Counted from the stretch's first letter, positions 1 to 64,000 are shown. The stretch is DNA of 64,000 nt from Herbaspirillum sp. AP02 (GCF_015767275.1 NZ_JADWMY010000002.1:62001-126000); one strand, 5' to 3'. The notes: generated by a model not told the origin, from the letters alone. A program made the numbers and translations.

Positions 1-1385
1 AGACTGCGCGGGGCACCCGGGGTTTGCGTGAGCACTTCGGTCAACTGCGTGACGGCGCCGAGCAGCCGCTCCTGCTGCGCCCCCTCGATACGCCCGTGGC
101 GCAAGTCCAGCGCCGCCAGTGCCAGGCCCGGCAGCAGGATCTGGTCGCAGTACTTGGCGAAGCTCTGCTTTTGCAGATGGCTGCGGGCGTCGCGGATGAT
201 GGCCTCGGATTCGCCGGCCAGCGCGCGCTGGTAGAAGCGTTCGGCGTGGGTCATGTCCGGGGCCTCGCCCAGCAGGATGGTAATTGGCTCCAGCGCCGCC
301 ACATGGCGGCCGGCCACCACCAGGCACAGCGTCAGCGGGGTCGACAGCAATAGCCCGATTGGTCCCCACAGCGTCCCCCAGAACAGCGCCGAGACGATCA
401 CCGCCAGCGGCGACAGGCCGGAGCTATGACCATAGATACGTGGTTCGATGAAATTGGCGACGATCACTTCCAGGCAGACATAGAAGGCCAGGAAGGACAG
501 CGCCAGCCACCAGCCGGGATCGATGGCGGCAATGAAGACCGAGATCATCAGTCCCGAGGCCAGCGCGCCCAGGTAGGGCACGAAGCGCAGCACCCCGGCC
601 AGCGTGCCCCACAGCACCGCATGCGGTACCCCGCCGGCAGCCAGCACGGCACCCATGATCAGGCCGAAGGCCAGGTTGACCAGGAACTGCGAAAAGAAGA
701 ACCGCGATACCCCCTCGGCGGCATCCCCCAGGGCCTGCATGGTGCGGCTCATCTCGGTCAGGCCGGCCAGGCGGATCAGGCGCTCGCGCAGCGATTCCTG
801 TTCCAGCAGGATGAATACCAGCAGCACCAGCACGATGCCGGCCTGGCCGATCGGCCCCCAGGCCAATGCAAACAGGCGTCGCAAGGCACCCCGGACCGAC
901 ATGCGGGTATCGGCTTCCGGTGTGGCGTTAGCGGCGGCGGCAGCGGCCGCCGCCGCGTGGCTGTTCTTCTTGCCGCTGCGGTTGAGCTCAGTTACCGGTT
1001 GCGGGATGACCGCGCTCAATTCTGCTTCCAGGCGAGCGAAGGGGCGCTCGGTGATGGCACGTACGCTCTCCACTTTTTCCTGGATGGCTTCGCGGTATTG
1101 CGGCAGATCACTGGTGACGCTGGCCAGCTGGAACGCCAGGACCACCGCCAGCGCCACCAGGCAGGCCCCGACCAGCAGTACCGAGATCATGGCAGCGGCG
1201 GCGCGGTTCAGGCCTAGTGCATCAAGCTTGCGCACCAGCGGCAGGATGATCAGGCTGGCAATGCCGGCGACCGCCAGCGGCGCCAGGATATCGCGGCCGA
1301 AATACAGCATGCCCAGTATGACGGCAGCTCCCAGCAAGGTGGTGGAGCTCAGGCGCGAGAAGGCGGAAGTTTTGAAATTTGGCAT
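1..1385 (-). CDS. AI-2E/PerM family transporter (3' end beyond window)
   Basis: Inner-membrane protein of the AI-2E exporter-like superfamily; true substrates of most members are unknown. From the ATG at 1385 about 461 codons are visible before the window edge. Hydrophobic segments flank a long periplasmic or linker part that contains an eight-alanine run followed by N-A-T. The conserved C-terminal core is recognisable: VPYLGAL, IVANFIEPRIYGHSSGLSPL and the FWGTLWGPIGLLLSTPLT block, followed by a cytoplasmic extension with DMTHAERFYQRALAG. That extension is longer than in minimal PerM proteins and is typical of a proteobacterial subgroup. No good Shine-Dalgarno precedes 1385. The gene lies 31 bases downstream of the VOC gene on the same strand and may be co-transcribed. 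Family call is firm, function is not. Confidence 0.88.
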   Translation of the reverse strand, partial: MPNFKTSAFSRLSSTTLLGAAVILGMLYFGRDILAPLAVAGIASLIILPLVRKLDALGLNRAAAAMISVLLVGACLVALAVVLAFQLASVTSDLPQYREAIQEKVESVRAITERPFARLEAELSAVIPQPVTELNRSGKKNSHAAAAAAAAANATPEADTRMSVRGALRRLFALAWGPIGQAGIVLVLLVFILLEQESLRERLIRLAGLTEMSRTMQALGDAAEGVSRFFFSQFLVNLAFGLIMGAVLAAGGVPHAVLWGTLAGVLRFVPYLGALASGLMISVFIAAIDPGWWLALSFLAFYVCLEVIVANFIEPRIYGHSSGLSPLAVIVSALFWGTLWGPIGLLLSTPLTLCLVVAGRHVAALEPITILLGEAPDMTHAERFYQRALAGESEAIIRDARSHLQKQSFAKYCDQILLPGLALAALDLRHGRIEGAQQERLLGAVTQLTEVLTQTPGAPRS

Positions 1386-1416
1386 GGGAGGGTGGGTAGC
1401 GGGGGCAGCAGCGGCA

Positions 1417-1827
1417 TCAGCGGCGTGGCCGCGTCTGGTCGATCACTTCATACAGTTCCAGCGGCAGGCCGTCGGGGTCGGCGAAGAAGGTGAAGCGGCG
1501 GCCGGTGTATTCATCCACGCGGATGTCTTCTACCGCCACGCCCTGGTCTTCCAGCTGCTGCTTGCATTGCTGCACATCGGCCACCGCGAAGGACAGGTGG
1601 CGCAGACCGCAGGCCTCCGGACGCGAGGGCCGGGCCGGCGGCGCCGGGAAGGAAAACAGTTCGATCTGCGTGCCATCGGGCAGGCCCAGGTCCAGTTTCC
1701 AGGAGTCCCGTGCCTCGCGATAATGCTCGGCGACGACGCGCAGGCCCAGCAGTTCGACGTAGAAGGCCTTCGAGCGCGCGTAGTCGGAACAGATGATGGC
1801 GACGTGATGGATGCCTTGCAGTTGCAT
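1417..1827 (-). CDS. VOC-fold glyoxalase-like protein
   Basis: A 136-residue single-module vicinal-oxygen-chelate protein resembling the YaeR/GloA2 group, possibly an isomerase or dioxygenase-fold enzyme of small metabolites. The four VOC metal-ligand positions can be placed: His in GIHHVAI near the start, Glu in QIELFSF, His in LRHLSFAV and Glu in LPLELYEV. I chose the ATG at 1827 because AGAGAG lies just upstream and the VOC fold starts directly there; the open frame continues further upstream only as overlap with the LysR gene. It follows the LysR gene by 53 bases in the same direction. No substrate can be inferred from context. Confidence 0.85.
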   Translation of the reverse strand: MQLQGIHHVAIICSDYARSKAFYVELLGLRVVAEHYREARDSWKLDLGLPDGTQIELFSFPAPPARPSRPEACGLRHLSFAVADVQQCKQQLEDQGVAVEDIRVDEYTGRRFTFFADPDGLPLELYEVIDQTRPRR

Positions 1828-1880
1828 GCGGATCTCTCTGGGAGAAGAAGGGAAGAGGGAGGCGGAGGGGAGCGCTGGCA

Positions 1881-2822
1881 TCAACGTCGCGGCCCGGTGC
1901 GCGCCAGCTCGGCGCAGACGCCGCGTACCTTCTCGCGCAGCCAGCGATGGGCCGGGTCCAGTTCCACGCGCGGATGCCACATCAGCGATACCACGATGGG
2001 ATCGGTCGCCACCGGCAGTTCGAACAAATGGATGCCGGAGGCGCTGCCATCCTTGCGCGGCGCGCCCGCCGTGGTCAGGAAGGAGTACGGCACCATGGAG
2101 ACCAGATCCGACGAGCGCACCACCGCCAGTGCGGCAGGAAAACTGGGGACGATAGCCACCACCTTGCGCGTCAGTCCGCGTTCGGCCAGCGCCGCATCCA
2201 GCGGGCTGCTGCGGTCGCCCCGTGGCGATGCACTCACGTGTTCGAAGCTGCAATAGCGTTCGGCGCTCACGCGGCGCAATGCCGCCAGCGGATGGCCGAT
2301 GCGTACCGCGCCCACGAAGCGGTCGCGGAACAGGGTCTGCAGCCGCACTTCCGGTCCCATCTCGCTGGCCACGCCGATCTCCAGGTCGGCGCTGCCTTCA
2401 CGCAGCGGCAGCGGACTGCGTTCCACCTTGGGAGCGAAGCGCAGACGCACCAGCGGCGCTTCGGCCGCGACGGCGCCGATCAGGGCGGCGCCACAGGCTT
2501 CGATGAAGCCTTCGTTGGCGCGCACCGTGAAATCCCGCTCCAGCCGGGCCAGGTCCAACTCGGGGACGGAAGGTCGCAATACCGAACGGGCCTCGTGCAC
2601 GACGTTGCGCACCCGTTCGCGCAGCGCTTCGGCACACGGGGTGAGCACCATCTGCCGGCCGGCGCGCACCAGCAAATGGTCGCCGGTGGCCTGGCGCAGC
2701 CGGGTCAGCGTGCGGCTCATGGCCGAGGCGCTCAGACCCAGGCGGCGCGCGGCCCCGGCCACGCTGGCCTCGGCGATGAGGGCGTCGAGCGCGATGAGCA
2801 GGTTGAGGTCGGTTTCGGTCAT
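1881..2822 (-). CDS. LysR family transcriptional regulator
   Basis: A 313-residue LysR-type regulator. The N-terminal winged helix-turn-helix is clear at about residues 15-60 (VAGAARRLGLSASAMSRTL, then HLLVRAG), followed by the effector-binding substrate domain from about residue 90. It begins with MTETDLNLL, the usual length for the family. It is divergent from the MFS exporter at 2953 with 130 bases between the start codons, an arrangement in which LysR proteins commonly control the neighbour and themselves. An interrupted palindrome suitable for a LysR dimer lies at 2862-2878. The control of the MFS gene is inference. Confidence 0.92.
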   Translation of the reverse strand: MTETDLNLLIALDALIAEASVAGAARRLGLSASAMSRTLTRLRQATGDHLLVRAGRQMVLTPCAEALRERVRNVVHEARSVLRPSVPELDLARLERDFTVRANEGFIEACGAALIGAVAAEAPLVRLRFAPKVERSPLPLREGSADLEIGVASEMGPEVRLQTLFRDRFVGAVRIGHPLAALRRVSAERYCSFEHVSASPRGDRSSPLDAALAERGLTRKVVAIVPSFPAALAVVRSSDLVSMVPYSFLTTAGAPRKDGSASGIHLFELPVATDPIVVSLMWHPRVELDPAHRWLREKVRGVCAELARTGPRR

Positions 2823-2861
2823 GCGGGCATCCTAGCACGCCCGGCATGACATGGCGTCGCA

Positions 2862-2878
2862 TGCAATGATCCAATGCA
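2862..2878. promoter_or_regulatory. Candidate LysR binding site
   Basis: The 17-mer TGCAATGATCCAATGCA is an imperfect palindrome (TGCAnTGnnnCAnTGCA) and holds a T-N11-A core. It sits between the divergent LysR and MFS start codons. A TATAGT hexamer at 2913-2918 could be the -10 element of the MFS gene, but no convincing -35 was found. Confidence 0.45.
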
Positions 2879-2952
2879 AGCCATGCGTCTTCCGCCTTGT
2901 CTCGTGGGTGGCTATAGTGAAGACCTGATTCGATCCTCCAGGAAATTTTCCC

Positions 2953-4413
2953 ATGGAACTGTTTTCCGACCTGCCCGGCGACGAAGGCCTGCCGGGCGTA
3001 CGCCGCCGCCGCGCCATGCTGGCGGTGATGACCGCCACCACCATGGCAGTATTCGACGGCACCATCATCAATGTCGCCCTGCCCCAGATCGGCCTGGCAC
3101 TGCAGACCTCGGCCGCTGCCTCGGTCTGGGTGGCCAATGCCTACCTGCTGGCCACCGCCATGACGCTGGCGGCCTTTGCCGCCATGTCGTCACGACTGGG
3201 ATTTCGCAACCAGTTCACGGCCGGGTTGGCGGTGTTCACGCTGGCCTCGCTGGGCTGCGCCCTGTCGCCCACGGTGGAATGGCTCATTGCCATGCGCGTG
3301 CTGCAGGGGCTGGGTGGCGCGGCCATGCTCAGCATCGCGCCGGCGATCCATCGCACGGTCTTCCCGAACCGCCTGCTGGGCCGCATCCTGGGGCTCAATG
3401 CAGTGCTGGTGGCGGCGGGCACCGCCATCGGTCCGGTGTTGGGTGGCACCCTGCTGGCCGCGTTGAGCTGGGAGTGGATATTCCTCATCAATCTGCCGCT
3501 GGGCGTGGCAGCGGTGCTGCTGTCGTGGAGCGCCATCCCGGACACGCGCCAGCGCGGCCGCCTGCGCCCGCCCTTCGACATGGCCGGCGCACTGTGGTCG
3601 GCGCTGACCATGGGCGCGGTCATCATGGCCGCCGACACCTGCGCCCATTTCGCCGACCCGGGTCAGGGTGCGCACGCAGCGTTCACCGCCGCCGCGTATG
3701 CCCTGGTGGCACTGGTCTCTGCACTGGCCTTCGTGCGCGGCCAGCGCCGCGTGCGTGAGCCGTTGTTGCCGCTGGACATCTTTGCCAATGCGCGCTTCTC
3801 CCTGGCCGCGCTGACCTCGCTGGCTTCCTTCGTGGGCCAGGGGATCGCCTTCGTGGCCCTGCCGTTCCTGTTCCAGAATGCCTACGCCTACAGCGCCTTC
3901 GAATCGGCGGCGCTGTTCACGCCCTGGCCCCTGGGCATCGTGTTGGTGGCGCCGCATGCCGGGCGCCTGGCCGACCGGCATTCGCCGGCCCTGCTGTCCA
4001 GCCTGGGGCTGGCCGTGTTCACCGTCGGCCTGGGATTGCTGGCGCTGCTGCCCGATCATGCCCAGGCCTGGGACATCGGCTGGCGCGCCCTGGTGTGCGG
4101 CATGGGCTTCGGCTTTTTCCAGAGCCCCAACAACCGCGAGATGCTCGGCAACGTCTCCCGCGAGCGCAGCGGCAATGCTTCCGGCGTACTGGCCATCATG
4201 CGCACCTTCGGCCAGTGCCTGGGCGCCGCGTTGCTGGGCGTGATCCTGGCAGTCCATACCGCCGGTGCCGTTGCCCATGGTGAACTACAGATGAGCCCGG
4301 TGCAGGATGGCGAGGCGATCCGTATCGCATTGTGGGTGGCCGCGCTGGCCACCGCGCTGGCCACTGCGGTCAGCGCCAGCCGCCTGCGCCGCAAGGCGCA
4401 ATCGCCCGCCTGA
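2953..4413 (+). CDS. MFS transporter, DHA2 (14-helix drug exporter) type
   Basis: A 486-residue major facilitator protein with about 14 hydrophobic segments, the length and layout of the DHA2/EmrB-QacA group of proton-coupled drug exporters. The first helix carries the group motif DGTIINVALPQIG and is followed by WVANAYLLATAMTLAAF; motif A lies after helix 2 (SSRLGFRNQF) and a motif-C-like stretch AAGTAIGPVLGG lies in helix 5. AGGA lies nine bases before the ATG. It is divergent from the LysR gene and is the only other gene sharing that promoter region. The exported compound is unknown. Confidence 0.9.
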   Translation: MELFSDLPGDEGLPGVRRRRAMLAVMTATTMAVFDGTIINVALPQIGLALQTSAAASVWVANAYLLATAMTLAAFAAMSSRLGFRNQFTAGLAVFTLASLGCALSPTVEWLIAMRVLQGLGGAAMLSIAPAIHRTVFPNRLLGRILGLNAVLVAAGTAIGPVLGGTLLAALSWEWIFLINLPLGVAAVLLSWSAIPDTRQRGRLRPPFDMAGALWSALTMGAVIMAADTCAHFADPGQGAHAAFTAAAYALVALVSALAFVRGQRRVREPLLPLDIFANARFSLAALTSLASFVGQGIAFVALPFLFQNAYAYSAFESAALFTPWPLGIVLVAPHAGRLADRHSPALLSSLGLAVFTVGLGLLALLPDHAQAWDIGWRALVCGMGFGFFQSPNNREMLGNVSRERSGNASGVLAIMRTFGQCLGAALLGVILAVHTAGAVAHGELQMSPVQDGEAIRIALWVAALATALATAVSASRLRRKAQSPA

Positions 4414-4564
4414 TCGGTCTGGCCGGTACCTGGTGCGCAAGGATTGAGCCCGCATTGGTGGCGGTAAAACTGAAATGTACATAAAAAAATACATTTTTAG
4501 TGACTGGCCAAATCCTCTCTAATCATCGCTTTGTCCCGACCGATGAGAGCATAGACTGGTGCTG

Positions 4565-4730
4565 GGGCCTGTTCGCACTAAATCTGGGCGCAACCCGCCG
4601 GGAGAGGCCGGCAAGCGTCGCCTGCCGTTGTTGCAGCTTCTTGCCGTAGCACCACTACGGCGCGTCGCTGCGCCTAGGCAGACAACGCTTGACGACCTCT
4701 CGCACTCGCAGATTGAGTGTGAACAGGCCC
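4565..4730. mobile_element. MITE-like inverted-repeat element, about 166 bp
   Basis: The ends are inverted copies of each other: GGGCCTGTTCGCACTAAATC at the left and, read on the other strand, GGGCCTGTTCACACTCAATC at the right (20 of 22 bases match over 4565-4586 against 4709-4730). Similarity of the two arms continues inward (for example AAGCGTCGCCTGCC against AAGCGTTGTCTGCC), and the centre is a hairpin GCCGTAG-CACCA-CTACGGC at 4643-4661. It has no transposase gene. GGGCCTGTTC-type ends resemble those of some IS5/IS427-group elements, which is memory-based and unverified. No clear target-site duplication was found. Confidence 0.6.
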
Positions 4731-4787
4731 TGGCTTGCCGGTTTCTTCGCAATCGATTGGTACAACAACCATCATAAAACCGATCAC

Positions 4788-4814
4788 CACCCGCCTGCTC
4801 CAAGCAGGCGGGTG
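4788..4814. terminator. 12-bp hairpin upstream of the chemoreceptor
   Basis: CACCCGCCTGCT pairs perfectly with AGCAGGCGGGTG around a three-base loop. Neither strand has an adjacent T run (GTTTTATG follows about ten bases away on the minus strand), so it is either a weak terminator or an upstream structural element. Confidence 0.35.
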
Positions 4815-4901
4815 CTGCGAGATATTCCTGGCAAGCTCCAACCAACTCTCCCCTGACTTCTCAGGAATCCGGCAGGGGGATACTGCAAAGGGGGCAATAC
4901 C

Positions 4902-6536
4902 ATGGGTAATCTGAAAGTCGTCACCAGGCTGGCATTGGGCTTCGGCCTGATTCTCGTGTTTCTGCTGGGCATTTCCGCGCTGGGGCTGTACGGCATGGCG
5001 CGCATCAACGCATCGCTGACCGATATCACCAGTGTCAACAACATCGAAACCAAGCTGGCCACGGCCTTGCGCAATGCACTGAGCCAGCGTGCCATCGCCC
5101 TGCGCAACATCGCCCTGCTGGATGAGCAGGACGCCATGCGGGTCGAATCGGAGACCCTGGCGCGCCAGGAAAAACTGTATGCCGATGCCTACGCTGCCCT
5201 GGAAAGGATGTTCGCCACCGAAGCCGCTACGACCGACCGTGAGCGCCAGTTGCTGGCGCAGATCAAGGCCGATGAAAATGCGACCGTGCCATTGATGGCC
5301 AAGGCTCTGCAGCTGGGCCTGGCCAACCAGCCGGCCGACGCGGTCAAGGTACTGGTCACTGAAGTGCGGCCGCGCCAGCAGGCCTGGATCAAGTCACTCA
5401 CCGAACTTGCCGACTTCGAGGATCAGCTCAATGAAGAAGCCGCTGCCAATGCCCGCCTCACCTATGACTGGCTGCGCAGCGTCACGCTGGCGGCCATGGC
5501 GCTGGCTCTGCTGGTGGGCGTGGCAGCATCGGTGGTGATTGCCCGCAGCATCCTGCGCCAGCTGGGCGCCGAGCCGTCCGAAGCGCAAGCCGTCGCGCGC
5601 GACATCGCCAGCGGCGACCTGACCGCCACGGTGCAACTGCGTCAGGGTGATGGTTCCAGCCTGATGGCCTCCATCGAACAGATGCGTTACCAGTTGAACA
5701 TGATCGCACATGGCATCAAGTCGGCCGCCGAGACAATATCGGTGGCCAGCGGTCAGATCGCACAAGGTAACTTCGATCTTTCCCAGCGCACGGAAGAACA
5801 GGCCGCCTCGCTGGAAGAGACCGCCGCCAGCATGGAAGAGCTGACCACCACCGTGCGCCAGAATACCCAGCACGCAGGCGAGGCCCTGCGCCTGGCCGGC
5901 GGTGCCTCGCAGACCGCGACCGCAGGCAGCGAGGCCTTTGATCGCGTGGTGCAGACGATGGACAGGATTTCCGCCAGCTCCGGCAAGATGGCCGACATCA
6001 TCAGCGTGATCGAAGGGATCGCCTTCCAGACCAATATCCTGGCGCTGAACGCGGCAGTGGAAGCAGCCCGGGCCGGCGAGCAGGGGCGAGGTTTTGCGGT
6101 GGTGGCGTCGGAAGTGCGTTCGCTGGCCCAGCGCAGTGCGGTCGCCGCCAAGGAGATCAAGGACCTGATCGGCGAATCGATGGCACATGTCGGGGCTGGT
6201 TCGCAACTGGTGACCAGCGCGGGGCAGCAGATGGGCGAGATCGTGGCTTCGGTGCAGCGCTTCGGCGAGATCATGAATGACATCTCCACTGCCACTCAGG
6301 AACAGAGCAGCGGTATCGAGCAGATCAACACCGCCGTCGTACAGATGGATCAGGTCACGCAGCAGAATGCGGCATTGGTGGAAGAAGCCAGTGCTGCGGC
6401 ACAGTCACTGGCGCAGCAGGCCAGCGGCTTGCTGAAGGTGGTATCGATCTTCAAGATCCGCCAGGACAAATCGCTGACCGCAATGCATGAGCAGGGGGGG
6501 CTGAACGGCGCCACGCCGGCGCCAGCCCTGCATTGA
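4902..6536 (+). CDS. Methyl-accepting chemotaxis protein, Tar type
   Basis: A 544-residue transmembrane chemoreceptor that would signal through CheW/CheA. TM1 lies at about 8-32, followed by a periplasmic four-helix-bundle type sensor to about 190, TM2 at about 192-212, HAMP to about 265 and a signalling domain from about 270. The hairpin tip is [20 protein letters not shown]. Candidate methylation segments ([27 protein letters not shown]) are present. No C-terminal NWETF-type CheR/CheB tether is seen. The ligand cannot be told. The next gene is convergent, beyond a shared repeat and hairpin. Confidence 0.93.
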
Positions 6537-6549
6537 GCGCAGTCGTAAG

Positions 6550-6610
6550 CAAAAACAAAAACAAAAACGAAAACGAAAACGACAACGGCTGATCGTGATC
6601 AGCCGTTGTC
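6550..6610 (-). terminator. Terminator of the NitT/TauT-type ABC operon
   Basis: GACAACGGCTGATC at 6581-6594 and GATCAGCCGTTGTC at 6597-6610 form a perfect 14-bp stem with a two-base gap. On the minus strand the stem is followed by a T-rich run made of GTTTTC and GTTTTTG units (plus-strand AAAAAC/AAAACG repeats at 6550-6580). It lies 20 bases beyond the ATPase stop codon. Confidence 0.75.
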
Positions 6611-6629
6611 GAGAGGCGCGATCTCGGGC

Positions 6630-7973
6630 TCAGGCCGCGGAACCGTCCTCGTCGTCTTCGTCCTTGGGCACGAACACCATGCCGGTCTTGGCGTTGTAAT
6701 CCATCAGGCCGGCATAGCGGCCCCAGGCGATCATGGTCTCGAAGGTCTTTTCCGGGTTGTCGTAGGGCAGGGCGCTGCCGATGTCCTTGAGCACGCGCGC
6801 GGCCTCGATCTCCTCGGCCTCGCCCAGCACCGCCAGGATGATGTGGAAGATGCGCAGCTTGTAGACCTGCTCGGCAAAGATGGCGCGCTGGCCCAGCCGG
6901 TCGGCCGCCACGAAGCGGTGCCCGAGCTCGGTGAGGAAGACTTCCTGCTTTGGGGTATCGACCAGTTCCAGGATTTCGGCGGCCTTGACGGTGGCGATGG
7001 TCTCGCCGAATTCCTTGCCGATCTCGTCGGAGATGTCGTAGATGTTGTTCAGCTCCGGCTCGTCGTGCAGCAGGCTCATCAGGCCCAGAATCTGGCCCAC
7101 CGGGATCAGCGGGATCGACTCCATGCGCTTGCGGCCACGCGAGATCGGCTCGCCGGGCATGTGCACTTCCGGCGGCAGGTCGGGCAGGCTCAGGGTGGTG
7201 ATCGCTTCGTGGATGATGTTGACCAGGCGCTGGAATTCCGGGCTCTTGCTGTCGCGCGGGTAAGGCAACGGGTTGTCCAGCACCAGGCCCAGGCGACCCG
7301 GGCGCGGGAACACCACCACGATGCGGGTGGCCATCTCCACCGCCTCCTCGATGTTGTGGGTGACCATGAAGATCGAGGTCAGGCCGCTGTCCGGTGCGCG
7401 CCACAGGCTGATCAGTTCCTGCCGCAGGTTTTCCGCGGTCAGCACGTCCAGGGCGCTGAAGGCTTCGTCCAGGCACAAGAGCTTGGGCTTGGACACCAGG
7501 GCCCGGGCGATGCCCACACGCTGGCGCATGCCGCCGGAGAGTTCGCGGGGATAGGCGCTGTGGTAATTGCCCAGGCCGATCAGTTCGATGGCGCGGTCCA
7601 CCGCCGCATCGCGTTCCTCGCGGCTCGGGTTGTGCGACATCAGGCCCACCGCCACGTTCTGTTCCACCGTCAGCCAGGGATAGAGCGCAAAGGTCTGGAA
7701 CACCACCGAGGCATCGCGATTGACGCCATAGAGCTGCTTGCCAGCCGCCATGGTGTGGCCCGAGCTGGGTTCCACCAGTCCGGTCAGGCAGCGCAGGATG
7801 GTCGACTTGCCCGAGCCGGACTGGCCCAGCAGGGCCAGCAGTTCACCCTCGTGCACGGCCAGGTCGATGTTGTCCAGCACCTTCAGTTCATGGCCGCCGG
7901 CGGTGTTATAGGATTTGCTGACCGCGCACAGTTCGGCGACGGCGGGACGTTGTTGCGGAGAAGTCATGGTCAT
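6630..7973 (-). CDS. ABC transporter ATPase, NitT/TauT type with C-terminal AAA-associated domain
   Basis: A nitrate/sulfonate/bicarbonate-class importer ATPase of 447 residues. The nucleotide-binding domain fills the first 250 residues: Walker A GQSGSGKSTILR, signature LSGGMRQRVGIARAL, Walker B LLCLDEAFSALD and H-loop VTHNIEEAV. The second half is the AAA-associated domain found in a subset of these ATPases, ending in an acidic tail DEDDEDGSAA. The frame also permits a TTG start at 7991; I prefer the ATG at 7973 (another in-frame ATG is at 7967). It lies directly downstream of the fused permease gene, as one operon, and is followed by a terminator. Confidence 0.92.
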   Translation of the reverse strand: MTMTSPQQRPAVAELCAVSKSYNTAGGHELKVLDNIDLAVHEGELLALLGQSGSGKSTILRCLTGLVEPSSGHTMAAGKQLYGVNRDASVVFQTFALYPWLTVEQNVAVGLMSHNPSREERDAAVDRAIELIGLGNYHSAYPRELSGGMRQRVGIARALVSKPKLLCLDEAFSALDVLTAENLRQELISLWRAPDSGLTSIFMVTHNIEEAVEMATRIVVVFPRPGRLGLVLDNPLPYPRDSKSPEFQRLVNIIHEAITTLSLPDLPPEVHMPGEPISRGRKRMESIPLIPVGQILGLMSLLHDEPELNNIYDISDEIGKEFGETIATVKAAEILELVDTPKQEVFLTELGHRFVAADRLGQRAIFAEQVYKLRIFHIILAVLGEAEEIEAARVLKDIGSALPYDNPEKTFETMIAWGRYAGLMDYNAKTGMVFVPKDEDDEDGSAA

Positions 7974-7987
7974 GGCTGGGCTCAGGA

Positions 7988-9739
7988 TCAATCGAGGCGG
8001 AAACGGCGTTCGGCGAAGGCATACAGGCGACGCCAGACAAACTTGTTCATCAGTACCACGAACATCGACATCACGCCGATGCTGGCGATGATGAGCGGCG
8101 TATCACCGGACTTGGTGACCGCCGAGATATAGGCGCCCAGGCCGTCGGCCTTGAGCGAGACATCGCCCCAGCTGGCCAGTTCGGCCACGATGGAGGCATT
8201 CCAGGCGCCCCCGGCGGCGGTGCAGGCACCGGTCACCCAGAACGGGAAGATGGCCGGCAGGATCAGGGTCTTCCACAGATTCCAGCGCGACAGGCCGTAC
8301 ATGCGGGCGGCTTCCTTCAGGTCGTTGGGGATGGCCATGGCGCCGGCGATGACGTTGAAGAGGATGTACCACTGCGTGCCCATGGCGATCAGGAGGATGC
8401 TGCCCCAGTTCATGCTGACGTTGCCGGCCACGAACCAGCCCACCACCAGCGGGAAGGTCATGTTGACCGGGAAGGACGCACCGATCTGCGCCAGCGGCTG
8501 GGCGAATCGGGCGATGTGCGGCTTCGAACCGATCCAGACCCCCACGGGAGTCCAGATCAGGGTAGCGATCACGGTCATGGCCAGCACCCGCAGCATGGTC
8601 AGGAAACCCAGCCACACGATATGCCCGAACAGGCTCCAACTCATCGCCCCATGCAGGGCGTCGATGGCAGCGACCAGCCCGCGCAGGGCCTCGAAGATCA
8701 GTAGCCCGCAGATCAGGCCGCTCAGGATGCGATGGGTCCAGCGCCGGCGCGCGATGCGGGCCGGGGTAGGAGTGCCGGATGATACCGGGCGGCGGCGCGC
8801 CAGCCAGTCGCCCAGTGGCTGCCACAGCTTTTCGTCGAGCCAGGTGAAGACATAGGAGCCGCGCAGCAGGTCGAAGACCCAGGAGGTCGGCGCCGAGCCC
8901 GATTCGGTCAGCTCGATCTTGAACTTGTCGGCCCAGGCCAGCAGCGGCCGCCACACCAGCTGGTCGCTGATGAGGATCAACGCCAGCATGGCGATCACTG
9001 CCCACAGCGCCGCCGTGTGGTCACCCTGGTCGATGGCCTGCGCCATGTAGGAGCCCAGGCCAGGCAGCTTCAGGTCCTTGTTCATGACGCTGATGGCCTC
9101 GCTCTGCGCCACGAAGAACCAGCCGCCGCCGAAGGACATCATCGAGTTCCAGATCAGGCTGTGGGCCGAGGCCGGCAGTTCCACGGTGCGAAAGCGCTGC
9201 CAGGCGGTGAGGCGGTAGGTGGTGGCGGCTTCCTGCATGTCGGTGGGGATGGTGACCATGGAATGATAGAAGCCGAAGGCCATGTTCCACACCTGCCCCG
9301 TGAAGATGGCGAAGATGGCGGCACATTCGACACCCATCAGGCTGCCCGGGAACAGTGCCATGAATCCGGCCACCGTGGCCGAGAGGAAGCCCAGTACCGG
9401 GACCGACTGCAGGATGTCCAGCGCTGGCAGGATCAGCGCGCGCGCCCGGCGGCTCTTGGCGGCCAGGTAACCGGTACCGATGGCGAAGAACAAGGAAAAG
9501 GCGAAGGCGATCCACATGCGCAACAGGGTGCGGCCGGCGTAATAGGGGATCATGGCCGGCGAGCTGTCGACCTCCAGCTGGTCGGACGGGTCGAAATGCA
9601 CCAGCATCCCGCGGCCGAAGTGCAACGCGCTCCACAACAGCCCGAACAGCACCGCCAGCACCAGCGCATCGATCCAGCCGAAGCCAGGCTTGACTTCTTC
9701 GTAGGCCGTCAGTTGCGGCGAGGTGGTCTTCATTTTCAT
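7988..9739 (-). CDS. Fused double-domain ABC permease, NitT/TauT type
   Basis: A 583-residue inner-membrane permease made of two tandem BPD_transp_1 domains, so one chain supplies both halves of the channel. Each half has its EAA loop: QEAATTYRLTAWQRFRTVEL in the first and KEAARMYGLSRWNLWKTLIL in the second; these dock onto the ATPase. The frame extends to 9805, but the ATG at 9739 (MKMKTT) better fits the start of the conserved region; no strong ribosome site separates the options. The gene for the ATPase starts 14 bases after this stop. No substrate-binding protein gene is adjacent on either side. Confidence 0.9.
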   Translation of the reverse strand: MKMKTTSPQLTAYEEVKPGFGWIDALVLAVLFGLLWSALHFGRGMLVHFDPSDQLEVDSSPAMIPYYAGRTLLRMWIAFAFSLFFAIGTGYLAAKSRRARALILPALDILQSVPVLGFLSATVAGFMALFPGSLMGVECAAIFAIFTGQVWNMAFGFYHSMVTIPTDMQEAATTYRLTAWQRFRTVELPASAHSLIWNSMMSFGGGWFFVAQSEAISVMNKDLKLPGLGSYMAQAIDQGDHTAALWAVIAMLALILISDQLVWRPLLAWADKFKIELTESGSAPTSWVFDLLRGSYVFTWLDEKLWQPLGDWLARRRPVSSGTPTPARIARRRWTHRILSGLICGLLIFEALRGLVAAIDALHGAMSWSLFGHIVWLGFLTMLRVLAMTVIATLIWTPVGVWIGSKPHIARFAQPLAQIGASFPVNMTFPLVVGWFVAGNVSMNWGSILLIAMGTQWYILFNVIAGAMAIPNDLKEAARMYGLSRWNLWKTLILPAIFPFWVTGACTAAGGAWNASIVAELASWGDVSLKADGLGAYISAVTKSGDTPLIIASIGVMSMFVVLMNKFVWRRLYAFAERRFRLD

Positions 9740-9916
9740 GGCGATGAGGCGGGATAGCGCTGCAAGAAGTGGTCGGGTTCGCGGATGCCGGTCGTGCGCG
9801 ATCAAGTCGGATCAAACGCTCCCAGGGACGGGCGGCGCCACTTTAGCAAATGAGTCTGACAGTTTCTTGACCAGCTTACCGATGATCGTGCAAATGTACA
9901 CAGATAAATGACAAGC

Positions 9917-9943
9917 GGCGCCGGAGCGATCAGCCCCGGCGCC
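9917..9943 (-). terminator. Hairpin downstream of the ACS-family MFS gene
   Basis: GGCGCCGG at 9917-9924 pairs with CCGGCGCC at 9936-9943 across an 11-base loop, 53 bases past the MFS stop codon. No U tract follows, so termination strength is doubtful. Confidence 0.4.
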
Positions 9944-9995
9944 GGTTCCGGCACCTCGTCGAATCAGGCCGGTATGGCCATATCGGTCGGCAACC

Positions 9996-11354
9996 TCAGG
10001 CCTGGTCTGCCGTTGCCGATTTTCCCGGAATCAGGCTCCACATCGTCAACCCGCTGAGCAACAGCAGACCCGCCAGGATATAGAGGGCGATATCCATGTT
10101 GCCGGTCCGGGTCTTGACCAGGCCGATCAGCCAGGGGCTGACGATGCCGCTGGTGATGCCCACGCTGGAAATGAAGGCGATGCCGGGGGCGATGGCCTGG
10201 GGCGGCAGCAGGCTGGGAGGCAGCGACCAGAAGATCGGCAGCGCGGCGAAGATCAGGACCGCTGCCAGCGACAGCAGTCCCAGCGAGACCGCCAGGCTGG
10301 ACGGATGCAGCGTCAGCGCCGCCAGCGCCAGTGCACCGCCGGTGGTGCAGACCAGGAAGTGGCCATGACGCTCATTGCGCCGGTCCGAGCGGCGCGCGAT
10401 CAGCAGCAGGCCGACCGCGCCGATGGCATTGGGGATCACGCTATAGAGCGATACCTGCACCACATCCTTGATGCCGAAGTCGCGGATCATCAGCGGCATC
10501 CAGAAGTTCAGCGTCAGCGAGCCACAGGTCAGGGCGAAGTAGATGAAGGCGAACAGGTAGGTCGGCGGGTGCGACAGTGCCTGCCGCAATGCCGCCAGCG
10601 AATGTGCGCTGACGTGTCGGCCACGATGCGCTTCCTGGCTGTGCCGGGCCAGCAGGAAACCGCGTTCCCCAGGGTTGAGCCAGGTCGCCTGCGCCGGGCC
10701 GTCAGCCAGCCAGAAGATGGCCAGCAGACCCAGTACCACCGCCGGTGCGCCCTCGATGGCGAACATCCACTGCCAGCCATACATGCCCATGACGCCGGCC
10801 ATGTCGCGCATGATCCAGCCCGAGACCAGTCCGCCCAGTACCCCGGCCACCGCCACCCCGGCGAAGAAGATGGCCATCACCGCTGCGCGTCGCCGCGCCG
10901 GGAACCAGTAGCTCAGGTACAGCACGATGCCCGGGAAGAAACCGGCCTCGAACACGCCCAGCAGGAAGCGCAGCGCATAGAAATGGCTTGCATCGGTGAC
11001 GGCCATCATGCCCACCGAGGCCAGACCCCACAGGATCATGATGCGGCTGAAGGTGCGGCGCGCACCGAAGCGTGCCAGCGCCATGTTGCTGGGGACCTCG
11101 CACAGCACGTAGCCGACGTAGAACACGGCCGCGCCCAGGCCATACATGGCGTCGCTGAAGCCCAGGTCCTGCTTCATCTGCAATTGTGCGAAGCCGATGT
11201 TGATGCGGTCGAGGAAGGAAACGACATAGCAAATGAACAGGAAGGGAATGATGCGTAGCCAGACCTTGCGGTAGACGGCGTCTTCGGTGCTGCCGCCGAG
11301 CTCGTCAGCGGGCTGGGCGGCCAGCGTGCCGGCGCCCTGGGATGGGTGGATCAT
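9996..11354 (-). CDS. MFS transporter, anion:cation symporter (ACS) type
   Basis: A 452-residue, 12-helix symporter of the family that takes up organic anions such as phthalate, tartrate or hydroxyphenyl acids. Family marks are SFLDRINIGFAQLQMKQDLG in helix 1, the helix 2-3 loop with MALARFGARRT and RFLLGVFEAGFFPGIVLYLS in helix 4. GGAGA precedes the ATG. It is the last gene of the minus-strand operon that begins with the metallo-beta-lactamase gene, so it most likely imports the substrate of the FAD monooxygenase. Substrate identity is not visible. Confidence 0.9.
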   Translation of the reverse strand: MIHPSQGAGTLAAQPADELGGSTEDAVYRKVWLRIIPFLFICYVVSFLDRINIGFAQLQMKQDLGFSDAMYGLGAAVFYVGYVLCEVPSNMALARFGARRTFSRIMILWGLASVGMMAVTDASHFYALRFLLGVFEAGFFPGIVLYLSYWFPARRRAAVMAIFFAGVAVAGVLGGLVSGWIMRDMAGVMGMYGWQWMFAIEGAPAVVLGLLAIFWLADGPAQATWLNPGERGFLLARHSQEAHRGRHVSAHSLAALRQALSHPPTYLFAFIYFALTCGSLTLNFWMPLMIRDFGIKDVVQVSLYSVIPNAIGAVGLLLIARRSDRRNERHGHFLVCTTGGALALAALTLHPSSLAVSLGLLSLAAVLIFAALPIFWSLPPSLLPPQAIAPGIAFISSVGITSGIVSPWLIGLVKTRTGNMDIALYILAGLLLLSGLTMWSLIPGKSATADQA

Positions 11355-11414
11355 GGTTGTCTCCGTTGTCAGGCGCCTGTATCGGCGCTCTCGAGGATGT
11401 GGACGAGTGCGGGC

Positions 11415-11630
11415 TCAGGCCATCGCGGCGGTGGCCGGCGTCACGCTGGCGCGGGCGCGCTGCATGCCTTCCAGCAGGACCTCGTGGCCGCCGATGTGAT
11501 TGCACAACAGCAGGATCAGGCGCGCGTTCACGGCCTGGCTGGCGTCGTCGTCGAGGTCGCGGTGCATGGCGATCAGCGCTTCATAGAAGTCGTCCGGGCG
11601 CGCCAGGTTGGGCGAGGTGTTCAGGATCAT
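11415..11630 (-). CDS. DUF2783 family small protein
   Basis: A 71-residue protein with the DUF2783 pattern: an N-terminal PDDFYEALIAMHRDL, then NARLILLLCNHIGGHEVL. Function unknown; members are usually found beside FAD-dependent aromatic hydroxylases, as here. AAGGAG lies eight bases before the ATG. It sits between the FAD monooxygenase and the MFS gene in the same operon and could be a subunit or stability partner of the hydroxylase (inference). Confidence 0.8.
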   Translation of the reverse strand: MILNTSPNLARPDDFYEALIAMHRDLDDDASQAVNARLILLLCNHIGGHEVLLEGMQRARASVTPATAAMA

Positions 11631-11708
11631 GGTGTTCTCCTTGGTCGATGTGGGGTCGGGTTCAGATGAAATGGTCTCGGAGGGATGAGGATGGGGATGG
11701 GGCGTCGC

Positions 11709-13532
11709 TCAGGCAGCGTCCCTGACCGCGATGGCATCGCCGCTGCCGGCATGGCCGGTGGCGCGCCACAGGGCCTGGAGGATCGCCAGCGCATCAATGT
11801 CGCGCCAGCGCGCGCAGACGTGCTGGTCGGGGCGGATCAGGTAGCAACCGGGCGCGCTGGCGGGCGCGTGCATGTCGTAGCGCCGGGCGGCCAGGCCCTC
11901 GATGTCGTGGACCTGGCTGGCTGCCGCGCCGATGCCTTCGAGGGTCTCACGATCCTGCGACGTGGTGGCTGTCGCGCTGACGAACAGCAAGCGCAGCGGC
12001 AGTCGGCCCTGCGTCATGCCGACCAGTTCCTGCAACTGTGACCGCGCCAGGCTTGCCGCAGGGGCGAAGATCATCAGCGCGAAGCTGTTGCCCAGATGCC
12101 GCAACAGCCAGTCATCGCCGGCCACCGGAGTGCCGGCCACCGGAGTGCCGGCCACCGGAATGCCGGCCACCGGAGTGCACGCCACCGGTGCATCGCAGCA
12201 GGGCGCTCCGGGCTGCATGCTGTTGCCGAAGGACGTGCTATCCCCGGTGTTGAGCGGTGAGGCGTGCAGCGTGGCCGGCAGCGACAGCCGGCCGCTGTTG
12301 ACCAGCCTGCGCGCAAAGCCGTACTCGCGCGCCAGGTCCAGCACGGCGTCACGGAAACGCCGGCTGACCTCGCTCTTGGGCGTGATGAAATCGGTGGAGC
12401 GGGTGGAGTTGAGCAGGTTTTCATCGGCCGCGAATTCGCGCTCGTCGGCATAGCTGTCCAGCAGGCTCTCGGGGGCCTGGCCCTGGAGTACGCAGGCCAG
12501 CTTCCAGGCCAGGTTCTCGGCATCCTGGATGCCGCTGTTGGCGCCGCGCGCGCCGAAGGGCGAGACGCAATGCGCGGCATCGCCCACGAACAGCACACGG
12601 CCATGGCGAAAGCGTTCCATGCGCACGCAGGCAAAGGTATAGACGCTCACCCACTCCAGAGAGAATTGCACCTCCGGCCCCAGCAGGGCGCGTACCCGGG
12701 GGATCACCTTCTCCGGCGTCTTCTCCAGCACCGGGTCGGCCTCCCAGCCGAGCTGGAAGTCGATGCGCCAGACCTCATCCGGCTGCCGGTGCAGCAATAC
12801 CGACTGGTTGGGATGGAAGGGCGGATCGAACCAGAACCAGCGTTCGGCCGGGAAGGGCGCGTCCATCCGGACGTCGGCGATCAGGAAGCGGTCGCGGAAG
12901 GTATGGCCCACGCTCTCCAGGCCCATCATCCTGCGCAATGGGCTGCGTGCGCCATCGGCCGCCACCACGTAGCGCGCCTTGAGGCGATAGCTGCCGTCGG
13001 GGCTGTCCACGGTCAGCGCTTCGTGATCGGCATGATGCGCAATCGCACTGACCTTGCTGCTCCAGCGGATGTCGATATCGGGCAGGGTGTGCGCCTGCTC
13101 CAGCAGATAGCCCTCGACGTAGTACTGCTGCAGGTTGATGAAGGCCGGGCGGGCGTGGCCGCGCTCGGGCAGCAGGTCGAATTCGTAGACCGGCTGGTCG
13201 CGCAGGAAGACCTTGCCGCGATTCCAGCCCACGCCCTTGTCCACCATGCGTTGGCCGCAGCCGAGGCGGTCGAAGATATCCAGCGTGCGCTGGGCGAAGC
13301 AGATCGCCCGCGAGCCGGTGGACAGGGTATTGTCGTCGTCCACCAGCACCACCTTGATGCCCTGCCGTGCCAGCTCGATCGCAGTGACCAGGCCGACCGG
13401 ACCGGCGCCCACGATGACCACCGGATGCAGTGGGGCATGGCCGGGCCGGGTCTGTTCGGCGCAGGGCTGATAGGGGAAGCGTTGTTGCTGGTAGTCGATG
13501 GCCGTAGCATCGAGGCTCGGGATATTGTTCAT
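11709..13532 (-). CDS. FAD-dependent aromatic hydroxylase (PHBH/MhpA type)
   Basis: A 607-residue class A flavoprotein monooxygenase that would hydroxylate a phenolic or aromatic acid with NAD(P)H and O2. It has the dinucleotide motif VIVGAGPVGLVTAIELARQG near residue 35, the DG motif VVAADGARSPLRR near 170 and the GD motif VLFVGDAAHCVSPFGARG near 310. A C-terminal thioredoxin-like domain follows, typical of the MhpA/MobA-size enzymes. AGGAG before the ATG at 13532 decides this start over the longer frame to 13577. The linker before the C-terminal domain is expanded by a PVAGT-type pentapeptide repeat (12121-12190). The ring substrate is unknown; MFS, DUF2783 and MBL neighbours point to a dedicated aromatic pathway. 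Confidence 0.9.
   Translation of the reverse strand: MNNIPSLDATAIDYQQQRFPYQPCAEQTRPGHAPLHPVVIVGAGPVGLVTAIELARQGIKVVLVDDDNTLSTGSRAICFAQRTLDIFDRLGCGQRMVDKGVGWNRGKVFLRDQPVYEFDLLPERGHARPAFINLQQYYVEGYLLEQAHTLPDIDIRWSSKVSAIAHHADHEALTVDSPDGSYRLKARYVVAADGARSPLRRMMGLESVGHTFRDRFLIADVRMDAPFPAERWFWFDPPFHPNQSVLLHRQPDEVWRIDFQLGWEADPVLEKTPEKVIPRVRALLGPEVQFSLEWVSVYTFACVRMERFRHGRVLFVGDAAHCVSPFGARGANSGIQDAENLAWKLACVLQGQAPESLLDSYADEREFAADENLLNSTRSTDFITPKSEVSRRFRDAVLDLAREYGFARRLVNSGRLSLPATLHASPLNTGDSTSFGNSMQPGAPCCDAPVACTPVAGIPVAGTPVAGTPVAGDDWLLRHLGNSFALMIFAPAASLARSQLQELVGMTQGRLPLRLLFVSATATTSQDRETLEGIGAAASQVHDIEGLAARRYDMHAPASAPGCYLIRPDQHVCARWRDIDALAILQALWRATGHAGSGDAIAVRDAA
12121..12190. repeat. 15-bp tandem repeat inside the hydroxylase gene
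   Basis: Four tandem copies of GCCACCGGAGTGCCG (12121, 12136, 12151 and 12166; the third and fourth have small changes) plus a 10-base partial copy. In the reading frame of the gene they encode repeated P-V-A-G-T/I units. Confidence 0.85.
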
Positions 13533-13555
13533 GTCGGTCTCCTCTCTCCCTCTGC

Positions 13556-14515
13556 TCAGGCTTGCAGGGCCGTCCACATCTCCTTGTCGCGCGCGGCAGT
13601 CCAGATGCGCGGATGGTGGATGCCGGACGCCTCGTCATAGGCGCGGGTGACGTCGAAAGGCAGGCAGTGTTCGTAGATGAAGACCTGACCGAACCTGGGG
13701 TCCATCAGCGTGCGCGCATGGGCCATGGCCTCCTTCAGGCCCATCTTCGCGGCCACTGCCTCGCGCCCGGCGCGCAACAGGGTGGAGACGAAATCGCGGG
13801 TATAGGCGATGCCCTGCTCGACCTGTTCGCGCCCGCGCAGTGCCGGGCCGCGCCCCGGCACCAGTGCCTCGGCCTGCAGCGCCGAGAGGGCATCGAGGGT
13901 GGTCGGCCATTGTTCCAGCTGGGCGTCGCCGCAATAGCAGGCCGCGTCGTACTCCACCAGGTCGCCCGAGAACAACACCTTCTGCCCGGGAATCCAGACC
14001 ACCGTATCGCCCTTGGTATGGCCCGCGCCCAGGTGAGCGATCTTCACTTCCAGCTTGCCCATGAAGATGCTCATTTCGCGCTCGAACACCATGGTCGGCC
14101 AGGTCAGTCCGGGTACCGTCTCCACCCCGGCGAACAGGCGCGGGAAGCGCTCGATCTCGGACTTCATGTCGGCCTCGCCGCGCTCGACGATCATTTCGTA
14201 GGTGCCGCGGCTGGCGATGACCTGCTCGCCGCCTTCCTTCCGATAGGCCGACGCCCCCAGCACCCGGACTGCGTGGTAGTGCGACAGCACCACGTACTTG
14301 ATGGGCAGGTCGGTGATGCTGCGGATGCGGGCGATCAGGTCCTGCGCCATGGCCGGCGTAGCCGTGGTGTCGATGACCATGACGCTGTCGTCGCCGATGA
14401 TGACGCCGGAGTTGGGATCACCCTCGGCGGTATACGCGTAGGCGTTTTCGGAGATGCGTTCGAAAGTGATTTTCTTGGCGTCAAGATCCGCCTGGGATGC
14501 AAATGCCTTGGCCAT
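13556..14515 (-). CDS. Metallo-beta-lactamase fold protein with altered metal motif
   Basis: A 319-residue MBL-fold hydrolase. It keeps HLGAGHTKGDTVVW and VLFSGDLVEYD, the second His and the bridging Asp regions, but the first motif reads SHYHAVRVLG (His79, His81, Arg84) where most MBL enzymes have HxHxDH. The Asp and His expected at the second metal site are therefore Val and Arg. GAGG lies just upstream of the ATG at 14515, which I prefer to the longer frame reaching 14593. It is the first gene of the operon with the FAD monooxygenase, starting after a promoter at 14649-14677. It may cleave a pathway ester, lactone or thioester, or bind a single metal ion. Confidence 0.85.
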   Translation of the reverse strand: MAKAFASQADLDAKKITFERISENAYAYTAEGDPNSGVIIGDDSVMVIDTTATPAMAQDLIARIRSITDLPIKYVVLSHYHAVRVLGASAYRKEGGEQVIASRGTYEMIVERGEADMKSEIERFPRLFAGVETVPGLTWPTMVFEREMSIFMGKLEVKIAHLGAGHTKGDTVVWIPGQKVLFSGDLVEYDAACYCGDAQLEQWPTTLDALSALQAEALVPGRGPALRGREQVEQGIAYTRDFVSTLLRAGREAVAAKMGLKEAMAHARTLMDPRFGQVFIYEHCLPFDVTRAYDEASGIHHPRIWTAARDKEMWTALQA

Positions 14516-14648
14516 GTCTGCCTCGTTCAAATGGTTGGGACGCAGGTGGACATGGCTTGCGCCATCAGGGGATGTCTCCGTCCACGCCGTCATGGGTCAA
14601 TGGGGGTCAAACGTTCTTGTTGTTGCCTGGAGTGAGCAGGTTGATGGC

Positions 14649-14677
14649 ATCTTAGTCAGCTGGTTTTGATTAGTCAA
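14649..14677 (-). promoter_or_regulatory. Sigma-70-type promoter of the aromatic operon
   Basis: On the minus strand TTGACT (plus 14672-14677) and TAAGAT (plus 14649-14654) are separated by exactly 17 bases and point at the MBL gene start 134 bases away. Confidence 0.65.
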
Positions 14678-14683
14678 TATCAA
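14666..14683. promoter_or_regulatory. Candidate IclR operator
   Basis: TTGATTAGTCAATATCAA holds nested inverted repeats, TTGAT...ATCAA and TTGA-TTAG-TCAA, and covers the -35 box of the minus-strand operon promoter. It lies in the 374-base region between that operon and the two IclR genes. The rest of that region shows no further feature. Confidence 0.45.
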
Positions 14684-14889
14684 ATGTGTTTGTTATGAGT
14701 TAATTGTGGTTTTGTGTGGTGGTAGGCCACCGGCGCTCTTGCCAGGGCGACATGGATTAGAATCCTGACCTGGCGCAGGTAGCGCGGAGACCTTGTACAG
14801 CGCGTGCCACACCTGCTGCCAATGCCGATCTGTGGGCCTGTTCTTGCCTTTTCAGTTTTTGATTTTTCCATGACCCAACGGAATCACCG

Positions 14890-15675
14890 ATGAGTGCAGC
14901 ACCCGTCAAGACCCAACGCGGAATCCAGAGCGTGGAAGTGGCCGGTCGCCTCTTGCAGGCGCTGGCCCAGACGCGCCAGCCCATGCCGCTGGTCGAGCTG
15001 GCGAGCGCAGCCGGATTGTCCTCGGCACAAGCCCATACCTACCTGGTCAGCCTGTTGCGGCTGGGACTGATCAAGCGCACTCCGGGCGATGGCCGTTATG
15101 AGGCGGGGCCGCTGGCGCTGCGTCTGGGGATGGCGCGCCTGGCGCAGGAGCCGGCCTACCGGCTGGCGTTGCCGCAGGTGCAGCAACTGAGCGAGGACAC
15201 CGGTTTGAGTGTGGCTCTCACCCTGCCCACGCCGGAAGGTCCGACCATCGTTCATTACGCCCATGCCGGCAAGCCGCTGCATGTGAACTTGCACGTGGGA
15301 ACCGTGATGGCGCTGGCCGACACCGCCACCGGCCGCACCTACTGTGCGTTCCGGCCTGCCACGGCGTGGCAGGCGCAATGGGAGGCCCAGCACCCGGGCG
15401 CCTCGCGGTCGCATCTGAAGCAATTCCATGAAGCGCTGGACGCCATCCGCCAGCGTGGCATGGAGCGTGCCGTCGATATCCCCAGTCCAGGCGTGACCAG
15501 CCTGTGCATGCCCTTGCTGGAGGGGGCGGGAGAATTGCAACTGCTGGTGACCGTGATCGGCACCAGCGGTGTCATCGACGCTGGCTGGCGCGGCACCGTG
15601 GCGCGCCAGCTACGCGCATGCATCGATGCCATCGCTCATACGCTGGCCACCAGCCGCACGGAGCAGGCCGCATGA
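14890..15675 (+). CDS. IclR family transcriptional regulator (first of pair)
   Basis: A 261-residue IclR-type regulator: N-terminal winged helix (GIQSVEVAGRLLQAL, then ELASAAGLSSAQAHTYLVSL) and C-terminal GAF-like effector domain from about residue 80. It is divergent from the MBL/FAD-hydroxylase operon, the usual position of an aromatic-pathway activator or repressor. Its last bases overlap the start of a second IclR gene (ATGA), so both are translated together. The inducer is likely the substrate of the divergent operon (inference). Confidence 0.92.
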   Translation: MSAAPVKTQRGIQSVEVAGRLLQALAQTRQPMPLVELASAAGLSSAQAHTYLVSLLRLGLIKRTPGDGRYEAGPLALRLGMARLAQEPAYRLALPQVQQLSEDTGLSVALTLPTPEGPTIVHYAHAGKPLHVNLHVGTVMALADTATGRTYCAFRPATAWQAQWEAQHPGASRSHLKQFHEALDAIRQRGMERAVDIPSPGVTSLCMPLLEGAGELQLLVTVIGTSGVIDAGWRGTVARQLRACIDAIAHTLATSRTEQAA

Positions 15676-16526
15676 CGAACTTGGACGAGAGGGTTGTCGA
15701 ACCCGACGACGGCGCAAAGGGCCAGCGCGGCATCCAGTCACTGGACAGCACCGGCGCCCTGCTGGACGCCTTGCTGGCGGCGGCCCGTCCGCTGCCGCTG
15801 GGCGACCTGGCACGGCTGGCCGGCATGCCGGCTGCCAAGGCATTCCCGCATCTGGTGAGCCTGCAGAAGATCGGTCTGCTGGCCCGCGATGCCCAGGGCA
15901 ATTTCTTCCCCGGGCCGTTGAGCCTGGAACTGGGACTGGCCGCCCTGCAGCGACTCTCGCCGCTGCGCGAGGCCGAGGCTGAAGTGGCTCCGCTGGCCCA
16001 GGCCACCGGCCTGTCGGTGGCACTGGCGGTATTGGGTCCGCTGGGACCGACCGTGGTGCGGCTGGAAGAATCCTCGCGGCCACAGCATGTCAGCTTGCGC
16101 ATCGGTACTGTGCTGTCGATGGTGCATACCGCAATAGGGCGCGTATGTGCTGCGCATCAGCCGGCCGACATGCTGGCCGGCGCGCTGGCGATGGATGCGA
16201 TTCGCATGGAAGGCGCGCAGGCCGACACCGTCCTCCATGCCGATGGCAGTCTGCGCCATGACTACGCACAGCGCCTGTGCCAGATCCGCACCGATGGCAT
16301 GGACCAGGCGCTGGGACGGCCGGTGCCGGGCATCAATACGCTGGCCGCACCGGTGTTCAACCATGCGGGTCAACTGGCGCTGGTGATGGCCGTGATGGGC
16401 AGCAGCGGCAGCTACGATACGGCCATCGCGGGCGAGGTGGCACAGTTGCTGGCGAACGCGGCGCGTGTCATCTCGTGGCGCCTGGGCGCGTTCGATACCG
16501 GCCTATCGGACCCCACCAGCCGCTGA
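15672..16526 (+). CDS. IclR family transcriptional regulator (second of pair)
   Basis: A 284-residue IclR-type protein starting at the ATG that overlaps the preceding TGA. It shares the GIQSLDSTGALLDALL opening and the same effector-domain layout with its upstream neighbour, so the pair looks like a tandem duplication that has diverged. Its recognition helix (AGMPAAKAFPHLVSL) differs from that of the first copy, and DNA specificity may have changed. The longer open frame back to 15504 only overlaps the first gene. The pair may act as a heteromer (inference). The gene is convergent with the hybrid kinase, 11 bases away. Confidence 0.9.
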   Translation: MTNLDERVVEPDDGAKGQRGIQSLDSTGALLDALLAAARPLPLGDLARLAGMPAAKAFPHLVSLQKIGLLARDAQGNFFPGPLSLELGLAALQRLSPLREAEAEVAPLAQATGLSVALAVLGPLGPTVVRLEESSRPQHVSLRIGTVLSMVHTAIGRVCAAHQPADMLAGALAMDAIRMEGAQADTVLHADGSLRHDYAQRLCQIRTDGMDQALGRPVPGINTLAAPVFNHAGQLALVMAVMGSSGSYDTAIAGEVAQLLANAARVISWRLGAFDTGLSDPTSR

Positions 16527-16537
16527 GATCGCGGCCA

Positions 16538-19474
16538 TCAGGAAGAGGTGGTGCGGCTTTCCAGGATGGCCTCGACCCGCCGCGCCAGGGTTTCCAGCTT
16601 GAATGGCTTGGTCAGAAGTTGCATGCCTGGTTGCAGGTGGCCATTGCCGAAGGCCGCATTTTCCGCGTAGCCCGTGATGAACAGCACCTGCAAGCCAGGT
16701 CGTGCCGCCTGCGCTGCATCGGCCACCTGACGGCCATTGAGGCCACCCGGCAAGCCGACGTCGGTGATCAGCAGGTCGATGCGGGCCGGCGACTGCAGGA
16801 TGCGCAGGGCTGCCGGACCGTCCTCAGCCTGCAGCGTGGCGTAGCCGGCGTCGTTGAGGACCTCGGCCGTGAGCATGCGGATCGAGGCTTCGTCATCCAC
16901 CACCAGCACCACCTCGCCACTGCCGGCGGCATGCGGCGCTTCATTCGTCTCGGGCTCCTCGCTTTGAGCATCCAGATCATGGCGCGGCAGGTAGAGCGAG
17001 ACCGTGCTGCCCTGACCGACTTCCGAATACAGCCGGACCTGTCCCCCCGATTGGCGGGCAAAGCCATACACCATCGACAGCCCCAGTCCGGTACCTTCAC
17101 CGATGGGTTTGGTGGTGAAGAAGGGGTCGAAGGCCCGTGCCAACACATCTGGCGGCATGCCGGTGCCATTGTCGGTGACGGCGACGCAGACATACTGACC
17201 CTCCGGCAGGTCGCGTTCCCTGGCCCATTTTTCGTCCAGCCACTTATTGGCCGTCTCGATGGTCAGGCGACCGCCATTGGGCATGGCGTCACGTGCGTTG
17301 ATGCACAGGTTCAGCAGCGCGCTTTCCAGTTGCGGCCCGTCCACGAAGGTCGGCCATAATCCTGCCGCGCCCACCACCTCCAGCGTGATGGCCGGGCCGA
17401 TGGTGCGGCGGATCAGCTCTTCCATGCCTGACACCAGGGTGTTGACGTCGGTGGGCCGTGGCGCCAGCGTCTGCCGGCGCGCGAACGCCAGCAGCCGTTG
17501 CGTCAGCGACGCCGCGCGTTGCGCGCTGCGCGCGGCCAGGTCGATGTAGCGGAACAGTTCGTCTCCGCGCCCTTGCACCAGGCGCACGCGCATCAGGTCC
17601 AGGCTGCCGGTGATGCCCCCCAGCAGATTGTTGAAATCGTGGGCCAGGCCACCGGTGAGCTGACCGATGGCTTCGATCTTCTGCGAGTGGCGCAAGGCCT
17701 CTTCGGTGGCCATCAGTTCCCGGGTGCGCTCGCTGACCTCGGCCTCCAGCGACTCATTGATCTCGCGCAGGCGCGCTTCGCTGGCGGCCAGCGCCTGCTG
17801 GTTGTGGATGCGCTCAAAGGCGGCGCGGGCCTGCTCGGAGACCTCGCGCACGATGGCCAGTTCGTTGTCGGTCCAGGTGCGGGGCGTATGACTGCTGACA
17901 TAGACAATGCCCACCAGTTCGCCCTGTTCGATGATGGGCACGTCCATGAAGGCCGCTACGCCCTGCGCCAGATGCTCCTGTGCGATGGCCGCGGTGCGGG
18001 CATCGCGGGCGACATCACCCACCAGTACCACGCTGCCGCTGCGTAAGGCGCGGCTGATGCGTTGCTGGTCATGCAGGGCCAATGCCCGGCAGTTGTCGGT
18101 GTCGTTCTGAAAGCACCAGTGTCCCTCGACCTTGGCTTGCTGTTGTGGTCCGAGCGAGCGGTAGCTGACCCAGCGCACGCTGAGTGTCTCGCCAATGATA
18201 TGGGCGGCGGCTGCGGCAATGGCCGGCGGCGATTCGGCGGCGCGGATCGCTTCGGCCATGCGGAACAGGGCGTGCTGGCGCGCTTCGCTGTTCTTGCGTT
18301 CGGTGACATCGCGGGTGGTGCCGGCGACCGCCTCGACCTCGCCATCCGGACCCAGCACGGGAAAGATGATGTAGTCGTAGATGCGCCGCCCGAACGTGCC
18401 ATTGAACGGTACGTCGCCGCGCACCGGACGCTTGGTGGTGCGCACCTGTTCGATCTCGCGGCTGTGCATTTCGGCATGCCAGGGCTCGTAGCCCAGTTCC
18501 AGGCAGGTTTTGCCGATCGCCTCATCCCAGCTCTTGCCCCACATCTGCAGCAGCACCCGGTTGGCGTAGGTGAAGCGATGATTCAGGTCCCAGGCATAGG
18601 CCAGGTCGGGTGTGGTGGAAAGAAAACTCTCGTAGAAGCGTCGCCGCCGTTCGGAGTCCTGGGTCAGCCTTGCCAGTTCGGCCACCGCTTCCTTCTGCGC
18701 GTGGATGTCAGTGGAGGTGCCATACCAGTGCAGGATGGACGGGCTACCGGCCGCCAGCTGGGGCTTGCCACGCGTGAGGAACCAGCGGTAATGGCCGTCG
18801 GCATTGCGGATGCGATGTTCCACCGACAGTTCGCAGCGGCTGTTGCGGGCATGTTGCCAGGCCTGCGCCGTCAGATCGTGATCCTCGGGGTGCACGTGGC
18901 GTGCCACCAGCTCATCGAAACTGCCCAGGCCGTCCCCGGCATCGATGCCGCCGACATGGGCATGCCACTGGTCATTGACGAATTCCAGATCACCCTGGGC
19001 ATTGGCGATCCATACGATCTGCGGTATGGCGCCGGTCATCAGCCGGAAACGCGTTTCGCTTTCGCGCAGGCGCCGTTCCGATTGTTGCTGTTGTTGCTGG
19101 TGCTGCTGGTGCTGTTGCCGCGCGCCTGCGCGCAGGCTCACCGACAGGCCTTGCCCGCCGGCATGGCAGATCACTTCGTAGGATTGTGCCTGGCCGGGTG
19201 GGGTAAAAGGGAACTGCCGGCTCTGGCTGTCGGACAGGGTGGCGCGCAACGGCGCCTCCAGTGCGCTGCCGGCCAGCGCCGGGCAGATCTGCCAGATCAC
19301 TTTCCCCGTGGCCTGACGGTCGGATACGGCCAGCAATGTCATGGCGGCATCGTCAAGGAAAATCACCCGCCACTGCAGGTCCACGGCCAGGAACGCCGCC
19401 GGCAAGGCGACCGCAGGCACCGGTAATCCGGCCAATGGCGTCTGGGAATCGTTACGGGAAGGGAGCATGGGCAT
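16538..19474 (-). CDS. Hybrid sensor histidine kinase/response regulator with PAS and GAF domains
   Basis: A 978-residue, apparently cytoplasmic hybrid kinase. In order: a degenerate PAS region to about 125; a glutamine-rich linker ([12 protein letters not shown]); PAS with [21 protein letters not shown] with [22 protein letters not shown] with [20 protein letters not shown]; HisKA with [13 protein letters not shown] (phospho-acceptor His); HATPase with [17 protein letters not shown]; and a receiver domain with [11 protein letters not shown] and phospho-acceptor Asp in [11 protein letters not shown] chose the ATG at 19474 since AAGGTG precedes it and the upstream frame to 19813 has no domain. 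No output regulator is adjacent; the divergent neighbour is a GGDEF-EAL protein. Confidence 0.9.
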
Positions 19475-19797
19475 GGCACACCTTGATTTCTGGTTACGCC
19501 AGATTGTAGATGAGCCATGGACAGGATGCTGTAGGACAAGCCCGCGACTTGCAGCACGGCCCCAGGAATATTCGCGGACCGCACCGTGGCGCCAGGGCGA
19601 CCCCCTAGCGAGGCTTGCCGGTAGGCATTGTTGTGAGCCGGAAAGGCGCGCCACATCAGGTATTTCCTGATCTTGGCCGGCACCGCTCGCAGCTATAATG
19701 GCTGTTCGAATGACAACAGAACAACAGCCGGCATCACGCCAAAGTCCCGCCCGACGAGTGGACCGGGGCGCAGGGTGAACACGGCACAGGGCACAGG
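19475..19797. other. 323-base divergent intergenic region
   Basis: It separates the hybrid kinase from the GGDEF-EAL gene. The only promoter-like element I can support is TATAAT at 19694-19699, reading toward the GGDEF-EAL gene, with a poor -35 (TCTTGG at 19671-19676). No gene is seen. Confidence 0.5.
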
Positions 19798-21789
19798 ATG
19801 GCTCCTTCCGCATTGATGAGCATGGTGCGCCGCTACTGGCGTGTGAACTACGATCAGCCGGAACTGCTGATTGCTCAGTACCGGGCGTTTTCCGGGAAGA
19901 TGCCCATGATGTACCTGATCCTGCTGATCAACAGCTGGGCGCTGGCCTGTACCTATCTGGATCTCGCGCCGTATTGGCTGAGCCTGTACTTCCCGGCGCT
20001 GCTGACCGTCATGTGCGTGGCCCGGCTGACGTTCTGGTGGCGCGGTCGCCTGGTCGATCCCACCCCCGGCATGGCCGCCCGGGCGCTCAAGCGTACCAAC
20101 CTGCTGGCGGCCCCCATCGCCTTGAGCTTCTCCTTGTGGTCGGTGATGCTATTCCCCTATGGCGATAGCTACGCCCAGGCGCATGTTGCGTTCTACATGG
20201 GCATCACCGTCATCTGCTGCATCTTCTGCCTGATGTACTTGCGCTCGGCGGCGCTGTCGGTGGCGCTGATCGTCAATGGCATCTTCACCGTCTTCTTCCT
20301 CTCCACCCATGTGCCGGTGTTCGTGGCCGCAGCGCTCAATGTGGTACTGGTGACGGTGGGCATGCTGGCCATCGTCAACAGCCACTATAACGACTTCACC
20401 CGTCTCATCGAGGCCCAGGTCAAGACGGCGCTGCTGAGCGACGAAAACCTGCGCCTGGCGAACCTGGATTCGCTCACCGAAATTCCCAATCGCCGCAAGT
20501 TCTTCGCCCAGCTGGAGAGCATCTGCGCCCGTGCCACGGCGCGGGGGCAGCGCTTTGCGGTGGTCATCCTCGATCTCGACGGGTTCAAGGCCGTCAACGA
20601 TCTCTACGGGCACACCCATGGTGACCAGTTGCTCAGGGAGGTGGGGCAGCGTCTTTCCGTGCTGTGCCACGATGAATGCTTTCACCTGGCGCGGCTGGGG
20701 GGCGATGAGTTCGCCATCATCATCGACGGTGACCTCGGCGACGCCGCCCTGCAGGCTTTCGGCGGGCGTATCTGCGCCGCGCTGCGTCGGCCCTTCGTGT
20801 TGTACAAGGCCACCGTGCAGATCGCGGCCTCGGTGGGCGTGGCGACCTTCCCGGACATGGCAGTCGATGCCACGTCCCTCTATGAACATGCCGACTACGC
20901 CCTCTATCAGGGCAAGCGGGAGCGGCGCGGCACCATCACCCTTTTCTCCGAACGTGACAAGGCGCAGATACAGCGCAATGCCAATATCGAACAGGCCCTG
21001 CGACTGGCCGATTTCGAACGGGAACTATCGGTTTTCTTCCAGCCCATCGTGCGCCTGGGCGACTGCCAGGCGATCGGCTTCGAAGCGCTGGCGCGCTGGC
21101 ATAGCGCTACCAAGGGTAGCGTCGCCCCGATGGAGTTCATCCCGGCCGCCGAACGCATGGGCATCATCAACCAGTTGAGCGTGATCCTGCTGAAGAAGGC
21201 CCTGCAGGCTGCGACGACCTGGCCCGATTCGCTGCGACTGTCGTTCAACCTCTCTGCCAACGACATCAACACCAGCGAGGGGATGGCCGAGATCGTCAAG
21301 GTCATTACCGGTTCCGGCTTCAGCCCGTCCCGACTCGATCTGGAAATCACCGAGACCGCCGTGCTGCAGGATCTTGAGAAATCGCGCCAGCTGGTGTCGG
21401 CGCTGCGCCAGCTCGGCTGCGGCATCACGCTCGATGACTTCGGCACCGGCTATGCCAGCCTCAGTCATCTGCACGCCCTGCCGCTGACCCGTATCAAGAT
21501 CGACAAAAGCTTCGTCGCCGATATCGAACACAACGAGGTGAGCTACAAGATCGTGAAATCCCTCCTGGCCCTGACCCACGACATGGAACTGGCCTGCGTG
21601 GTGGAGGGCGTGGAAACCGCGCAGCACCTGCAGCGCCTGCGCGAACTGGGCGCGACATACGGGCAGGGTTATCTGTTCGCCATGCCGCTGGCATCCGGGC
21701 AGGTCGAGGCGTGGCTGCAGTCCCAGGCCCTAGTCCCCCCGCCTCAAAGCGGGCCGGCCAATAGGTCGGGGGAGAACCGGGGAGCTTGA
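19798..21789 (+). CDS. GGDEF-EAL cyclic di-GMP enzyme with membrane sensor
   Basis: A 663-residue inner-membrane protein. Six or so hydrophobic segments fill residues 35-200, a MASE-like sensory module. The GGDEF domain follows (RLGGDEFAII near residue 300, active-site residues intact; no upstream RxxD inhibitory site), then an EAL domain with EALARW near 427, FNLSAND, DDFGTGYASLSHL, KIDKSFV and VVEGVET. All catalytic signatures of both halves are present, so it could make and degrade c-di-GMP; which dominates cannot be read from sequence. It ends 11 bases from the convergent manganese catalase gene. Confidence 0.93.
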   Translation: MAPSALMSMVRRYWRVNYDQPELLIAQYRAFSGKMPMMYLILLINSWALACTYLDLAPYWLSLYFPALLTVMCVARLTFWWRGRLVDPTPGMAARALKRTNLLAAPIALSFSLWSVMLFPYGDSYAQAHVAFYMGITVICCIFCLMYLRSAALSVALIVNGIFTVFFLSTHVPVFVAAALNVVLVTVGMLAIVNSHYNDFTRLIEAQVKTALLSDENLRLANLDSLTEIPNRRKFFAQLESICARATARGQRFAVVILDLDGFKAVNDLYGHTHGDQLLREVGQRLSVLCHDECFHLARLGGDEFAIIIDGDLGDAALQAFGGRICAALRRPFVLYKATVQIAASVGVATFPDMAVDATSLYEHADYALYQGKRERRGTITLFSERDKAQIQRNANIEQALRLADFERELSVFFQPIVRLGDCQAIGFEALARWHSATKGSVAPMEFIPAAERMGIINQLSVILLKKALQAATTWPDSLRLSFNLSANDINTSEGMAEIVKVITGSGFSPSRLDLEITETAVLQDLEKSRQLVSALRQLGCGITLDDFGTGYASLSHLHALPLTRIKIDKSFVADIEHNEVSYKIVKSLLALTHDMELACVVEGVETAQHLQRLRELGATYGQGYLFAMPLASGQVEAWLQSQALVPPPQSGPANRSGENRGA

Positions 21790-21800
21790 AACTCGGGGGC

Positions 21801-22703
21801 TCAGGGGCGCTTAGCCTCGCGCTCCATGTCCGCGTCAGCCGAGCCGATTTCGGCCCCGGTCAGCGGTTCACCATCCTGTGCGGACGCGGTGCGCGCGGCC
21901 ATCTGATCCAGCACGGCCTGATCGTCAGCGCTCAATTCCACGCTCGCCTGGCCATCGCCGCCGTCTACCGGTGTGAGTGCATCGGCGCCATCCAGCCGCT
22001 CCCATTGTTCGCCATCATTCCAGGGGCCGGTCTGTTCACCCAGCCCCTGCGAAAGATTGACGTAGACCTTCGAGAAGCGCGGATCGCCGGGCAGCTTTCC
22101 CGGCGGGAAGTTTGGGCGAATCGAATAGAGTGCCTTTTCAAAGGATTTCTGGTGCGCTATTTCACGCGTCATCAGGAAGCCCAGTGCTTCTTTCACACCC
22201 GGATCATCGGTCAAATTGATGAGCCGTTCATACACGATCTTGGCCCGTGCCTCAGCGGCGATGTTGGAGCGCAGGTCGGCAGTGGGTTCGCCGATGGTGT
22301 CCACGTAGGCCGCACTCCACGGTACTCCGGCCGAATTGACCAGCGGCGCTCCGGCGCCATACAACACCTGGGTGAGGTGACTGTCGTTACCGGCGCCGGT
22401 AATTTCCTTGTAGAGCGTGCCTTCTTCTTCCACGCCTTCGGCTAGCTTGCCCTTGGCACCCTTGTTGAGCATCACGACGATATTGCCGATCACTTCCAGG
22501 TGACTCAGTTCTTCGGTGGCGATGTCGAACAGCATGTCCTTGCGGCCCGGATCATCCTCGGCAATGGCCTGGGTGAAGTAGCGGCAGGCGGCAGCCAGTT
22601 CGCCTTGCGGGCCGCCGAACTGTTCCAGCATCAGATTGGCCAGCCCGGGGTTGGGGCCGGCGACGCGGACGGTGTATTGCAGACGTTTGTTGTGGGCAAA
22701 CAT
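21801..22703 (-). CDS. Manganese catalase
   Basis: A 300-residue non-haem catalase that disproportionates hydrogen peroxide with a di-manganese centre. Ligand motifs of the ferritin-like bundle are visible: Glu in MLEQFGG, IATEELSHLEVIG (Glu and His), and AEARAKIVYERL with MTREIAHQKSF (Glu and His). A strong AAGGAG lies before the ATG at 22703. The C-terminal 60 residues are acidic and low in complexity. It is convergent with the GGDEF-EAL gene and divergent from the ZIP metal transporter; co-location with a divalent-metal importer may be meaningful for manganese loading (inference). Confidence 0.93.
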   Translation of the reverse strand: MFAHNKRLQYTVRVAGPNPGLANLMLEQFGGPQGELAAACRYFTQAIAEDDPGRKDMLFDIATEELSHLEVIGNIVVMLNKGAKGKLAEGVEEEGTLYKEITGAGNDSHLTQVLYGAGAPLVNSAGVPWSAAYVDTIGEPTADLRSNIAAEARAKIVYERLINLTDDPGVKEALGFLMTREIAHQKSFEKALYSIRPNFPPGKLPGDPRFSKVYVNLSQGLGEQTGPWNDGEQWERLDGADALTPVDGGDGQASVELSADDQAVLDQMAARTASAQDGEPLTGAEIGSADADMEREAKRP

Positions 22704-23151
22704 GGTGATGGTCTCCTTGTCAGGTTCAGGGTGGAAGCGAGGCGGAAAGCAAATTGCACAAGCTTGATCGGCCAATCGGGTGGTTCGATTGACAGAGCCT
22801 TGATCCTAAGAGCGAGGTGCTCAGCCATACCATCGGCGGGAGCGGAAAACAGGCGGTGATCGGTCTCGCCGACCGGTGTCGGACATCCTTAGCGCAACAG
22901 CACCGTCCGTGCTGAATGACGCAGTGGCGTTCGTTACGCGTCGGACGAGTACAGCGTCCCGAATCAGTGTTCGTCCGATGGGGCCGACCGAGCGTACTGG
23001 CTAGACTTCGATGATCGTGACGCGCTGCCGATGTCGGCGCTGGACATTCGCTGATCATGATCACTCCTCGCTGATCACTACCACCCCGGGCCGTCGGTTC
23101 ATCCTGTCGCAGACCCCGCACCTGTCACATTACAGAACCAGAAGGACATGC
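22704..23151. other. 448-base divergent intergenic region
   Basis: It lies between manganese catalase and the ZIP transporter. Apart from the TGATCA repeats at 23049-23077, I see no convincing promoter, RNA gene or coding frame. Confidence 0.5.
23049..23077. promoter_or_regulatory. Repeated TGATCA palindromes upstream of ZIP gene
   Basis: CGCTGATCA occurs at 23049-23057 and again exactly 20 bases later at 23069-23077; a further TGATCA abuts the first copy (23058-23063). Two helical turns of spacing and palindromic units suggest a dimeric regulator 75-100 bases before the ZIP start codon. Confidence 0.35.
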
Positions 23152-24090
23152 ATGCTCAAGAAAGTGGAGTATTCCCTCACCCCCGCGCCTGATCCGCAAG
23201 CCGCGCTGCAGCCGGAGTCGCCGATATCGAGCGACTTGCCTGAGCAGCCGCAACCCATGCGCCTGAGCTGGCCGCTGGTGATGGCAGTCGTCATGGTGGT
23301 GGCCGCTGCCTTGGGCTGGTGGAGCGCACAGGACGATCGCGTCTGGCGCGCCTATTGCGGCGGCATGGCCGCAGCTGCGGCGACCGCCGCCGGCACCCTG
23401 CCGTTGTTTTTCTCGCGCCGCTTTTCCGCCCGCGTGGCGGACTGCTGCACCGGTTTCGGTGCCGGGGTCATGTTGGCGGCGTCGGTGTTTTCGCTGATCC
23501 TGCCGGCCATGCAAGCGCTGGAGCAGGGCGGTGTGGGCAAGTCCACTGGCAGCCTGGTGATCGGTGCCAGCGTGCTGGCCGGTGCCCTGCTGGTGCTGGC
23601 GCTGCAACGGGCCGGGCGGGGACATGATGAGCTGGCCCAGCAGGCGGCACTGCGTCGGGTGTGGTTGTTCGTGCTGACGGTAGGCCTGCACAACCTGCCG
23701 GAAGGCCTGGCAGTGGGGGTGGCTTACGGTGGTGTCGCGCCGGAGCAGGCGTCGGTACTGACCTTCGGCATTGCACTACAGGATATTCCGGAAGGCATGA
23801 TCGTGGCGACCGCCCTGCGCGGCATTGGCTATTCCCGCGCTGACGCCATCGGCTGCGGCATCCTCTCGGGACTGGTGGAGCCGCTCGCGGCGGTCGCTGG
23901 CGCAGCGGTGGTGGCCTGGTCTTCGGTCCTGCTGCCGTGGGCGCTGGGCGGTGCGGCAGGGGCCATGCTGTTCGTACTGGCGCACGAGGTGATTCCCGAT
24001 CCGCATCGTCGTCATGATGCGCTGCCGGCGACCTGCTGCCTGCTCGTCGGTTTCGTCTTGATGATGGTGATGGATACCGCGCTCTCCTGA
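23152..24090 (+). CDS. ZIP family divalent metal transporter
   Basis: A 312-residue inner-membrane importer of zinc or related divalent metals. After a 40-residue cytoplasmic start come about eight transmembrane segments. The two metal-binding helices carry HNLPEGLAVG and QDIPEGMIVA, the family signature; the His in the second is replaced by Gln, as in some GufA-like members. The cytoplasmic loop lacks a long histidine run. AAGGA lies six bases before the ATG at 23152; the longer frame from 23011 has no support. Divergent from manganese catalase. Confidence 0.88.
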   Translation: MLKKVEYSLTPAPDPQAALQPESPISSDLPEQPQPMRLSWPLVMAVVMVVAAALGWWSAQDDRVWRAYCGGMAAAAATAAGTLPLFFSRRFSARVADCCTGFGAGVMLAASVFSLILPAMQALEQGGVGKSTGSLVIGASVLAGALLVLALQRAGRGHDELAQQAALRRVWLFVLTVGLHNLPEGLAVGVAYGGVAPEQASVLTFGIALQDIPEGMIVATALRGIGYSRADAIGCGILSGLVEPLAAVAGAAVVAWSSVLLPWALGGAAGAMLFVLAHEVIPDPHRRHDALPATCCLLVGFVLMMVMDTALS

Positions 24091-24101
24091 ACAGGCCAGC
24101 C

Positions 24102-24275
24102 ATGAACACTTCCCAAGATCGCGCCGATGACAGCCTGCCTCCGCTGCCGCCCGATCCGCAGACCTTCACCTATGTCGAACTCTGGACCGGGGCCGACCTT
24201 CCGGTCAGGAAGGTCGGTGGAGAGCCCGCTGGTTCTCGCTGGGTGTTCCTCTCGGCGCTGGTGCCGGTGGTCTGA
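24102..24275 (+). CDS. Small hypothetical protein, 57 residues
   Basis: A short frame beginning MNTSQDRADDSLPPLPPDPQ, then TFTYVELWTG and ending WVFLSALVPVV. It starts 11 bases after the ZIP stop codon in the same direction, so it would share that transcript. Proline-rich acidic start, no transmembrane helix, no recognised family. The ribosome site is weak. Codon third positions are GC-rich as in neighbouring genes. It may be real or chance. Confidence 0.45.
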   Translation: MNTSQDRADDSLPPLPPDPQTFTYVELWTGADLPVRKVGGEPAGSRWVFLSALVPVV

Positions 24276-24312
24276 ACCGGAGGCAGTTCGCGCCCAAGGG
24301 CCTGCCTGCTTT

Positions 24313-24957
24313 CTATTCCGCCCGCGCCTTGCGGGCGGTTCGCTTGGCGGCGGCCGGAGCTTCCGGGGCAGCTGCCGGCGCTTCCGTCTCGCCCAGCAGC
24401 AGATTGGTCATGATGTCGGCGATGGCACTGACATCGCGCACGTCGCCGAGATGCTGGTTGATGGTGAAGCCATCGAACGCCATCCAGATGACATGGGCCA
24501 GCAGGTCGTTGCGCACCAGGTGAGCCCGCTCCGGGGGAAGGGACTCGCTGATCAGGGCCGTCAGGAAGGTTTCCACATCCATCAGCAGCGTATTGGGCTT
24601 GGTCATGCCCTGGGGCGACACGGCCAGGGCTTCGATCAGCGCGTTGGCGAAGGAATGATCGCTGGCCGGTATGTCGCCCCAGATCCCTGTGAAGACCCGG
24701 CGCAGGCGTGAGCGCGGCGTGCGGAACTTGCGGACCGACTCGGCCAGCGCCTGCAGCTGCTGTTCCAGCCAGGGCTGGTAGATCTCATAGAGGATGGCCA
24801 GCTTGGAATCGAAGTACACATAGAGATTGGCCACGGTCATGTTCGACGCCCGTGCGATCTCGGCCATGGTGGTCGGCGTATAGCCCTTGCGGGAAAACAG
24901 ATCGAAGGCCGACTCCAGGATGGCCTCGCGCATGCCGCTCTTCTTGATTTGCGCCAC
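24313..24957 (-). CDS. TetR family transcriptional regulator
   Basis: A 214-residue TetR-type repressor: N-terminal helix-turn-helix (ILESAFDLFSRKGYTPTTMAEIARA, recognition region NMTVANLYVYF) and a C-terminal ligand-binding domain. The tail is rich in Ala/Lys/Arg. I chose the GTG at 24957 with AGAGGA upstream; an ATG at 24933 is the alternative. It is divergent from the Rieske oxygenase operon, and the promoter of that operon contains a GAATGACATTC palindrome of the kind TetR dimers bind. It is therefore the best candidate for local control of the whole catabolic regulon, including the distant porin and chemoreceptor (inference). Confidence 0.88.
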   Translation of the reverse strand: MAQIKKSGMREAILESAFDLFSRKGYTPTTMAEIARASNMTVANLYVYFDSKLAILYEIYQPWLEQQLQALAESVRKFRTPRSRLRRVFTGIWGDIPASDHSFANALIEALAVSPQGMTKPNTLLMDVETFLTALISESLPPERAHLVRNDLLAHVIWMAFDGFTINQHLGDVRDVSAIADIMTNLLLGETEAPAAAPEAPAAAKRTARKARAE

Positions 24958-25068
24958 GATTCCTCTTGCGTGCTGGTAATGAATGGCGTGGATTCTAGCA
25001 CGCAAGCCCTTTCCTGCTGTCCCTGTCCCCGGATCTTCTCTCTTCCCCACAACGGTGAATCCTTTAAA

Positions 25069-25095
25069 CAATATTCGCTTTTGAGCGCGATATTG
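25069..25095. promoter_or_regulatory. Inverted repeat between TetR and Rieske genes
   Basis: CAATAT at 25069-25074 and ATATTG at 25090-25095, with further partial symmetry inside (TCGC ... GCGCG). It lies 112 bases before the TetR start and may be an autoregulatory operator. The rest of the 381-base region up to the promoter at 25235 shows nothing recognisable. Confidence 0.4.
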
Positions 25096-25234
25096 GTGCA
25101 ATGCCGGTGCGGTAAGAGGGCGAATCCGCTACCCCGGCGTGCTTCGCCAAAGCCCGCTGTCGTGTTGTGGTGCAGCATGCTGAAGGCGTGTTGCCAGGCC
25201 TTTTTCACCTGTCCTTGAAATCGATCAAAAACGC

Positions 25235-25277
25235 TTGACATTCATTTTTGAGGAATACAGAATGACATTCGTTATTA
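25235..25277 (+). promoter_or_regulatory. Promoter and operator of the Rieske catabolic operon
   Basis: Consensus -35 TTGACA at 25235-25240, 17-base spacer, -10 CAGAAT at 25258-25263. The -10 overlaps a perfect palindrome GAATG-A-CATTC (25260-25270) within AGAATGACATTCGTTATTA. A further half-site CATTCATT lies in the spacer. A bound dimer would block polymerase. Near-identical sequence occurs at two other promoters at 43441-43483 and 43826-43868. Confidence 0.75.
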
Positions 25278-25338
25278 GGACGCATCTGTTCTCAGGCCCC
25301 TCTCTGATCGGGCCTGCCATCCACGAGTGAGGGAGCTC

Positions 25339-26616
25339 ATGAACAAGGTCATCAAGCTACATCTGCACGATCGCTATCCGGAACTGGGCAAGGGGCCTGT
25401 TCCTGTCGAACCGTACATCTCCACCGCCTACTACGACAAGGAACAGGCCAAGATCTTCAAGAAGACCTGGCTGCACGTGGGGCGCGTGGAAGAGATTCCC
25501 GCCGCCGGCGACTACTTCGTCAAGGACCTGGAAGCCTGCGAAGCTTCCATCATCGTGGTACGCGACAAGCAGGGCGCAATCAATGCCATGCATAACGTTT
25601 GCTCGCACCGCATGAACCAGATCGTCTACGAAAAGCGTGGCCAGGCGCGCAAGTTCTTCTGCAAGTTCCACGGCTGGGCCTATGATCTGCAGGGCAACCT
25701 GACCGGGGTGCCGGAAGAGGGCTCCTTCTTCGATCTGGACAAGTGCGACCACGGTCTGTCGCGCGTGGCCTGCGAAGTCTGGCAAGGCTTCATCTTCATC
25801 AACCTCGATCCCACCCCGGAACTGTCGCTGGCGCAGTTCCTGCAACCCATGTTCGGTGATATCGAAGGCTATCCCTTCGACAAGATCACCACCGGCTTCC
25901 AGTGGACCACGGTGGTCAATTGCAACTGGAAGCTGGCGCTGGACGCATTCCAGGAGGCCTACCACGTGGCCTATGTGCACGGCCATTCGATCGCCGATGC
26001 CATCGATACCGCCGAGGACGGCGCCATGCCGCCCCTGGATGCACTGTGCGGACAATTCCATCGACGCCTGTCCATCGCCGGCAATCCCAAATCGGTCTAC
26101 GGCAATCCCAATGCGGTGACCGCCGGTGGCGAGCAGGCCAGCAAGGCCATCGCCGACTCGGCCGTGAAGAAGCCCATTGCTGCCGCCGCACTGCGCGCCG
26201 GCATGGGGGCGGCCAGCTACCACTTCCGCAAGGAAGACCTGCCCAAGGGCATGAATTGGACCGGCCACGAGAACTGGCTCTTCGATATCAATGTCGTGTT
26301 TCCGGACTTCTACCTGTCGCTGCGTCCGAACTACTTCCAGGCCTACAACTTCCGGCCGATCTCCCAGGGCAAGACCCTGCTGGAGGCGCGCGTGTACTAC
26401 CCGGAAATGAAGACCGCCGGCGGTCGCTTCTATCTCGAATACATGAAGGTCGCCCTGCGCGATGTCCTGCTGGAAGACTTGAGCACATTGGAACGTACCC
26501 AGAGCGCGGTGCAGACCGGCGTGAAGAAGGAAATGATCCTGCAGGACTACGAGCTGCTGGTCCGCCACGGCGCCCACGTGGTCGATCGCATCGTCAATGA
26601 AGAAACCAAGGCCTGA
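25339..26616 (+). CDS. Rieske non-haem iron oxygenase, alpha subunit
   Basis: A 425-residue ring-hydroxylating or demethylating oxygenase. The Rieske [2Fe-2S] ligands are Cys88, His90, Cys108 and His111 in the exact C-x-H-x17-C-x2-H pattern. The mononuclear iron site is in DAFQEAYHVAYVH with His209 and His214 and the bridging Asp202 position. GAGGGAG just upstream of the ATG at 25339 fixes the start (the frame opens at a GTG 12 bases earlier). It is the first gene of a long operon that also encodes a Rieske ferredoxin and two possible reductases, so a three-component system is available. No beta subunit of the usual cone type is encoded; a SnoaL-like protein (29089) is the only candidate. Confidence 0.93.
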   Translation: MNKVIKLHLHDRYPELGKGPVPVEPYISTAYYDKEQAKIFKKTWLHVGRVEEIPAAGDYFVKDLEACEASIIVVRDKQGAINAMHNVCSHRMNQIVYEKRGQARKFFCKFHGWAYDLQGNLTGVPEEGSFFDLDKCDHGLSRVACEVWQGFIFINLDPTPELSLAQFLQPMFGDIEGYPFDKITTGFQWTTVVNCNWKLALDAFQEAYHVAYVHGHSIADAIDTAEDGAMPPLDALCGQFHRRLSIAGNPKSVYGNPNAVTAGGEQASKAIADSAVKKPIAAAALRAGMGAASYHFRKEDLPKGMNWTGHENWLFDINVVFPDFYLSLRPNYFQAYNFRPISQGKTLLEARVYYPEMKTAGGRFYLEYMKVALRDVLLEDLSTLERTQSAVQTGVKKEMILQDYELLVRHGAHVVDRIVNEETKA

Positions 26617-26629
26617 GGAGTCGCCCGCA

Positions 26630-27016
26630 ATGAATTCGCCGCAACCAGCAAGCCCCCAAGGCGCCATCACAAGCGCCATCAGCCTTCCGGCCCGTTTTGC
26701 CCATCTGATGCCGTTCAGCCATTGGAGTCTGGCCACCGAGACCGAGCGCACCCGCATGCGCAATACCAGCGCGTTCGCCGACATCGTGGCCTTCAAGGAC
26801 GCCATGCTGGCCGATGTCGATGCCATCGTCGCCTACCTCAACGGCTTCGAACTGGATGCCATGGCGCCGCCGGAAGCAGCGCTGATGTACATGCTGCTGT
26901 CCCTGGCCGAGGTGGCGCCGGCGGTGGAGGCCTACCAGCAGCCGGGCGTGATCGATGGCTATGAGTTCTCGCGCTTCGTGGCCGATGAGAAGTTCGTCAT
27001 GCGCCCGCCGATCTGA
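26630..27016 (+). CDS. Hypothetical protein in catabolic operon, 128 residues
   Basis: Not recognised. Starts at the ATG at 26630 with GAGGAG ten bases upstream. The protein is predicted helical and soluble: SLPARFAHLMPFSHWSLATE, then a stretch FADIVAFKDAMLADVDAIV and a leucine/alanine-rich segment ALMYMLLSLAEVAPAVE. It has no Cys cluster and no signal peptide. It lies 13 bases after the oxygenase alpha subunit and is likely translated with it, which suggests an accessory or small subunit of the oxygenase (inference). Confidence 0.8.
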   Translation: MNSPQPASPQGAITSAISLPARFAHLMPFSHWSLATETERTRMRNTSAFADIVAFKDAMLADVDAIVAYLNGFELDAMAPPEAALMYMLLSLAEVAPAVEAYQQPGVIDGYEFSRFVADEKFVMRPPI

Positions 27017-27046
27017 GCCGACGCTGTCATCAACCAAGGAGCTTTC

Positions 27047-27460
27047 ATGCCCAAATGCAGAGTGTTCGCCATCGACGATAACCTCAAGGAGATCGTGGCC
27101 GATGGCTTGTATGGCAAGCACATGTTCGGCGCGTCCGTCAGCGTGGCGGTGGTCAAGTTCGTCGCCGCGCAGGGGCATGACCTGCCTGCCAAGTCGCATA
27201 GCCACGGCGAGGAAGCGTCCTTGCAGCTGCTGGGTGGCTGCTCCGTTTTCGAAAGCAGTGACAGCGAAGAGACCGACCTCGAATCGGTGATGGATAGCGG
27301 TGATGCGCTCATCATTCCGGCCGGGGTTTTGCATTACGGCAGCAACCGCTTCGGTGCCGAGGGCGTGTCGCTGCGCCTGAACGTGGTGACCCCGGCGCGC
27401 AAGGAGTATGGCCCGGAGGATTCGACGCCGTATTACCCCCTCAAGAACAGGAGTCGCTGA
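27047..27460 (+). CDS. Cupin protein with full metal site
   Basis: A 137-residue single-domain cupin. Both cupin motifs are complete: His51 and His53 in SHSHGEEASLQLLGG and GDALIIPAGVLHYGSN with His96, so a mononuclear metal can be bound. Small cupins in aromatic or heterocycle pathways act as dioxygenases, isomerases or regulators; the sequence does not tell which. AAGGAG precedes the ATG. The next gene, starting at 27462 with one base between stop and start, encodes a second cupin. Confidence 0.85.
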   Translation: MPKCRVFAIDDNLKEIVADGLYGKHMFGASVSVAVVKFVAAQGHDLPAKSHSHGEEASLQLLGGCSVFESSDSEETDLESVMDSGDALIIPAGVLHYGSNRFGAEGVSLRLNVVTPARKEYGPEDSTPYYPLKNRSR

Positions 27461-27461
27461 G

Positions 27462-27830
27462 ATGTCCAGCCTGTCGAACCCGACCGATCCGCATTGCCAG
27501 CCGCTGCAAACCGACTGGCAGAATCCGCAGGCAGCGCCCGGCATGCATGCCATCGAGGGCCAGCACCTGAACATCGGCATCGGCGTCTTCCGTCGTGGCC
27601 AGCACAGCGAGGTGCCGCCGCAACCGCAAGGCGAGGAAGTGGCGACCGTACTGGAGGGGATGTTCCTGGTCGAAGCCGCTGGCGAGCGCTACGAGCTGTC
27701 GCCCGGCGAGGGCATCATCATTCCGCCCAATGAGCCACGGCGCTGGACCTGTCAGAGTGAGCGGGGCGCGCTCTATCGCGTCATCACCCGCCTGGACAAG
27801 CTGCCGCCGGTCGAGGAGTCGGTGTCATGA
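27462..27830 (+). CDS. Cupin protein lacking metal ligands
   Basis: A 122-residue cupin paired with the preceding one. The fold motifs align, but the HxH of motif 1 is Gln-Pro-Gln (residues 54-56, VPPQPQGEEVATVLEG) and the motif 2 His is Arg93 (IIIPPNEPRRW). All metal ligands are thus lost while the glycines and prolines of the barrel remain, pointing to a binding or structural role, perhaps as a heteromer with the intact cupin. Its stop codon overlaps the start of the ferredoxin reductase gene (ATGA). Confidence 0.8.
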   Translation: MSSLSNPTDPHCQPLQTDWQNPQAAPGMHAIEGQHLNIGIGVFRRGQHSEVPPQPQGEEVATVLEGMFLVEAAGERYELSPGEGIIIPPNEPRRWTCQSERGALYRVITRLDKLPPVEESVS

Positions 27831-29092
27831 ACCACCGTCAGCCGCAAGCGCAGGGCGCGCCGCAGGATCAGCGCGTGTTGATCGTCGGTGCCGGGCATGC
27901 CGGTGGGCGCGTGGCGCAAGCCTTGCGCTCGGATGGTTTCGGTGGCCGTATCCTGCTGCTGGGTGCGGAGCCGCACACCCCCTATGAACGGCCGGCCCTG
28001 TCCAAGGAACTGCTGCTGGGCAGCAAGACCGTGGACGAACTGATGCTGGGGCCACGCAGCTTCTGGGAGGACCCCGCCATGGTCGAACATCGCCAGGGCG
28101 TGGTCGCCCGTATCGACGACTTGCGCCAGGCCCATCTGGAGAGCGGCGAGGTCATCCCCTTCGACATTCTGGTCGTGGCATCCGGTGGTCAGGCTCGTGG
28201 TCTGACGATCCCCGGTGCGGATCTGCCCGAGGTCAGGGTCCTGCGCACCATCGAAGACTGCCTTGCGTTGCGCCCGGCCATGGCCCAGCAGCGTCGCCTG
28301 CTGGTGATCGGCGGTGGCGTGATCGGCATGGAGGCGGCGTCCTCGGCGGCCGCCCTGGGCATGGAAGTGACCGTGGTCGAAGGCGGGGCCCGGGTGATGG
28401 CGCGGTGCCTGCCGCCGGAAGGATCGCAGTGGCTGCAGGCGCTGCACGAACAGCGCGGCATCAAGGTGCTGACCGGCATGAGCGTGTCGGGCATCGCGAA
28501 GACGGCCGAAGGATTGCGCATCGACGCGCAGTGCGCCGGACAGGAAATGGCGCTGGCGGCCGACCTGGTGCTGGTGGCGGTGGGTATTTCGCTCAATACG
28601 GCCTTCCTGGAGGGCAGCCCGGTGCGCCTCGATAACGGCGTGCCGACCGATGCCTGGTGCCGCAATCCGGATGCGCCGTGGTGCTATGCCGTGGGCGACG
28701 TGGCCAACAGCTTCAGCCCCTTGTACGGGCGGGCATTGCGCCAGGAGACCTGGCGCAATGCCGAAAATCAGGCGCGTGCGGTATCGGCCGCCATCGTCGG
28801 CCGACCGGAGCCGTATATCGAAGTGCCGTGGATGTGGACCGATCAGCTTGATCGCAATATCCAGGTGGTCGGCATCTATACGCCGGGCGACCTGGTGATA
28901 TCGCGCATTCCGCCAGGGGAGAGGGCCGGCGTGCTGCTCTGGCTGCATGAGGGCAGGGTGGCCGGCGGCATGCTGGTCGACAGTGGGCGGGAGCGCCGCC
29001 AGCTTGAAGAACTGGTACGACGCGGCTCCACCATCGATGCAGCGGTGCTGCGCGATCCTGCCATTTCGCTCAAGGAACTGGTGCGCTCATGA
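27827..29092 (+). CDS. FAD-dependent ferredoxin reductase (oxygenase electron-transfer type)
   Basis: A 421-residue NAD(P)H-dependent flavoprotein of the BphA4/putidaredoxin-reductase type. FAD motif VLIVGAGHAGGRVAQAL at residues 14-30, NAD motif LLVIGGGVIGMEAASSAAAL near 160, FAD motif YAVGDVANS near 285, and a C-terminal dimerisation domain. It would pass electrons to the Rieske ferredoxin at 31462 and then to the oxygenase. Translationally coupled to both neighbours (four-base overlaps at each end). Confidence 0.92.
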   Translation: MNHRQPQAQGAPQDQRVLIVGAGHAGGRVAQALRSDGFGGRILLLGAEPHTPYERPALSKELLLGSKTVDELMLGPRSFWEDPAMVEHRQGVVARIDDLRQAHLESGEVIPFDILVVASGGQARGLTIPGADLPEVRVLRTIEDCLALRPAMAQQRRLLVIGGGVIGMEAASSAAALGMEVTVVEGGARVMARCLPPEGSQWLQALHEQRGIKVLTGMSVSGIAKTAEGLRIDAQCAGQEMALAADLVLVAVGISLNTAFLEGSPVRLDNGVPTDAWCRNPDAPWCYAVGDVANSFSPLYGRALRQETWRNAENQARAVSAAIVGRPEPYIEVPWMWTDQLDRNIQVVGIYTPGDLVISRIPPGERAGVLLWLHEGRVAGGMLVDSGRERRQLEELVRRGSTIDAAVLRDPAISLKELVRS

Positions 29093-29643
29093 GCAACCTG
29101 GAACAACGCGTGGCCGCACTGGAAGCAGCCGAAGCGATCCGTCAGCTCAAGGCGCGCTATGCCAGCCTGGCCGATCAGAAATATACGATGAACTACCAGC
29201 GGCAGCCGCCGCTGCGCATGGAAAAGATCGCGCTTGCCCAGGCCGCCTGCTTTACCGAGGACGCCATCTGGGAAGGCGGCGCCGAGTTCGGTGCCAGCCT
29301 GGTCGGGCGCGATGCGCTGGCGCAGTGGTTCATGCGCTCGCCCTGGTGCTATGCGCTGCATTACTACGGCAGTCCGGAGATCAGCGTCGAAGGCGACGTC
29401 GCCTCGGCACGCTGGCGACTGTGGCAGATCGCACTGCGTGAGCAGACCAAGAAGGCGGTGCTGCTGGGCGCGCTGACCTACGAAGAATATGCCCGCGACC
29501 AGCAGGGACAGTGGCTCTGTTCACGCATGCGCTTCGAGCAGACCCAGATGCTGCCCATCGATGCAGGAGCCTTCCCGCTGGTGACGTCCTTCGAGCAGAT
29601 TACCGATGCCGCCGTGCGTGCATCCTCTTCCACCCACCTCTAG
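29089..29643 (+). CDS. SnoaL-like (NTF2-fold) protein
   Basis: A 184-residue protein of the SnoaL/NTF2-like fold: N-terminal helix LEQRVAALEAAEAIRQLKARYASL, then a conical barrel with WEGGAEFGASLVGRDALAQW and HYYGSPEISVEGDVASARW. Proteins of this fold serve as hydroxylase beta subunits, dehydratases or isomerases. In this operon it may replace the missing beta subunit of the oxygenase or act on the oxygenated product. It overlaps the reductase stop by four bases. Fold is probable, role open. Confidence 0.8.
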   Translation: MSNLEQRVAALEAAEAIRQLKARYASLADQKYTMNYQRQPPLRMEKIALAQAACFTEDAIWEGGAEFGASLVGRDALAQWFMRSPWCYALHYYGSPEISVEGDVASARWRLWQIALREQTKKAVLLGALTYEEYARDQQGQWLCSRMRFEQTQMLPIDAGAFPLVTSFEQITDAAVRASSSTHL

Positions 29644-29648
29644 AGATC

Positions 29649-30533
29649 ATGACCAACAGCGTCCCTATCCCGCTGCAGCCAGCGCCGAGTACAGCGGCCT
29701 CGTCCTGCGGCGGCCACTGCGCAGATTTCACCATCGCCGAGAACCTGTGCCAGGTACTGAGCAATGCGTGGGTCAACGCCGAGTACAAGCACCTGGTCCT
29801 GAAGGCGCCGCCGATTGCGCTGGCGGTGCTGCCGGGTCAGTTCTTCCACCTCAACTGCCCGCCCTCCGGCAACGACGTACCTTACCTGCGCCGACCGATG
29901 AGCCTGTACCGGGTTTCGCCGCAGGACTGCACCATCGAATTCCTCTACAAGGTACAGGGCGCCGGTACCCGTGGCCTGGCCACCCTGGAGCCGGGTGCCA
30001 CGCTGGACGCCTTCGGGCCGGTCGGCCAGGGCTTTACTCTGCCGCCGCAGGCCCGCCATGTGCTGGTGCTGGCGCGTGGCGTGGGCCTGGCCACCATGGC
30101 CCCGCTGGCCCAGCACGCGGTGCAGCGCGGGGCAAGGGTGACGGCCATCCTCTCGGCGCGTTCGCCGGCCCTGGTGATGTCGGAGCAATACCTGCGCTCG
30201 GTGGGGGCAGATGTCATCGTGGTGCATGACCAGGATGGCAGCAGCGACATCGCCCACATCGAAAAGCTGGTACGTGAACGGCATGCGCAGCTGCCCTTCG
30301 ACCTGCTGACCACCTGCGGTTCCAACCGCTTCCTGCTGGCGTTGCAGCGACTGGGCCAGGAGCTGGACGTGCCGGCCCAGGTGGCGCTGGAGCAATTGAT
30401 GGGGTGTGCGCTGGGTATGTGCTTTGCCTGCGTGCGGCCGTTCCGCAAGAGTCCCGGTTCGGAAACGATGAGTTACAGACGCGTGTGCTGGGATGGCCCG
30501 GTGTTCGACGCGCAGGAGACAGTGACATGGTAG
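29649..30533 (+). CDS. PyrK-like flavoprotein with [2Fe-2S] cluster
   Basis: A 294-residue protein like the electron-transfer subunit of type 1B dihydroorotate dehydrogenase. A FAD-binding barrel with YLRRPMSLYRV and a NAD-binding lobe with VLVLARGVGLATMAPLA precede a C-terminal cluster motif with Cys253, Cys258, Cys261 and Cys280 (C-x4-C-x2-C-x18-C, ending VCWDGPVF). The GGGIG-type nucleotide motif is changed to ARGVGLA. It directly precedes and overlaps the PyrD-like gene. Placement inside a catabolic operon argues against pyrimidine biosynthesis; the pair more likely reduces or oxidises a ring intermediate. Confidence 0.87.
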   Translation: MTNSVPIPLQPAPSTAASSCGGHCADFTIAENLCQVLSNAWVNAEYKHLVLKAPPIALAVLPGQFFHLNCPPSGNDVPYLRRPMSLYRVSPQDCTIEFLYKVQGAGTRGLATLEPGATLDAFGPVGQGFTLPPQARHVLVLARGVGLATMAPLAQHAVQRGARVTAILSARSPALVMSEQYLRSVGADVIVVHDQDGSSDIAHIEKLVRERHAQLPFDLLTTCGSNRFLLALQRLGQELDVPAQVALEQLMGCALGMCFACVRPFRKSPGSETMSYRRVCWDGPVFDAQETVTW

Positions 30534-31465
30534 ACATGAGCGTATCCATCGGTAAGCTGACCTTGCAGAATCCGGTCATGCCAGGCTCCGGGACCTTTGC
30601 CGAGGGCATGGCCAAGGTGATTGATCTCAATCGTCTGGGTGCCATCGTCACCAAGACCATCACCAGCGACCTGCGCGAGGGCAACACTCCGCCACGCGTG
30701 GCCGAGCTGCGCAATTCCACCTTGTTCTCCATCGGTATTCCCAGCAAGGGGCCGGAGCACTATCTGGAAGAGCTGGTGCCGTTCTACCGGAATTACACGC
30801 CCCCTCTGGTGGCCAGCATTTCGGCCAATACCGTGGAAGAGTTCGGTGAGCTGGCCGCACGCCTGAGTGTGCCGGGCGTGGCCGCCATCGAGGCCAATAT
30901 CTCCTGTCCCAACCTGAAGAAGGATGGCCAGGCCTTCGGCATGGACCCGCAGGCCACCGAAGCGGTGATCAAGGCGATGAAGCGAAATACCGACCTGCAG
31001 GTCTGGGCCAAGCTCTCGCCCAATGTCGGCAGCATCGCCGTGATCGCCCGTGCCGCCGAGCAGGGCGGCGCAGACGCCCTGGTCAGTTCCAACGCCATCC
31101 TGGCCATGGCCATCGATATCGAAAGTCATCAACCCAAGGTCGCCAACCTGATGGGCGGGATCACCGGCAGCGCCACCAAGCCCATCCTGTTGCGCATGGC
31201 TTACCAGGCGGCGCAGGCGGTCAGCATTCCGGTCATCGGTTGTGGCGGCATCGCCACCGCCGAGGACGCCATTGAATACCTGCTGGCCGGTTGCACGGCA
31301 GTACAGGTGGGCACCGCCAATTTCATCAGCACCAGCGCCATGCCGCGCGTCATCGACGACCTCCAGGCCTATTGCCTACGTCGTGGCATTACCCGTATCC
31401 GCGACCTGGTCGGGGCGATGAAGGTGCATGAGGCCAAATTGCTGGAAGCGAGGGCCGGCCTGTGA
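30527..31465 (+). CDS. PyrD-like (class 1B) dehydrogenase, catabolic
   Basis: A 312-residue FMN-binding TIM barrel related to type 1B dihydroorotate dehydrogenase. Recognisable parts are NPVMPGSGTFAEG, TKTITSDLREGNTPPRV, NISCPNLKKDG with the active-site Cys position, and IPVIGCGGIATAEDAIEYLLAG for phosphate binding. The ATG at 30527, overlapping the PyrK-like gene, has AGGAG upstream. Together with the PyrK-like subunit it would form an NAD-linked complex similar to bacterial dihydropyrimidine dehydrogenases. The substrate loop differs from biosynthetic enzymes (NSTLFSIGIPSKG in place of the usual NSIGLQN), so another cyclic substrate is plausible. Confidence 0.87.
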   Translation: MVDMSVSIGKLTLQNPVMPGSGTFAEGMAKVIDLNRLGAIVTKTITSDLREGNTPPRVAELRNSTLFSIGIPSKGPEHYLEELVPFYRNYTPPLVASISANTVEEFGELAARLSVPGVAAIEANISCPNLKKDGQAFGMDPQATEAVIKAMKRNTDLQVWAKLSPNVGSIAVIARAAEQGGADALVSSNAILAMAIDIESHQPKVANLMGGITGSATKPILLRMAYQAAQAVSIPVIGCGGIATAEDAIEYLLAGCTAVQVGTANFISTSAMPRVIDDLQAYCLRRGITRIRDLVGAMKVHEAKLLEARAGL

Positions 31466-31842
31466 ATGGCATCCTGCCTATCGTGGCGGCAGACGCCCAG
31501 GCGTCCCCGTTGTTACCCGATGCCCAGGGCTGGCTGACACTGGGTCCGCTGGCCGAGGTGTTTGGTGATCGCGCCTGTCGCTCGCTGAAGCTGGGCGGTG
31601 CGCAGATCGGCCTGTTCCTGGTGGATGGCGAGGTCTATGCCATCGACGACATCTGCAGCCATGGCAATGCGCGCTTGTCGGAAGGCGAGATCGACGGCTT
31701 CGAGGTCGAATGCCCCCTGCATGCCGGGCTGTTCGACATCCGTTCCGGCAAGGCCTTGTCGGCGCCCTTGACACGTGATGTCCGCAGCCACGAGATCCGT
31801 CTCGAAGAGGGTGTGCTGCACCTGCGTCTGGTGGCTGCATGA
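31462..31842 (+). CDS. Rieske-type ferredoxin
   Basis: A 126-residue soluble [2Fe-2S] ferredoxin with the motif CSHGNARLSEGEIDGFEVEC followed by PLH (C-x-H-x16-C-x2-H), the electron carrier to Rieske oxygenases. It begins with GTG at 31462, overlapping the PyrD-like stop codon, which supports coupled translation. Its last bases overlap the asparaginase-like gene. Most likely it links the reductase at 27827 with the oxygenase at 25339. Confidence 0.9.
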   Translation: MNGILPIVAADAQASPLLPDAQGWLTLGPLAEVFGDRACRSLKLGGAQIGLFLVDGEVYAIDDICSHGNARLSEGEIDGFEVECPLHAGLFDIRSGKALSAPLTRDVRSHEIRLEEGVLHLRLVAA

Positions 31843-32873
31843 GCGGCCTGTCCCGCGCATCGGGTACGCCACGGGTCGCCGTCATCGGCACCGGTGGCAC
31901 CTTCGCCATGCATGCGCGGCATGCCTTCGACTGGGTCGAGTACAGCGAGAGCGGCGTGGTGCATCCCATCGACGATCTGGTGGAACAACTGGACCGGGTC
32001 GACCTGGATATCGAGATCCTGCCGCAGTCCTTCCGCATGATCGGCAGCACCGGCATCCTGCCGCAGGACTGGATGGAGCTGGCGCAGCTGATCAGGCGCA
32101 CGGTGCAGGACGACCCCGGCCTGACCGGCATCGTCGTCACCCATGGCACGGCGACGATGGAAGAGACTGCATGGTTTCTGCAGCTGGCCACCGATATCCG
32201 GCAACCGATCGTGCTCACTGGAGCACAGCGTCCGCTGAACACGTCGGGCAGCGATGCCATGGCCAATCTGCGCGCAGCACTGGCGGTGGCCGCTGCCCCA
32301 CAGGCCCAGGGGCAGGGCGTTCTGGTCGTGATGGATGGCATGGTTTTTGCGGCACGTGATGTCAGCAAGGCCGCCAGTTTCGAGCTGCAGGCCTTCGAGG
32401 CCACGCCCTATGGCCCGCTCGGTCGGGTGGACGCTGATGGCAGCGTGGTGCTGCGCCGCCGCGTGACTTCATCGATATCGCACAGCATGCTGCCGGCGCT
32501 CGACATGTCGTCGAGCCGGACTTTGCCACGTGTGGATATGGTGGTGTCCTATGCCGGTGCTGACGGTGCGGCCATCGATGGCGTGCTGGCAGCAGGTGCC
32601 CGAGGAATCATCAGCATCGGACTGGCGCCCGGCCGCCCGGCCAACGGCGAACGCGCCGCCCTGCAGCGCGCAGTGGCGCAGGGTGTGGTGGTGGTGCAGG
32701 CCGCACGCGCTGCGCGTGGTGTGGTGCCGCCGCAGGCCTTCCTGCAACGTGACGGGGTGCTGGCGGGAGGCGATCTGGCCGCCCCCAAACTGCGCATCCT
32801 GCTCATGCTGATTCTGGCGCAGTCGCCATTGCCGGATGCGGCCGCGATACAGGCGCTGCTGCTGGCGCATTGA
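31839..32873 (+). CDS. Asparaginase-like amidohydrolase with altered active site
   Basis: A 344-residue protein of the bacterial asparaginase/Glu-tRNA amidotransferase D fold. The nucleophile motif TGGTFAM (Thr21) and the downstream Lys in DVSKAAS are kept. The second motif reads VVTHGTATMEET, so the substrate-binding Asp next to Thr104 in the family motif HGTDT is Ala105. That residue grips the amino-acid alpha-amino group in asparaginases, so the enzyme should favour a different amide, lacking that group, or be inactive. No signal peptide: cytoplasmic. In this operon it may release ammonia from a ring-opened half-amide (inference). Confidence 0.85.
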   Translation: MSGLSRASGTPRVAVIGTGGTFAMHARHAFDWVEYSESGVVHPIDDLVEQLDRVDLDIEILPQSFRMIGSTGILPQDWMELAQLIRRTVQDDPGLTGIVVTHGTATMEETAWFLQLATDIRQPIVLTGAQRPLNTSGSDAMANLRAALAVAAAPQAQGQGVLVVMDGMVFAARDVSKAASFELQAFEATPYGPLGRVDADGSVVLRRRVTSSISHSMLPALDMSSSRTLPRVDMVVSYAGADGAAIDGVLAAGARGIISIGLAPGRPANGERAALQRAVAQGVVVVQAARAARGVVPPQAFLQRDGVLAGGDLAAPKLRILLMLILAQSPLPDAAAIQALLLAH

Positions 32874-32965
32874 AGGCCGCCAGCAGTCAGTAGCACGCAG
32901 CGCAGCGCCCACGGAGCGGGCGGACTATACGAATGACAGGCAATTGAAAGAGGAGCGAATCAAGC

Positions 32966-33514
32966 ATGGAAATGATCAGCGAACGTCTGGTACCCGCCTC
33001 CCGACAGGCGGTATGGGAAGCCCTCAACGATCCGGCCAGCCTGCGCGATTGCATCGCCGGCTGCGATCGGCTGGAGCAGGTCGGCGAGCATGAGTACGAA
33101 GTGGGCATGTCGATCAAGATCGGCCCGGTGTCGGCCAAGTTCAAGGGACGCATGAGCCTGATCGACATCGTGGCGCCGCAGTCCTATGCAATTACCTTCG
33201 AAGGCCAGGGCGGCATGGCCGGCTTTGCCAAGGGCAGTGCCGCAGTGCGGCTGGTAGCACCCGAAGAAGGCGAGGGCACGCTGCTGCAATACGAGGTACA
33301 GGCCCAGGTCGGCGGCAAGCTGGCGCAGCTCGGGGCACGCCTCATCGACAGTTCGGCCCGCAAGATGGCCGATGACTTCTTTGCACGCTTCGTCAAGCTG
33401 TTCGAACCGGAGGCCGCCGCCGCGCCCGCGGCTGAAGGCCAGGGCGATCAGCCGGCGCAGGAGCAGCCGCGTCAGGGCGCCCTGCGCAGCATGTGGTCAC
33501 GCGTCGCGCGCTAG
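32966..33514 (+). CDS. CoxG/SRPBCC family protein
   Basis: A 182-residue START/SRPBCC-fold protein like CoxG (CO dehydrogenase subunit G). Signature stretches are ASRQAVWEALNDPASLRDCI, PGC-like IAGCDRLEQVGEHEYE, KIGPVSAKFKGRMSL, and GLSSA-like GGKLAQLGARLIDSSARKMA. CoxG proteins assist molybdenum hydroxylases, sometimes anchoring them to the membrane, and the partner subunits are encoded at 38266-42066. GAGGAG precedes the ATG. The C-terminal 30 residues are Ala/Gln/Pro-rich and end basic. It follows the asparaginase-like gene by 92 bases. Confidence 0.87.
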   Translation: MEMISERLVPASRQAVWEALNDPASLRDCIAGCDRLEQVGEHEYEVGMSIKIGPVSAKFKGRMSLIDIVAPQSYAITFEGQGGMAGFAKGSAAVRLVAPEEGEGTLLQYEVQAQVGGKLAQLGARLIDSSARKMADDFFARFVKLFEPEAAAAPAAEGQGDQPAQEQPRQGALRSMWSRVAR

Positions 33515-33602
33515 TGGCGCAGGACGGTCGATCACAGTCAAGTTTTCCCGCACGCAGCAAGCAGCATTCGTAGTTCAACCTTAGCCACGAACAGGAATGA
33601 AA

Positions 33603-34796
33603 ATGAAAAGATCTGCGGTAGTGAAGTCGATGGTGAGTGCCCTGGGGGCGTTGGCGGGGCTGGCCGTGCTGGCGTTTCCGCAGCAGGCCATGGCCGATAT
33701 CAAGATTGGCCTGTCCGGTCCGTTCTCCGGACCCATGGCCGCCGACGGCCAGGAATATATCGACGGCTTCGGCCTGGCCTTGGAGCAGCTTGGCAACCAG
33801 CTTGGCGGACAGAAGGTGCAGGTGCTGCAGGGTGATGACCAGATGAAGCCGGATGTGGGCTCGCAGGTCATGCGCAAGTTCATCGAGCTGGACAAGGTCG
33901 ATGCCATCGTCGGCCTGGGCTACTCCAACATCATCATGGCCAATCTGCGACGACTCAAGGAATCCGGTGTGGTTTCCATCGCCGTGGCCGGCGGCCCCTC
34001 GCCGATGGCCGGTGCGGAGTGTGGCGCCAATGTGTTTTCCATCGCCTACCCCAATGACGGTTCGGGCGAAGCCATCGGCAAGCTGGTACAGGACAAGGGC
34101 TACAAGAATGTCTATCTGATGGCCCCCAACTACCAGGCCGGCAAGGACATGCTGGCCGGTTTCAAGCGCTGGTACAAGGGAGGCGTGGCCGCCGAGGTCT
34201 ATACGCAGATCAACCAGACTGACTATTCGGCCGAGATCACCCAGCTGCAGCTGAGCAAGATGGATGCGGTCTTCATGTTCTACCCCGGCAGCATGGGCGT
34301 GAACTTTACCAAGCAGCTCAAGCAGGCCGGGGTGATCGGCAAGGTACCGGTGTATTCCACCTTCACCGTCGATGGTACCAATCTGCCAGCCCTGCGCGAG
34401 GCCGCCGTGGGCGTGATCAGCGGCAATACCTGGAATCCGGCGCTGGAGAATCCGGAAAACCAGAAGTTCGTCAAAGCCTTCGAATCCCGCTACAAGCGCG
34501 TTCCGAGTACCTATGCCGCCAATGCCTATGACGCGGCCTTCCTGCTCGATACGGCAGTGCGCAAGCTCAAGGGCGACACCTCCAACAAGGTGGCCTTCGC
34601 CGCTGCCGTCAAGGCGGCCGGTGCGGAGTTCAAATCGGTACGCGGTCCCTTCCGCTTCAACACCAATAACATGCCGATCCAGAACTACTATGCCTTCGAG
34701 ATCGTCAAGGAAGGTGATCAGATCAAGGGCAAGCTGGTCGCCACCCCGCTGGTAGACCACAAGGACGCCTACGTGGCAGCCTGTCCCCTGAAGTGA
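33603..34796 (+). CDS. Periplasmic binding protein of liv-type ABC importer (cluster copy)
   Basis: A 397-residue Peripla_BP_6 protein with a Sec signal peptide (basic start, hydrophobic core, cleavage near QQAMA-D). The mature start DIKIGLSGPFSGPMAADGQE is typical of the branched-chain amino acid type family, whose members also bind aromatic acids, amides and other compounds. The ATG at 33603 keeps a six-base spacing from AGGA; an ATG at 33597 directly abuts it. First gene of a five-gene transporter inside the catabolic run, so the ligand is probably the cluster's substrate. Confidence 0.92.
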   Translation: MKRSAVVKSMVSALGALAGLAVLAFPQQAMADIKIGLSGPFSGPMAADGQEYIDGFGLALEQLGNQLGGQKVQVLQGDDQMKPDVGSQVMRKFIELDKVDAIVGLGYSNIIMANLRRLKESGVVSIAVAGGPSPMAGAECGANVFSIAYPNDGSGEAIGKLVQDKGYKNVYLMAPNYQAGKDMLAGFKRWYKGGVAAEVYTQINQTDYSAEITQLQLSKMDAVFMFYPGSMGVNFTKQLKQAGVIGKVPVYSTFTVDGTNLPALREAAVGVISGNTWNPALENPENQKFVKAFESRYKRVPSTYAANAYDAAFLLDTAVRKLKGDTSNKVAFAAAVKAAGAEFKSVRGPFRFNTNNMPIQNYYAFEIVKEGDQIKGKLVATPLVDHKDAYVAACPLK

Positions 34797-34807
34797 GCGA
34801 GGCCATC

Positions 34808-35716
34808 ATGCTACTGTTTGCGCAACTGCTCAACGGTCTCCAGTACGGGGTCTTGCTGTTCCTGCTGGCGGCCGGCCTGACCCTGGTGTTCGGCATCATG
34901 AGCTTCGTCAACCTGGCGCACGGTTCGCTGTACATGATGGGGGCCTACATTGCGGCCTCGGTCGCCAATGCCACCGGCAGCTTCCTGCTGGGGCTGCTGG
35001 CCGCGCTGCTGGGCTGCCTGGCCATCGGTGTGCTGCTGGAGCGGGTGGCGGTGGCGCGGCTGTACGACAAGAACCACCTGAACCATGTCCTGGCCACGTT
35101 CGGCATGATCATGTTCTTCAATGAACTGGCCTCGATGTTGTGGGGCAAGCAGCCCCTGTTCGTCTCGGTGCCACCGATGCTGGACGGTGTCATCAACCTG
35201 TTCGGCCTGCCCTATCCGCTGTATCGCTTTGCGGTCATCGTGGTCGGTCTGGCCGTGGCCGTGGGCTGCTACTGGATGATCCACCGCACCCGCCTGGGCA
35301 TGCTCATCCGTGCCGGCGCCAACAATGCGGCCATGGTGGGCGCGCTGGGGATCAACATCCGCTTCCTCAATGCGCTGCTGTTTGCCGTCGGTGCCGCCCT
35401 GGCCGGACTGGCGGGTGCCGTGGCCGGCCCCATCCTGTCGGTCCAGGCCGGCATGGGTGAGCCGGTCCTGATCGCCACCTTCGTGGTGATCGTCATCGGC
35501 GGCATCGGTTCGGTCAAGGGCGCGTTCTATTCGGCCCTGATCGTCGGTGTCGTCGATACCATGGGACGGGCCTTCCTGCCCATGCTGTTGCGTGAGATGG
35601 TCAGCCGCCAGCTGGCCGATGCGGCTGGTCCGGCACTGGCTTCCCTATTGATCTACCTGCTGATGGCGGCCGTCCTGGCGCTGCGTCCGCAAGGCCTTTT
35701 CGTGGCAAGACGATGA
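34808..35716 (+). CDS. ABC permease, LivH type (cluster copy)
   Basis: A 302-residue inner-membrane permease, about eight helices, with AAGLTLVFGIMSFVNLAHGS at the start and GGIGSVKGAFYSALIVG late, both family marks. The ATG at 34808 has GCGAGG five bases upstream; a GTG at 34793 overlapping the previous stop is the alternative. Its stop overlaps the LivM-type start by four bases. Pairs with the next gene to form the channel. Confidence 0.92.
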   Translation: MLLFAQLLNGLQYGVLLFLLAAGLTLVFGIMSFVNLAHGSLYMMGAYIAASVANATGSFLLGLLAALLGCLAIGVLLERVAVARLYDKNHLNHVLATFGMIMFFNELASMLWGKQPLFVSVPPMLDGVINLFGLPYPLYRFAVIVVGLAVAVGCYWMIHRTRLGMLIRAGANNAAMVGALGINIRFLNALLFAVGAALAGLAGAVAGPILSVQAGMGEPVLIATFVVIVIGGIGSVKGAFYSALIVGVVDTMGRAFLPMLLREMVSRQLADAAGPALASLLIYLLMAAVLALRPQGLFVARR

Positions 35717-36735
35717 AGACGACTTCCTCCCTGTTCCGTCCCAGCCTGGGCATTCCCCTGCTGCTGTTGCTGGCGCTGCTGGCCGTGCCACCGGTGGCCG
35801 CTGCACTGGGTGCACAGTTCTACGTCGGCTTTCTGGCGCGTGTGCTGATCTATGCGCTGGCCGCCAGTGCACTCAACCTGGTGCTGGGCTATGCCGGCCT
35901 GATCGGCTTCGGACATGCACTCTTCATTGGCCTGGGGGCGTATTGCGTCTCCCTGTCCTCGCTGGCCGGGCTGGAGTCGGCGTGGCCGCAGCTGCTGCTG
36001 GTGCTGGTGTCGTGCGGCTGTATCGGGGCGCTCACCGGTGCCATCAGCCTGCGCACCCGTGGCATCGGCTTCATCATGATCACCCTGGCGTTTTCCCAGA
36101 TGGGCTATTTCGTCTTCGTCAGCCTCAAGCAGTATGGTGGCGACGATGGCATGTCCATCATCGCCACCAGCCGGCTGGGCGCGGGGATCGACCTCGGCTC
36201 GGTGCTGCCCTTGTTCTATGCCGCCTGGGGCGTGCTGGCGGTGACCCTGCTGTGGATGCACCGGTTGCGGCACGCCCCCTTCGGCATGGCCCTGCGCGGC
36301 TCGCGCCAGAACCTCGCGCGCGTCAGCGCACTGGGCTTCCCGGCACGCCGTCTGCAACTGATCGCCTATGTGCTCTCCGCCATCCTGTGCGGCCTGGCGG
36401 GTTTCCTGCTGGCCAATCTGAATGCCTATGCCTCGCCGGGGCTGATGAGCTGGCAGGTGTCCGGCGAGCTGATCGTGATGGTCGTGCTGGGCGGTATGGG
36501 CAGCGTGTTCGGTCCGTTGCTGGGCGCACTGGCGTTTATCTGCCTGGAGGAGGTGATGAAGTCCTATACCGAGCACTGGATGCTCATCTTCGGGCCGATG
36601 ATCATCCTCATTGCGCTCACCGGTCGTGACGGACTCATGGGTGCCTTGCACTGGCTGGATGTGCGGTGCTGCCAACGCGGCGCGTCCGGCCGTATCGATG
36701 CGACTGCCATCGTCGCCAATGGAGCCAAGCAATGA
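35713..36735 (+). CDS. ABC permease, LivM type (cluster copy)
   Basis: A 340-residue permease. LNLVLGYAGLIGFGHALFIG and the late GGMGSVFGPLLGALAFICLEE are the LivM marks; the coupling loop is RHAPFGMALRGSRQNLARV. The C-terminal 30 residues after the last helix (from LDVRCCQRG) are unusually long and cysteine-containing. Translation is coupled to the permease before it and the ATPase after it (ATGA overlap). Confidence 0.92.
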   Translation: MKTTSSLFRPSLGIPLLLLLALLAVPPVAAALGAQFYVGFLARVLIYALAASALNLVLGYAGLIGFGHALFIGLGAYCVSLSSLAGLESAWPQLLLVLVSCGCIGALTGAISLRTRGIGFIMITLAFSQMGYFVFVSLKQYGGDDGMSIIATSRLGAGIDLGSVLPLFYAAWGVLAVTLLWMHRLRHAPFGMALRGSRQNLARVSALGFPARRLQLIAYVLSAILCGLAGFLLANLNAYASPGLMSWQVSGELIVMVVLGGMGSVFGPLLGALAFICLEEVMKSYTEHWMLIFGPMIILIALTGRDGLMGALHWLDVRCCQRGASGRIDATAIVANGAKQ

Positions 36736-37499
36736 ACGGCCTGCGTACCCAGGGATTGACCAAGCGCTTCGGCGGCCTGCTGGTGACCGACGACGTCAGC
36801 CTGGACATCCGTCCCGGCGAACTGCACGCCATCATCGGCCCCAATGGTGCCGGCAAGACCACCCTGATCAACCAGCTGTCCGGAGAGCTGCGGCCCGACA
36901 GCGGCCAGGTCTGGTTCGGCGATGAGGAGGTGACCACGCTGCCGCTGCATCAGCGCGCCTGCCGGGGCTTGTTGCGCTCCTACCAGATCACCTCCATCTT
37001 CGAAGAGTTCACCGTGATGGAAAACGCCGTGCTGGCGGCAGTCGGCGCGACCGGCGGCTACGGTTTCTGGCGTCCGATGATGGCCCGTGAGCAGGCCTGC
37101 CAGGACGCGCAGCAGGCACTGCTTGCCACCCGCCTGGAAGCCCGCCGCGATACGCTGGCAGGAGAACTGGGCTACGGCGAGCGACGCCAGCTTGAGCTGG
37201 CCATGGCATTGGCCGCGCAGCCGCGCCTGCTGTTGCTCGACGAGCCCATGGCCGGCATGAGCATCGAAGAATCGGCATCGGTGGTACAACTCTTGCAATC
37301 CCTCAAGGGCCGTTACTCGATGCTGCTCATCGAACACGACATGGATGCGGTCTTCGCCCTGGCCGACCGCATCACGGTGCTGGTGTCGGGTCGTGCCGCC
37401 TTCTGTGGCACGCCCGATGAAATTCGCAATCACCCCGAGGTCCGCGCCATCTACCTGGGGGATGAAGCAGGGACTTTTTCCGGAGCCGCTCATGGCTGA
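36732..37499 (+). CDS. ABC ATPase, LivG type (cluster copy)
   Basis: A 255-residue ATPase with Walker A GPNGAGKTTLIN, signature region LGYGERRQLELAMAL, Walker B LLLLDEPMAGMS and H-loop LLIEHDMDAVF, all intact. The start at 36732 overlaps the LivM-type stop; the open frame upstream is overlap only. It probably supplies the catalytically competent site of the heterodimer, since its partner lacks the Walker A lysine. Confidence 0.93.
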   Translation: MNGLRTQGLTKRFGGLLVTDDVSLDIRPGELHAIIGPNGAGKTTLINQLSGELRPDSGQVWFGDEEVTTLPLHQRACRGLLRSYQITSIFEEFTVMENAVLAAVGATGGYGFWRPMMAREQACQDAQQALLATRLEARRDTLAGELGYGERRQLELAMALAAQPRLLLLDEPMAGMSIEESASVVQLLQSLKGRYSMLLIEHDMDAVFALADRITVLVSGRAAFCGTPDEIRNHPEVRAIYLGDEAGTFSGAAHG

Positions 37500-38211
37500 A
37501 CAGTTATCCATCCGCGGGCTGCAGGCCTCCTACGGTCGGGCGCAGGCCTTGTTCGACATCTCGCTGGACCTGCAGCGCGGTGAGGTGATCACCTTGCTCG
37601 GTCGCAATGGCATGGGACGATCCACCACCGTCAAATGCCTGTTCGGTCTGCTGCGCCCGAGTGCCGGCAGCATCAGCTTTGGCGGCCAGCGCATCGATAC
37701 CCTGCCTTGTCACGAAGTGGCGCGCCGTGGCCTGGGGCTGGTGCCGGAAGGGCGCCAGATCTTCGCCGACCTGACCGTGGAAGAAAACCTGATCGCCACC
37801 GCCCGCCCGGCGCGCGCCGGGCAGGCCGACAGTCGGCCCTGGACCTTGCGACGCGCCTATGAATTCTTTCCACGGCTGGCGGAGCGGCGTCAGAACATGG
37901 GCTCGCAGTTGTCCGGCGGCGAGCAGCAGATGCTGGCCATCTCGCGTGCGCTGATGACCAATCCCTCCCTGCTGGTGCTGGACGAGGCCACCGAAGGTCT
38001 GGCGCCGGTGGCGCGTGCCGATATCTGGCGCGCCCTGCACGAACTGAAGAGGGAAGGGCTGTCGATGATCGTCATCGACAAGAACATCCAGTCGCTCATG
38101 GGACTGGCTGACCGCCACTATGTGGTCGAGAAGGGGCGTATCGCCTGGAGTGGAAGCTCACAGCAGTTGCAGCAGGACCCGTCCCTGGTGCATCGTTACA
38201 TGGGCGTGTGA
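37492..38211 (+). CDS. ABC ATPase, LivF type, with Walker A Lys replaced by Arg
   Basis: A 239-residue ATPase. The Walker A loop is GRNGMGRSTT: Arg43 stands where Lys binds the ATP phosphates (codon CGA at 37618-37620). Signature LSGGEQQMLAISRAL and Walker B LLVLDEATEGLAP are normal; the switch region is MIVIDKNIQSLM in place of the usual VEQN. The equivalent gene of the second transporter (60349) keeps Lys. Either this site is degenerate within an asymmetric dimer or Arg supports reduced hydrolysis. Confidence 0.92.
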   Translation: MAEQLSIRGLQASYGRAQALFDISLDLQRGEVITLLGRNGMGRSTTVKCLFGLLRPSAGSISFGGQRIDTLPCHEVARRGLGLVPEGRQIFADLTVEENLIATARPARAGQADSRPWTLRRAYEFFPRLAERRQNMGSQLSGGEQQMLAISRALMTNPSLLVLDEATEGLAPVARADIWRALHELKREGLSMIVIDKNIQSLMGLADRHYVVEKGRIAWSGSSQQLQQDPSLVHRYMGV

Positions 38212-38265
38212 GCATGTGCATCCCGGCTGCGCTCACCCGGCCTGTCACAACTTATCGGATATTGC

Positions 38266-39171
38266 ATGAAGGCATCAGGTTTCCAATACGCCCGCCCGAG
38301 CTCGCTGGAAGAGGCATGCGCGCTGCTGGCTGAACACGGCAGCGATGCGCGCATCCTGGCCGGCGGCCAGAGCATGTTCGCCACCCTCAATCTGCGCCTG
38401 TCGGCGCCGAGCCTGCTCATCGACATCAATCGCATCGAGGAACTCAAGGGCATTGTGCTGGCCGAGGATGCCAGCCATGTGCGCATCGGCGCCCTGGTGC
38501 GTCATGCCGAGACCGCCAGCTCACCGCTGGTGGAACAACATCTGCCCTTGCTGCACATGGCCATGCGCCATGTGGCCCATCCGGCAGTACGTAATCGCGG
38601 TACCACCTGCGGCAGTCTGGCGCTGGCCGATCCGTCGGCGGAGATGCCGGCCTGCGCCATCACTCTGGATGCCTTGTTGGTGCTGCAGAGCCGTGACGGC
38701 GGCGTGCGCGAGGTACCGGCAGTGGATTATTTCTTCGGTCTGTACGAGACGGCCCGCCAGGATGACGAAATCCTGATCGAAGCACTCTATCCGGCCTGCC
38801 AGCCGCAGGAGGTCTTCGGCTTCGACGAGCTGGCGCGCCGCCATGGGGACTTCGCGATGGTCGGCGTCGCGCTGCGGGCCAGCTATGCCGAGGGCATCAT
38901 CAGCGACCTGCGCTTGACCACCTTCGGCACCGATCCCATGCCCATCCTGTCCACCGCGGCCGCTGTACTGGCGCAGGGGCAGGCGTGGTCCGTTGCGCTG
39001 GGCGAGGAGATCGCCAGGGCTGCCGTGGCCGAGCTCAATCCCGATCACAACCACTTCGGCAGCCCCGAGGTCAAGCGCCTGCAGGCGGCCGCCCTGATAC
39101 GTCGCGTGCTGGCGGCGACCTTCGGCGCGCCGGCCGATTCAACCATTCCTTACGGAGCCAGCCATGGATGA
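38266..39171 (+). CDS. Molybdenum hydroxylase, FAD-binding medium subunit
   Basis: A 301-residue CoxM/XdhB-like subunit. FAD motifs ILAGGQSMFATLNLRL near residue 35 and RGTTCGSLALADPSAEMPA near 110 are both present. It takes electrons from the small subunit's iron-sulfur clusters. It begins 54 bases after the transporter ATPase and overlaps the small-subunit gene, giving the order M-S-L as in carbon monoxide dehydrogenase-type operons. Confidence 0.92.
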   Translation: MKASGFQYARPSSLEEACALLAEHGSDARILAGGQSMFATLNLRLSAPSLLIDINRIEELKGIVLAEDASHVRIGALVRHAETASSPLVEQHLPLLHMAMRHVAHPAVRNRGTTCGSLALADPSAEMPACAITLDALLVLQSRDGGVREVPAVDYFFGLYETARQDDEILIEALYPACQPQEVFGFDELARRHGDFAMVGVALRASYAEGIISDLRLTTFGTDPMPILSTAAAVLAQGQAWSVALGEEIARAAVAELNPDHNHFGSPEVKRLQAAALIRRVLAATFGAPADSTIPYGASHG

Positions 39172-39658
39172 TCTGTCCGTCCGTTGCGTGGAACACGCCA
39201 ACATCCAATTCACCCTCAATGGCAAGGACGTCAATTGCCTGGTGCCGGTGCGCCGCAACCTGGTGGACTTCCTGCGCCAGGACATGGGATTGACGGCAGC
39301 TCACGTCGGCTGCGAGGTCGGCGTCTGCGGTGCCTGCAATGTGCGCGTCGATGGCGCGGTGGTGCGCGGCTGCCTGATGCTGGCGGTGCAGGTCGACGGC
39401 TTGAGCGTGGAGACCCTGGAGGGGCTGGCCGAAAGCGGCGAGATCGCCGCCCTGCAACGCGCCTTCGTAACGCGCAATGCCATGCAATGCGGATTCTGTA
39501 CGCCGGGCATGCTGATGACGGCCAACGAACTGCTGCAGGCCAAGGCCTGCCCCAGCCGCCTGGAGATCCGCGATGCCATCTCGGGCAATTACTGCCGTTG
39601 CACCGGTTACCAGGCCATCGTCGATGCCATCGAAATGGCCGCCGGGGACGACGCATGA
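39164..39658 (+). CDS. Molybdenum hydroxylase, [2Fe-2S] small subunit
   Basis: A 164-residue CoxS-like protein with two clusters: plant-type Cys50, Cys55, Cys58 and Cys70, and the helical-domain set Cys109, Cys112, Cys144 and Cys146 (CGFC and CRC motifs). It carries electrons from the Mo site to FAD. Overlaps both neighbours by a few bases. Confidence 0.94.
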   Translation: MDDLSVRCVEHANIQFTLNGKDVNCLVPVRRNLVDFLRQDMGLTAAHVGCEVGVCGACNVRVDGAVVRGCLMLAVQVDGLSVETLEGLAESGEIAALQRAFVTRNAMQCGFCTPGMLMTANELLQAKACPSRLEIRDAISGNYCRCTGYQAIVDAIEMAAGDDA

Positions 39659-42066
39659 GCGCCGCCGCCCAGACCGCGGCCGCTGGCCTGATCGGCCGTA
39701 GCGTCGCCCGCGCGGATGCCGAGCGTTTCGTGGCCGGACGCGGACGCTATCTCGACGACCTGGTGCTGGCCGATATGCAGCATGTGGTGTTCTACCGCAG
39801 TCCGTTTGCGCGTGCGCGCTTGCACGCGATCAATGTCGACGCCGCTGCGGCCATGCCCGGGGTGAGTGCGGTCGTCACCGGCGCCGACCTGGCGACCGTC
39901 TGCGCTGGCTGGACCACCCGCTTTGCCCTGTGGCCGGCGCATGTCTCGGCCCCGCAGAATCCGCTGGCTATCGATGAAGTGTTCTGGCAGGGCGAAGCGG
40001 TGGCGGCGGTGGTGGCCGCTACGCGCGCGCAGGCCGAGGACGCGCTCGAACTGATCGAGATCGACTGGGAGGAGGGCGAGCCCGTGGTGGACCCGAGCGC
40101 CGCACTGGAACCCGGCTGTCCACCCTGCCACCCGGCCATCGAGCACAACCTGGCGCTGGAGCGCAAGATCGGCAAGGGTGATGTGGCCGCCGCATTTGCC
40201 GGCGCTGCCCAGGTGGTACGACGCCGTTTCAGCTTCGGTCGCCAGACCGGTGTGCCACTGGAGCCGCGTGGCATCCTGGCCAGCTTCGACCGGCGCACCG
40301 GTGAGCTGGACATCCAGCAATCCCATCAGGCGCCCTTCCAGATGCAGGAGATCTACGCCAGTCTGCTGGGCCTGCCGCTGGAGCGGGTCAGGGTCGCCAG
40401 CCCCGACGTGGGCGGCGCTTTCGGCATCAAGCTGCACGCCTATGCCGACGAGATCGCGGTGGTCGCCATTGCGATGCTGCTGGGCCGGCCCGTCAAGTTC
40501 CAGGCGGACCGCCTGGAATCCTTCGTCTCCGATGTCCACGCCCGGGACGCCAGCGTCGAGGCGCAACTGGCGGTGGATGCCGAAGGACACCTGCTGGGGC
40601 TGGACGTGGATCTGCTGTTCTGCTTCGGGGCGGTGTCCGCCTACCCGCGCTCCAGTATCGGCGAAGCCTTGCAGGCACTCGATCTGTGCGGCTCGGCCTA
40701 CCGCATCGACGCCTTCCGCGGGCGGGTGCGCGGGGCCTTCGTCAACAAGGTGCCGACCGGTGCCTATCGTGCCGTGGGTCAGCCCATCGCCTGCGCCGTC
40801 ATCGAACAGCTGATCGATGACGCGGCGGCGGCCATCGGCATGGATCCGGTCACCATGCGACGACGCAATCATCTGCCGGCGCGTCCGGCCGAGGCGCCGA
40901 TGCTGCCTGCTGCCGGCGGCATCCCACTGGGCCCGCTGTCATTGGACGCCTGCATGGATCAGTTGCTGGAGAACATGGATTACCGCCAGCTGCGCGCCAC
41001 GCAGGATGCGCTGCGCCAGCGCGGCGTCTATCGTGGCATCGGCTTGTGCACCTTTGTCGAGCTGACCGGCGTGGGCGCGGGCCTTTATGGACCCAATCAG
41101 GTCAGGGTGGCCGGCAAGGAGGGAGTGCGCCTGAGCCTGCTGCCCTCCGGTCACATTCAGTGCCGCACGAGCGCGACCGACCAGGGGCAGGGCACGCGCA
41201 CCGGCCTGACCCAGATCGTGGCCCAGGCCATGGGTAGTCCGCTGGAGACGGTGGCGGTGGCGGCCGGCGATACCTCCCGCGATCCACTGGGGGGCGGTGC
41301 CTGGGCCTCGCGCGGCATCTCCCTGGCGGGGGAAGCGGCCCTGCTGGCCGCAGCGCAGCTGCGCGCCAATATCCTGTCGATCGCAGCGGCCCTTGGTGAG
41401 CAATCGCAGGACGGGCTCGATATCGTCGATGGCATGATCATCGGGCGTGACGGCGAGACCTTGATGAGCCTGGCGGAGGTGGCGCTCAAGGCGCATTACG
41501 ATTCGACCGCCATCAAGCTGGACGTCATCCCGGAACTGACGGTGGAGCGCAGCTATGCGCCGACCGGCAAGCCCTACTTCGCCGCCAATGGCGTGCAGGC
41601 GGCGCAGGTCGAGGTCGATGTCGAGACCGGCATGATCCGCGTGCTGGACGTATGGGTGGTGGAAGACTGCGGACGTATCGTCAACCCGCTGCTGACCGAT
41701 GAGCAGATCCGAGGTGGCGTGGTGCAGGGGATAGGCGCGGCCCTGTTCGAGCAGTGCATCTATTCCGAGAACGGGCAGATGAGCAATGCCTCGCTGGCGG
41801 ACTATCTGATTCCGATGGCCTCAGAGATGCCCCAGATCCATGTGGGCCATGTGACCACGCCCGAGCGCGAAACCAGTCTCGGTGCCAAGGGGGTGGGTGA
41901 GGCCGGGACGGTGGGGGCCATTGGCGCCATCTGGTGCGCCGTCAACGACGCCTTGCGCCCCCTTGGGCAGGGTGTATGGCAGCAGCCGTTTACGCCGGCA
42001 CATGTGCTGGACGTGCTGCATCATCCCGAGATGCGTCAGGGCGAGGCAAGGCTGCCTCCCTTCTGA
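39655..42066 (+). CDS. Molybdenum hydroxylase, large catalytic subunit
   Basis: An 803-residue CoxL/XdhA-like subunit binding the molybdopterin-cytosine or -guanine type cofactor. The active-site loop reads PTGAYRAVGQP, not the VAYRCSFR of true CO dehydrogenase, so CO oxidation is unlikely. The catalytic Glu lies in AKGVGEAGTVG near the C-terminus; the Mo-cofactor region SPDVGGAFGIKLHAYADE is intact. Enzymes of this kind hydroxylate N-heterocycles or aldehydes using water. The ATG at 39655 overlaps the small-subunit gene. It is the last gene of the run and is followed by a strong terminator. Confidence 0.92.
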   Translation: MSAAAQTAAAGLIGRSVARADAERFVAGRGRYLDDLVLADMQHVVFYRSPFARARLHAINVDAAAAMPGVSAVVTGADLATVCAGWTTRFALWPAHVSAPQNPLAIDEVFWQGEAVAAVVAATRAQAEDALELIEIDWEEGEPVVDPSAALEPGCPPCHPAIEHNLALERKIGKGDVAAAFAGAAQVVRRRFSFGRQTGVPLEPRGILASFDRRTGELDIQQSHQAPFQMQEIYASLLGLPLERVRVASPDVGGAFGIKLHAYADEIAVVAIAMLLGRPVKFQADRLESFVSDVHARDASVEAQLAVDAEGHLLGLDVDLLFCFGAVSAYPRSSIGEALQALDLCGSAYRIDAFRGRVRGAFVNKVPTGAYRAVGQPIACAVIEQLIDDAAAAIGMDPVTMRRRNHLPARPAEAPMLPAAGGIPLGPLSLDACMDQLLENMDYRQLRATQDALRQRGVYRGIGLCTFVELTGVGAGLYGPNQVRVAGKEGVRLSLLPSGHIQCRTSATDQGQGTRTGLTQIVAQAMGSPLETVAVAAGDTSRDPLGGGAWASRGISLAGEAALLAAAQLRANILSIAAALGEQSQDGLDIVDGMIIGRDGETLMSLAEVALKAHYDSTAIKLDVIPELTVERSYAPTGKPYFAANGVQAAQVEVDVETGMIRVLDVWVVEDCGRIVNPLLTDEQIRGGVVQGIGAALFEQCIYSENGQMSNASLADYLIPMASEMPQIHVGHVTTPERETSLGAKGVGEAGTVGAIGAIWCAVNDALRPLGQGVWQQPFTPAHVLDVLHHPEMRQGEARLPPF

Positions 42067-42086
42067 GGCGGCCCAGATGGAAGAGC

Positions 42087-42114
42087 AGGCGCCGTCGTGA
42101 CGGCGCCTTTTTTT
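42087..42114 (+). terminator. Terminator of the catabolic operon
   Basis: AGGCGCCGTC and GACGGCGCCT form a perfect 10-bp stem around GT, followed by seven T, 21 bases after the large-subunit stop codon. Confidence 0.92.
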
Positions 42115-42143
42115 CGTCCCTCTCCGGCCGCTCCGGGACGCCC

Positions 42144-42173
42144 AAAAAAAACGGAACGCCTCGATGCGTTCCG
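42144..42173 (-). terminator. Terminator of the porin gene
   Basis: On the minus strand CGGAACGC and GCGTTCCG (plus 42152-42173) form an 8-bp stem followed by eight T (plus A run 42144-42151), 39 bases past the porin stop. It faces the plus-strand terminator 30 bases away. Confidence 0.9.
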
Positions 42174-42211
42174 CCAAGTCCTACAAAGGGATCCTCAGGA
42201 GTAAAGCTGCT

Positions 42212-43309
42212 TCAGAAGGTATGCCGGATGCCGGCCATCACGCTGGACTGGTTCTGGCCGACACCGACCGTGCTGCCGGAGCTGACGGCAATGGCGGCGT
42301 TGCCGCGATTCTTGATGTACGCATACGACGCGTAGAGGCTGGTGCGCTTGGACAGGAAGTAGATCGCGCGCGCCGTGCCCAGCGTGCTGTCGTCGGGTGA
42401 GTTGCGGGTATCCAGATGAGCCACCTGGCCTTCGACCTGCCACTGTGGCGTGAGCGCGTAGCTGGCGCCGAGATACCAGAGGTTGTAGTTGATATCGACC
42501 GCACGTTGCAGGTGGCGGGCAATCAGGCCACCACCGATCTTCAGATCGCCGACCTTGAACCAGCCATTGAAGGAGGCGCGGTTGTCCTTGTAGTTGCTGC
42601 TGGTGAGCAGGTTGCCCGCCCCGGCGCCGCCGCGCAGGGTATCGTAGGCGGTGGCGACACCCCAGGTGGCGGTGTCGTACTTGATCAACGCCGTCCACTG
42701 GCGACAGGCTTGCGCGTCGGCGGCGTTCTCGCCGGCGCAATTGGTGGCGGCAGGCCCGCCCGCCGCAGAAGTATCGCGACCGAAGCTATAGGTGGCGCCC
42801 ACGGTGGTGTTGCCGATCTTGTTCATGTAGCCCAGCGCATTGTCGCTGCGCGTGTTGGGCAGGTAGGAGTCCATGTTGGACAGGCCGTGGTTGGCCGGTC
42901 CCATGATGTCGGCGGCGATCAGCGAGATGGCCGTCATGTTGTACTGGCGACCCAGCGTGAAGGTACCCCAGGTCGGGTCCATCAGGCCGACATTGGATTG
43001 TCGTCCGAACAGGCGGTTGCCCTGGCCCATGCCGCCGGTGGTCGGCACGAAGCCGCTTTCCAGATTGAAGAAGGCGCGCATGCCACCACCCAGGTCCTCG
43101 ACCCCTTTGAAGCCGATGCGCGAGGGCAGCAGTCCGGTCAGCGGCAGTGTACGCAGCTTGCCCTGGCCGGCGGCATTGGTGTGATTGAGATATTCGACCC
43201 CGGTATCGATGATGCCGTAGATGGTGACACTGCTCTGGGCCATCGCTTCGGTACCCAGCCCCCCCAGGCACAGGCCGGCGGAGACGGCGGCTAACAGACG
43301 TTTCTTCAC
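42212..43309 (-). CDS. Gram-negative outer-membrane porin (cluster copy)
   Basis: A 365-residue trimeric-porin family protein. It starts with GTG at 43309, preceded by AAGGGG, giving a signal peptide cleaved near TEAMA-Q and a mature start QSSVTIYGIIDTGVEY, the usual betaproteobacterial porin opening. RIGFKGVEDLGGGMRAFFNLESGF and the C-terminal aromatic GIRHTF (needed for outer-membrane assembly) are present. The frame extends upstream to 43483 but that part is promoter. It carries the same promoter palindrome as the Rieske operon and is the likely outer-membrane entry for its substrate. Confidence 0.92.
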   Translation of the reverse strand: MKKRLLAAVSAGLCLGGLGTEAMAQSSVTIYGIIDTGVEYLNHTNAAGQGKLRTLPLTGLLPSRIGFKGVEDLGGGMRAFFNLESGFVPTTGGMGQGNRLFGRQSNVGLMDPTWGTFTLGRQYNMTAISLIAADIMGPANHGLSNMDSYLPNTRSDNALGYMNKIGNTTVGATYSFGRDTSAAGGPAATNCAGENAADAQACRQWTALIKYDTATWGVATAYDTLRGGAGAGNLLTSSNYKDNRASFNGWFKVGDLKIGGGLIARHLQRAVDINYNLWYLGASYALTPQWQVEGQVAHLDTRNSPDDSTLGTARAIYFLSKRTSLYASYAYIKNRGNAAIAVSSGSTVGVGQNQSSVMAGIRHTF

Positions 43310-43440
43310 TTTTATTTCCCCTTCAGGTTGAACAATCAAGACAGCGTTGAAAACCACCGCTGGCGGTGGCGCTACGGATGAATCGGACTGCAATGGATCT
43401 GAACGAGTGGGCGGCGCGGCGCCTGCTTTGATGCGCGTCA

Positions 43441-43483
43441 AATAATGAATGACATTATTTAATCTCAATAAAATGAATGTCAA
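43441..43483 (-). promoter_or_regulatory. Porin promoter with shared palindrome
   Basis: Read on the minus strand: TTGACA (plus 43478-43483), 16-17 bases, TAAATA or AAATAA as -10, then AATGTCATTCATTATT. The AATG-n-CATT core is at plus 43448-43456. TTGACATTCATTTT also matches the -35 region of the Rieske promoter. Confidence 0.7.
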
Positions 43484-43825
43484 TCGTTATTGTCGTGTGA
43501 GGGGAAAGTTTTTTCGTCACGCGTCCTTGCCGGGGAAGGCAGGGCAGGATGGCTGGGGAAACAAATGGTGCAGCCGTTCCGTCACATGCACTTAAAAATG
43601 AAGTTCAGCTGTCCATATTCGCATTTTTGGTGCGTTTTTTATTCTTCATGCTCATGGAAGCCCTATGCGTACTGGATTAGGGGGCGATGTGAGGAAATGC
43701 TCGCTATCGCATACCTCTGCGCTCCGTCGTTGTTCGTGTACGACGCTGCGTTGCCGATGCCGTGACGCTGACCTATCGAAGCGCAGTTGCACCACCTGAT
43801 GATGATGTCGATTGCGGAATTTTTC
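43484..43825. other. 342 bases between divergent porin and chemoreceptor promoters
   Basis: AT-richer than the surroundings, with T runs near 43508 and 43636. No gene or RNA is supported; a 91-codon frame at 43490-43765 has an unlikely composition and no ribosome site. Confidence 0.5.
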
Positions 43826-43868
43826 TTGACATCGAAGGATGCAAAATAACAGAATGATGTTCGTTATT
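43826..43868 (+). promoter_or_regulatory. Chemoreceptor promoter with shared palindrome
   Basis: TTGACA at 43826-43831, 18 bases, CAGAAT at 43850-43855, running into CAGAATGATGTTCGTTATTA. This differs from the Rieske promoter copy (CAGAATGACATTCGTTATTA) at two adjacent positions only. It lies about 60 bases before the start codon. Confidence 0.7.
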
Positions 43869-43923
43869 AATCGCGGGAAACTACCGCCGCCGCAGAGTTG
43901 GCCGGACGGTGCGAAGGAGGGGG

Positions 43924-45477
43924 ATGGTGAGCCAGCAGCAAGATGGTCGCGCACTGCGGCCGGGACAGTATCTGATCAGCCGGACCAGCTCGGAGGGCAT
44001 CATCACCTATGCCAACCAGGCGTTCGCCGACGAGGTAGGCATCCCCATGCAGGAGCTGGTGGGCATGCCCTATACGCGCCTGATCGATCCGGACGTGCCG
44101 GCCGAAGCCGTCAAGGACATGCGTCGTACCACGATCGAGCAGGGACGCCGGTGGGCAGGACTGACCTGCATCCGGGGCAGCGATGGGCAGCGCATCTGGG
44201 CCATGACCAATGTCTCGCTGGTGCGGGAAGGCGGGCGCGTGATCGGATCGACCTCGGTGCGCACCCATGCGCCAGCGGAGCAGGTCGGCTTCGCCGCTGC
44301 CATGTTGCGGCGCTTCAGGGAGCGGCGCGCCCGTGGCTGGACCGTGCGCGGTGGCCAGTTCCTGCGCACCGGTCTGCCGGGGATGGTGCAGCGGCTGTGG
44401 CGACCGGGGCTGCTCAAGCGGATCGTGTTGTGGCAGGCCTTGCCGTCGGCGAGCGCACTGGCAGCCGGCCTGCTGTGGTCCGCAGCAAGCCGGGTGCCGG
44501 CACTGGTCATGCTGGTGGTGACGTTGGCCATGCTGGTGCTGGGTAGTCTCTGGCAGCGACGACAGTTGATGCAGCCGCTGGAGCAGGCGACCGACTTTGC
44601 ATATCGGATGGCTGCCGGTGATCTCGATGCGCCCCTTGATCAGACCGCCCAGCCACATGCCGCCGATCTGGTACGAGCGCTTCTGCTGATGAGGAGCAGC
44701 CTGGTCAGCCTGATCGGCGAAGTCGGTCGTGATGTGCATGGCGTGACGCGGGCCTGTTCGGACATCGCAGCCGGCAACATGGACCTGTCCCAGCGCACCG
44801 AGAGCCAGGCATCGTCGCTGCAGGAGATTGCCTCCAGCATGGAGGAACTGGCCGCCACCATCCAGAACAATGCCGATCACGCCGTCTCTGCGGCGGCCAA
44901 TGCGGTGGCGGCTGCAGATGTGGCGCAACGCGGTGGGCAGGCCTTCGATCGTATCGTTCAGACCATGCAGGCCATGGCCGACGATGCCGCGCAGATCGGC
45001 CAGATCGTCAAGGTGGTCGAGGCCATCGCCTTCCAGACCAATATCCTGGCGCTCAATGCTGCGGTGGAGGCAGCCCGCGCCGGTGAGAACGGACGCGGCT
45101 TTGCGGTGGTGGCCAGCGAGGTACGTACGCTGGCCCAGCGCAGCACCACGGCGGCACGCGAAATCGCCGAGCTGATCACCGCATCGCTACGCAGCGTGAG
45201 CGATGGACAGAGGCAGGTGAAGACCTCGGCGACCACGATCACGGAGGTTGTCTCATCCATCGGTGGCGTGAGCGGCCTGATCGACGAGATCTCCCGCGCC
45301 AGCATCGAGCAGCGCGAGGGCGTGCAGCAGGTGGCGGCGGCATTGTCTTCGCTGGATCGCATTACCCAGCAGAATGCGGCGTTGGTGGAGCAGGCTGCGG
45401 CCTCGTCGGCGTCGTTGGTGGAGCAGGCCGGGGCGGTGAAGCTGTCGATGGGCGTATTTCGTCTGGCTGCGGTCTGA
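43924..45477 (+). CDS. Aer-like chemoreceptor with N-terminal PAS domain
   Basis: A 517-residue redox/energy-taxis type receptor. An Aer-type PAS domain occupies residues 10-110 (EGIITYANQAFADEVG, then MPYTRLIDPDVPAEAV and IWAMTNVSLVREGGRVIGS); such PAS domains bind FAD and sense respiration. A hydrophobic anchor lies at about 165-205, then HAMP and a signalling domain whose tip is [20 protein letters not shown]. No periplasmic domain. AAGGAGGGGG precedes the ATG at 43924 (a GTG three bases on is possible). Its promoter shares the operator of the Rieske operon, so it is probably made only when the substrate is used, guiding cells by metabolic output. XdhC follows 16 bases after its stop. Confidence 0.9.
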   Translation: MVSQQQDGRALRPGQYLISRTSSEGIITYANQAFADEVGIPMQELVGMPYTRLIDPDVPAEAVKDMRRTTIEQGRRWAGLTCIRGSDGQRIWAMTNVSLVREGGRVIGSTSVRTHAPAEQVGFAAAMLRRFRERRARGWTVRGGQFLRTGLPGMVQRLWRPGLLKRIVLWQALPSASALAAGLLWSAASRVPALVMLVVTLAMLVLGSLWQRRQLMQPLEQATDFAYRMAAGDLDAPLDQTAQPHAADLVRALLLMRSSLVSLIGEVGRDVHGVTRACSDIAAGNMDLSQRTESQASSLQEIASSMEELAATIQNNADHAVSAAANAVAAADVAQRGGQAFDRIVQTMQAMADDAAQIGQIVKVVEAIAFQTNILALNAAVEAARAGENGRGFAVVASEVRTLAQRSTTAAREIAELITASLRSVSDGQRQVKTSATTITEVVSSIGGVSGLIDEISRASIEQREGVQQVAAALSSLDRITQQNAALVEQAAASSASLVEQAGAVKLSMGVFRLAAV

Positions 45478-45493
45478 GGCAGGGCGGGCGGAC

Positions 45494-46468
45494 ATGGAAA
45501 GCCTGGATCTGGAGGTCTTGCGCACGGCCCGCGACTGGCGGGGGCAAGGACATCAAGTACAACTGTTCACGGTCGCGCGCACCTGGGGCAGCGCGCCCCG
45601 CAGTCCCGGGGCGATGCTGGCCATCCGGGACGATGGTCGCGTGGTGGGATCGGTCTCCGGCGGATGCGTCGAGGATGATCTGATCGAGCGCGTGCGTCAG
45701 GAGGGGGCGACGTCTGTGCGCCCCGCTGTTCTGGAATATGGCACCACGCGGGAGCAGGCCGCACGTTTTGGCTTGCCCTGTGGCGGAACCCTGGTCCTGG
45801 TACGCGAATCGCTGCCGGGCTCCGGCTGGCTCGACGACGTGCTGGAGGTCACCGCCGCGCAGGGGCGCATCCGGCGCCAGCTCGATCTGGCCAGCGGCCT
45901 GTCCCGCTGCACGCGGCTGGGCCATGCCGACGGTGCCTTGCGCCGGCCAGTGCTGGCGCAGCCCGACTTCACCGTATGCTACGGTCCGCGCTGGCGCCTC
46001 TTGATCATCGGCGCCGGACAGCTGTCACAGGCGCTGGCCAGGATGGCGCTGATGCTCGACTACGAGGTGCTGGTCTGCGATCCCCGCGAGGAGTATGCGG
46101 CGGGCTGGCATATCGCCGGTACCCGGCTGGTCGCCGGCATGCCCGATGAGGTGGTGCTGGAGATGAAGCCCGATTCCCACACCGCCATCGTGGCGCTGAC
46201 CCACGATCCCAAGCTGGATGACATGGCATTGCTGGAGGCGCTGACTTCTTCGTCCTTCTATGTCGGCGCCCTGGGTTCGCGTGCCAGCAGCCAGCGCCGT
46301 CGCGAGCGGCTGGCCTTGTTCGATCTCGGCGCGGTGCAGATTGCGCGGCTGCATGCGCCGATCGGTCTGCCCATCGATAGTCATAGGCCGGCTGAAATCG
46401 CCGTCTCCATCCTGGCGCAGATGACAGCCGTCAGGAATGCTGCGGGTCTATCCGGCGGTGACGGCTGA
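45494..46468 (+). CDS. XdhC/CoxI family molybdenum-cofactor maturase
   Basis: A 324-residue XdhC-type chaperone that inserts sulfurated Mo cofactor into hydroxylases. The N-terminal domain has TVARTWGSAPRSPGAMLAI and VSGGCVEDDLIERV; the C-terminal Rossmann part has LLIIGAGQLSQALARMA and ALTHDPKLDD, then YVGALGSRAS. It directly follows the chemoreceptor and presumably serves the CoxMSL-type enzyme at 38266-42066, which would place its expression under the same promoter. No CoxD/E/F genes are present. Confidence 0.9.
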   Translation: MESLDLEVLRTARDWRGQGHQVQLFTVARTWGSAPRSPGAMLAIRDDGRVVGSVSGGCVEDDLIERVRQEGATSVRPAVLEYGTTREQAARFGLPCGGTLVLVRESLPGSGWLDDVLEVTAAQGRIRRQLDLASGLSRCTRLGHADGALRRPVLAQPDFTVCYGPRWRLLIIGAGQLSQALARMALMLDYEVLVCDPREEYAAGWHIAGTRLVAGMPDEVVLEMKPDSHTAIVALTHDPKLDDMALLEALTSSSFYVGALGSRASSQRRRERLALFDLGAVQIARLHAPIGLPIDSHRPAEIAVSILAQMTAVRNAAGLSGGDG

Positions 46469-46498
46469 GGGCAGGCAAGCGAGGGAAGGCAACTGAGG

Positions 46499-46534
46499 GC
46501 GGGTGACCGATGATAGATGCCGTCGGTCACCCGC
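46499..46534. terminator. Bidirectional hairpin between convergent genes
   Basis: GCGGGTGACCGA and TCGGTCACCCGC pair perfectly over 12 bp with a 12-base loop, between the XdhC stop (46468) and the Cache-CheW stop (46553). No T run on either side. Confidence 0.5.
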
Positions 46535-46552
46535 TGCTATCCACCACTCGCC

Positions 46553-49123
46553 TCAGGATGCGGCCAGGTAGGCCTCCTTGCGCGGCCCGAAGAAATTCAT
46601 GACGATGCGCTCCACATCCACCACCTGGATGGTGTCGCCAGGCTTGGCGGTCCGGATCAGGTTGCCGATGTAATTGACGCCACCGCCGAACATGATCAGC
46701 GGCGCATCGATGTGGCTCTCGCCGAATTCCAGTACGTCATGCAGACCATCGACCAGCAGTCCGACCAGGCGGCCGGCATGGCGCACGATGACGATTTCGC
46801 GGCTGTCGGTCGTGGTCGATGCGGTCGACAGCAACAGCTGGCGCATGTCTACCACCGGCACGAACACCGATTTCGCCGCGCCCCCTTCGTGATAGTCCAG
46901 CGCGCCCGCCAGGACCGGTTTGAAGGTGGAGGTGGAAAGCATGCGCGAGGCTTCGATGGCTTCGATCACGTTGCCGGCCGGCAGTGCGAAGACAGCGCCG
47001 TCGATGGTGATGGTGGCGAATTCGCGCAGCTTGCCGCCGCTGCTGGCGACTTCGATATCGGTGCCGTCCAGCGCACGCACGGCGTCGCTCTGTTGGCCGA
47101 TGGGCGTGAAGACCATGGCAATCACGTCGTTGACGTAATCGTCGCTGTTCTTGTACTCGCGGTAGCCGAATGAGGTGGTGTGGCCGACCACCATGTAGTG
47201 GCCGTCATGGATGCGGATTTCGGCTGCGCTGCTGCCGTTGGCACTGCTGCTGGTGGCCGCGCCCAGCGGCAGTACGCTGCCGGGTGCGTAATCCTGGTGG
47301 GTGCTGCAGATGACCCGCCCCTGGCGGTCGGTATAGGCGGCGAAGGCGCCTTCCTGCTCGGGCAGGGCAGAGCCCAGCATGTTGGCGAACTCGGGCGTGG
47401 CGTCAAACACGATGGCGATGCCGCCGACCGGCGGACCACTGCGCTCAGGGTGGAAGATGGCCGCGCTGTAGAGATAGGTGGCGGCACCATCGTAGAGTGC
47501 CGTCGCTTCGAAGGGCGACACGCAGTACTGACTTGGATCGCTCAGTCGCATCGTATTGCGCAGCAGCTGTTCGTCCACTCTCAGGCCGCCGCCGGAGGCG
47601 CCGGGATCGCTGTCTTCGCTGTCTTCGGCCAGGGGCTTGCTCATCGCGACGATGCTGCCGTGGCTGTCGAACACCACCAGCCTGGTGTAGACGGTATAGA
47701 GCGCATTGATGGAGACCAGGATTTTCTGGAGCTCGGCCAGTTCGGCGGGCCGGCGCGTTTCCTGGGCCAGCAGCTGGCGCAGGCGCGGGGTCAGTGCCCA
47801 CCAGCGGCAATCGTTGGCGCGCTCGTAGAGGTTGCGGTCCATGATGTCGACCATCAGGCGCGAGATGTACTGCAGGTCCTGCAGGCTCGACGACAGCGCG
47901 GTGGCATACAGGTCCAGGATGGATTCGCGGAAGACTTCGTTGGTCTCGTCACCGGTCTGACTGATTTCCTGCAGGATGGCCTTGAGCCGCAGCAGGTCGC
48001 CGGCATCGCCCGAGGCCATGATCTTGCCGTTCCACACCACGCGCCGCAGCGAGTGGTTGATGGAGTCGGCCAGCAGCGTGACGTCGTGCAGGGGTGGGCA
48101 GAAGGAGCGGGCATGTGACATCACGCCGGACAGCAGTTCTGCGTCGTATTGCGAGAGCATGTCCTGGCCGGGCTGGCGGAAGGCCACATCGCAGGCCACC
48201 ATCACATGGCCATACCAGCCCGGGCCGCTATAACCCTGGTAATTGCGCGCGGCGCAGGTACGCGCCAGGTAGTCGCGCCCGGCATGCGTCACCAGCTGGT
48301 AGGGGCCTTCCAGCGCCAGCGGCACGGTGCGCCCAACCGGCACGTGTTCGGCATCGCTGCTGGCGATGACGCGTCCGTCCTGGTCCAGCATGAGCATGAC
48401 GCTGCGGTCGTTGGGCTTGCGCAGTCCGCCGAAGACGTCGTCCATCTCCACCGCCACCGGGAAGCACAGGCACAGCACGCCGATGGTCTTGCCATCCTCG
48501 GGGTTGACGATCTTGTGAGAGTAGATCAGCGAGCGTTCGCTGCCGCCGCGCAGATCGGTGACGGCAAAGGTCTCCAGATAACCGTTGGCGGCCAGGGTAC
48601 GCGCTACCAGCGGGTCGCGGGATTGCGTGACGGTATTGGCAGGGTCGAGATTGGCCAGCACCTGTCCCTGCGGATCGAGAACGAAGATCTCGTCATAGAC
48701 CGTGTACTTTTGCCGGTAGGCATCGAGTCGCGCCACGATCTGGTGGCGCTCGCCGTCCGGTCCGGCCAGGATGAACTGGCGGATGGCCTCGTCCATGGCC
48801 AGGAAGCCGACATCGGCGGTGCGCTCGAACAGGTTGCGGACCACGATGTCGATGATGACCCGGGCCTTGAAATCGAACTCCTGCACCACTTTCGACACGT
48901 TCTGTTGCACCAGATTGGCGATGAGCCTCTTTTCCAACTGGTTGAAGCCCTCGCGCGTCACCTTGATGGTGGGCAGGATGCTCTTGGCTTCGGTGGGACA
49001 TACCATCTTGGCGGTCGATTCGATCAGGCGCCAGGCAACGCTGAGCTCCCTGAGCGAACGTTCGCAGTCGACGACGGCAGGCATGTGCCGCAAAAATTCT
49101 TCGGTCTGTTGATTGTCATGCAT
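46553..49123 (-). CDS. Soluble Cache-CheW fusion protein
   Basis: An 856-residue protein without signal peptide or evident transmembrane helix. Two similar sensor segments can be seen: one around residues 75-320 (ARVIIDIVVRNLFERTADVG, DEIFVLDPQGQVLANLD) and one around 390-670 (MVDIMDRNLYERANDCRWW, RLVVFDSHGSIVAMSK), each with Cache-like features. The last 150 residues are a CheW-like domain (FATITIDGAVFALPAGNVIE, VFVPVVDMRQLL, GLLVDGLHDVLEF). This would couple an intracellular signal straight to the CheA array. The start ATG at 49123 has a weak ribosome site. Upstream lies an 11-bp-period repeat array. Confidence 0.82.
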   Translation of the reverse strand: MHDNQQTEEFLRHMPAVVDCERSLRELSVAWRLIESTAKMVCPTEAKSILPTIKVTREGFNQLEKRLIANLVQQNVSKVVQEFDFKARVIIDIVVRNLFERTADVGFLAMDEAIRQFILAGPDGERHQIVARLDAYRQKYTVYDEIFVLDPQGQVLANLDPANTVTQSRDPLVARTLAANGYLETFAVTDLRGGSERSLIYSHKIVNPEDGKTIGVLCLCFPVAVEMDDVFGGLRKPNDRSVMLMLDQDGRVIASSDAEHVPVGRTVPLALEGPYQLVTHAGRDYLARTCAARNYQGYSGPGWYGHVMVACDVAFRQPGQDMLSQYDAELLSGVMSHARSFCPPLHDVTLLADSINHSLRRVVWNGKIMASGDAGDLLRLKAILQEISQTGDETNEVFRESILDLYATALSSSLQDLQYISRLMVDIMDRNLYERANDCRWWALTPRLRQLLAQETRRPAELAELQKILVSINALYTVYTRLVVFDSHGSIVAMSKPLAEDSEDSDPGASGGGLRVDEQLLRNTMRLSDPSQYCVSPFEATALYDGAATYLYSAAIFHPERSGPPVGGIAIVFDATPEFANMLGSALPEQEGAFAAYTDRQGRVICSTHQDYAPGSVLPLGAATSSSANGSSAAEIRIHDGHYMVVGHTTSFGYREYKNSDDYVNDVIAMVFTPIGQQSDAVRALDGTDIEVASSGGKLREFATITIDGAVFALPAGNVIEAIEASRMLSTSTFKPVLAGALDYHEGGAAKSVFVPVVDMRQLLLSTASTTTDSREIVIVRHAGRLVGLLVDGLHDVLEFGESHIDAPLIMFGGGVNYIGNLIRTAKPGDTIQVVDVERIVMNFFGPRKEAYLAAS

Positions 49124-49243
49124 GATCTTGTGAATTACTAGTTGAAACCCCCATTGGCACTAAGCAAGTAGCGCGCCAATGAGAACGCTTTTCACCTGGC
49201 CGAAAGGATGTTCCCGCGCATCGAGACAGGCGCATGATGGGCA

Positions 49244-49281
49244 TGTGACAAACATGTGACCGGCGCGTGACAGGGGCGTAA
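49244..49281 (-). promoter_or_regulatory. Four direct repeats with 11-bp period (Pho-box-like)
   Basis: GTGAC at 49244, 49255 and 49266 and GTAAC at 49277, spaced exactly 11 bases. On the minus strand this reads CTGTCAC-GCGC-CGGTCAC-ATGT-TTGTCAC, the 7+4 layout of PhoB/OmpR-family sites. It lies 120 bases upstream of the Cache-CheW start codon. Confidence 0.55.
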
Positions 49282-49365
49282 CAGCTTGCAGTTCGGCAAC
49301 CCTATCGTGGGCAGTGACAGCGCCTGCCATTCGGCCGTGCCATGGTTGCGCTGTGTGCGATTTTT

Positions 49366-49390
49366 CCTACGTTGGCGTAGGCCATTTTTT
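49366..49390 (+). terminator. Terminator-like hairpin in intergenic region
   Basis: CCTACG-TTGG-CGTAGG followed, after CCA, by six T. It reads in the plus direction, where no gene ends, so it may close a short untranslated transcript or attenuate the CheY-like gene. Confidence 0.4.
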
Positions 49391-49490
49391 GCGAGTTTTG
49401 AGTCATTCCCTGATCCCGGCGGCGCCGATAGCGCTTCATAATCATGACCGACGCCCACCTCGGGCGCAGTACTCGAGAGCGGACTCATCC

Positions 49491-49868
49491 ATGCAACGAA
49501 CGGAAATTGCCCGCACCGTCCTGGTAGTGGAAGACAACACCGATGTCCGCGCACTTTTTTGCGAAGTGTTGCGGACCGAGGGCTATGTGGTCCTGGAGGC
49601 TGCCAACGGCGCGCAGGCCTATCATCTGTTGCTCCAGCAGCAGCAGCGGGTAGATGTCGTCCTGACCGACCTGCGCATGCCGGTCATGGACGGGCTGGCC
49701 CTGGCGACAAAACTCAAATCCCACGAGCAGCTGGCGGCCATACCCGTGGTGCTGCTGAGCGCCACACCGATGAAGAACGCGTGGCAGGCACGCGAAAACT
49801 TTGCGGCGCTGCTCACCAAGCCTTGCGCCTTCACCTTGTTGCTTTCCACCATTGAGGCGGTCCTGTAG
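49491..49868 (+). CDS. Single-domain response regulator (CheY-like)
   Basis: A 125-residue receiver domain with no output domain. Asp15 in VVEDN, phospho-acceptor Asp60 in LTDLRMPVMDG, the Ser/Thr switch in VVLLSAT and Lys in LLTKP are in place. The ATG at 49491 starts just before the fold; the frame to 49314 has no support. It lies between the Cache-CheW fusion and a histidine kinase transcribed in the same direction 189 bases later, so either a chemotaxis or a phosphorelay role is possible. Confidence 0.88.
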   Translation: MQRTEIARTVLVVEDNTDVRALFCEVLRTEGYVVLEAANGAQAYHLLLQQQQRVDVVLTDLRMPVMDGLALATKLKSHEQLAAIPVVLLSATPMKNAWQARENFAALLTKPCAFTLLLSTIEAVL

Positions 49869-49978
49869 AGGAACAGGCGGGCCGGATGTGCCAGTTGCAT
49901 CAGGGCAAGGCTGAGTCCCGTAGAAGCCGCCTGGCGCGCGCGGTCGAGTGTTTTTGTCGGGAATTTTTCTGCTCATCA

Positions 49979-50003
49979 GGAACAAGGCATTGGCTTATCC
50001 GTT
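49979..50003 (+). promoter_or_regulatory. Possible ECF-type promoter of the kinase gene
   Basis: GGAAC at 49979-49983 and CGTT at 50000-50003 with 16 bases between, the layout used by several extracytoplasmic or general-stress sigma factors, 55 bases before the kinase start. Short motifs, so weak evidence. Confidence 0.3.
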
Positions 50004-50057
50004 CTTATTTTTCTAAGCTCCATCCATTGGAAAGCTGATCCGGAGGAAAAACAAAAA

Positions 50058-51206
50058 ATGTCCAACAGACCTGTGCTGCGCTTGTCCGACTTCATCCGCT
50101 CCCGCATGGAGTTGATCCTGGAAGCCTGGGAGCAATTTGCCAAAACGATCACCCCGCCAGCCTTGACCATGGATTCGAAAGCATTGAGGAACCACGCCTC
50201 CGTCATGCTGCGCGCCATCGCCGATGACCTGGACAATACCCAGACCGAAGCCGAGGGCATCGTGAAATCGGAAGGGCGTGCGCCACGCACCGCCGATGAC
50301 ACCGCGGCCGAGACCCACGCCATTGCCAGGCTATTGTCGGGCTTCGATGTGGAGCAGCTTGCCTCCGAATACCGGGCCTTGCGCTCCAGTGTATTGCGGC
50401 TATGGGCGCGGGAATGGAAGGAAGGGTATGAAACCAACGTCGACGACATCACGCGTTTCAACGAGGCCATCGATCAGGCACTGGCCGAATCGCTGGCACG
50501 CTATACCAAACTGTTCGAACAGTCGCGCACCCTGTTCCTGGCGATCCTGGGTCACGATCTGCGCAATCCGCTGGGTGCGACCATCCAGGGGGCGCAGATA
50601 TTGCTGCTGGCGGACGACATCAACGATCAGCATCGCAAGATCGCTGCCCGCATCTACAACAGCGGCCATCGCATGAGCAAGCTCGTCAGCGACCTGCTCG
50701 ACTACACCCGGACCCATCTCGGTGCCGGCCTGCCGCTGGACATCAAGTCCGCCAACATGGGCGAAATCGCTCGACGCGTGATAGATGAAATCGGTAGCGC
50801 CCACCCGGATCGGGAAATCGCATTGCAGAGTTCGGGAAAGCTCGACGGCCAATGGGATCCGGGGCGTATTGCGCAGGCCCTGTCAAATCTGCTCGGTAAC
50901 GCCATACAACATGGCCTTCCTGCCGAGCGCATCGTGATAGCGATCGATGCTGGCGAGGAGGAAGTGGTGGTCTCCGTCACCAACCGGGGACCGGTGATTC
51001 CAGAGGAGCAACTCCAGGCGATCTTCGAGCCGCTGGTGCGTCTGGTGGCCTCCGACAGCAGGGAGGGGGATCGGCCCGGCAGCATGGGGCTGGGTCTCTA
51101 CATCGTACGGGAGGTGGCGATCGCACACGGGGGCTCTGCCACGGCCAGTTCATCGGCTGCCCAGGGCACGACTTTTACCATTCGCCTGCCTCGCCATCGT
51201 CGGTAG
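50058..51206 (+). CDS. Histidine kinase with RsbRD-type N-terminal sensor
   Basis: A 382-residue soluble kinase. Residues 10-150 resemble the RsbRD N-terminal helical sensor (SRMELILEAWEQFAKTI, GFDVEQLASEYRALRSSVLRLW). HisKA follows with His166 in LGHDLRNPLG, then HATPase with NLLGNAIQHG and SMGLGLYIVREVA. GGAGGA precedes the ATG. RsbRD sensors are best known from stress signalling; with the downstream hydrophilin gene this suggests a stress-related locus (inference). A cognate regulator may be the CheY-like protein upstream. Confidence 0.88.
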   Translation: MSNRPVLRLSDFIRSRMELILEAWEQFAKTITPPALTMDSKALRNHASVMLRAIADDLDNTQTEAEGIVKSEGRAPRTADDTAAETHAIARLLSGFDVEQLASEYRALRSSVLRLWAREWKEGYETNVDDITRFNEAIDQALAESLARYTKLFEQSRTLFLAILGHDLRNPLGATIQGAQILLLADDINDQHRKIAARIYNSGHRMSKLVSDLLDYTRTHLGAGLPLDIKSANMGEIARRVIDEIGSAHPDREIALQSSGKLDGQWDPGRIAQALSNLLGNAIQHGLPAERIVIAIDAGEEEVVVSVTNRGPVIPEEQLQAIFEPLVRLVASDSREGDRPGSMGLGLYIVREVAIAHGGSATASSSAAQGTTFTIRLPRHRR

Positions 51207-51361
51207 CGGTTTTGCAAGCATTCGGATTTCGATGACGCCTCCGACAGCGAGCGCCTACGCCAGCACAAGCACTTGGCCGATACGCGAGAGCGTGGCGCAG
51301 ATTGATGATGCAGGTACTGCGCATGAGCGCAGCGTCATGCAATATCAACCAGGAGCGAAAC

Positions 51362-51664
51362 ATGTCGAACCAGAATCAAGGCGGAACCCGCGGCGGTTCC
51401 CACGAGCAGCATGTGCAAGCCGGTCAGCAAGGCCACAAGAACGACCAGCAGAACCAGAGCAGCAACCAGGCCGGCCAGCAACAAGGCGGCGGTACCCGTG
51501 GCGGTTCGAGCGAGCAGCCTGCGCAGGCTGGCCAGCAGAGTCACAAGAATGACCAGCAGAACCAGAGCAGCAGCGGTGCGGGTCAGCAGCACGGGAACTC
51601 CACGCGTGGCGACTCGCCTGAGCAACAGGTGAAGACCGGCCAGCAAAGCAACAAGAACAGCTAA
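51362..51664 (+). CDS. Hydrophilin-like repeat protein, 100 residues
   Basis: A very hydrophilic Gln/Gly/Asn/Ser-rich protein with almost no hydrophobic residue, built of three repeats of exactly 36 residues (108 bp): TRGGS at 9, TRGGS at 45, TRGDS at 81, each followed by an EQ...AGQQxHKND-like block. It looks like a distant relative of KGG/Con-10-type stress proteins such as YciG, but does not match that motif strictly. AGGAG precedes the ATG at 51362; the longer frame from 51302 is unsupported. Expected to be disordered and protective during desiccation or osmotic stress (inference). Confidence 0.8.
   Translation: MSNQNQGGTRGGSHEQHVQAGQQGHKNDQQNQSSNQAGQQQGGGTRGGSSEQPAQAGQQSHKNDQQNQSSSGAGQQHGNSTRGDSPEQQVKTGQQSNKNS
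51386..51664. repeat. 108-bp coding tandem repeat
   Basis: Repeat units begin at 51386, 51494 and 51602; the first two are close copies and the third is truncated and more diverged. The period is a multiple of three, keeping the reading frame. Confidence 0.8.
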
Positions 51665-51752
51665 GAAATTAGCTGAGGAAGATAGCCAGGAAGGTTCTGG
51701 GTTCTGGAATGTGACGTCAGATCGTGCGACGTTGCGAAATCGGTCTTCCCAG

Positions 51753-51793
51753 AAAAAAGCGGCGTCGCCTTCGAAGATCGAAGAGGACGCCGC
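51753..51793 (-). terminator. Terminator of the 5-oxoprolinase gene
   Basis: On the minus strand GCGGCGTC ... GACGCCGC (plus 51759-51793), with an inner CTTCG/CGAAG stem, is followed by six T (plus A run 51753-51758). It lies 134 bases past the stop codon. Confidence 0.8.
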
Positions 51794-51926
51794 AAAGAGA
51801 CACACTACCACCAGAAGTACTACTCACTACGGCACTACACGGTACTGCTCAGGTACTGCTTGCTGCGTTTTACAACCCACTGCTCCAACCCACCCGGTAC
51901 CCCCCTACTGCCTGCCAGGGCGGGCT

Positions 51927-55553
<3,627 letters not shown>

Positions 55554-55583
55554 GGACGCCCAACCTTTCTGAATTAACTTTAT

Positions 55584-55632
55584 TAGTGCAGTTTATTGAT
55601 GAATTATTGAGATAGTGCACTCAAACCGTGCG
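55584..55632. promoter_or_regulatory. NtrC-like enhancer site and TAGTGCA repeats
   Basis: TGCAC-TCAAACC-GTGC (55616-55631) matches the GCAC-N7-GTGC layout of NtrC sites. Direct TAGTGCA repeats lie at 55584-55590 and 55613-55619. The site is about 145 bases upstream of the start predicted from the sigma-54 promoter, a normal enhancer distance, and also within the minus-strand leader of the 5-oxoprolinase gene. Confidence 0.5.
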
Positions 55633-55742
55633 ATTGAATGCTGCTTCCTGAGTCGGCCAATCCCCGGCCGAAAATCAAAAAAAGGTCTGAAACCCTTGCT
55701 GTGACCGTGTTTCCCACCTTGTCCCCACTTGACTTCAAATTC

Positions 55743-55758
55743 TGGCACGCGCTTTGCT
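55743..55758 (+). promoter_or_regulatory. Sigma-54 promoter of the second liv operon
   Basis: CTGGCACGCGCTTTGCT carries TGGCAC-N5-TTGC with GG and GC exactly 12 bases apart, a full consensus -24/-12 element. It points to the liv-type operon at 56251. Confidence 0.75.
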
Positions 55759-55812
55759 AATGACACGATCATGAAATTATCGGCATTTAGTCTTTTATTT
55801 AAAAATAATTTA

Positions 55813-55840
55813 TTGACATATTATCGATGAAAAATATAGG
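55813..55840 (+). promoter_or_regulatory. Second (sigma-70-type) promoter of the liv operon
   Basis: TTGACA at 55813-55818 and TATAGG at 55835-55840 with a 16-base spacer in an AT-rich stretch, 70 bases downstream of the sigma-54 element. Confidence 0.55.
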
Positions 55841-55871
55841 ATTCAACAAAAAAAACAAGTGGAGACAAAAA

Positions 55872-55895
55872 ATGGAAGAAGAAGCAAAGCAATAA
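55872..55895 (+). other. Possible seven-codon leader peptide
   Basis: ATG with GGAGA nine bases upstream, encoding MEEEAKQ then TAA. Located just after the -10 at 55835. The Glu/Gln-rich content would suit a sensor of glutamate-family amino acids, but a frame this short can arise by chance. Confidence 0.3.
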
Positions 55896-56250
55896 GGACG
55901 TGGCATCAGTGCGCGTCGCCATTTTTGGGAATGAAACCGTGTTGGCAGCAGGTCCTGTCAGCCGGCATGGCGACATTCCCTCAGTCCGAATCCGTCAGTC
56001 GATAGTCAACAGTACGAACCGCATCACCTGGGCCGCGATGGCCTGGCTGTCCCCGCAGGGGGGCGTCCATGTCGCGCAGGTTTCGAAGATGGCAGTAAGC
56101 CTTGCTGGTCAGCCAGCGAGGAGGGCGTTGTGCAACCTTCTTCCGGGAACCGGTTGCAATGCGCCTCGGTAATTTGGGGTAGCTCCCGCTAAAGGCTTCA
56201 TGCAGTGGGGGATTTTGGGTGTCATTCAATACAACAAGGAGCGTCTCATC
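55896..56250 (+). other. Long untranslated leader with structured RNA
   Basis: At least 355 bases of leader precede the binding-protein gene. It includes GCTGG-TCAG-CCAGC (56104-56116) next to a long arm-paired hairpin: CGAGG (56117-56121) with CCTCG (56164-56168), and GCAACC (56132-56137) with GGTTGC (56152-56157). No known riboswitch class fits with confidence. Confidence 0.45.
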
Positions 56251-57537
56251 ATGCTAGGTCTCATCTCCAACAGCGTCAAAGCGGTCCGCACGGCAGGGGT
56301 AGCGGTCTCGTTTTCCCTGGTCGCGTTTGCGGCACACGCGCAGCAGCAAGAAATCAAGATCGGTGTCATCTATCCTCTGAGCGGTGCTGCCGCCTCCACC
56401 GGCGCCGAGATGAAGGACGCGCTGGAACTGGCTGCCGACATCATCAACAACGGCGCCAAGGGCGTACCCAACCTGCCGTTTTCGGCCGGCGGCGGTCTGC
56501 CCAACCTGAAGGGCGCCAAGATCAAGCTGGTGTTCGCCGATTCCCAGGGCAACCCGCAGGTCGGTGCTACCGAAGCCGAACGCCTGATCAGCCAGGAGAA
56601 GGTCGTGGCCCTGGTCGGCAGCTATTTCAGCAACGTCACCGCCACCACCAGCCAGGTTGCCGAGCGCTACAAGGTGCCTTACCTGAACCCGGAATCGTCC
56701 TCGGCATCGCTGACCCAGCGCGGCTTCAAGTGGTTCTTCCGCACTACCGCCCACGATGACCTGTTCGTGAGCAACTTCTATGAGTTCTTCAAGGAGCTGG
56801 AAGCCAAGAAGGGCATCAAGGTCAACAAGCTCGGCGCCTTCAACGAGAACACCCTGTGGGGCAACGAGACCACCAAGCTGGAGACCAAGCTGTCCAAGGA
56901 CCGTGGCTTCGATCTGGTCAAGACCGTGGTCTATCCGGCCAAGAGCACCCAGCTGACTTCGGAAGTGCAGCAGCTCAAGGCCGCCGCGCCGCAGGTGGTG
57001 CTGCAGTCGTCCTACCTCGGTGACGCCATCCTGTCGATGAAGACCTACAAGGAGCTCGGCTTCAACCCCGACATGATCCTGGCCAACGACGCCGGCTTCA
57101 TCGATACCGAGTTCGTCAAGACCCTGGGCAAGGATGCCGACTACATCATCACCCGTGATGTCTGGTCGCTCGACCTGGCCGCCAAGAACCCGCTGATCAA
57201 GCAGGTCAACGATCTGTTCTACAACCGCTACAAGATCAACTTCACTGGCAACTCGTCGCGCACCTTCACCGGCCTGATGACCCTGGCCGACGCCATCAAC
57301 CGCGCCGGTTCGACCGATGCCGAAGCCATCCGCAAGGCGCTGGCCGAGACCAACATCCCGGGTGACAAGCTGATCATGCCGTGGAAGGGCATCAAGTTCG
57401 ACGAGCACGGCCAGAACACCCTGAGCTCGGGCATCCTGCTGCAGATCATCAACGGCAAGTACTACACCGTGTGGCCGTTCGACATGGCTACCCGCGACGT
57501 GGTGTGGCCGATGCCGAAGTGGGATCAGCGCAAGTAA
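56251..57537 (+). CDS. Periplasmic binding protein of second liv-type ABC importer
   Basis: A 428-residue Peripla_BP_6 protein with a signal peptide ending near HAHAQ and mature start QEIKIGVIYPLSGAAASTGA. It is only distantly similar to the binding protein at 33603, with a longer insert (AKGVPNLPFSAGGGLPNLKG), so ligands should differ. AAGGAG lies 11 bases before the ATG at 56251. Divergent from the 5-oxoprolinase gene: 5-oxoproline, a hydantoin or a related amino acid is a reasonable ligand guess. Confidence 0.92.
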   Translation: MLGLISNSVKAVRTAGVAVSFSLVAFAAHAQQQEIKIGVIYPLSGAAASTGAEMKDALELAADIINNGAKGVPNLPFSAGGGLPNLKGAKIKLVFADSQGNPQVGATEAERLISQEKVVALVGSYFSNVTATTSQVAERYKVPYLNPESSSASLTQRGFKWFFRTTAHDDLFVSNFYEFFKELEAKKGIKVNKLGAFNENTLWGNETTKLETKLSKDRGFDLVKTVVYPAKSTQLTSEVQQLKAAAPQVVLQSSYLGDAILSMKTYKELGFNPDMILANDAGFIDTEFVKTLGKDADYIITRDVWSLDLAAKNPLIKQVNDLFYNRYKINFTGNSSRTFTGLMTLADAINRAGSTDAEAIRKALAETNIPGDKLIMPWKGIKFDEHGQNTLSSGILLQIINGKYYTVWPFDMATRDVVWPMPKWDQRK

Positions 57538-57561
57538 GCAGGCGATAGCACTCATGGTGCC

Positions 57562-57632
57562 ACGGGGAGGGCGGCCGGCAGGATTGACATCAATGTCAGT
57601 CATGCCAGCCGTGGCAGCGCCGCCCTCCCCGC
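57562..57632 (+). other. Long-range inverted repeat between binding-protein and permease genes
   Basis: GGGGAGGGCGGC (57562-57573) is complementary to GCCGCCCTCCCC (57619-57630), enclosing about 45 bases. Such hairpins after binding-protein genes often stabilise the upstream mRNA so that the binding protein is made in excess. Confidence 0.5.
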
Positions 57633-57697
57633 GGAAAAATCTTCATCGCAGGCGGCTGATAAGACGGTGCGTGAATAGTTCGTTGGAGGGAAAAATT

Positions 57698-58564
57698 ATG
57701 TCTTGGGATATTTTGGCGCAGACCCTTGCGTCCGGTTTGCTGATCGGACTGATCTATGCGCTCGTTGCCATCGGCCTGACCCTGATCTTTGGCGTCATGG
57801 ATATCGTCAACTTCTCGCATGGCGAGTTCCTGATGTTCGGGATGTACTCAAGCTTCTGGTTGTTCGCCCTGTTCGCGCTCGACCCGATCTTCACCCTGCC
57901 GCTGACGGCATTGTTCCTCTTTGCGCTGGGTGCACTGCTCTACAAACTGGTCATCCGCAAGATCACCAATGCACCGATGGTGTCGCAGATCTTTACGACC
58001 TTCGGCCTGATGATCCTGTTCCGCGGTATCGCGCAATTCTTCTGGAAGGCCGACTTCCGCACCATCGAGAACTCGATGGTCAGCGGCCAGGTGTCGATCG
58101 CCGGCATCCAGATCGGGATGCCACAGCTGACCGCTGGTCTGGGCGCCATCATCGTCACCGGCGTGATCTATACCTTCCTCACCCGTACCCGTCTGGGCGC
58201 GGCACTGGAAGCGACCGCCGCCGACAAGGAAGCCGCCCAGTTGATGGGCATCGATTCGCAGAAGATGTTTGCCCTGGCCTGGGGGATCGGCGCGGCCTGT
58301 GCGGGCGTGGCTGGCGCGCTGCTGTCGACCTTCTTCCCGATCTTCCCGGAAGTGGGCGCCAACTTCATCCTGATCGCCTTCGTGGTGGTCAACCTGGGTG
58401 GCTTCGGCAGCGTGGTCGGTGCCCTGATCGCCGGTGTGCTGGTGGGCCTGATCGAAGTGATGGGCGGCTTCCTCCTGGGGCCGCAATACAAGATGCTGAT
58501 CGTGCTGGCCTTGTTCCTGGGGATGCTGATGTTCCGTCCGCAGGGCCTGATGGGCAAAGCTTGA
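57698..58564 (+). CDS. ABC permease, LivH type (second copy)
   Basis: A 288-residue permease starting at the ATG at 57698 with GGAGGG eight bases upstream; the frame back to 57554 is not conserved-looking. Family marks are VAIGLTLIFGVMDIVNFSHGE and VVNLGGFGSVVGALIAGVLVG. A 160-base gap with GC-rich complementary blocks (GGGGAGGGCGGC near 57562 and GCCGCCCTCCCC near 57619) separates it from the binding-protein gene and could form a hairpin that lowers downstream expression. Confidence 0.92.
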   Translation: MSWDILAQTLASGLLIGLIYALVAIGLTLIFGVMDIVNFSHGEFLMFGMYSSFWLFALFALDPIFTLPLTALFLFALGALLYKLVIRKITNAPMVSQIFTTFGLMILFRGIAQFFWKADFRTIENSMVSGQVSIAGIQIGMPQLTAGLGAIIVTGVIYTFLTRTRLGAALEATAADKEAAQLMGIDSQKMFALAWGIGAACAGVAGALLSTFFPIFPEVGANFILIAFVVVNLGGFGSVVGALIAGVLVGLIEVMGGFLLGPQYKMLIVLALFLGMLMFRPQGLMGKA

Positions 58565-58607
58565 CTACGCCACCGATCGCCACCGATCCAGACAAGAAAG
58601 AAAATCC

Positions 58608-59642
58608 ATGTCCAAGAATACATCCGGCCTGATCATCACAGCGCCACCGTCGGGCGCGCTCGCCAACAAGATGCGCATCGCCCTGGCGATCCTGCTGGTG
58701 GTGGCGGTGGCCTTGCCCACGTTCGTCACTTCTCCCACCCACCTCAACCTGGCGATCCTGATCCTGATGGCGGCCCAGATCGGCGTGTCCTGGAATATCG
58801 TCGGCGGCTATGCCGGTCAGGTCTCGCTGGGCCATGTGGCCTTCTACGGCATTGGCGCCTATACCTCGGCCATCATGTTCTCGATCTGGGGCCTCAGTCC
58901 CTGGATCGCCATGTTGACCGGCGGCGTCATCGCTGCCGCTACCAGCCTGGTGATCGGCTGGTCCTGCTTCCGTCTCAAGGGCCACTACTTCGCGATGGCC
59001 ACCATCGCGGTGGCCGAGATCATCCAGATCGTCTTCACCAACTGGGACTTCGCCGGCGCCGCCGTCGGGTTGACCATCCCCATGGGGGAAGAAGGCTGGT
59101 CCAAGATGATCTTCAGCGGCAAGGAGCCCTACTACTACATCGCGCTGGGTCTGCTGCTGTTGACCTTGCTGGCCAATGCCTGGATCGAGCGCAGCTATCT
59201 GGGCTACTACTTCCGGGCCATCAAGGATGAACCGGATGCCGCCCGCAGCCTGGGCGTGAGCCTGTCGAAGTACAAGCAGATCGCCTTTGCCGTGAGCAGC
59301 TTCTTCACCGCCATGGGGGGCAGCCTGTATGCCCAGAAGGAACTCTATATCGATCCCGCGTCGGTGCTCGGCACCGGCATCTCGATCAAGATGGCGCTGG
59401 TCTCCATCCTGGGTGGTATCGGCACCCTGTTCGGCCCCATCGTCGGTGCCGGCCTGCTGACGGCCATCGAGGAAGGCACACGTACCCTCTTCGGCGGCAC
59501 CGGTCGCGGTACCGACCTGATCATCTACGCCGCGCTGATCATCGCCATCGCGGTCTATTACCCGAACGGCATCGTCGGTTACGTGCGGACCTATCTGGCC
59601 CGCCGCAAAGCCAACAAGCAACATCAGGAGGGCAGCAAATGA
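58608..59642 (+). CDS. ABC permease, LivM type (second copy)
   Basis: A 344-residue permease. NIVGGYAGQVSLGHVAFYGIG and LVSILGGIGTLFGPIVGAGL are the LivM marks, and YFRAIKDEPDAARSLGVSL is the ATPase-coupling loop. It starts 43 bases after the LivH-type stop and overlaps the LivG-type start by four bases. Confidence 0.93.
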   Translation: MSKNTSGLIITAPPSGALANKMRIALAILLVVAVALPTFVTSPTHLNLAILILMAAQIGVSWNIVGGYAGQVSLGHVAFYGIGAYTSAIMFSIWGLSPWIAMLTGGVIAAATSLVIGWSCFRLKGHYFAMATIAVAEIIQIVFTNWDFAGAAVGLTIPMGEEGWSKMIFSGKEPYYYIALGLLLLTLLANAWIERSYLGYYFRAIKDEPDAARSLGVSLSKYKQIAFAVSSFFTAMGGSLYAQKELYIDPASVLGTGISIKMALVSILGGIGTLFGPIVGAGLLTAIEEGTRTLFGGTGRGTDLIIYAALIIAIAVYYPNGIVGYVRTYLARRKANKQHQEGSK

Positions 59643-60352
59643 GCCTGCTTCGTGTCGAGAACGTCTACAAGAAATTCGGCGGCCTGACCGCCAACCAGGA
59701 TATCTCCTTCAATGTCCAGGTCGGCGAGATCGTTGGCCTGATCGGTCCCAACGGCGCCGGCAAGACCACCATGTTCAATTGCATCGCCGGCTATTCGCCG
59801 CCGACCACCGGTGACATCTGGCTGGAAGACGTGAAGATCTCCGGCATGAACCCGGAGCAGTGCGCCCGCATCGGCATCGGCCGTACCTTCCAGGTGGCAC
59901 GCACCTTCACCAGCATGACCGCGCTGGAGAACGTGATGGTGGGGGCCTTCCTCAATGAGCATAGCGTCTCCAAGGTGCGGGACACGGCGCGCCAGCTGCT
60001 GGAGTTCGTCAATCTCGGACGCTTCGCCGACAAGCCGGCCGGCAGCATGACCATCAGCGAGCAACGTCGCCTGGCAGTGGCCCGCGCATTGGCGGTCAAG
60101 CCCAAGCTGCTGCTGATGGATGAAGTGATGGCCGGCCTCAATCCCACCGAGGTGAAGGAAACCGTGGAGGTGGTGCTGAAGATCCGCGACCGTGGCATTT
60201 CCTGTCTGATCGTGGAACACGTGCTGGAAGGCATCATGCCCATCGCCAACCAGATCGTCGTGCTGGACTACGGCAAGAAGATCGCCGATGGAAGCCCGAG
60301 CGAGGTTTCCAACGACCCGCACGTGATTGCCGCCTACCTGGGAGATGAATGA
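59639..60352 (+). CDS. ABC ATPase, LivG type (second copy)
   Basis: A 237-residue ATPase with Walker A GPNGAGKTTMFN and Walker B LLLMDEVMAGLNP. The signature region reads MTISEQRRLAVARAL; the usual SGGQ/SYGQ loop is changed to TISEQ. Translation is coupled to both flanking genes (four-base overlaps). Confidence 0.93.
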   Translation: MSLLRVENVYKKFGGLTANQDISFNVQVGEIVGLIGPNGAGKTTMFNCIAGYSPPTTGDIWLEDVKISGMNPEQCARIGIGRTFQVARTFTSMTALENVMVGAFLNEHSVSKVRDTARQLLEFVNLGRFADKPAGSMTISEQRRLAVARALAVKPKLLLMDEVMAGLNPTEVKETVEVVLKIRDRGISCLIVEHVLEGIMPIANQIVVLDYGKKIADGSPSEVSNDPHVIAAYLGDE

Positions 60353-61059
60353 TGTTGCAAGTAACCAATCTGCGCGCCAGCTATGACGGCGTGCTGGCCT
60401 TGTCCAAGGTCGACCTGGAAGTGAAGGCCGGCAGCATCGTGGCGCTGGTCGGCGGCAACGGCAATGGCAAGTCCACCACGTTGCGTGCCATCGCCGGCCT
60501 GAACAAGCCGGACGCTGGCCAGATCAGCTTCGAGCGCCAGGATATCGGCAAGATCCCGTCCTTCGACCGCGTCAAGCTGGGGCTGTCGCTGGTGCCGGAA
60601 GGCCGTCGCCTGTTCCCACGCCTGACGGTGGAACGCAATCTGGAACTGGGCGCGTATACCCGCACCGACAGCAATGAAGTGGCGGCTTCCCTGGACGAGA
60701 TGTATGCCACCTTCCCCATCCTCAAGGAACGTCGCCATCAGCTGGCCGGCACCATGAGCGGCGGCGAACAGCAGATGCTGGCCATCGGTCGCGGCCTGAT
60801 GGCCAAGCCCAGGCTGTTGCTGCTGGACGAGCCGTCCTGGGGCATCGCACCCAAGTTCGTGACCAAGGTGTTGGACACCATCCAGCAGATCAACGCCAAG
60901 GGCGTGTCCATCCTGCTGGTGGAGCAAAACCTGCACAAGGCGCTGGACATCGCCCACTACGGCTATGTGATCCAGACCGGGCGCATCGTCATGGAAGGCA
61001 GCGGTGATGAATTGCTGTACAACGAAGACATCAAGAAGGCCTATCTGGGCGGTCTGTGA
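60349..61059 (+). CDS. ABC ATPase, LivF type (second copy)
   Basis: A 236-residue ATPase with intact Walker A GGNGNGKSTTLRA, signature MSGGEQQMLAIGRGL, Walker B LLLLDEPSWGIAP and switch LLVEQNLHKAL. It begins with two consecutive ATG codons. Last transporter gene; an NTF2-like gene follows after 151 bases. Confidence 0.93.
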   Translation: MMLQVTNLRASYDGVLALSKVDLEVKAGSIVALVGGNGNGKSTTLRAIAGLNKPDAGQISFERQDIGKIPSFDRVKLGLSLVPEGRRLFPRLTVERNLELGAYTRTDSNEVAASLDEMYATFPILKERRHQLAGTMSGGEQQMLAIGRGLMAKPRLLLLDEPSWGIAPKFVTKVLDTIQQINAKGVSILLVEQNLHKALDIAHYGYVIQTGRIVMEGSGDELLYNEDIKKAYLGGL

Positions 61060-61210
61060 CATGCAGACCCGCCCCATGCCCGAGAGGAAAGCCGTGACAG
61101 ACCGCCTGAACGAGTAGCCCATCGGGATCGATCCGGCGTCGCGTTCCCGGGACGCCGCTTCCCTCCGCATCGCGAGCGACGGCGGTTGCCGTCATGAACC
61201 AAGGACTTTT

Positions 61211-61801
61211 ATGTTGACGCATAAATCCCTGCTGGAAGCGTACGTCCATGCAAAAGACAAAGGCAGTGCCGGGCTGATCCACGACATCTTCGCGCCCAAC
61301 GCCATGTTGACCATTGCCGTGTGCGACGACGCCATTTCTTTTCCGCCGCTGGTGGTGGGCAGCGAAGGGATCGCGCAGACGCTGGTGACCGATTTCGGTC
61401 GTCAGTTTTCGCAATGCCGCACCTATTACCTGGCCGACGTGCCGGCCGGTGCGGCGGCGCAGATCGATGACCTGCCGTGGCTGGTCATCATGCGCGACAA
61501 GCTCCAGGCCAAGCTGCGCATCGGACGCGGTAGCTATCGCTGGTCATTCGTCCCTGAGGGTGAAGGCTGGCGCATCTCGGAAATGCATATCCGCATCGAC
61601 CGCATGGATAGCCTGCCCGACAGGGCGGGCGGTCTGGTGACGACGCTGCAGTCCTTTCTGCCTTATCCATGGTTGCAGCCGGCCGTGCTGGACGGGGCGC
61701 TGGCGCCGCTGGCCCGTTGCAATCCGGCGTTTGCCTTCGTCACGGAATTCCTGTCTGAAAAATTTGAAAGGCTGGAGCAGGGCGTGTTCGCTCCGGCGTG
61801 A
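61211..61801 (+). CDS. NTF2-fold hypothetical protein
   Basis: A 196-residue protein that looks like a SnoaL/NTF2-like fold: an N-terminal helix (LLEAYVHAKDKGSAGLIHDIF), a strand pattern around AMLTIAVCDDAISFPPLVVG with GSEGIAQTLVTDF, and a C-terminal WRISEMHIRID strand. Function unknown. AAGGA precedes the ATG. It follows the second liv operon in the same direction and may belong to the 5-oxoproline/hydantoin module. Confidence 0.7.
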   Translation: MLTHKSLLEAYVHAKDKGSAGLIHDIFAPNAMLTIAVCDDAISFPPLVVGSEGIAQTLVTDFGRQFSQCRTYYLADVPAGAAAQIDDLPWLVIMRDKLQAKLRIGRGSYRWSFVPEGEGWRISEMHIRIDRMDSLPDRAGGLVTTLQSFLPYPWLQPAVLDGALAPLARCNPAFAFVTEFLSEKFERLEQGVFAPA

Positions 61802-61976
61802 ATGAGGACCCCGAAGAGGGTCGTGAAAGCAGTGGTTTTGCAGTTCCCGTTCAAGCGCTGGAAGCAAAAAGGCCAATTGCTTCCGGTGTGCGGCGGGCTG
61901 GCGCGTATCGGCATGGAAGGGCGCGCACGATCATGCCGATACGCGATTTTTTGGAAATCATTTACGGGGAATCACA

Positions 61977-63053
61977 ATGAAACAACGGATTTTGGCTGCG
62001 TCGATCATGGCTGCGGCAGGTATCTACGCTCTGCCGGCATCGGCGCAATCGTCGGTGACCATCTACGGTCTGATCGATACCGGTTACGTCATCGAAACCG
62101 GTGGCGCTGCAGGCAAGGTGAACAAGCTGACCAGCGGTATCAGCGGCGGTTCGCGCATCGGCTTCAAGGGGACTGAGGATCTCGGCGGCGGCATGTCGGC
62201 GGTGTTCCTGCTGGAGTCAGGCTTCCAGAACGACACCGGTGCACTGGGCCAGGGCGGTCTGCTGTTCGGTCGTCAAAGCTATGTCGGCCTCAATGGCGGC
62301 ATGGGTTCGGTGCTGGTGGGACGTCAGTACACACCGCAATACATGACGCTGGCCATGGTCGATCCGTTCGGCACCGGTTATGCCGGCGATGCGGCCAACC
62401 TGATGCCCAACACCGGCAACAGTTCCAGCCGCATGGACAACACCGTCAAGTACATCTCGCCCAAGGTGGGAGGATTCACCAGTGAACTGGCTTACGGCTT
62501 CGGCGAAACGGCCGGCTCCACCAAGGCCGCCAGCCAGATCGGCGCTGCCGTGCAGTATGCCAACGGTCCGCTCAATGTGCGCCTGGGCTTCCATGGTCGC
62601 AACAACGACACCACCACCGCCGAGACCAGCAGCGGACGCAGCACCTTGCTGGGTGCGGTGTACGACTTTGGCGTGCTCAAGCTGCACGGCGCCTATGGCA
62701 TCAACAAGGGCGTCAACAGCTCGCCGCTGCGCAGCACCGTCAATTCCTATGGCACCGGTCCCGTGTTCGCCTCCACCGACAGCGCCGACATGCTCATCGG
62801 CGTGACCGTGCCATTCGGCGTGCAGCATACCGTGCTGGCTTCGTACATCCACAAGAACGACAAGACCGCCCGCAACCAGGACGCCAACCAGGTCGCGTTG
62901 GGATATCGCTACTCGATGTCCAAGCGCACCGATCTGTATGCGATGTATGCACACATCAGCAACAAGAATGGCGCACCGTACACCGTGGGTAGCTCCATCG
63001 AAACCGGCTCCGGTAACAGCGCCTGGAACTTTGGCATCCGCCATACGTTTTAA
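61977..63053 (+). CDS. Gram-negative outer-membrane porin (second copy)
   Basis: A 358-residue porin of the same family as the one at 42212. Signal peptide cleaved near PASAQ; mature start QSSVTIYGLIDTGYVIE; RIGFKGTEDLGGGMSAVFLL; final GIRHTF. GGGGA lies before the ATG. It lies 175 bases downstream of the NTF2-like gene and could be the outer-membrane partner of the second liv importer. It lacks the AATGnCATT promoter of the first porin. Confidence 0.93.
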   Translation: MKQRILAASIMAAAGIYALPASAQSSVTIYGLIDTGYVIETGGAAGKVNKLTSGISGGSRIGFKGTEDLGGGMSAVFLLESGFQNDTGALGQGGLLFGRQSYVGLNGGMGSVLVGRQYTPQYMTLAMVDPFGTGYAGDAANLMPNTGNSSSRMDNTVKYISPKVGGFTSELAYGFGETAGSTKAASQIGAAVQYANGPLNVRLGFHGRNNDTTTAETSSGRSTLLGAVYDFGVLKLHGAYGINKGVNSSPLRSTVNSYGTGPVFASTDSADMLIGVTVPFGVQHTVLASYIHKNDKTARNQDANQVALGYRYSMSKRTDLYAMYAHISNKNGAPYTVGSSIETGSGNSAWNFGIRHTF

Positions 63054-63154
63054 CGGCTTTTTCCGGCGCATGCAGTCTTGAGGGGGAAAAGGTAAGTAGT
63101 GCCTAGGTTTCTCGGGCAGGCAGTTTCTTACTGTGCGTGACGCCGGGCCTGATT

Positions 63155-63189
63155 GCCGACGGCTCCATGTCTTGAGGGGAGTCGTCGGC
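63155..63189 (+). terminator. Hairpin between porin and chemoreceptor
   Basis: GCCGACGGCTCC pairs with GGAGTCGTCGGC (one G-U pair) over 12 bp with an 11-base loop. No T run follows, so it may be a Rho-assisted terminator or leader structure. Confidence 0.4.
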
Positions 63190-63257
63190 CAGGTGCGGAG
63201 GAGATGCAGGCTGACACCATCGTCGTTACCGCATTTCGACTTGCAAGGAGCATCCAC

Positions 63258-64000
63258 ATGAAGTTGAAGAATCTGAACATCGGACAACGCCTGAGCGCAG
63301 GTTTCGGCATTGTGATTTTCCTGATGCTGGCGTTGACGGCCATTGGCGTGCTGCGCCTGAACCAGATCAACGGCAGCATCGCCATGATCGCCAGGGATTA
63401 CTATCCGCGCACCGTGATGGCCAACTCGGTCAAGAGTGCGCTGGACGAGACGGCGCGCAGCATGCGCAACCTGCTCTTCATGAGCACGGTCGACGAGATC
63501 AAGGGCGAGCTCGACGCCATCGATCGGGCCGGCAAGACCATCGACAGCACGCTCAAGCAGTTTGCCACCAATACCAGTTCCGAAGACGGGCTGCGCATGC
63601 TCAAGGCGGTCAATGCGGCACGTGCCCAGTACACGCCGGTGCTGAACAATTTCATCGCCGCCGTCAAGGATGGACAGGTCGAGCAGGCGCGGGACCTGAT
63701 CCTGCCCGAGATCGCCCCCTATCAGAGCGCCTATTTCAAGGCCCTCGACAATCTGATCGCCTACCAGGGCAGTCGCATGGAAGAGGGCGGGCGCGACGCC
63801 GAACAGGTGGCTACCTCGGCCAGCATGCTGATGATTGCCATGGCCAGCATCGCCACGCTGCTGGCGGCGCTGGTGGGCTATTCCGTCATGCGCGGCATCA
63901 CGCGCCCGCTCAATGCCGCCATCAATATTGCCGAGCGTGTGGCCGGTGGTGATCTGGCAGTCCAGGTCGAGGCCACCGGCTCGGACGAAACGGCCAAGCT
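63258..64000 (+). CDS. Methyl-accepting chemotaxis protein, N-terminal part
   Basis: The first 247 codons of a chemoreceptor, cut by the window end. MKLKNLNIGQRLSAGFGIVI opens TM1, a periplasmic four-helix-bundle sensor follows (YYPRTVMANSVKSALDETAR), then TM2 near 190-210 and the start of HAMP (GITRPLNAAINIAERVAGGD). AAGGAG lies six bases before the ATG. It resembles the sensor type of many betaproteobacterial receptors and differs from that at 4902. Confidence 0.92.
   Translation, partial: MKLKNLNIGQRLSAGFGIVIFLMLALTAIGVLRLNQINGSIAMIARDYYPRTVMANSVKSALDETARSMRNLLFMSTVDEIKGELDAIDRAGKTIDSTLKQFATNTSSEDGLRMLKAVNAARAQYTPVLNNFIAAVKDGQVEQARDLILPEIAPYQSAYFKALDNLIAYQGSRMEEGGRDAEQVATSASMLMIAMASIATLLAALVGYSVMRGITRPLNAAINIAERVAGGDLAVQVEATGSDETAK

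Follow-up and report, generated by a model that had tools for sequence, protein, structure and literature searches.

Organization of the locus

The window analyzed here is a 64,000-base stretch of the Herbaspirillum genome. Pfam and NCBIfam scans recovered all of the genes named in the initial annotation in the same order (Table 1). The genes are contiguous, as had been stated, but instead of one set their layout forms three transcription units: a long plus-strand operon (25339-42066) with intergenic gaps of -11 to 92 bases, the porin gene on the minus strand, and the receptor-XdhC pair, which has its own promoter-like site. The operon ends in a terminator-like hairpin with a T-run; all other plus-strand terminator-like matches 5' of 42087 are weaker, and every one is intragenic.

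Table 1. Genes and regulatory features of the cluster (positions in the window)
Feature	Position	Strand	Evidence
TetR-family regulator, likely cluster repressor	24313-24933	-	PF00440
Sigma70-like promoter TTGACA-17-CAGAAT overlapped by palindromic operator AGAATGACATTCGTTATTA	25235-25277	+	
Rieske ring-hydroxylating oxygenase alpha subunit (RA)	25339-26616	+	PF00355+PF00848
U128, predicted all-helical, no known family	26630-27016	+	no Pfam or NCBIfam match
Cupin-like 1	27047-27460	+	no Pfam match; HxHGEE in relatives
Cupin 2	27462-27830	+	PF07883 (Cupin_2)
Ferredoxin-NAD reductase (FdR) for oxygenase	27827-29092	+	PF07992+PF14759; HcaD/AndAa-like below cut-off
SnoaL/NTF2-like protein (SnoaL_4)	29089-29643	+	PF13577
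PyrK-like electron-transfer subunit	29649-30533	+	PF10418; PRK00054-type models below cut-off
PyrD (DHODB-like) catalytic subunit, altered site TLFSIGIPS	30527-31465	+	PF01180; PRK07259 above cut-off
Rieske ferredoxin (RFd)	31462-31842	+	PF00355; AndAb-like below cut-off
Asparaginase-fold amidase, HGTA replacing HGTD	31839-32873	+	PF00710+PF17763
CoxG-like protein of Mo module	32966-33514	+	PF06240
LivK-type binding protein	33597-34796	+	PF13458; UrtA-like far below cut-off
LivH (34793-35716) and LivM (35713-36735) permeases	34793-36735	+	PF02653 in each
LivG (36732-37499) and LivF (37492-38211) ATPases	36732-38211	+	PF00005 in each
CoxM-CoxS-CoxL type molybdenum hydroxylase	38266-42066	+	Pfam domains
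Intrinsic-terminator-like hairpin, operon end	42087-42114	+	terminator scan
Porin (open frame to 43483)	42212-43309	-	PF13609
Operator-like sites 5' of porin	43439-43493	-	28.4 and 17.9 bits
Promoter-like site and operator of receptor-XdhC unit	43826-43869	+	34.7 bits
Methyl-accepting receptor with PAS, Aer-like layout	43909-45477	+	PF00015, PF00989; MCP models below cut-off
XdhC-type Mo-cofactor maturation protein	45494-46468	+	PF13478+PF02625

A common operator

A putative TetR-type operator is common to the Rieske operon, the porin gene and the receptor-XdhC unit. The 19-base pattern derived from the two sites first seen has two matches in the window versus 0.01 expected, and a 17-base version allowing up to 2 mismatches finds three sites in the 5.33 Mb genome, all within the cluster. 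The third of these (2 mismatches) lies 5' of the porin gene and is overlapped by the 17.9-bit site, and the reversed 17-base pattern had no matches in the 5.33 Mb genome. The promoter scan alone did not rise above chance (4 sites versus 3.6 expected in shuffles). Among 33 related loci, a similar operator-like site precedes the Rieske gene in 23, of which 21 sites were used to train the operator matrix, and a TetR homologue is present in 24 of the 33 fetched stretches. An operator-like site also stands before the MFS importer gene in 13 of 21 relative loci, the remaining eight having no site of at least 20 bits at that place, and of the three displaced PyrK-PyrD-c12 sets, those of C. necator (L022, the same as L059) and C. 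lacunae (L060) retain one. By virtue of the shared operator, the earlier view of the cluster as one co-regulated unit for sensing, import and degradation is supported, with TetR as its putative controlling protein. A gene for a hydantoinase/oxoprolinase fusion is located 5.5 kb past XdhC (51927-55553, minus strand); pattern and matrix searches found no operator site near it.

Conserved core and optional modules

Ten genes, encoding the Rieske oxygenase, U128, two cupins, ferredoxin reductase, SnoaL, PyrK, PyrD, Rieske ferredoxin and the asparaginase-like protein, form a core that recurs in the 33 related loci and is fully collinear in 19. Cupin-like 1, with its HxHGEE motif retained, and the SnoaL/NTF2-like protein occur in 33 of 33 loci, and cupin 2 in 26. 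The co-occurrence check suggested in the initial annotation confirmed that PyrK (29 of 33 stretches) and PyrD (28 of 33) are conserved with the Rieske gene. The L006, L020, L021 and L023 stretches have no PyrKD; in the genome of L021 (G312) it is found elsewhere on the contig, whereas G311, G314 and G304 gave no PyrD match at 1e-40, the PyrK of G304 lying at a contig end. The PyrKD step would thus not be essential everywhere. Judged by this comparison, the ten-gene core is a conserved unit and no chance patchwork. Its bearers include some thirty other bacteria, from both soil and sea.

The molybdenum hydroxylase and the Liv importer are present as first described, but they are, on their distribution, optional add-ons: CoxL orthologues (46-99%) were detected in 10 of 29 genomes, and the Liv importer in three Herbaspirillum stretches of 33. 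The substrate of the core is therefore not defined by them. CoxMSL shows the three subunits and the MoCoBD, FAD_binding_5 and two [2Fe-2S] domains of the xanthine-oxidase family. Among PDB matches, CoxL is about equally close to quinoline 2-oxidoreductase and CO dehydrogenase; its assignment as aerobic CO dehydrogenase was rejected, since it scores below the curated cut-offs (489.7 of 950 and 450.6 of 991 bits).

The Rieske oxygenase and its neighbor

RA has the CxH..CxxH motif and a catalytic domain with two His ligands, as expected of a Rieske oxygenase. On the phylogenetic tree it belongs to a clade of 34 rows (support 100/100), with the Rieske motif and E-x-Y-H-x4-H each found in 34 of 34. 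All 12 clade oxygenases examined (10 plasmid loci) are adjoined by a U128 homologue. U128 itself matched no Pfam family, and a structure search with its predicted model yielded no PDB fold match. The model contains five helices (AF2 mean pLDDT 83.9), and a protein predicted to be all-helical would not be an NTF2-type beta subunit of an alpha3beta3 oxygenase; the SnoaL/NTF2 protein encoded five genes further on could serve as such a subunit. The Variovorax IadD/E structures 7yls and 8h2t rank 28th of the 35 PDB matches of RA (E 8e-17), and in view of this low rank and the different fold of the neighboring protein, identity with the IadD/IadE alpha/beta oxygenase was rejected. The closest Rieske relative tied to experiment belongs to L008, whose layout corresponds to that of the indole/skatole-induced p38 locus of Acinetobacter; this indole/skatole link is based on a 40%-identical oxygenase and on a gene order inferred from gene numbers.

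Altered active sites in PyrD and the amidase

PyrD exceeds the PRK07259 and TIGR01037 cut-offs and preserves the catalytic Cys of the SCPN motif (29 of 29) and the active-site Lys (17 of 17 aligned). The substrate loop, however, reads LFxIGIPS in 28 of 29 proteins (the remaining gene model is short and does not cover this region), so that Phe replaces the Asn of the NxIGL loop of the solved DHODBs 5ue9 and 1ep1; in addition, Ala is found in place of Thr after the distal Asn. The Asn of the NxIGL loop is presumably the orotate-binding residue. It is retained in the nearest PyrD paralogues (L062, L063), and paralogous PyrKD lies next to a carbamoylase-type enzyme in L064 and L065 and, in L064, also next to an amidohydrolase and an aspartase. 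These paralogues sit in orotate-degradation-like, apparently reductive operons.

A different substitution is observed in the asparaginase-like protein, which reaches none of the NCBIfam asparaginase-type cut-offs. The sequence HGTA, rather than the HGTD of the two solved asparaginases shown in the comparison, is present in 31 of 31, while Lys is retained in all 19 aligned. The protein was thus not assigned as L-asparaginase II. We take the lost Asp to be part of the catalytic triad and to participate in alpha-amino binding.

Ring-cleavage genes near the core

An intradiol dioxygenase gene lies within 25 kb of the core in 8 of 29 genomes, representing about four lineages, versus 0.65 expected; the other 21 genomes, including the nearest relative (G300), have none within this distance, and the two best homologues of the Herbaspirillum genome itself are on other contigs. 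Annotated cat and pca genes stand beside the core on plasmid L006. Pandoraea has no intradiol genes but carries an extradiol-type gene about 4 kb from its RA. Only the L008 protein, among four intradiol proteins scored, is above the catechol 1,2-dioxygenase cut-off; that of L021 is just under it (369.8 of 392 bits), and those of L030 and L006 are far below every cut-off, which leaves room for a substituted catechol. Because catechol-type ring-cleavage genes are found near the core in several lineages, a benzo-fused substrate is indicated.

Proposed pathway and alternatives

We tentatively read the cluster as a TetR-controlled catabolic regulon for a benzo-fused N-heterocyclic carboxylate, an indole-like lactam acid most likely of the oxindole-3-acetate type, that is split to catechol and a C4 half-amide, an interpretation that we rate slightly short of probable. 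The plant hormone auxin, indole-3-acetate (IAA), or its oxidized form and plant catabolite oxindole-3-acetate are possible but more doubtful as the actual substrate. The porin and the Liv importer would admit the acid, and the receptor would steer the cell toward it. CoxMSL, matured by XdhC, may hydroxylate the carbon adjoining the nitrogen, from the indole to the oxindole level, and genomes without CoxMSL would use the lactam directly. PyrKD would hydrogenate or dehydrogenate the C-C bond in an amide-C-C-carboxylate unit, a motif in common with dihydroorotate; dehydrogenation and subsequent addition of water would give a 3-hydroxy-oxindole. The Rieske oxygenase, together with U128, FdR and RFd, would dihydroxylate the N-bearing ring-fusion carbons, upon which the hemiaminal would open and a retro-aldol reaction, postulated on chemical reasoning, would release catechol and the half-amide. 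From the half-amide, the asparaginase-like enzyme, its site suited to a compound lacking the alpha-amino group, would then form NH3 and a C4 dicarboxylate, and catechol would enter the beta-ketoadipate route. The cupins and SnoaL may help in hydration or ring opening. The logic of oxygenation and deamidation proposed in the initial annotation is upheld in this scheme.

It is conceivable, with somewhat less confidence than the choice of substrate, that the cluster represents a third, undescribed auxin route leading from IAA or oxindole-3-acetate to catechol, oxaloacetate and ammonia, in which a PyrKD from orotate catabolism makes the 3-hydroxy-oxindole, Rieske-U128 splits the rings, and an asparaginase-fold enzyme is retuned to the amino-free half-amide. 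If so, U128 would be a new helical partner family of a Rieske oxygenase. The enzymes of the cluster are a combination not known to work together, and the host is plant-associated.

Another benzo-fused or N-aryl substrate, such as a benzoxazinone, a quinoxaline-like compound or an anilide-type acid, could be processed along the same lines to a catechol and a half-amide, and we regard this as improbable, though worth serious consideration. The Rieske clade is broad, with relatives adjoining pyridine-type genes (L042) or CoA-transferase/dehydrogenase genes (L043), and LumABCD opens quinoxalinediones; yet the orotate-like PyrKD and an amidase site fit for an amino-free half-amide would still need an explanation of their own, and the nearest experiment-linked relative is an indole/skatole-induced locus.

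Less likely still is a quinoline-4-carboxylate pathway, where the Mo-hydroxylase would produce 2-oxo-1,2-dihydroquinoline-4-carboxylate, PyrKD would reduce C3=C4, the Rieske enzyme would attack the N-bearing carbon, and the amidase would open the lactam to a substituted catechol. The proximity of CoxL to quinoline 2-oxidoreductase, the apparently reductive operons of the PyrKD paralogues and the L030 and L006 proteins, which are no clear catechol 1,2-dioxygenases, are all consistent with it, and on structural reasoning N-C(=O)-C=C(COO-) is closer to orotate than is oxindole-acetate. However, this pathway predicts a 3-substituted catechol, whereas the genes annotated beside the core in L006 are of the plain-catechol cat/pca type and L021 has a near-cut-off catechol 1,2-dioxygenase; moreover, no CoxL orthologue reaching 46% is found in 19 of 29 genomes, and the site of the asparaginase-like protein would rather fit a small half-amide in free form.

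Catabolism of a pyrimidine, hydantoin or orotate-like ring, close to the dihydropyrimidine-like ring initially envisaged, is very unlikely. The PyrD scores, the DHODB catalytic Cys and Lys and the hydantoinase/oxoprolinase gene, though operator-free, would agree with such a ring. Against it stand the Phe replacement in PyrD, the lack of any cyclic amidohydrolase or carbamoylase family match among the 23 cluster proteins (such enzymes adjoin the nearest PyrKD paralogues, not this one), the association of the core with catechol-type dioxygenases, and two core-holding genomes in which an Asn-keeping PyrKD is encoded elsewhere in an orotate-type operon.

That aromatic and transport genes with no relation to each other came together here by chance is hardly credible and, for the core, is already refuted by the sequence comparison: gaps of 92, 82 and 54 bases set apart the CoxG, Liv and Cox blocks and most relatives lack the Liv and Mo blocks, but the operator is confined to this cluster genome-wide, the core is collinear in many loci, and L058, from a second genus, holds the core, CoxG-M-S-L and MFS together, along with a partial porin match and the start of a receptor-like match.

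Comparison with known systems

In the iac system, IacC carries out a Rieske-type step. The iac pathway of Pseudomonas putida 1290 and Caballeronia glathei converts IAA via OxIAA and DOAA to catechol and includes the SnoaL-fold IacI. The benzo-fused lactam pathway favored here would share with it the catechol end product, and the loci have in common a SnoaL-fold protein, a receptor, an MFS importer, an outer-membrane protein and nearby cat genes. In contrast, no acyl-CoA-dehydrogenase (IacA) or SDR (IacE) family match was found among the 23 cluster proteins, which instead include the Mo-hydroxylase, PyrKD, cupins, the asparaginase-fold amidase and U128, with a TetR or GntR regulator.

The iad genes of Variovorax (IAA to anthranilate) likewise combine a Rieske oxygenase with an ABC importer, and iadI, annotated as formamidase, was suggested to encode a broad amidase. 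IadE is a beta-sheet small subunit, unlike the predicted all-helical U128, and the catechol-type enzymes near the core differ from an anthranilate route.

In Acinetobacter piscicola p38, the oxygenase and catA are induced by indole and by skatole, and in the ska cluster of Rhodococcus SkaA makes 3-methyloxindole, after which an oxygenase system was proposed to cleave the ring. The p38-like L008 layout includes a clade oxygenase, a U128-like neighbor, an NTF2 protein, a ferredoxin and an amidase. The indole/skatole loci differ in starting the path with a flavin monooxygenase, not a Mo-hydroxylase, and in having an acetamidase/formamidase in place of the asparaginase fold; no PyrKD is annotated in L008.

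With the DHODB of Lactococcus lactis and catabolic PyrKD, the enzyme described here shares fold family, subunits and catalytic Cys and Lys; the substituted loop residues and the catabolic operon context set it apart from DHODB. In agreement with the initial annotation, the literature searched contained no described pathway with this combination, and a term search of the lumichrome/riboflavin paper did not find 'dihydroorotate dehydrogenase'. In that pathway, LumJ, a xanthine-oxidase-like enzyme, is followed by the Rieske dioxygenase LumABCD, which opens an N-heterocycle to catechol; organism and substrate are different, and the oxygenase is of alpha/beta type by its authors' sequence analysis. 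LumJ and LumABCD thus offer a precedent for a Mo-hydroxylase followed by Rieske ring opening to catechol.

Gene organization and a common operator

Pfam and NCBIfam scans of the window recovered every gene that the initial annotation had listed for the cluster. The genome holding it is 5.33 Mb in size, and its Rieske oxygenase is 99% identical to the counterpart in Herbaspirillum frisingense GSF30. The long operon consists of nineteen tightly packed genes (gaps of -11 to 92 bases) and is followed by a hairpin with a T-run 3' of coxL, the remaining terminator-like matches on this strand of the operon being intragenic and weaker. The porin gene lies on the opposite strand, and the receptor and XdhC genes make up a third unit.

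Upstream of the Rieske gene, a sigma70-like site is overlapped by the palindrome AATGACATTCGTTATT; as a class, sigma70-like sites are not enriched in the window (4 versus 3.6 in shuffles). The palindrome recurs upstream of the receptor gene, giving two matches in the window versus 0.01 expected, and variants of it were detected upstream of the porin gene by a matrix scan. The pattern derived from the first two sites seen, allowing up to two mismatches, has three matches genome-wide, every one inside the cluster, and its reversed form has no match in the whole genome. The operator is thus common to the Rieske operon, the porin, and the receptor unit, which supports the earlier proposal that the genes act as a single system.

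To build the recognition matrix, 22 sites preceding Rieske genes (21 loci and the window) were used, which makes the scores of Rieske sites circular, and the sites at MFS importer, PyrK, porin, and receptor genes stand outside the training set. Sites of at least 20 bits precede the MFS gene in 13 of the 21 loci having one. A 30.6-bit site precedes the displaced PyrK-PyrD-c12 group of Cupriavidus necator (c12 being a protein cluster near the core), and the operator is also present at this group in C. lacunae; the scan of the Pandoraea group gave no match. Shuffled loci, 764 kb in total, yielded three matches at 13 bits or more. In seven alphaproteobacterial loci a GTATAC-type palindrome replaces the operator, and protein clusters and annotation place a GntR-type neighbour in eight loci.

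Coordinates of the cluster and of neighbouring or related features (L-numbers are loci from other genomes or plasmids)
Feature	Location	Strand	Content
Cluster	window 24313-46468		TetR to XdhC
Long operon	window 25339-42066	+	
Catalase	window 21801-22703	-	manganese catalase, upstream of cluster
Transporter	window 23257-24090	+	ZIP-type, upstream of cluster
Sensor-like protein	window 46553-49123	-	dCache and CheW-like domains, convergent with XdhC
Hydantoinase region	window 51927-61059		
Hydantoinase/oxoprolinase fusion	window 51927-55553	-	
Second Liv-type importer	window from 56200		
L042, Variovorax sp. WDL1 plasmid	8959-19203		same-clade Rieske oxygenase, U128-like neighbour
c12 (alignment A4)	L012:17569-18264 and relatives		conserved protein of about 235 residues
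c13	L012:6740-7441 and relatives		arylmalonate-decarboxylase/Asp-Glu-racemase family
M20 peptidase-like enzyme	L039:18489-19775		Novosphingobium, between MFS and c12
M20 peptidase-like enzyme	L026:18470-19738		Novosphingobium, between MFS and c12
L064, Asn-keeping PyrKD	2432-11506		carbamoylase-type M20, MFS, amidohydrolase, aspartase adjoining
L065, Asn-keeping PyrKD	6780-11502		carbamoylase-type M20, MFS adjoining

Conservation of the ten-gene core

Scanning genome contigs with three Rieske queries brought up 31 loci, from Burkholderiales, sphingomonads, Pinisolibacter, and Rhodobacterales, and two plasmids bring the set to 33; locus counts come from differing thresholds, with small differences between them as a result. 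The Rieske, U128 (a 128-residue protein encoded beside the oxygenase), cupin 1, ferredoxin reductase, and SnoaL genes are each present in all 33 loci, and the Rieske ferredoxin and asparaginase-like genes in 32, the missing locus being one whose stretch ends early (L013). Co-occurrence of the PyrK and PyrD genes with the Rieske gene, proposed as a check in the initial annotation, was borne out in 29 and 28 loci, respectively, and the complete core is collinear in 19. The Rieske proteins form a single clade (support 100/100); the branching order of the outgroups, several of which sit on long branches, is uncertain. The core is also rare, since a Rieske search at E 1e-60 matched one of 300 sampled Burkholderiales genomes, namely that of the window. 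We consider the finding real and well conserved.

U128 homologues belong to no Pfam family, giving only scattered weak matches. AlphaFold models the protein as five helices around a confidently predicted core (mean pLDDT 83.9, pTM 0.68); comparison of this fold with PDB structures found no match better than E 2.1, and a profile search of PDB found nothing below E 0.18. The reading of U128 as a classical beta subunit is rejected, since its model shows no NTF2 fold and no PDB match. In ten plasmid loci, the U128 profile found a homologue beside 12 of 12 oxygenases of the clade, two of which are orthologues of the window's, and none elsewhere in these loci; one further, distant oxygenase in L042 lacks it. 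U128 may act as a small subunit of the oxygenase or as a partner in its assembly.

Altered PyrD and asparaginase sites

The PyrD protein of the window is clearly of the DHODB type (324.5 bits, cut-off 269), and a separate PyrD is encoded on a different contig of the same genome. The loop MLNAIGLQN of the solved DHODBs compared here has become TLFSIGIPS, and Phe occupies the Asn position in 28 of 29 PyrD relatives, the remaining one lacking that region, with the SCPN Cys kept in 29/29 and the Lys in 17/17 aligned. The nearest PyrKD paralogues (51-52% identity) retain the Asn. The operons encoding them, at L064 and L065, apparently serve orotate catabolism, in Cupriavidus and Pandoraea. The window's PyrKD may therefore derive from an orotate reductase of catabolic function and today act on a different substrate with the same amide-C-C-carboxylate unit. 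Both the altered PyrD site and the comparison with the orotate-like operons speak against the pyrimidine chemistry hinted at earlier from the PyrD/PyrK similarity. No PyrD match at 1e-40 was found in two genomes (G311 and G314), so a bypass of the PyrKD step seems possible; G304 likewise lacks one at this threshold, its PyrK lying at a contig end.

In the asparaginase-like protein, HGTA stands in 31/31 sequences for the HGTD of the two solved asparaginases compared. The Asp of HGTD takes part in the catalytic triad and in binding the alpha-amino group, and its loss suggests a half-amide substrate without such a group. Alignments A5, A6, and A9 contain 19/31, 17/29, and 14/33 sequences, and motifs were checked in the full sets.

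Ring-cleavage genes near the core

An intradiol dioxygenase gene (PF04444, a family broader than catechol 1,2-dioxygenase) is present in 26 of 29 genomes. In eight of the 29 it lies no more than 25 kb from the Rieske gene versus 0.65 expected, and within 10 kb in six versus 0.26, the expectations being computed from gene number and genome size. Proximity was assessed in ten genomes, picked by eye, with both genes on one contig; G302, with a distance of 296 kb, was left out. The eight genomes represent about four lineages, Cupriavidus and Rhodobacterales with three genomes each and Novosphingobium and Herbaspirillum with one each, so the Poisson tail overstates the effect. Of four intradiol proteins scored, that of the Acinetobacter plasmid L008 passes the catechol 1,2-dioxygenase cut-off, L021 is slightly under it, and L030 and L006 are far under every cut-off.

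On the Azospirillum plasmid, annotation places cat and pca genes next to the core, and some Rhodobacterales stretches contain muconate-cycloisomerase and CoA-transferase families. Three genomes lack an intradiol gene: in Pandoraea an extradiol-type gene lies near the core, in Pinisolibacter a 50% homologue is found elsewhere, and Oceanicella shows no more than a 27% match. The window's own genome encodes two intradiol homologues (50% and 47%), both on other contigs.

Proposed pathway and related systems

The system is read here as a regulon for degrading an aromatic N-heterocycle, and its combination of enzymes is described in none of the papers listed by the literature searches. In the proposed scheme, the Mo-hydroxylase would form a lactam, PyrKD would transfer hydrogen at an amide-C-C-carboxylate unit, and the Rieske oxygenase would dioxygenate the ring fusion; catechol would then be set free together with a half-amide, which the asparaginase-like enzyme would hydrolyse. 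An oxindole-3-acetate-type substrate would satisfy the amide-C-C-carboxylate motif and release a C4 half-amide. From a skatole-type substrate a C3 amide would be released, which fits the acetamidase of L008.

The nearest link to experiment runs through L008, whose oxygenase is 40% identical to the window's and is accompanied by U128-like, NTF2, styrene/indole monooxygenase, flavin reductase, SDR, ferredoxin, reductase, acetamidase, and cat genes. In Acinetobacter piscicola p38, indole and skatole each induce the oxygenase gene 1684 and catA, skatole induces 1687 (monooxygenase) and 1690 (ferredoxin), and the products of 1687 and 1688 together degrade both compounds; the gene spacing of this locus fits that of L008. 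For the Rhodococcus ska oxygenase, ring cleavage was proposed as the step that follows formation of 3-methyloxindole by SkaA. In lumichrome degradation, LumJ and LumABCD provide a tested precedent in which a lactam is formed and a Rieske enzyme then opens the ring to yield a catechol. The iac pathway leads from indole-3-acetate through oxindole-3-acetate and its 3-hydroxy derivative to catechol, the last part being a gap in its literature. The terms Rieske and catechol are absent from the searched passages of the H. frisingense genome paper, which describes the species as a non-pathogenic endophyte.

If the scheme is right, bacteria associated with plants or living in the sea share a conserved regulon that removes an indole-type signal along a route not described in the iac and iad papers examined; the regulon then supplies a concrete candidate for the conversion of 3-hydroxy-oxindole to catechol, which the iac literature names as an unfilled gap. 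Two enzymes also emerge as retooled, namely a DHODB that lacks its customary Asn and an asparaginase fold in which the customary Asp is missing, and each examined member of the Rieske clade is accompanied by a protein of a small helical family without a Pfam match.

Optional modules and neighbouring genes

CoxL orthologues of at least 46% identity occur in 10 of 29 whole genomes, the next best matches being at most 37% (L037 was left out of this set, and L012 and L038 come from one genome). Mo-hydroxylase identity as CO dehydrogenase is rejected, scores being far below cut-offs. CoxM, CoxS, and CoxL were found in 7 of 33 stretches, a low count because the Herbaspirillum stretches end ahead of them. 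Caballeronia sp. SEWSISQ10-4 has two core copies, with the Mo-hydroxylase block in one (L058) and absent from the fetched stretch of the other (L012). Behind the core of L058 lie CoxG-CoxM-CoxS-CoxL, a partial porin match, an MFS gene, and a receptor-like start, a layout closely resembling the window's. The liv importer appears only in three Herbaspirillum stretches, with stretches reaching 10 kb past the Rieske gene; an MFS importer of at least 40% identity is found in 20 of 33, and annotation and protein clusters indicate TRAP-type genes in Rhodobacterales loci.

The c12 protein, without a Pfam match, adjoins the core or the displaced PyrK-PyrD pair in 20 of 33 stretches; it was not found in the window's own genome in a search run without a positive control, and its profile found nothing in PDB below E 0.18. 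The c13 family, present in 17 of 33 stretches, could provide a maleate-isomerase-like or decarboxylase step, and the own genome has only 27-28% matches to it. The Novosphingobium M20 enzyme could free the substrate where it is conjugated to an amino acid. The annotated neighbours in L042 include 2,5-dihydroxypyridine dioxygenase, isochorismatase, and Mo-hydroxylase genes, and this locus is possibly a pyridine variant. Within the window, the hydantoinase/oxoprolinase fusion adjoins the second Liv-type importer.
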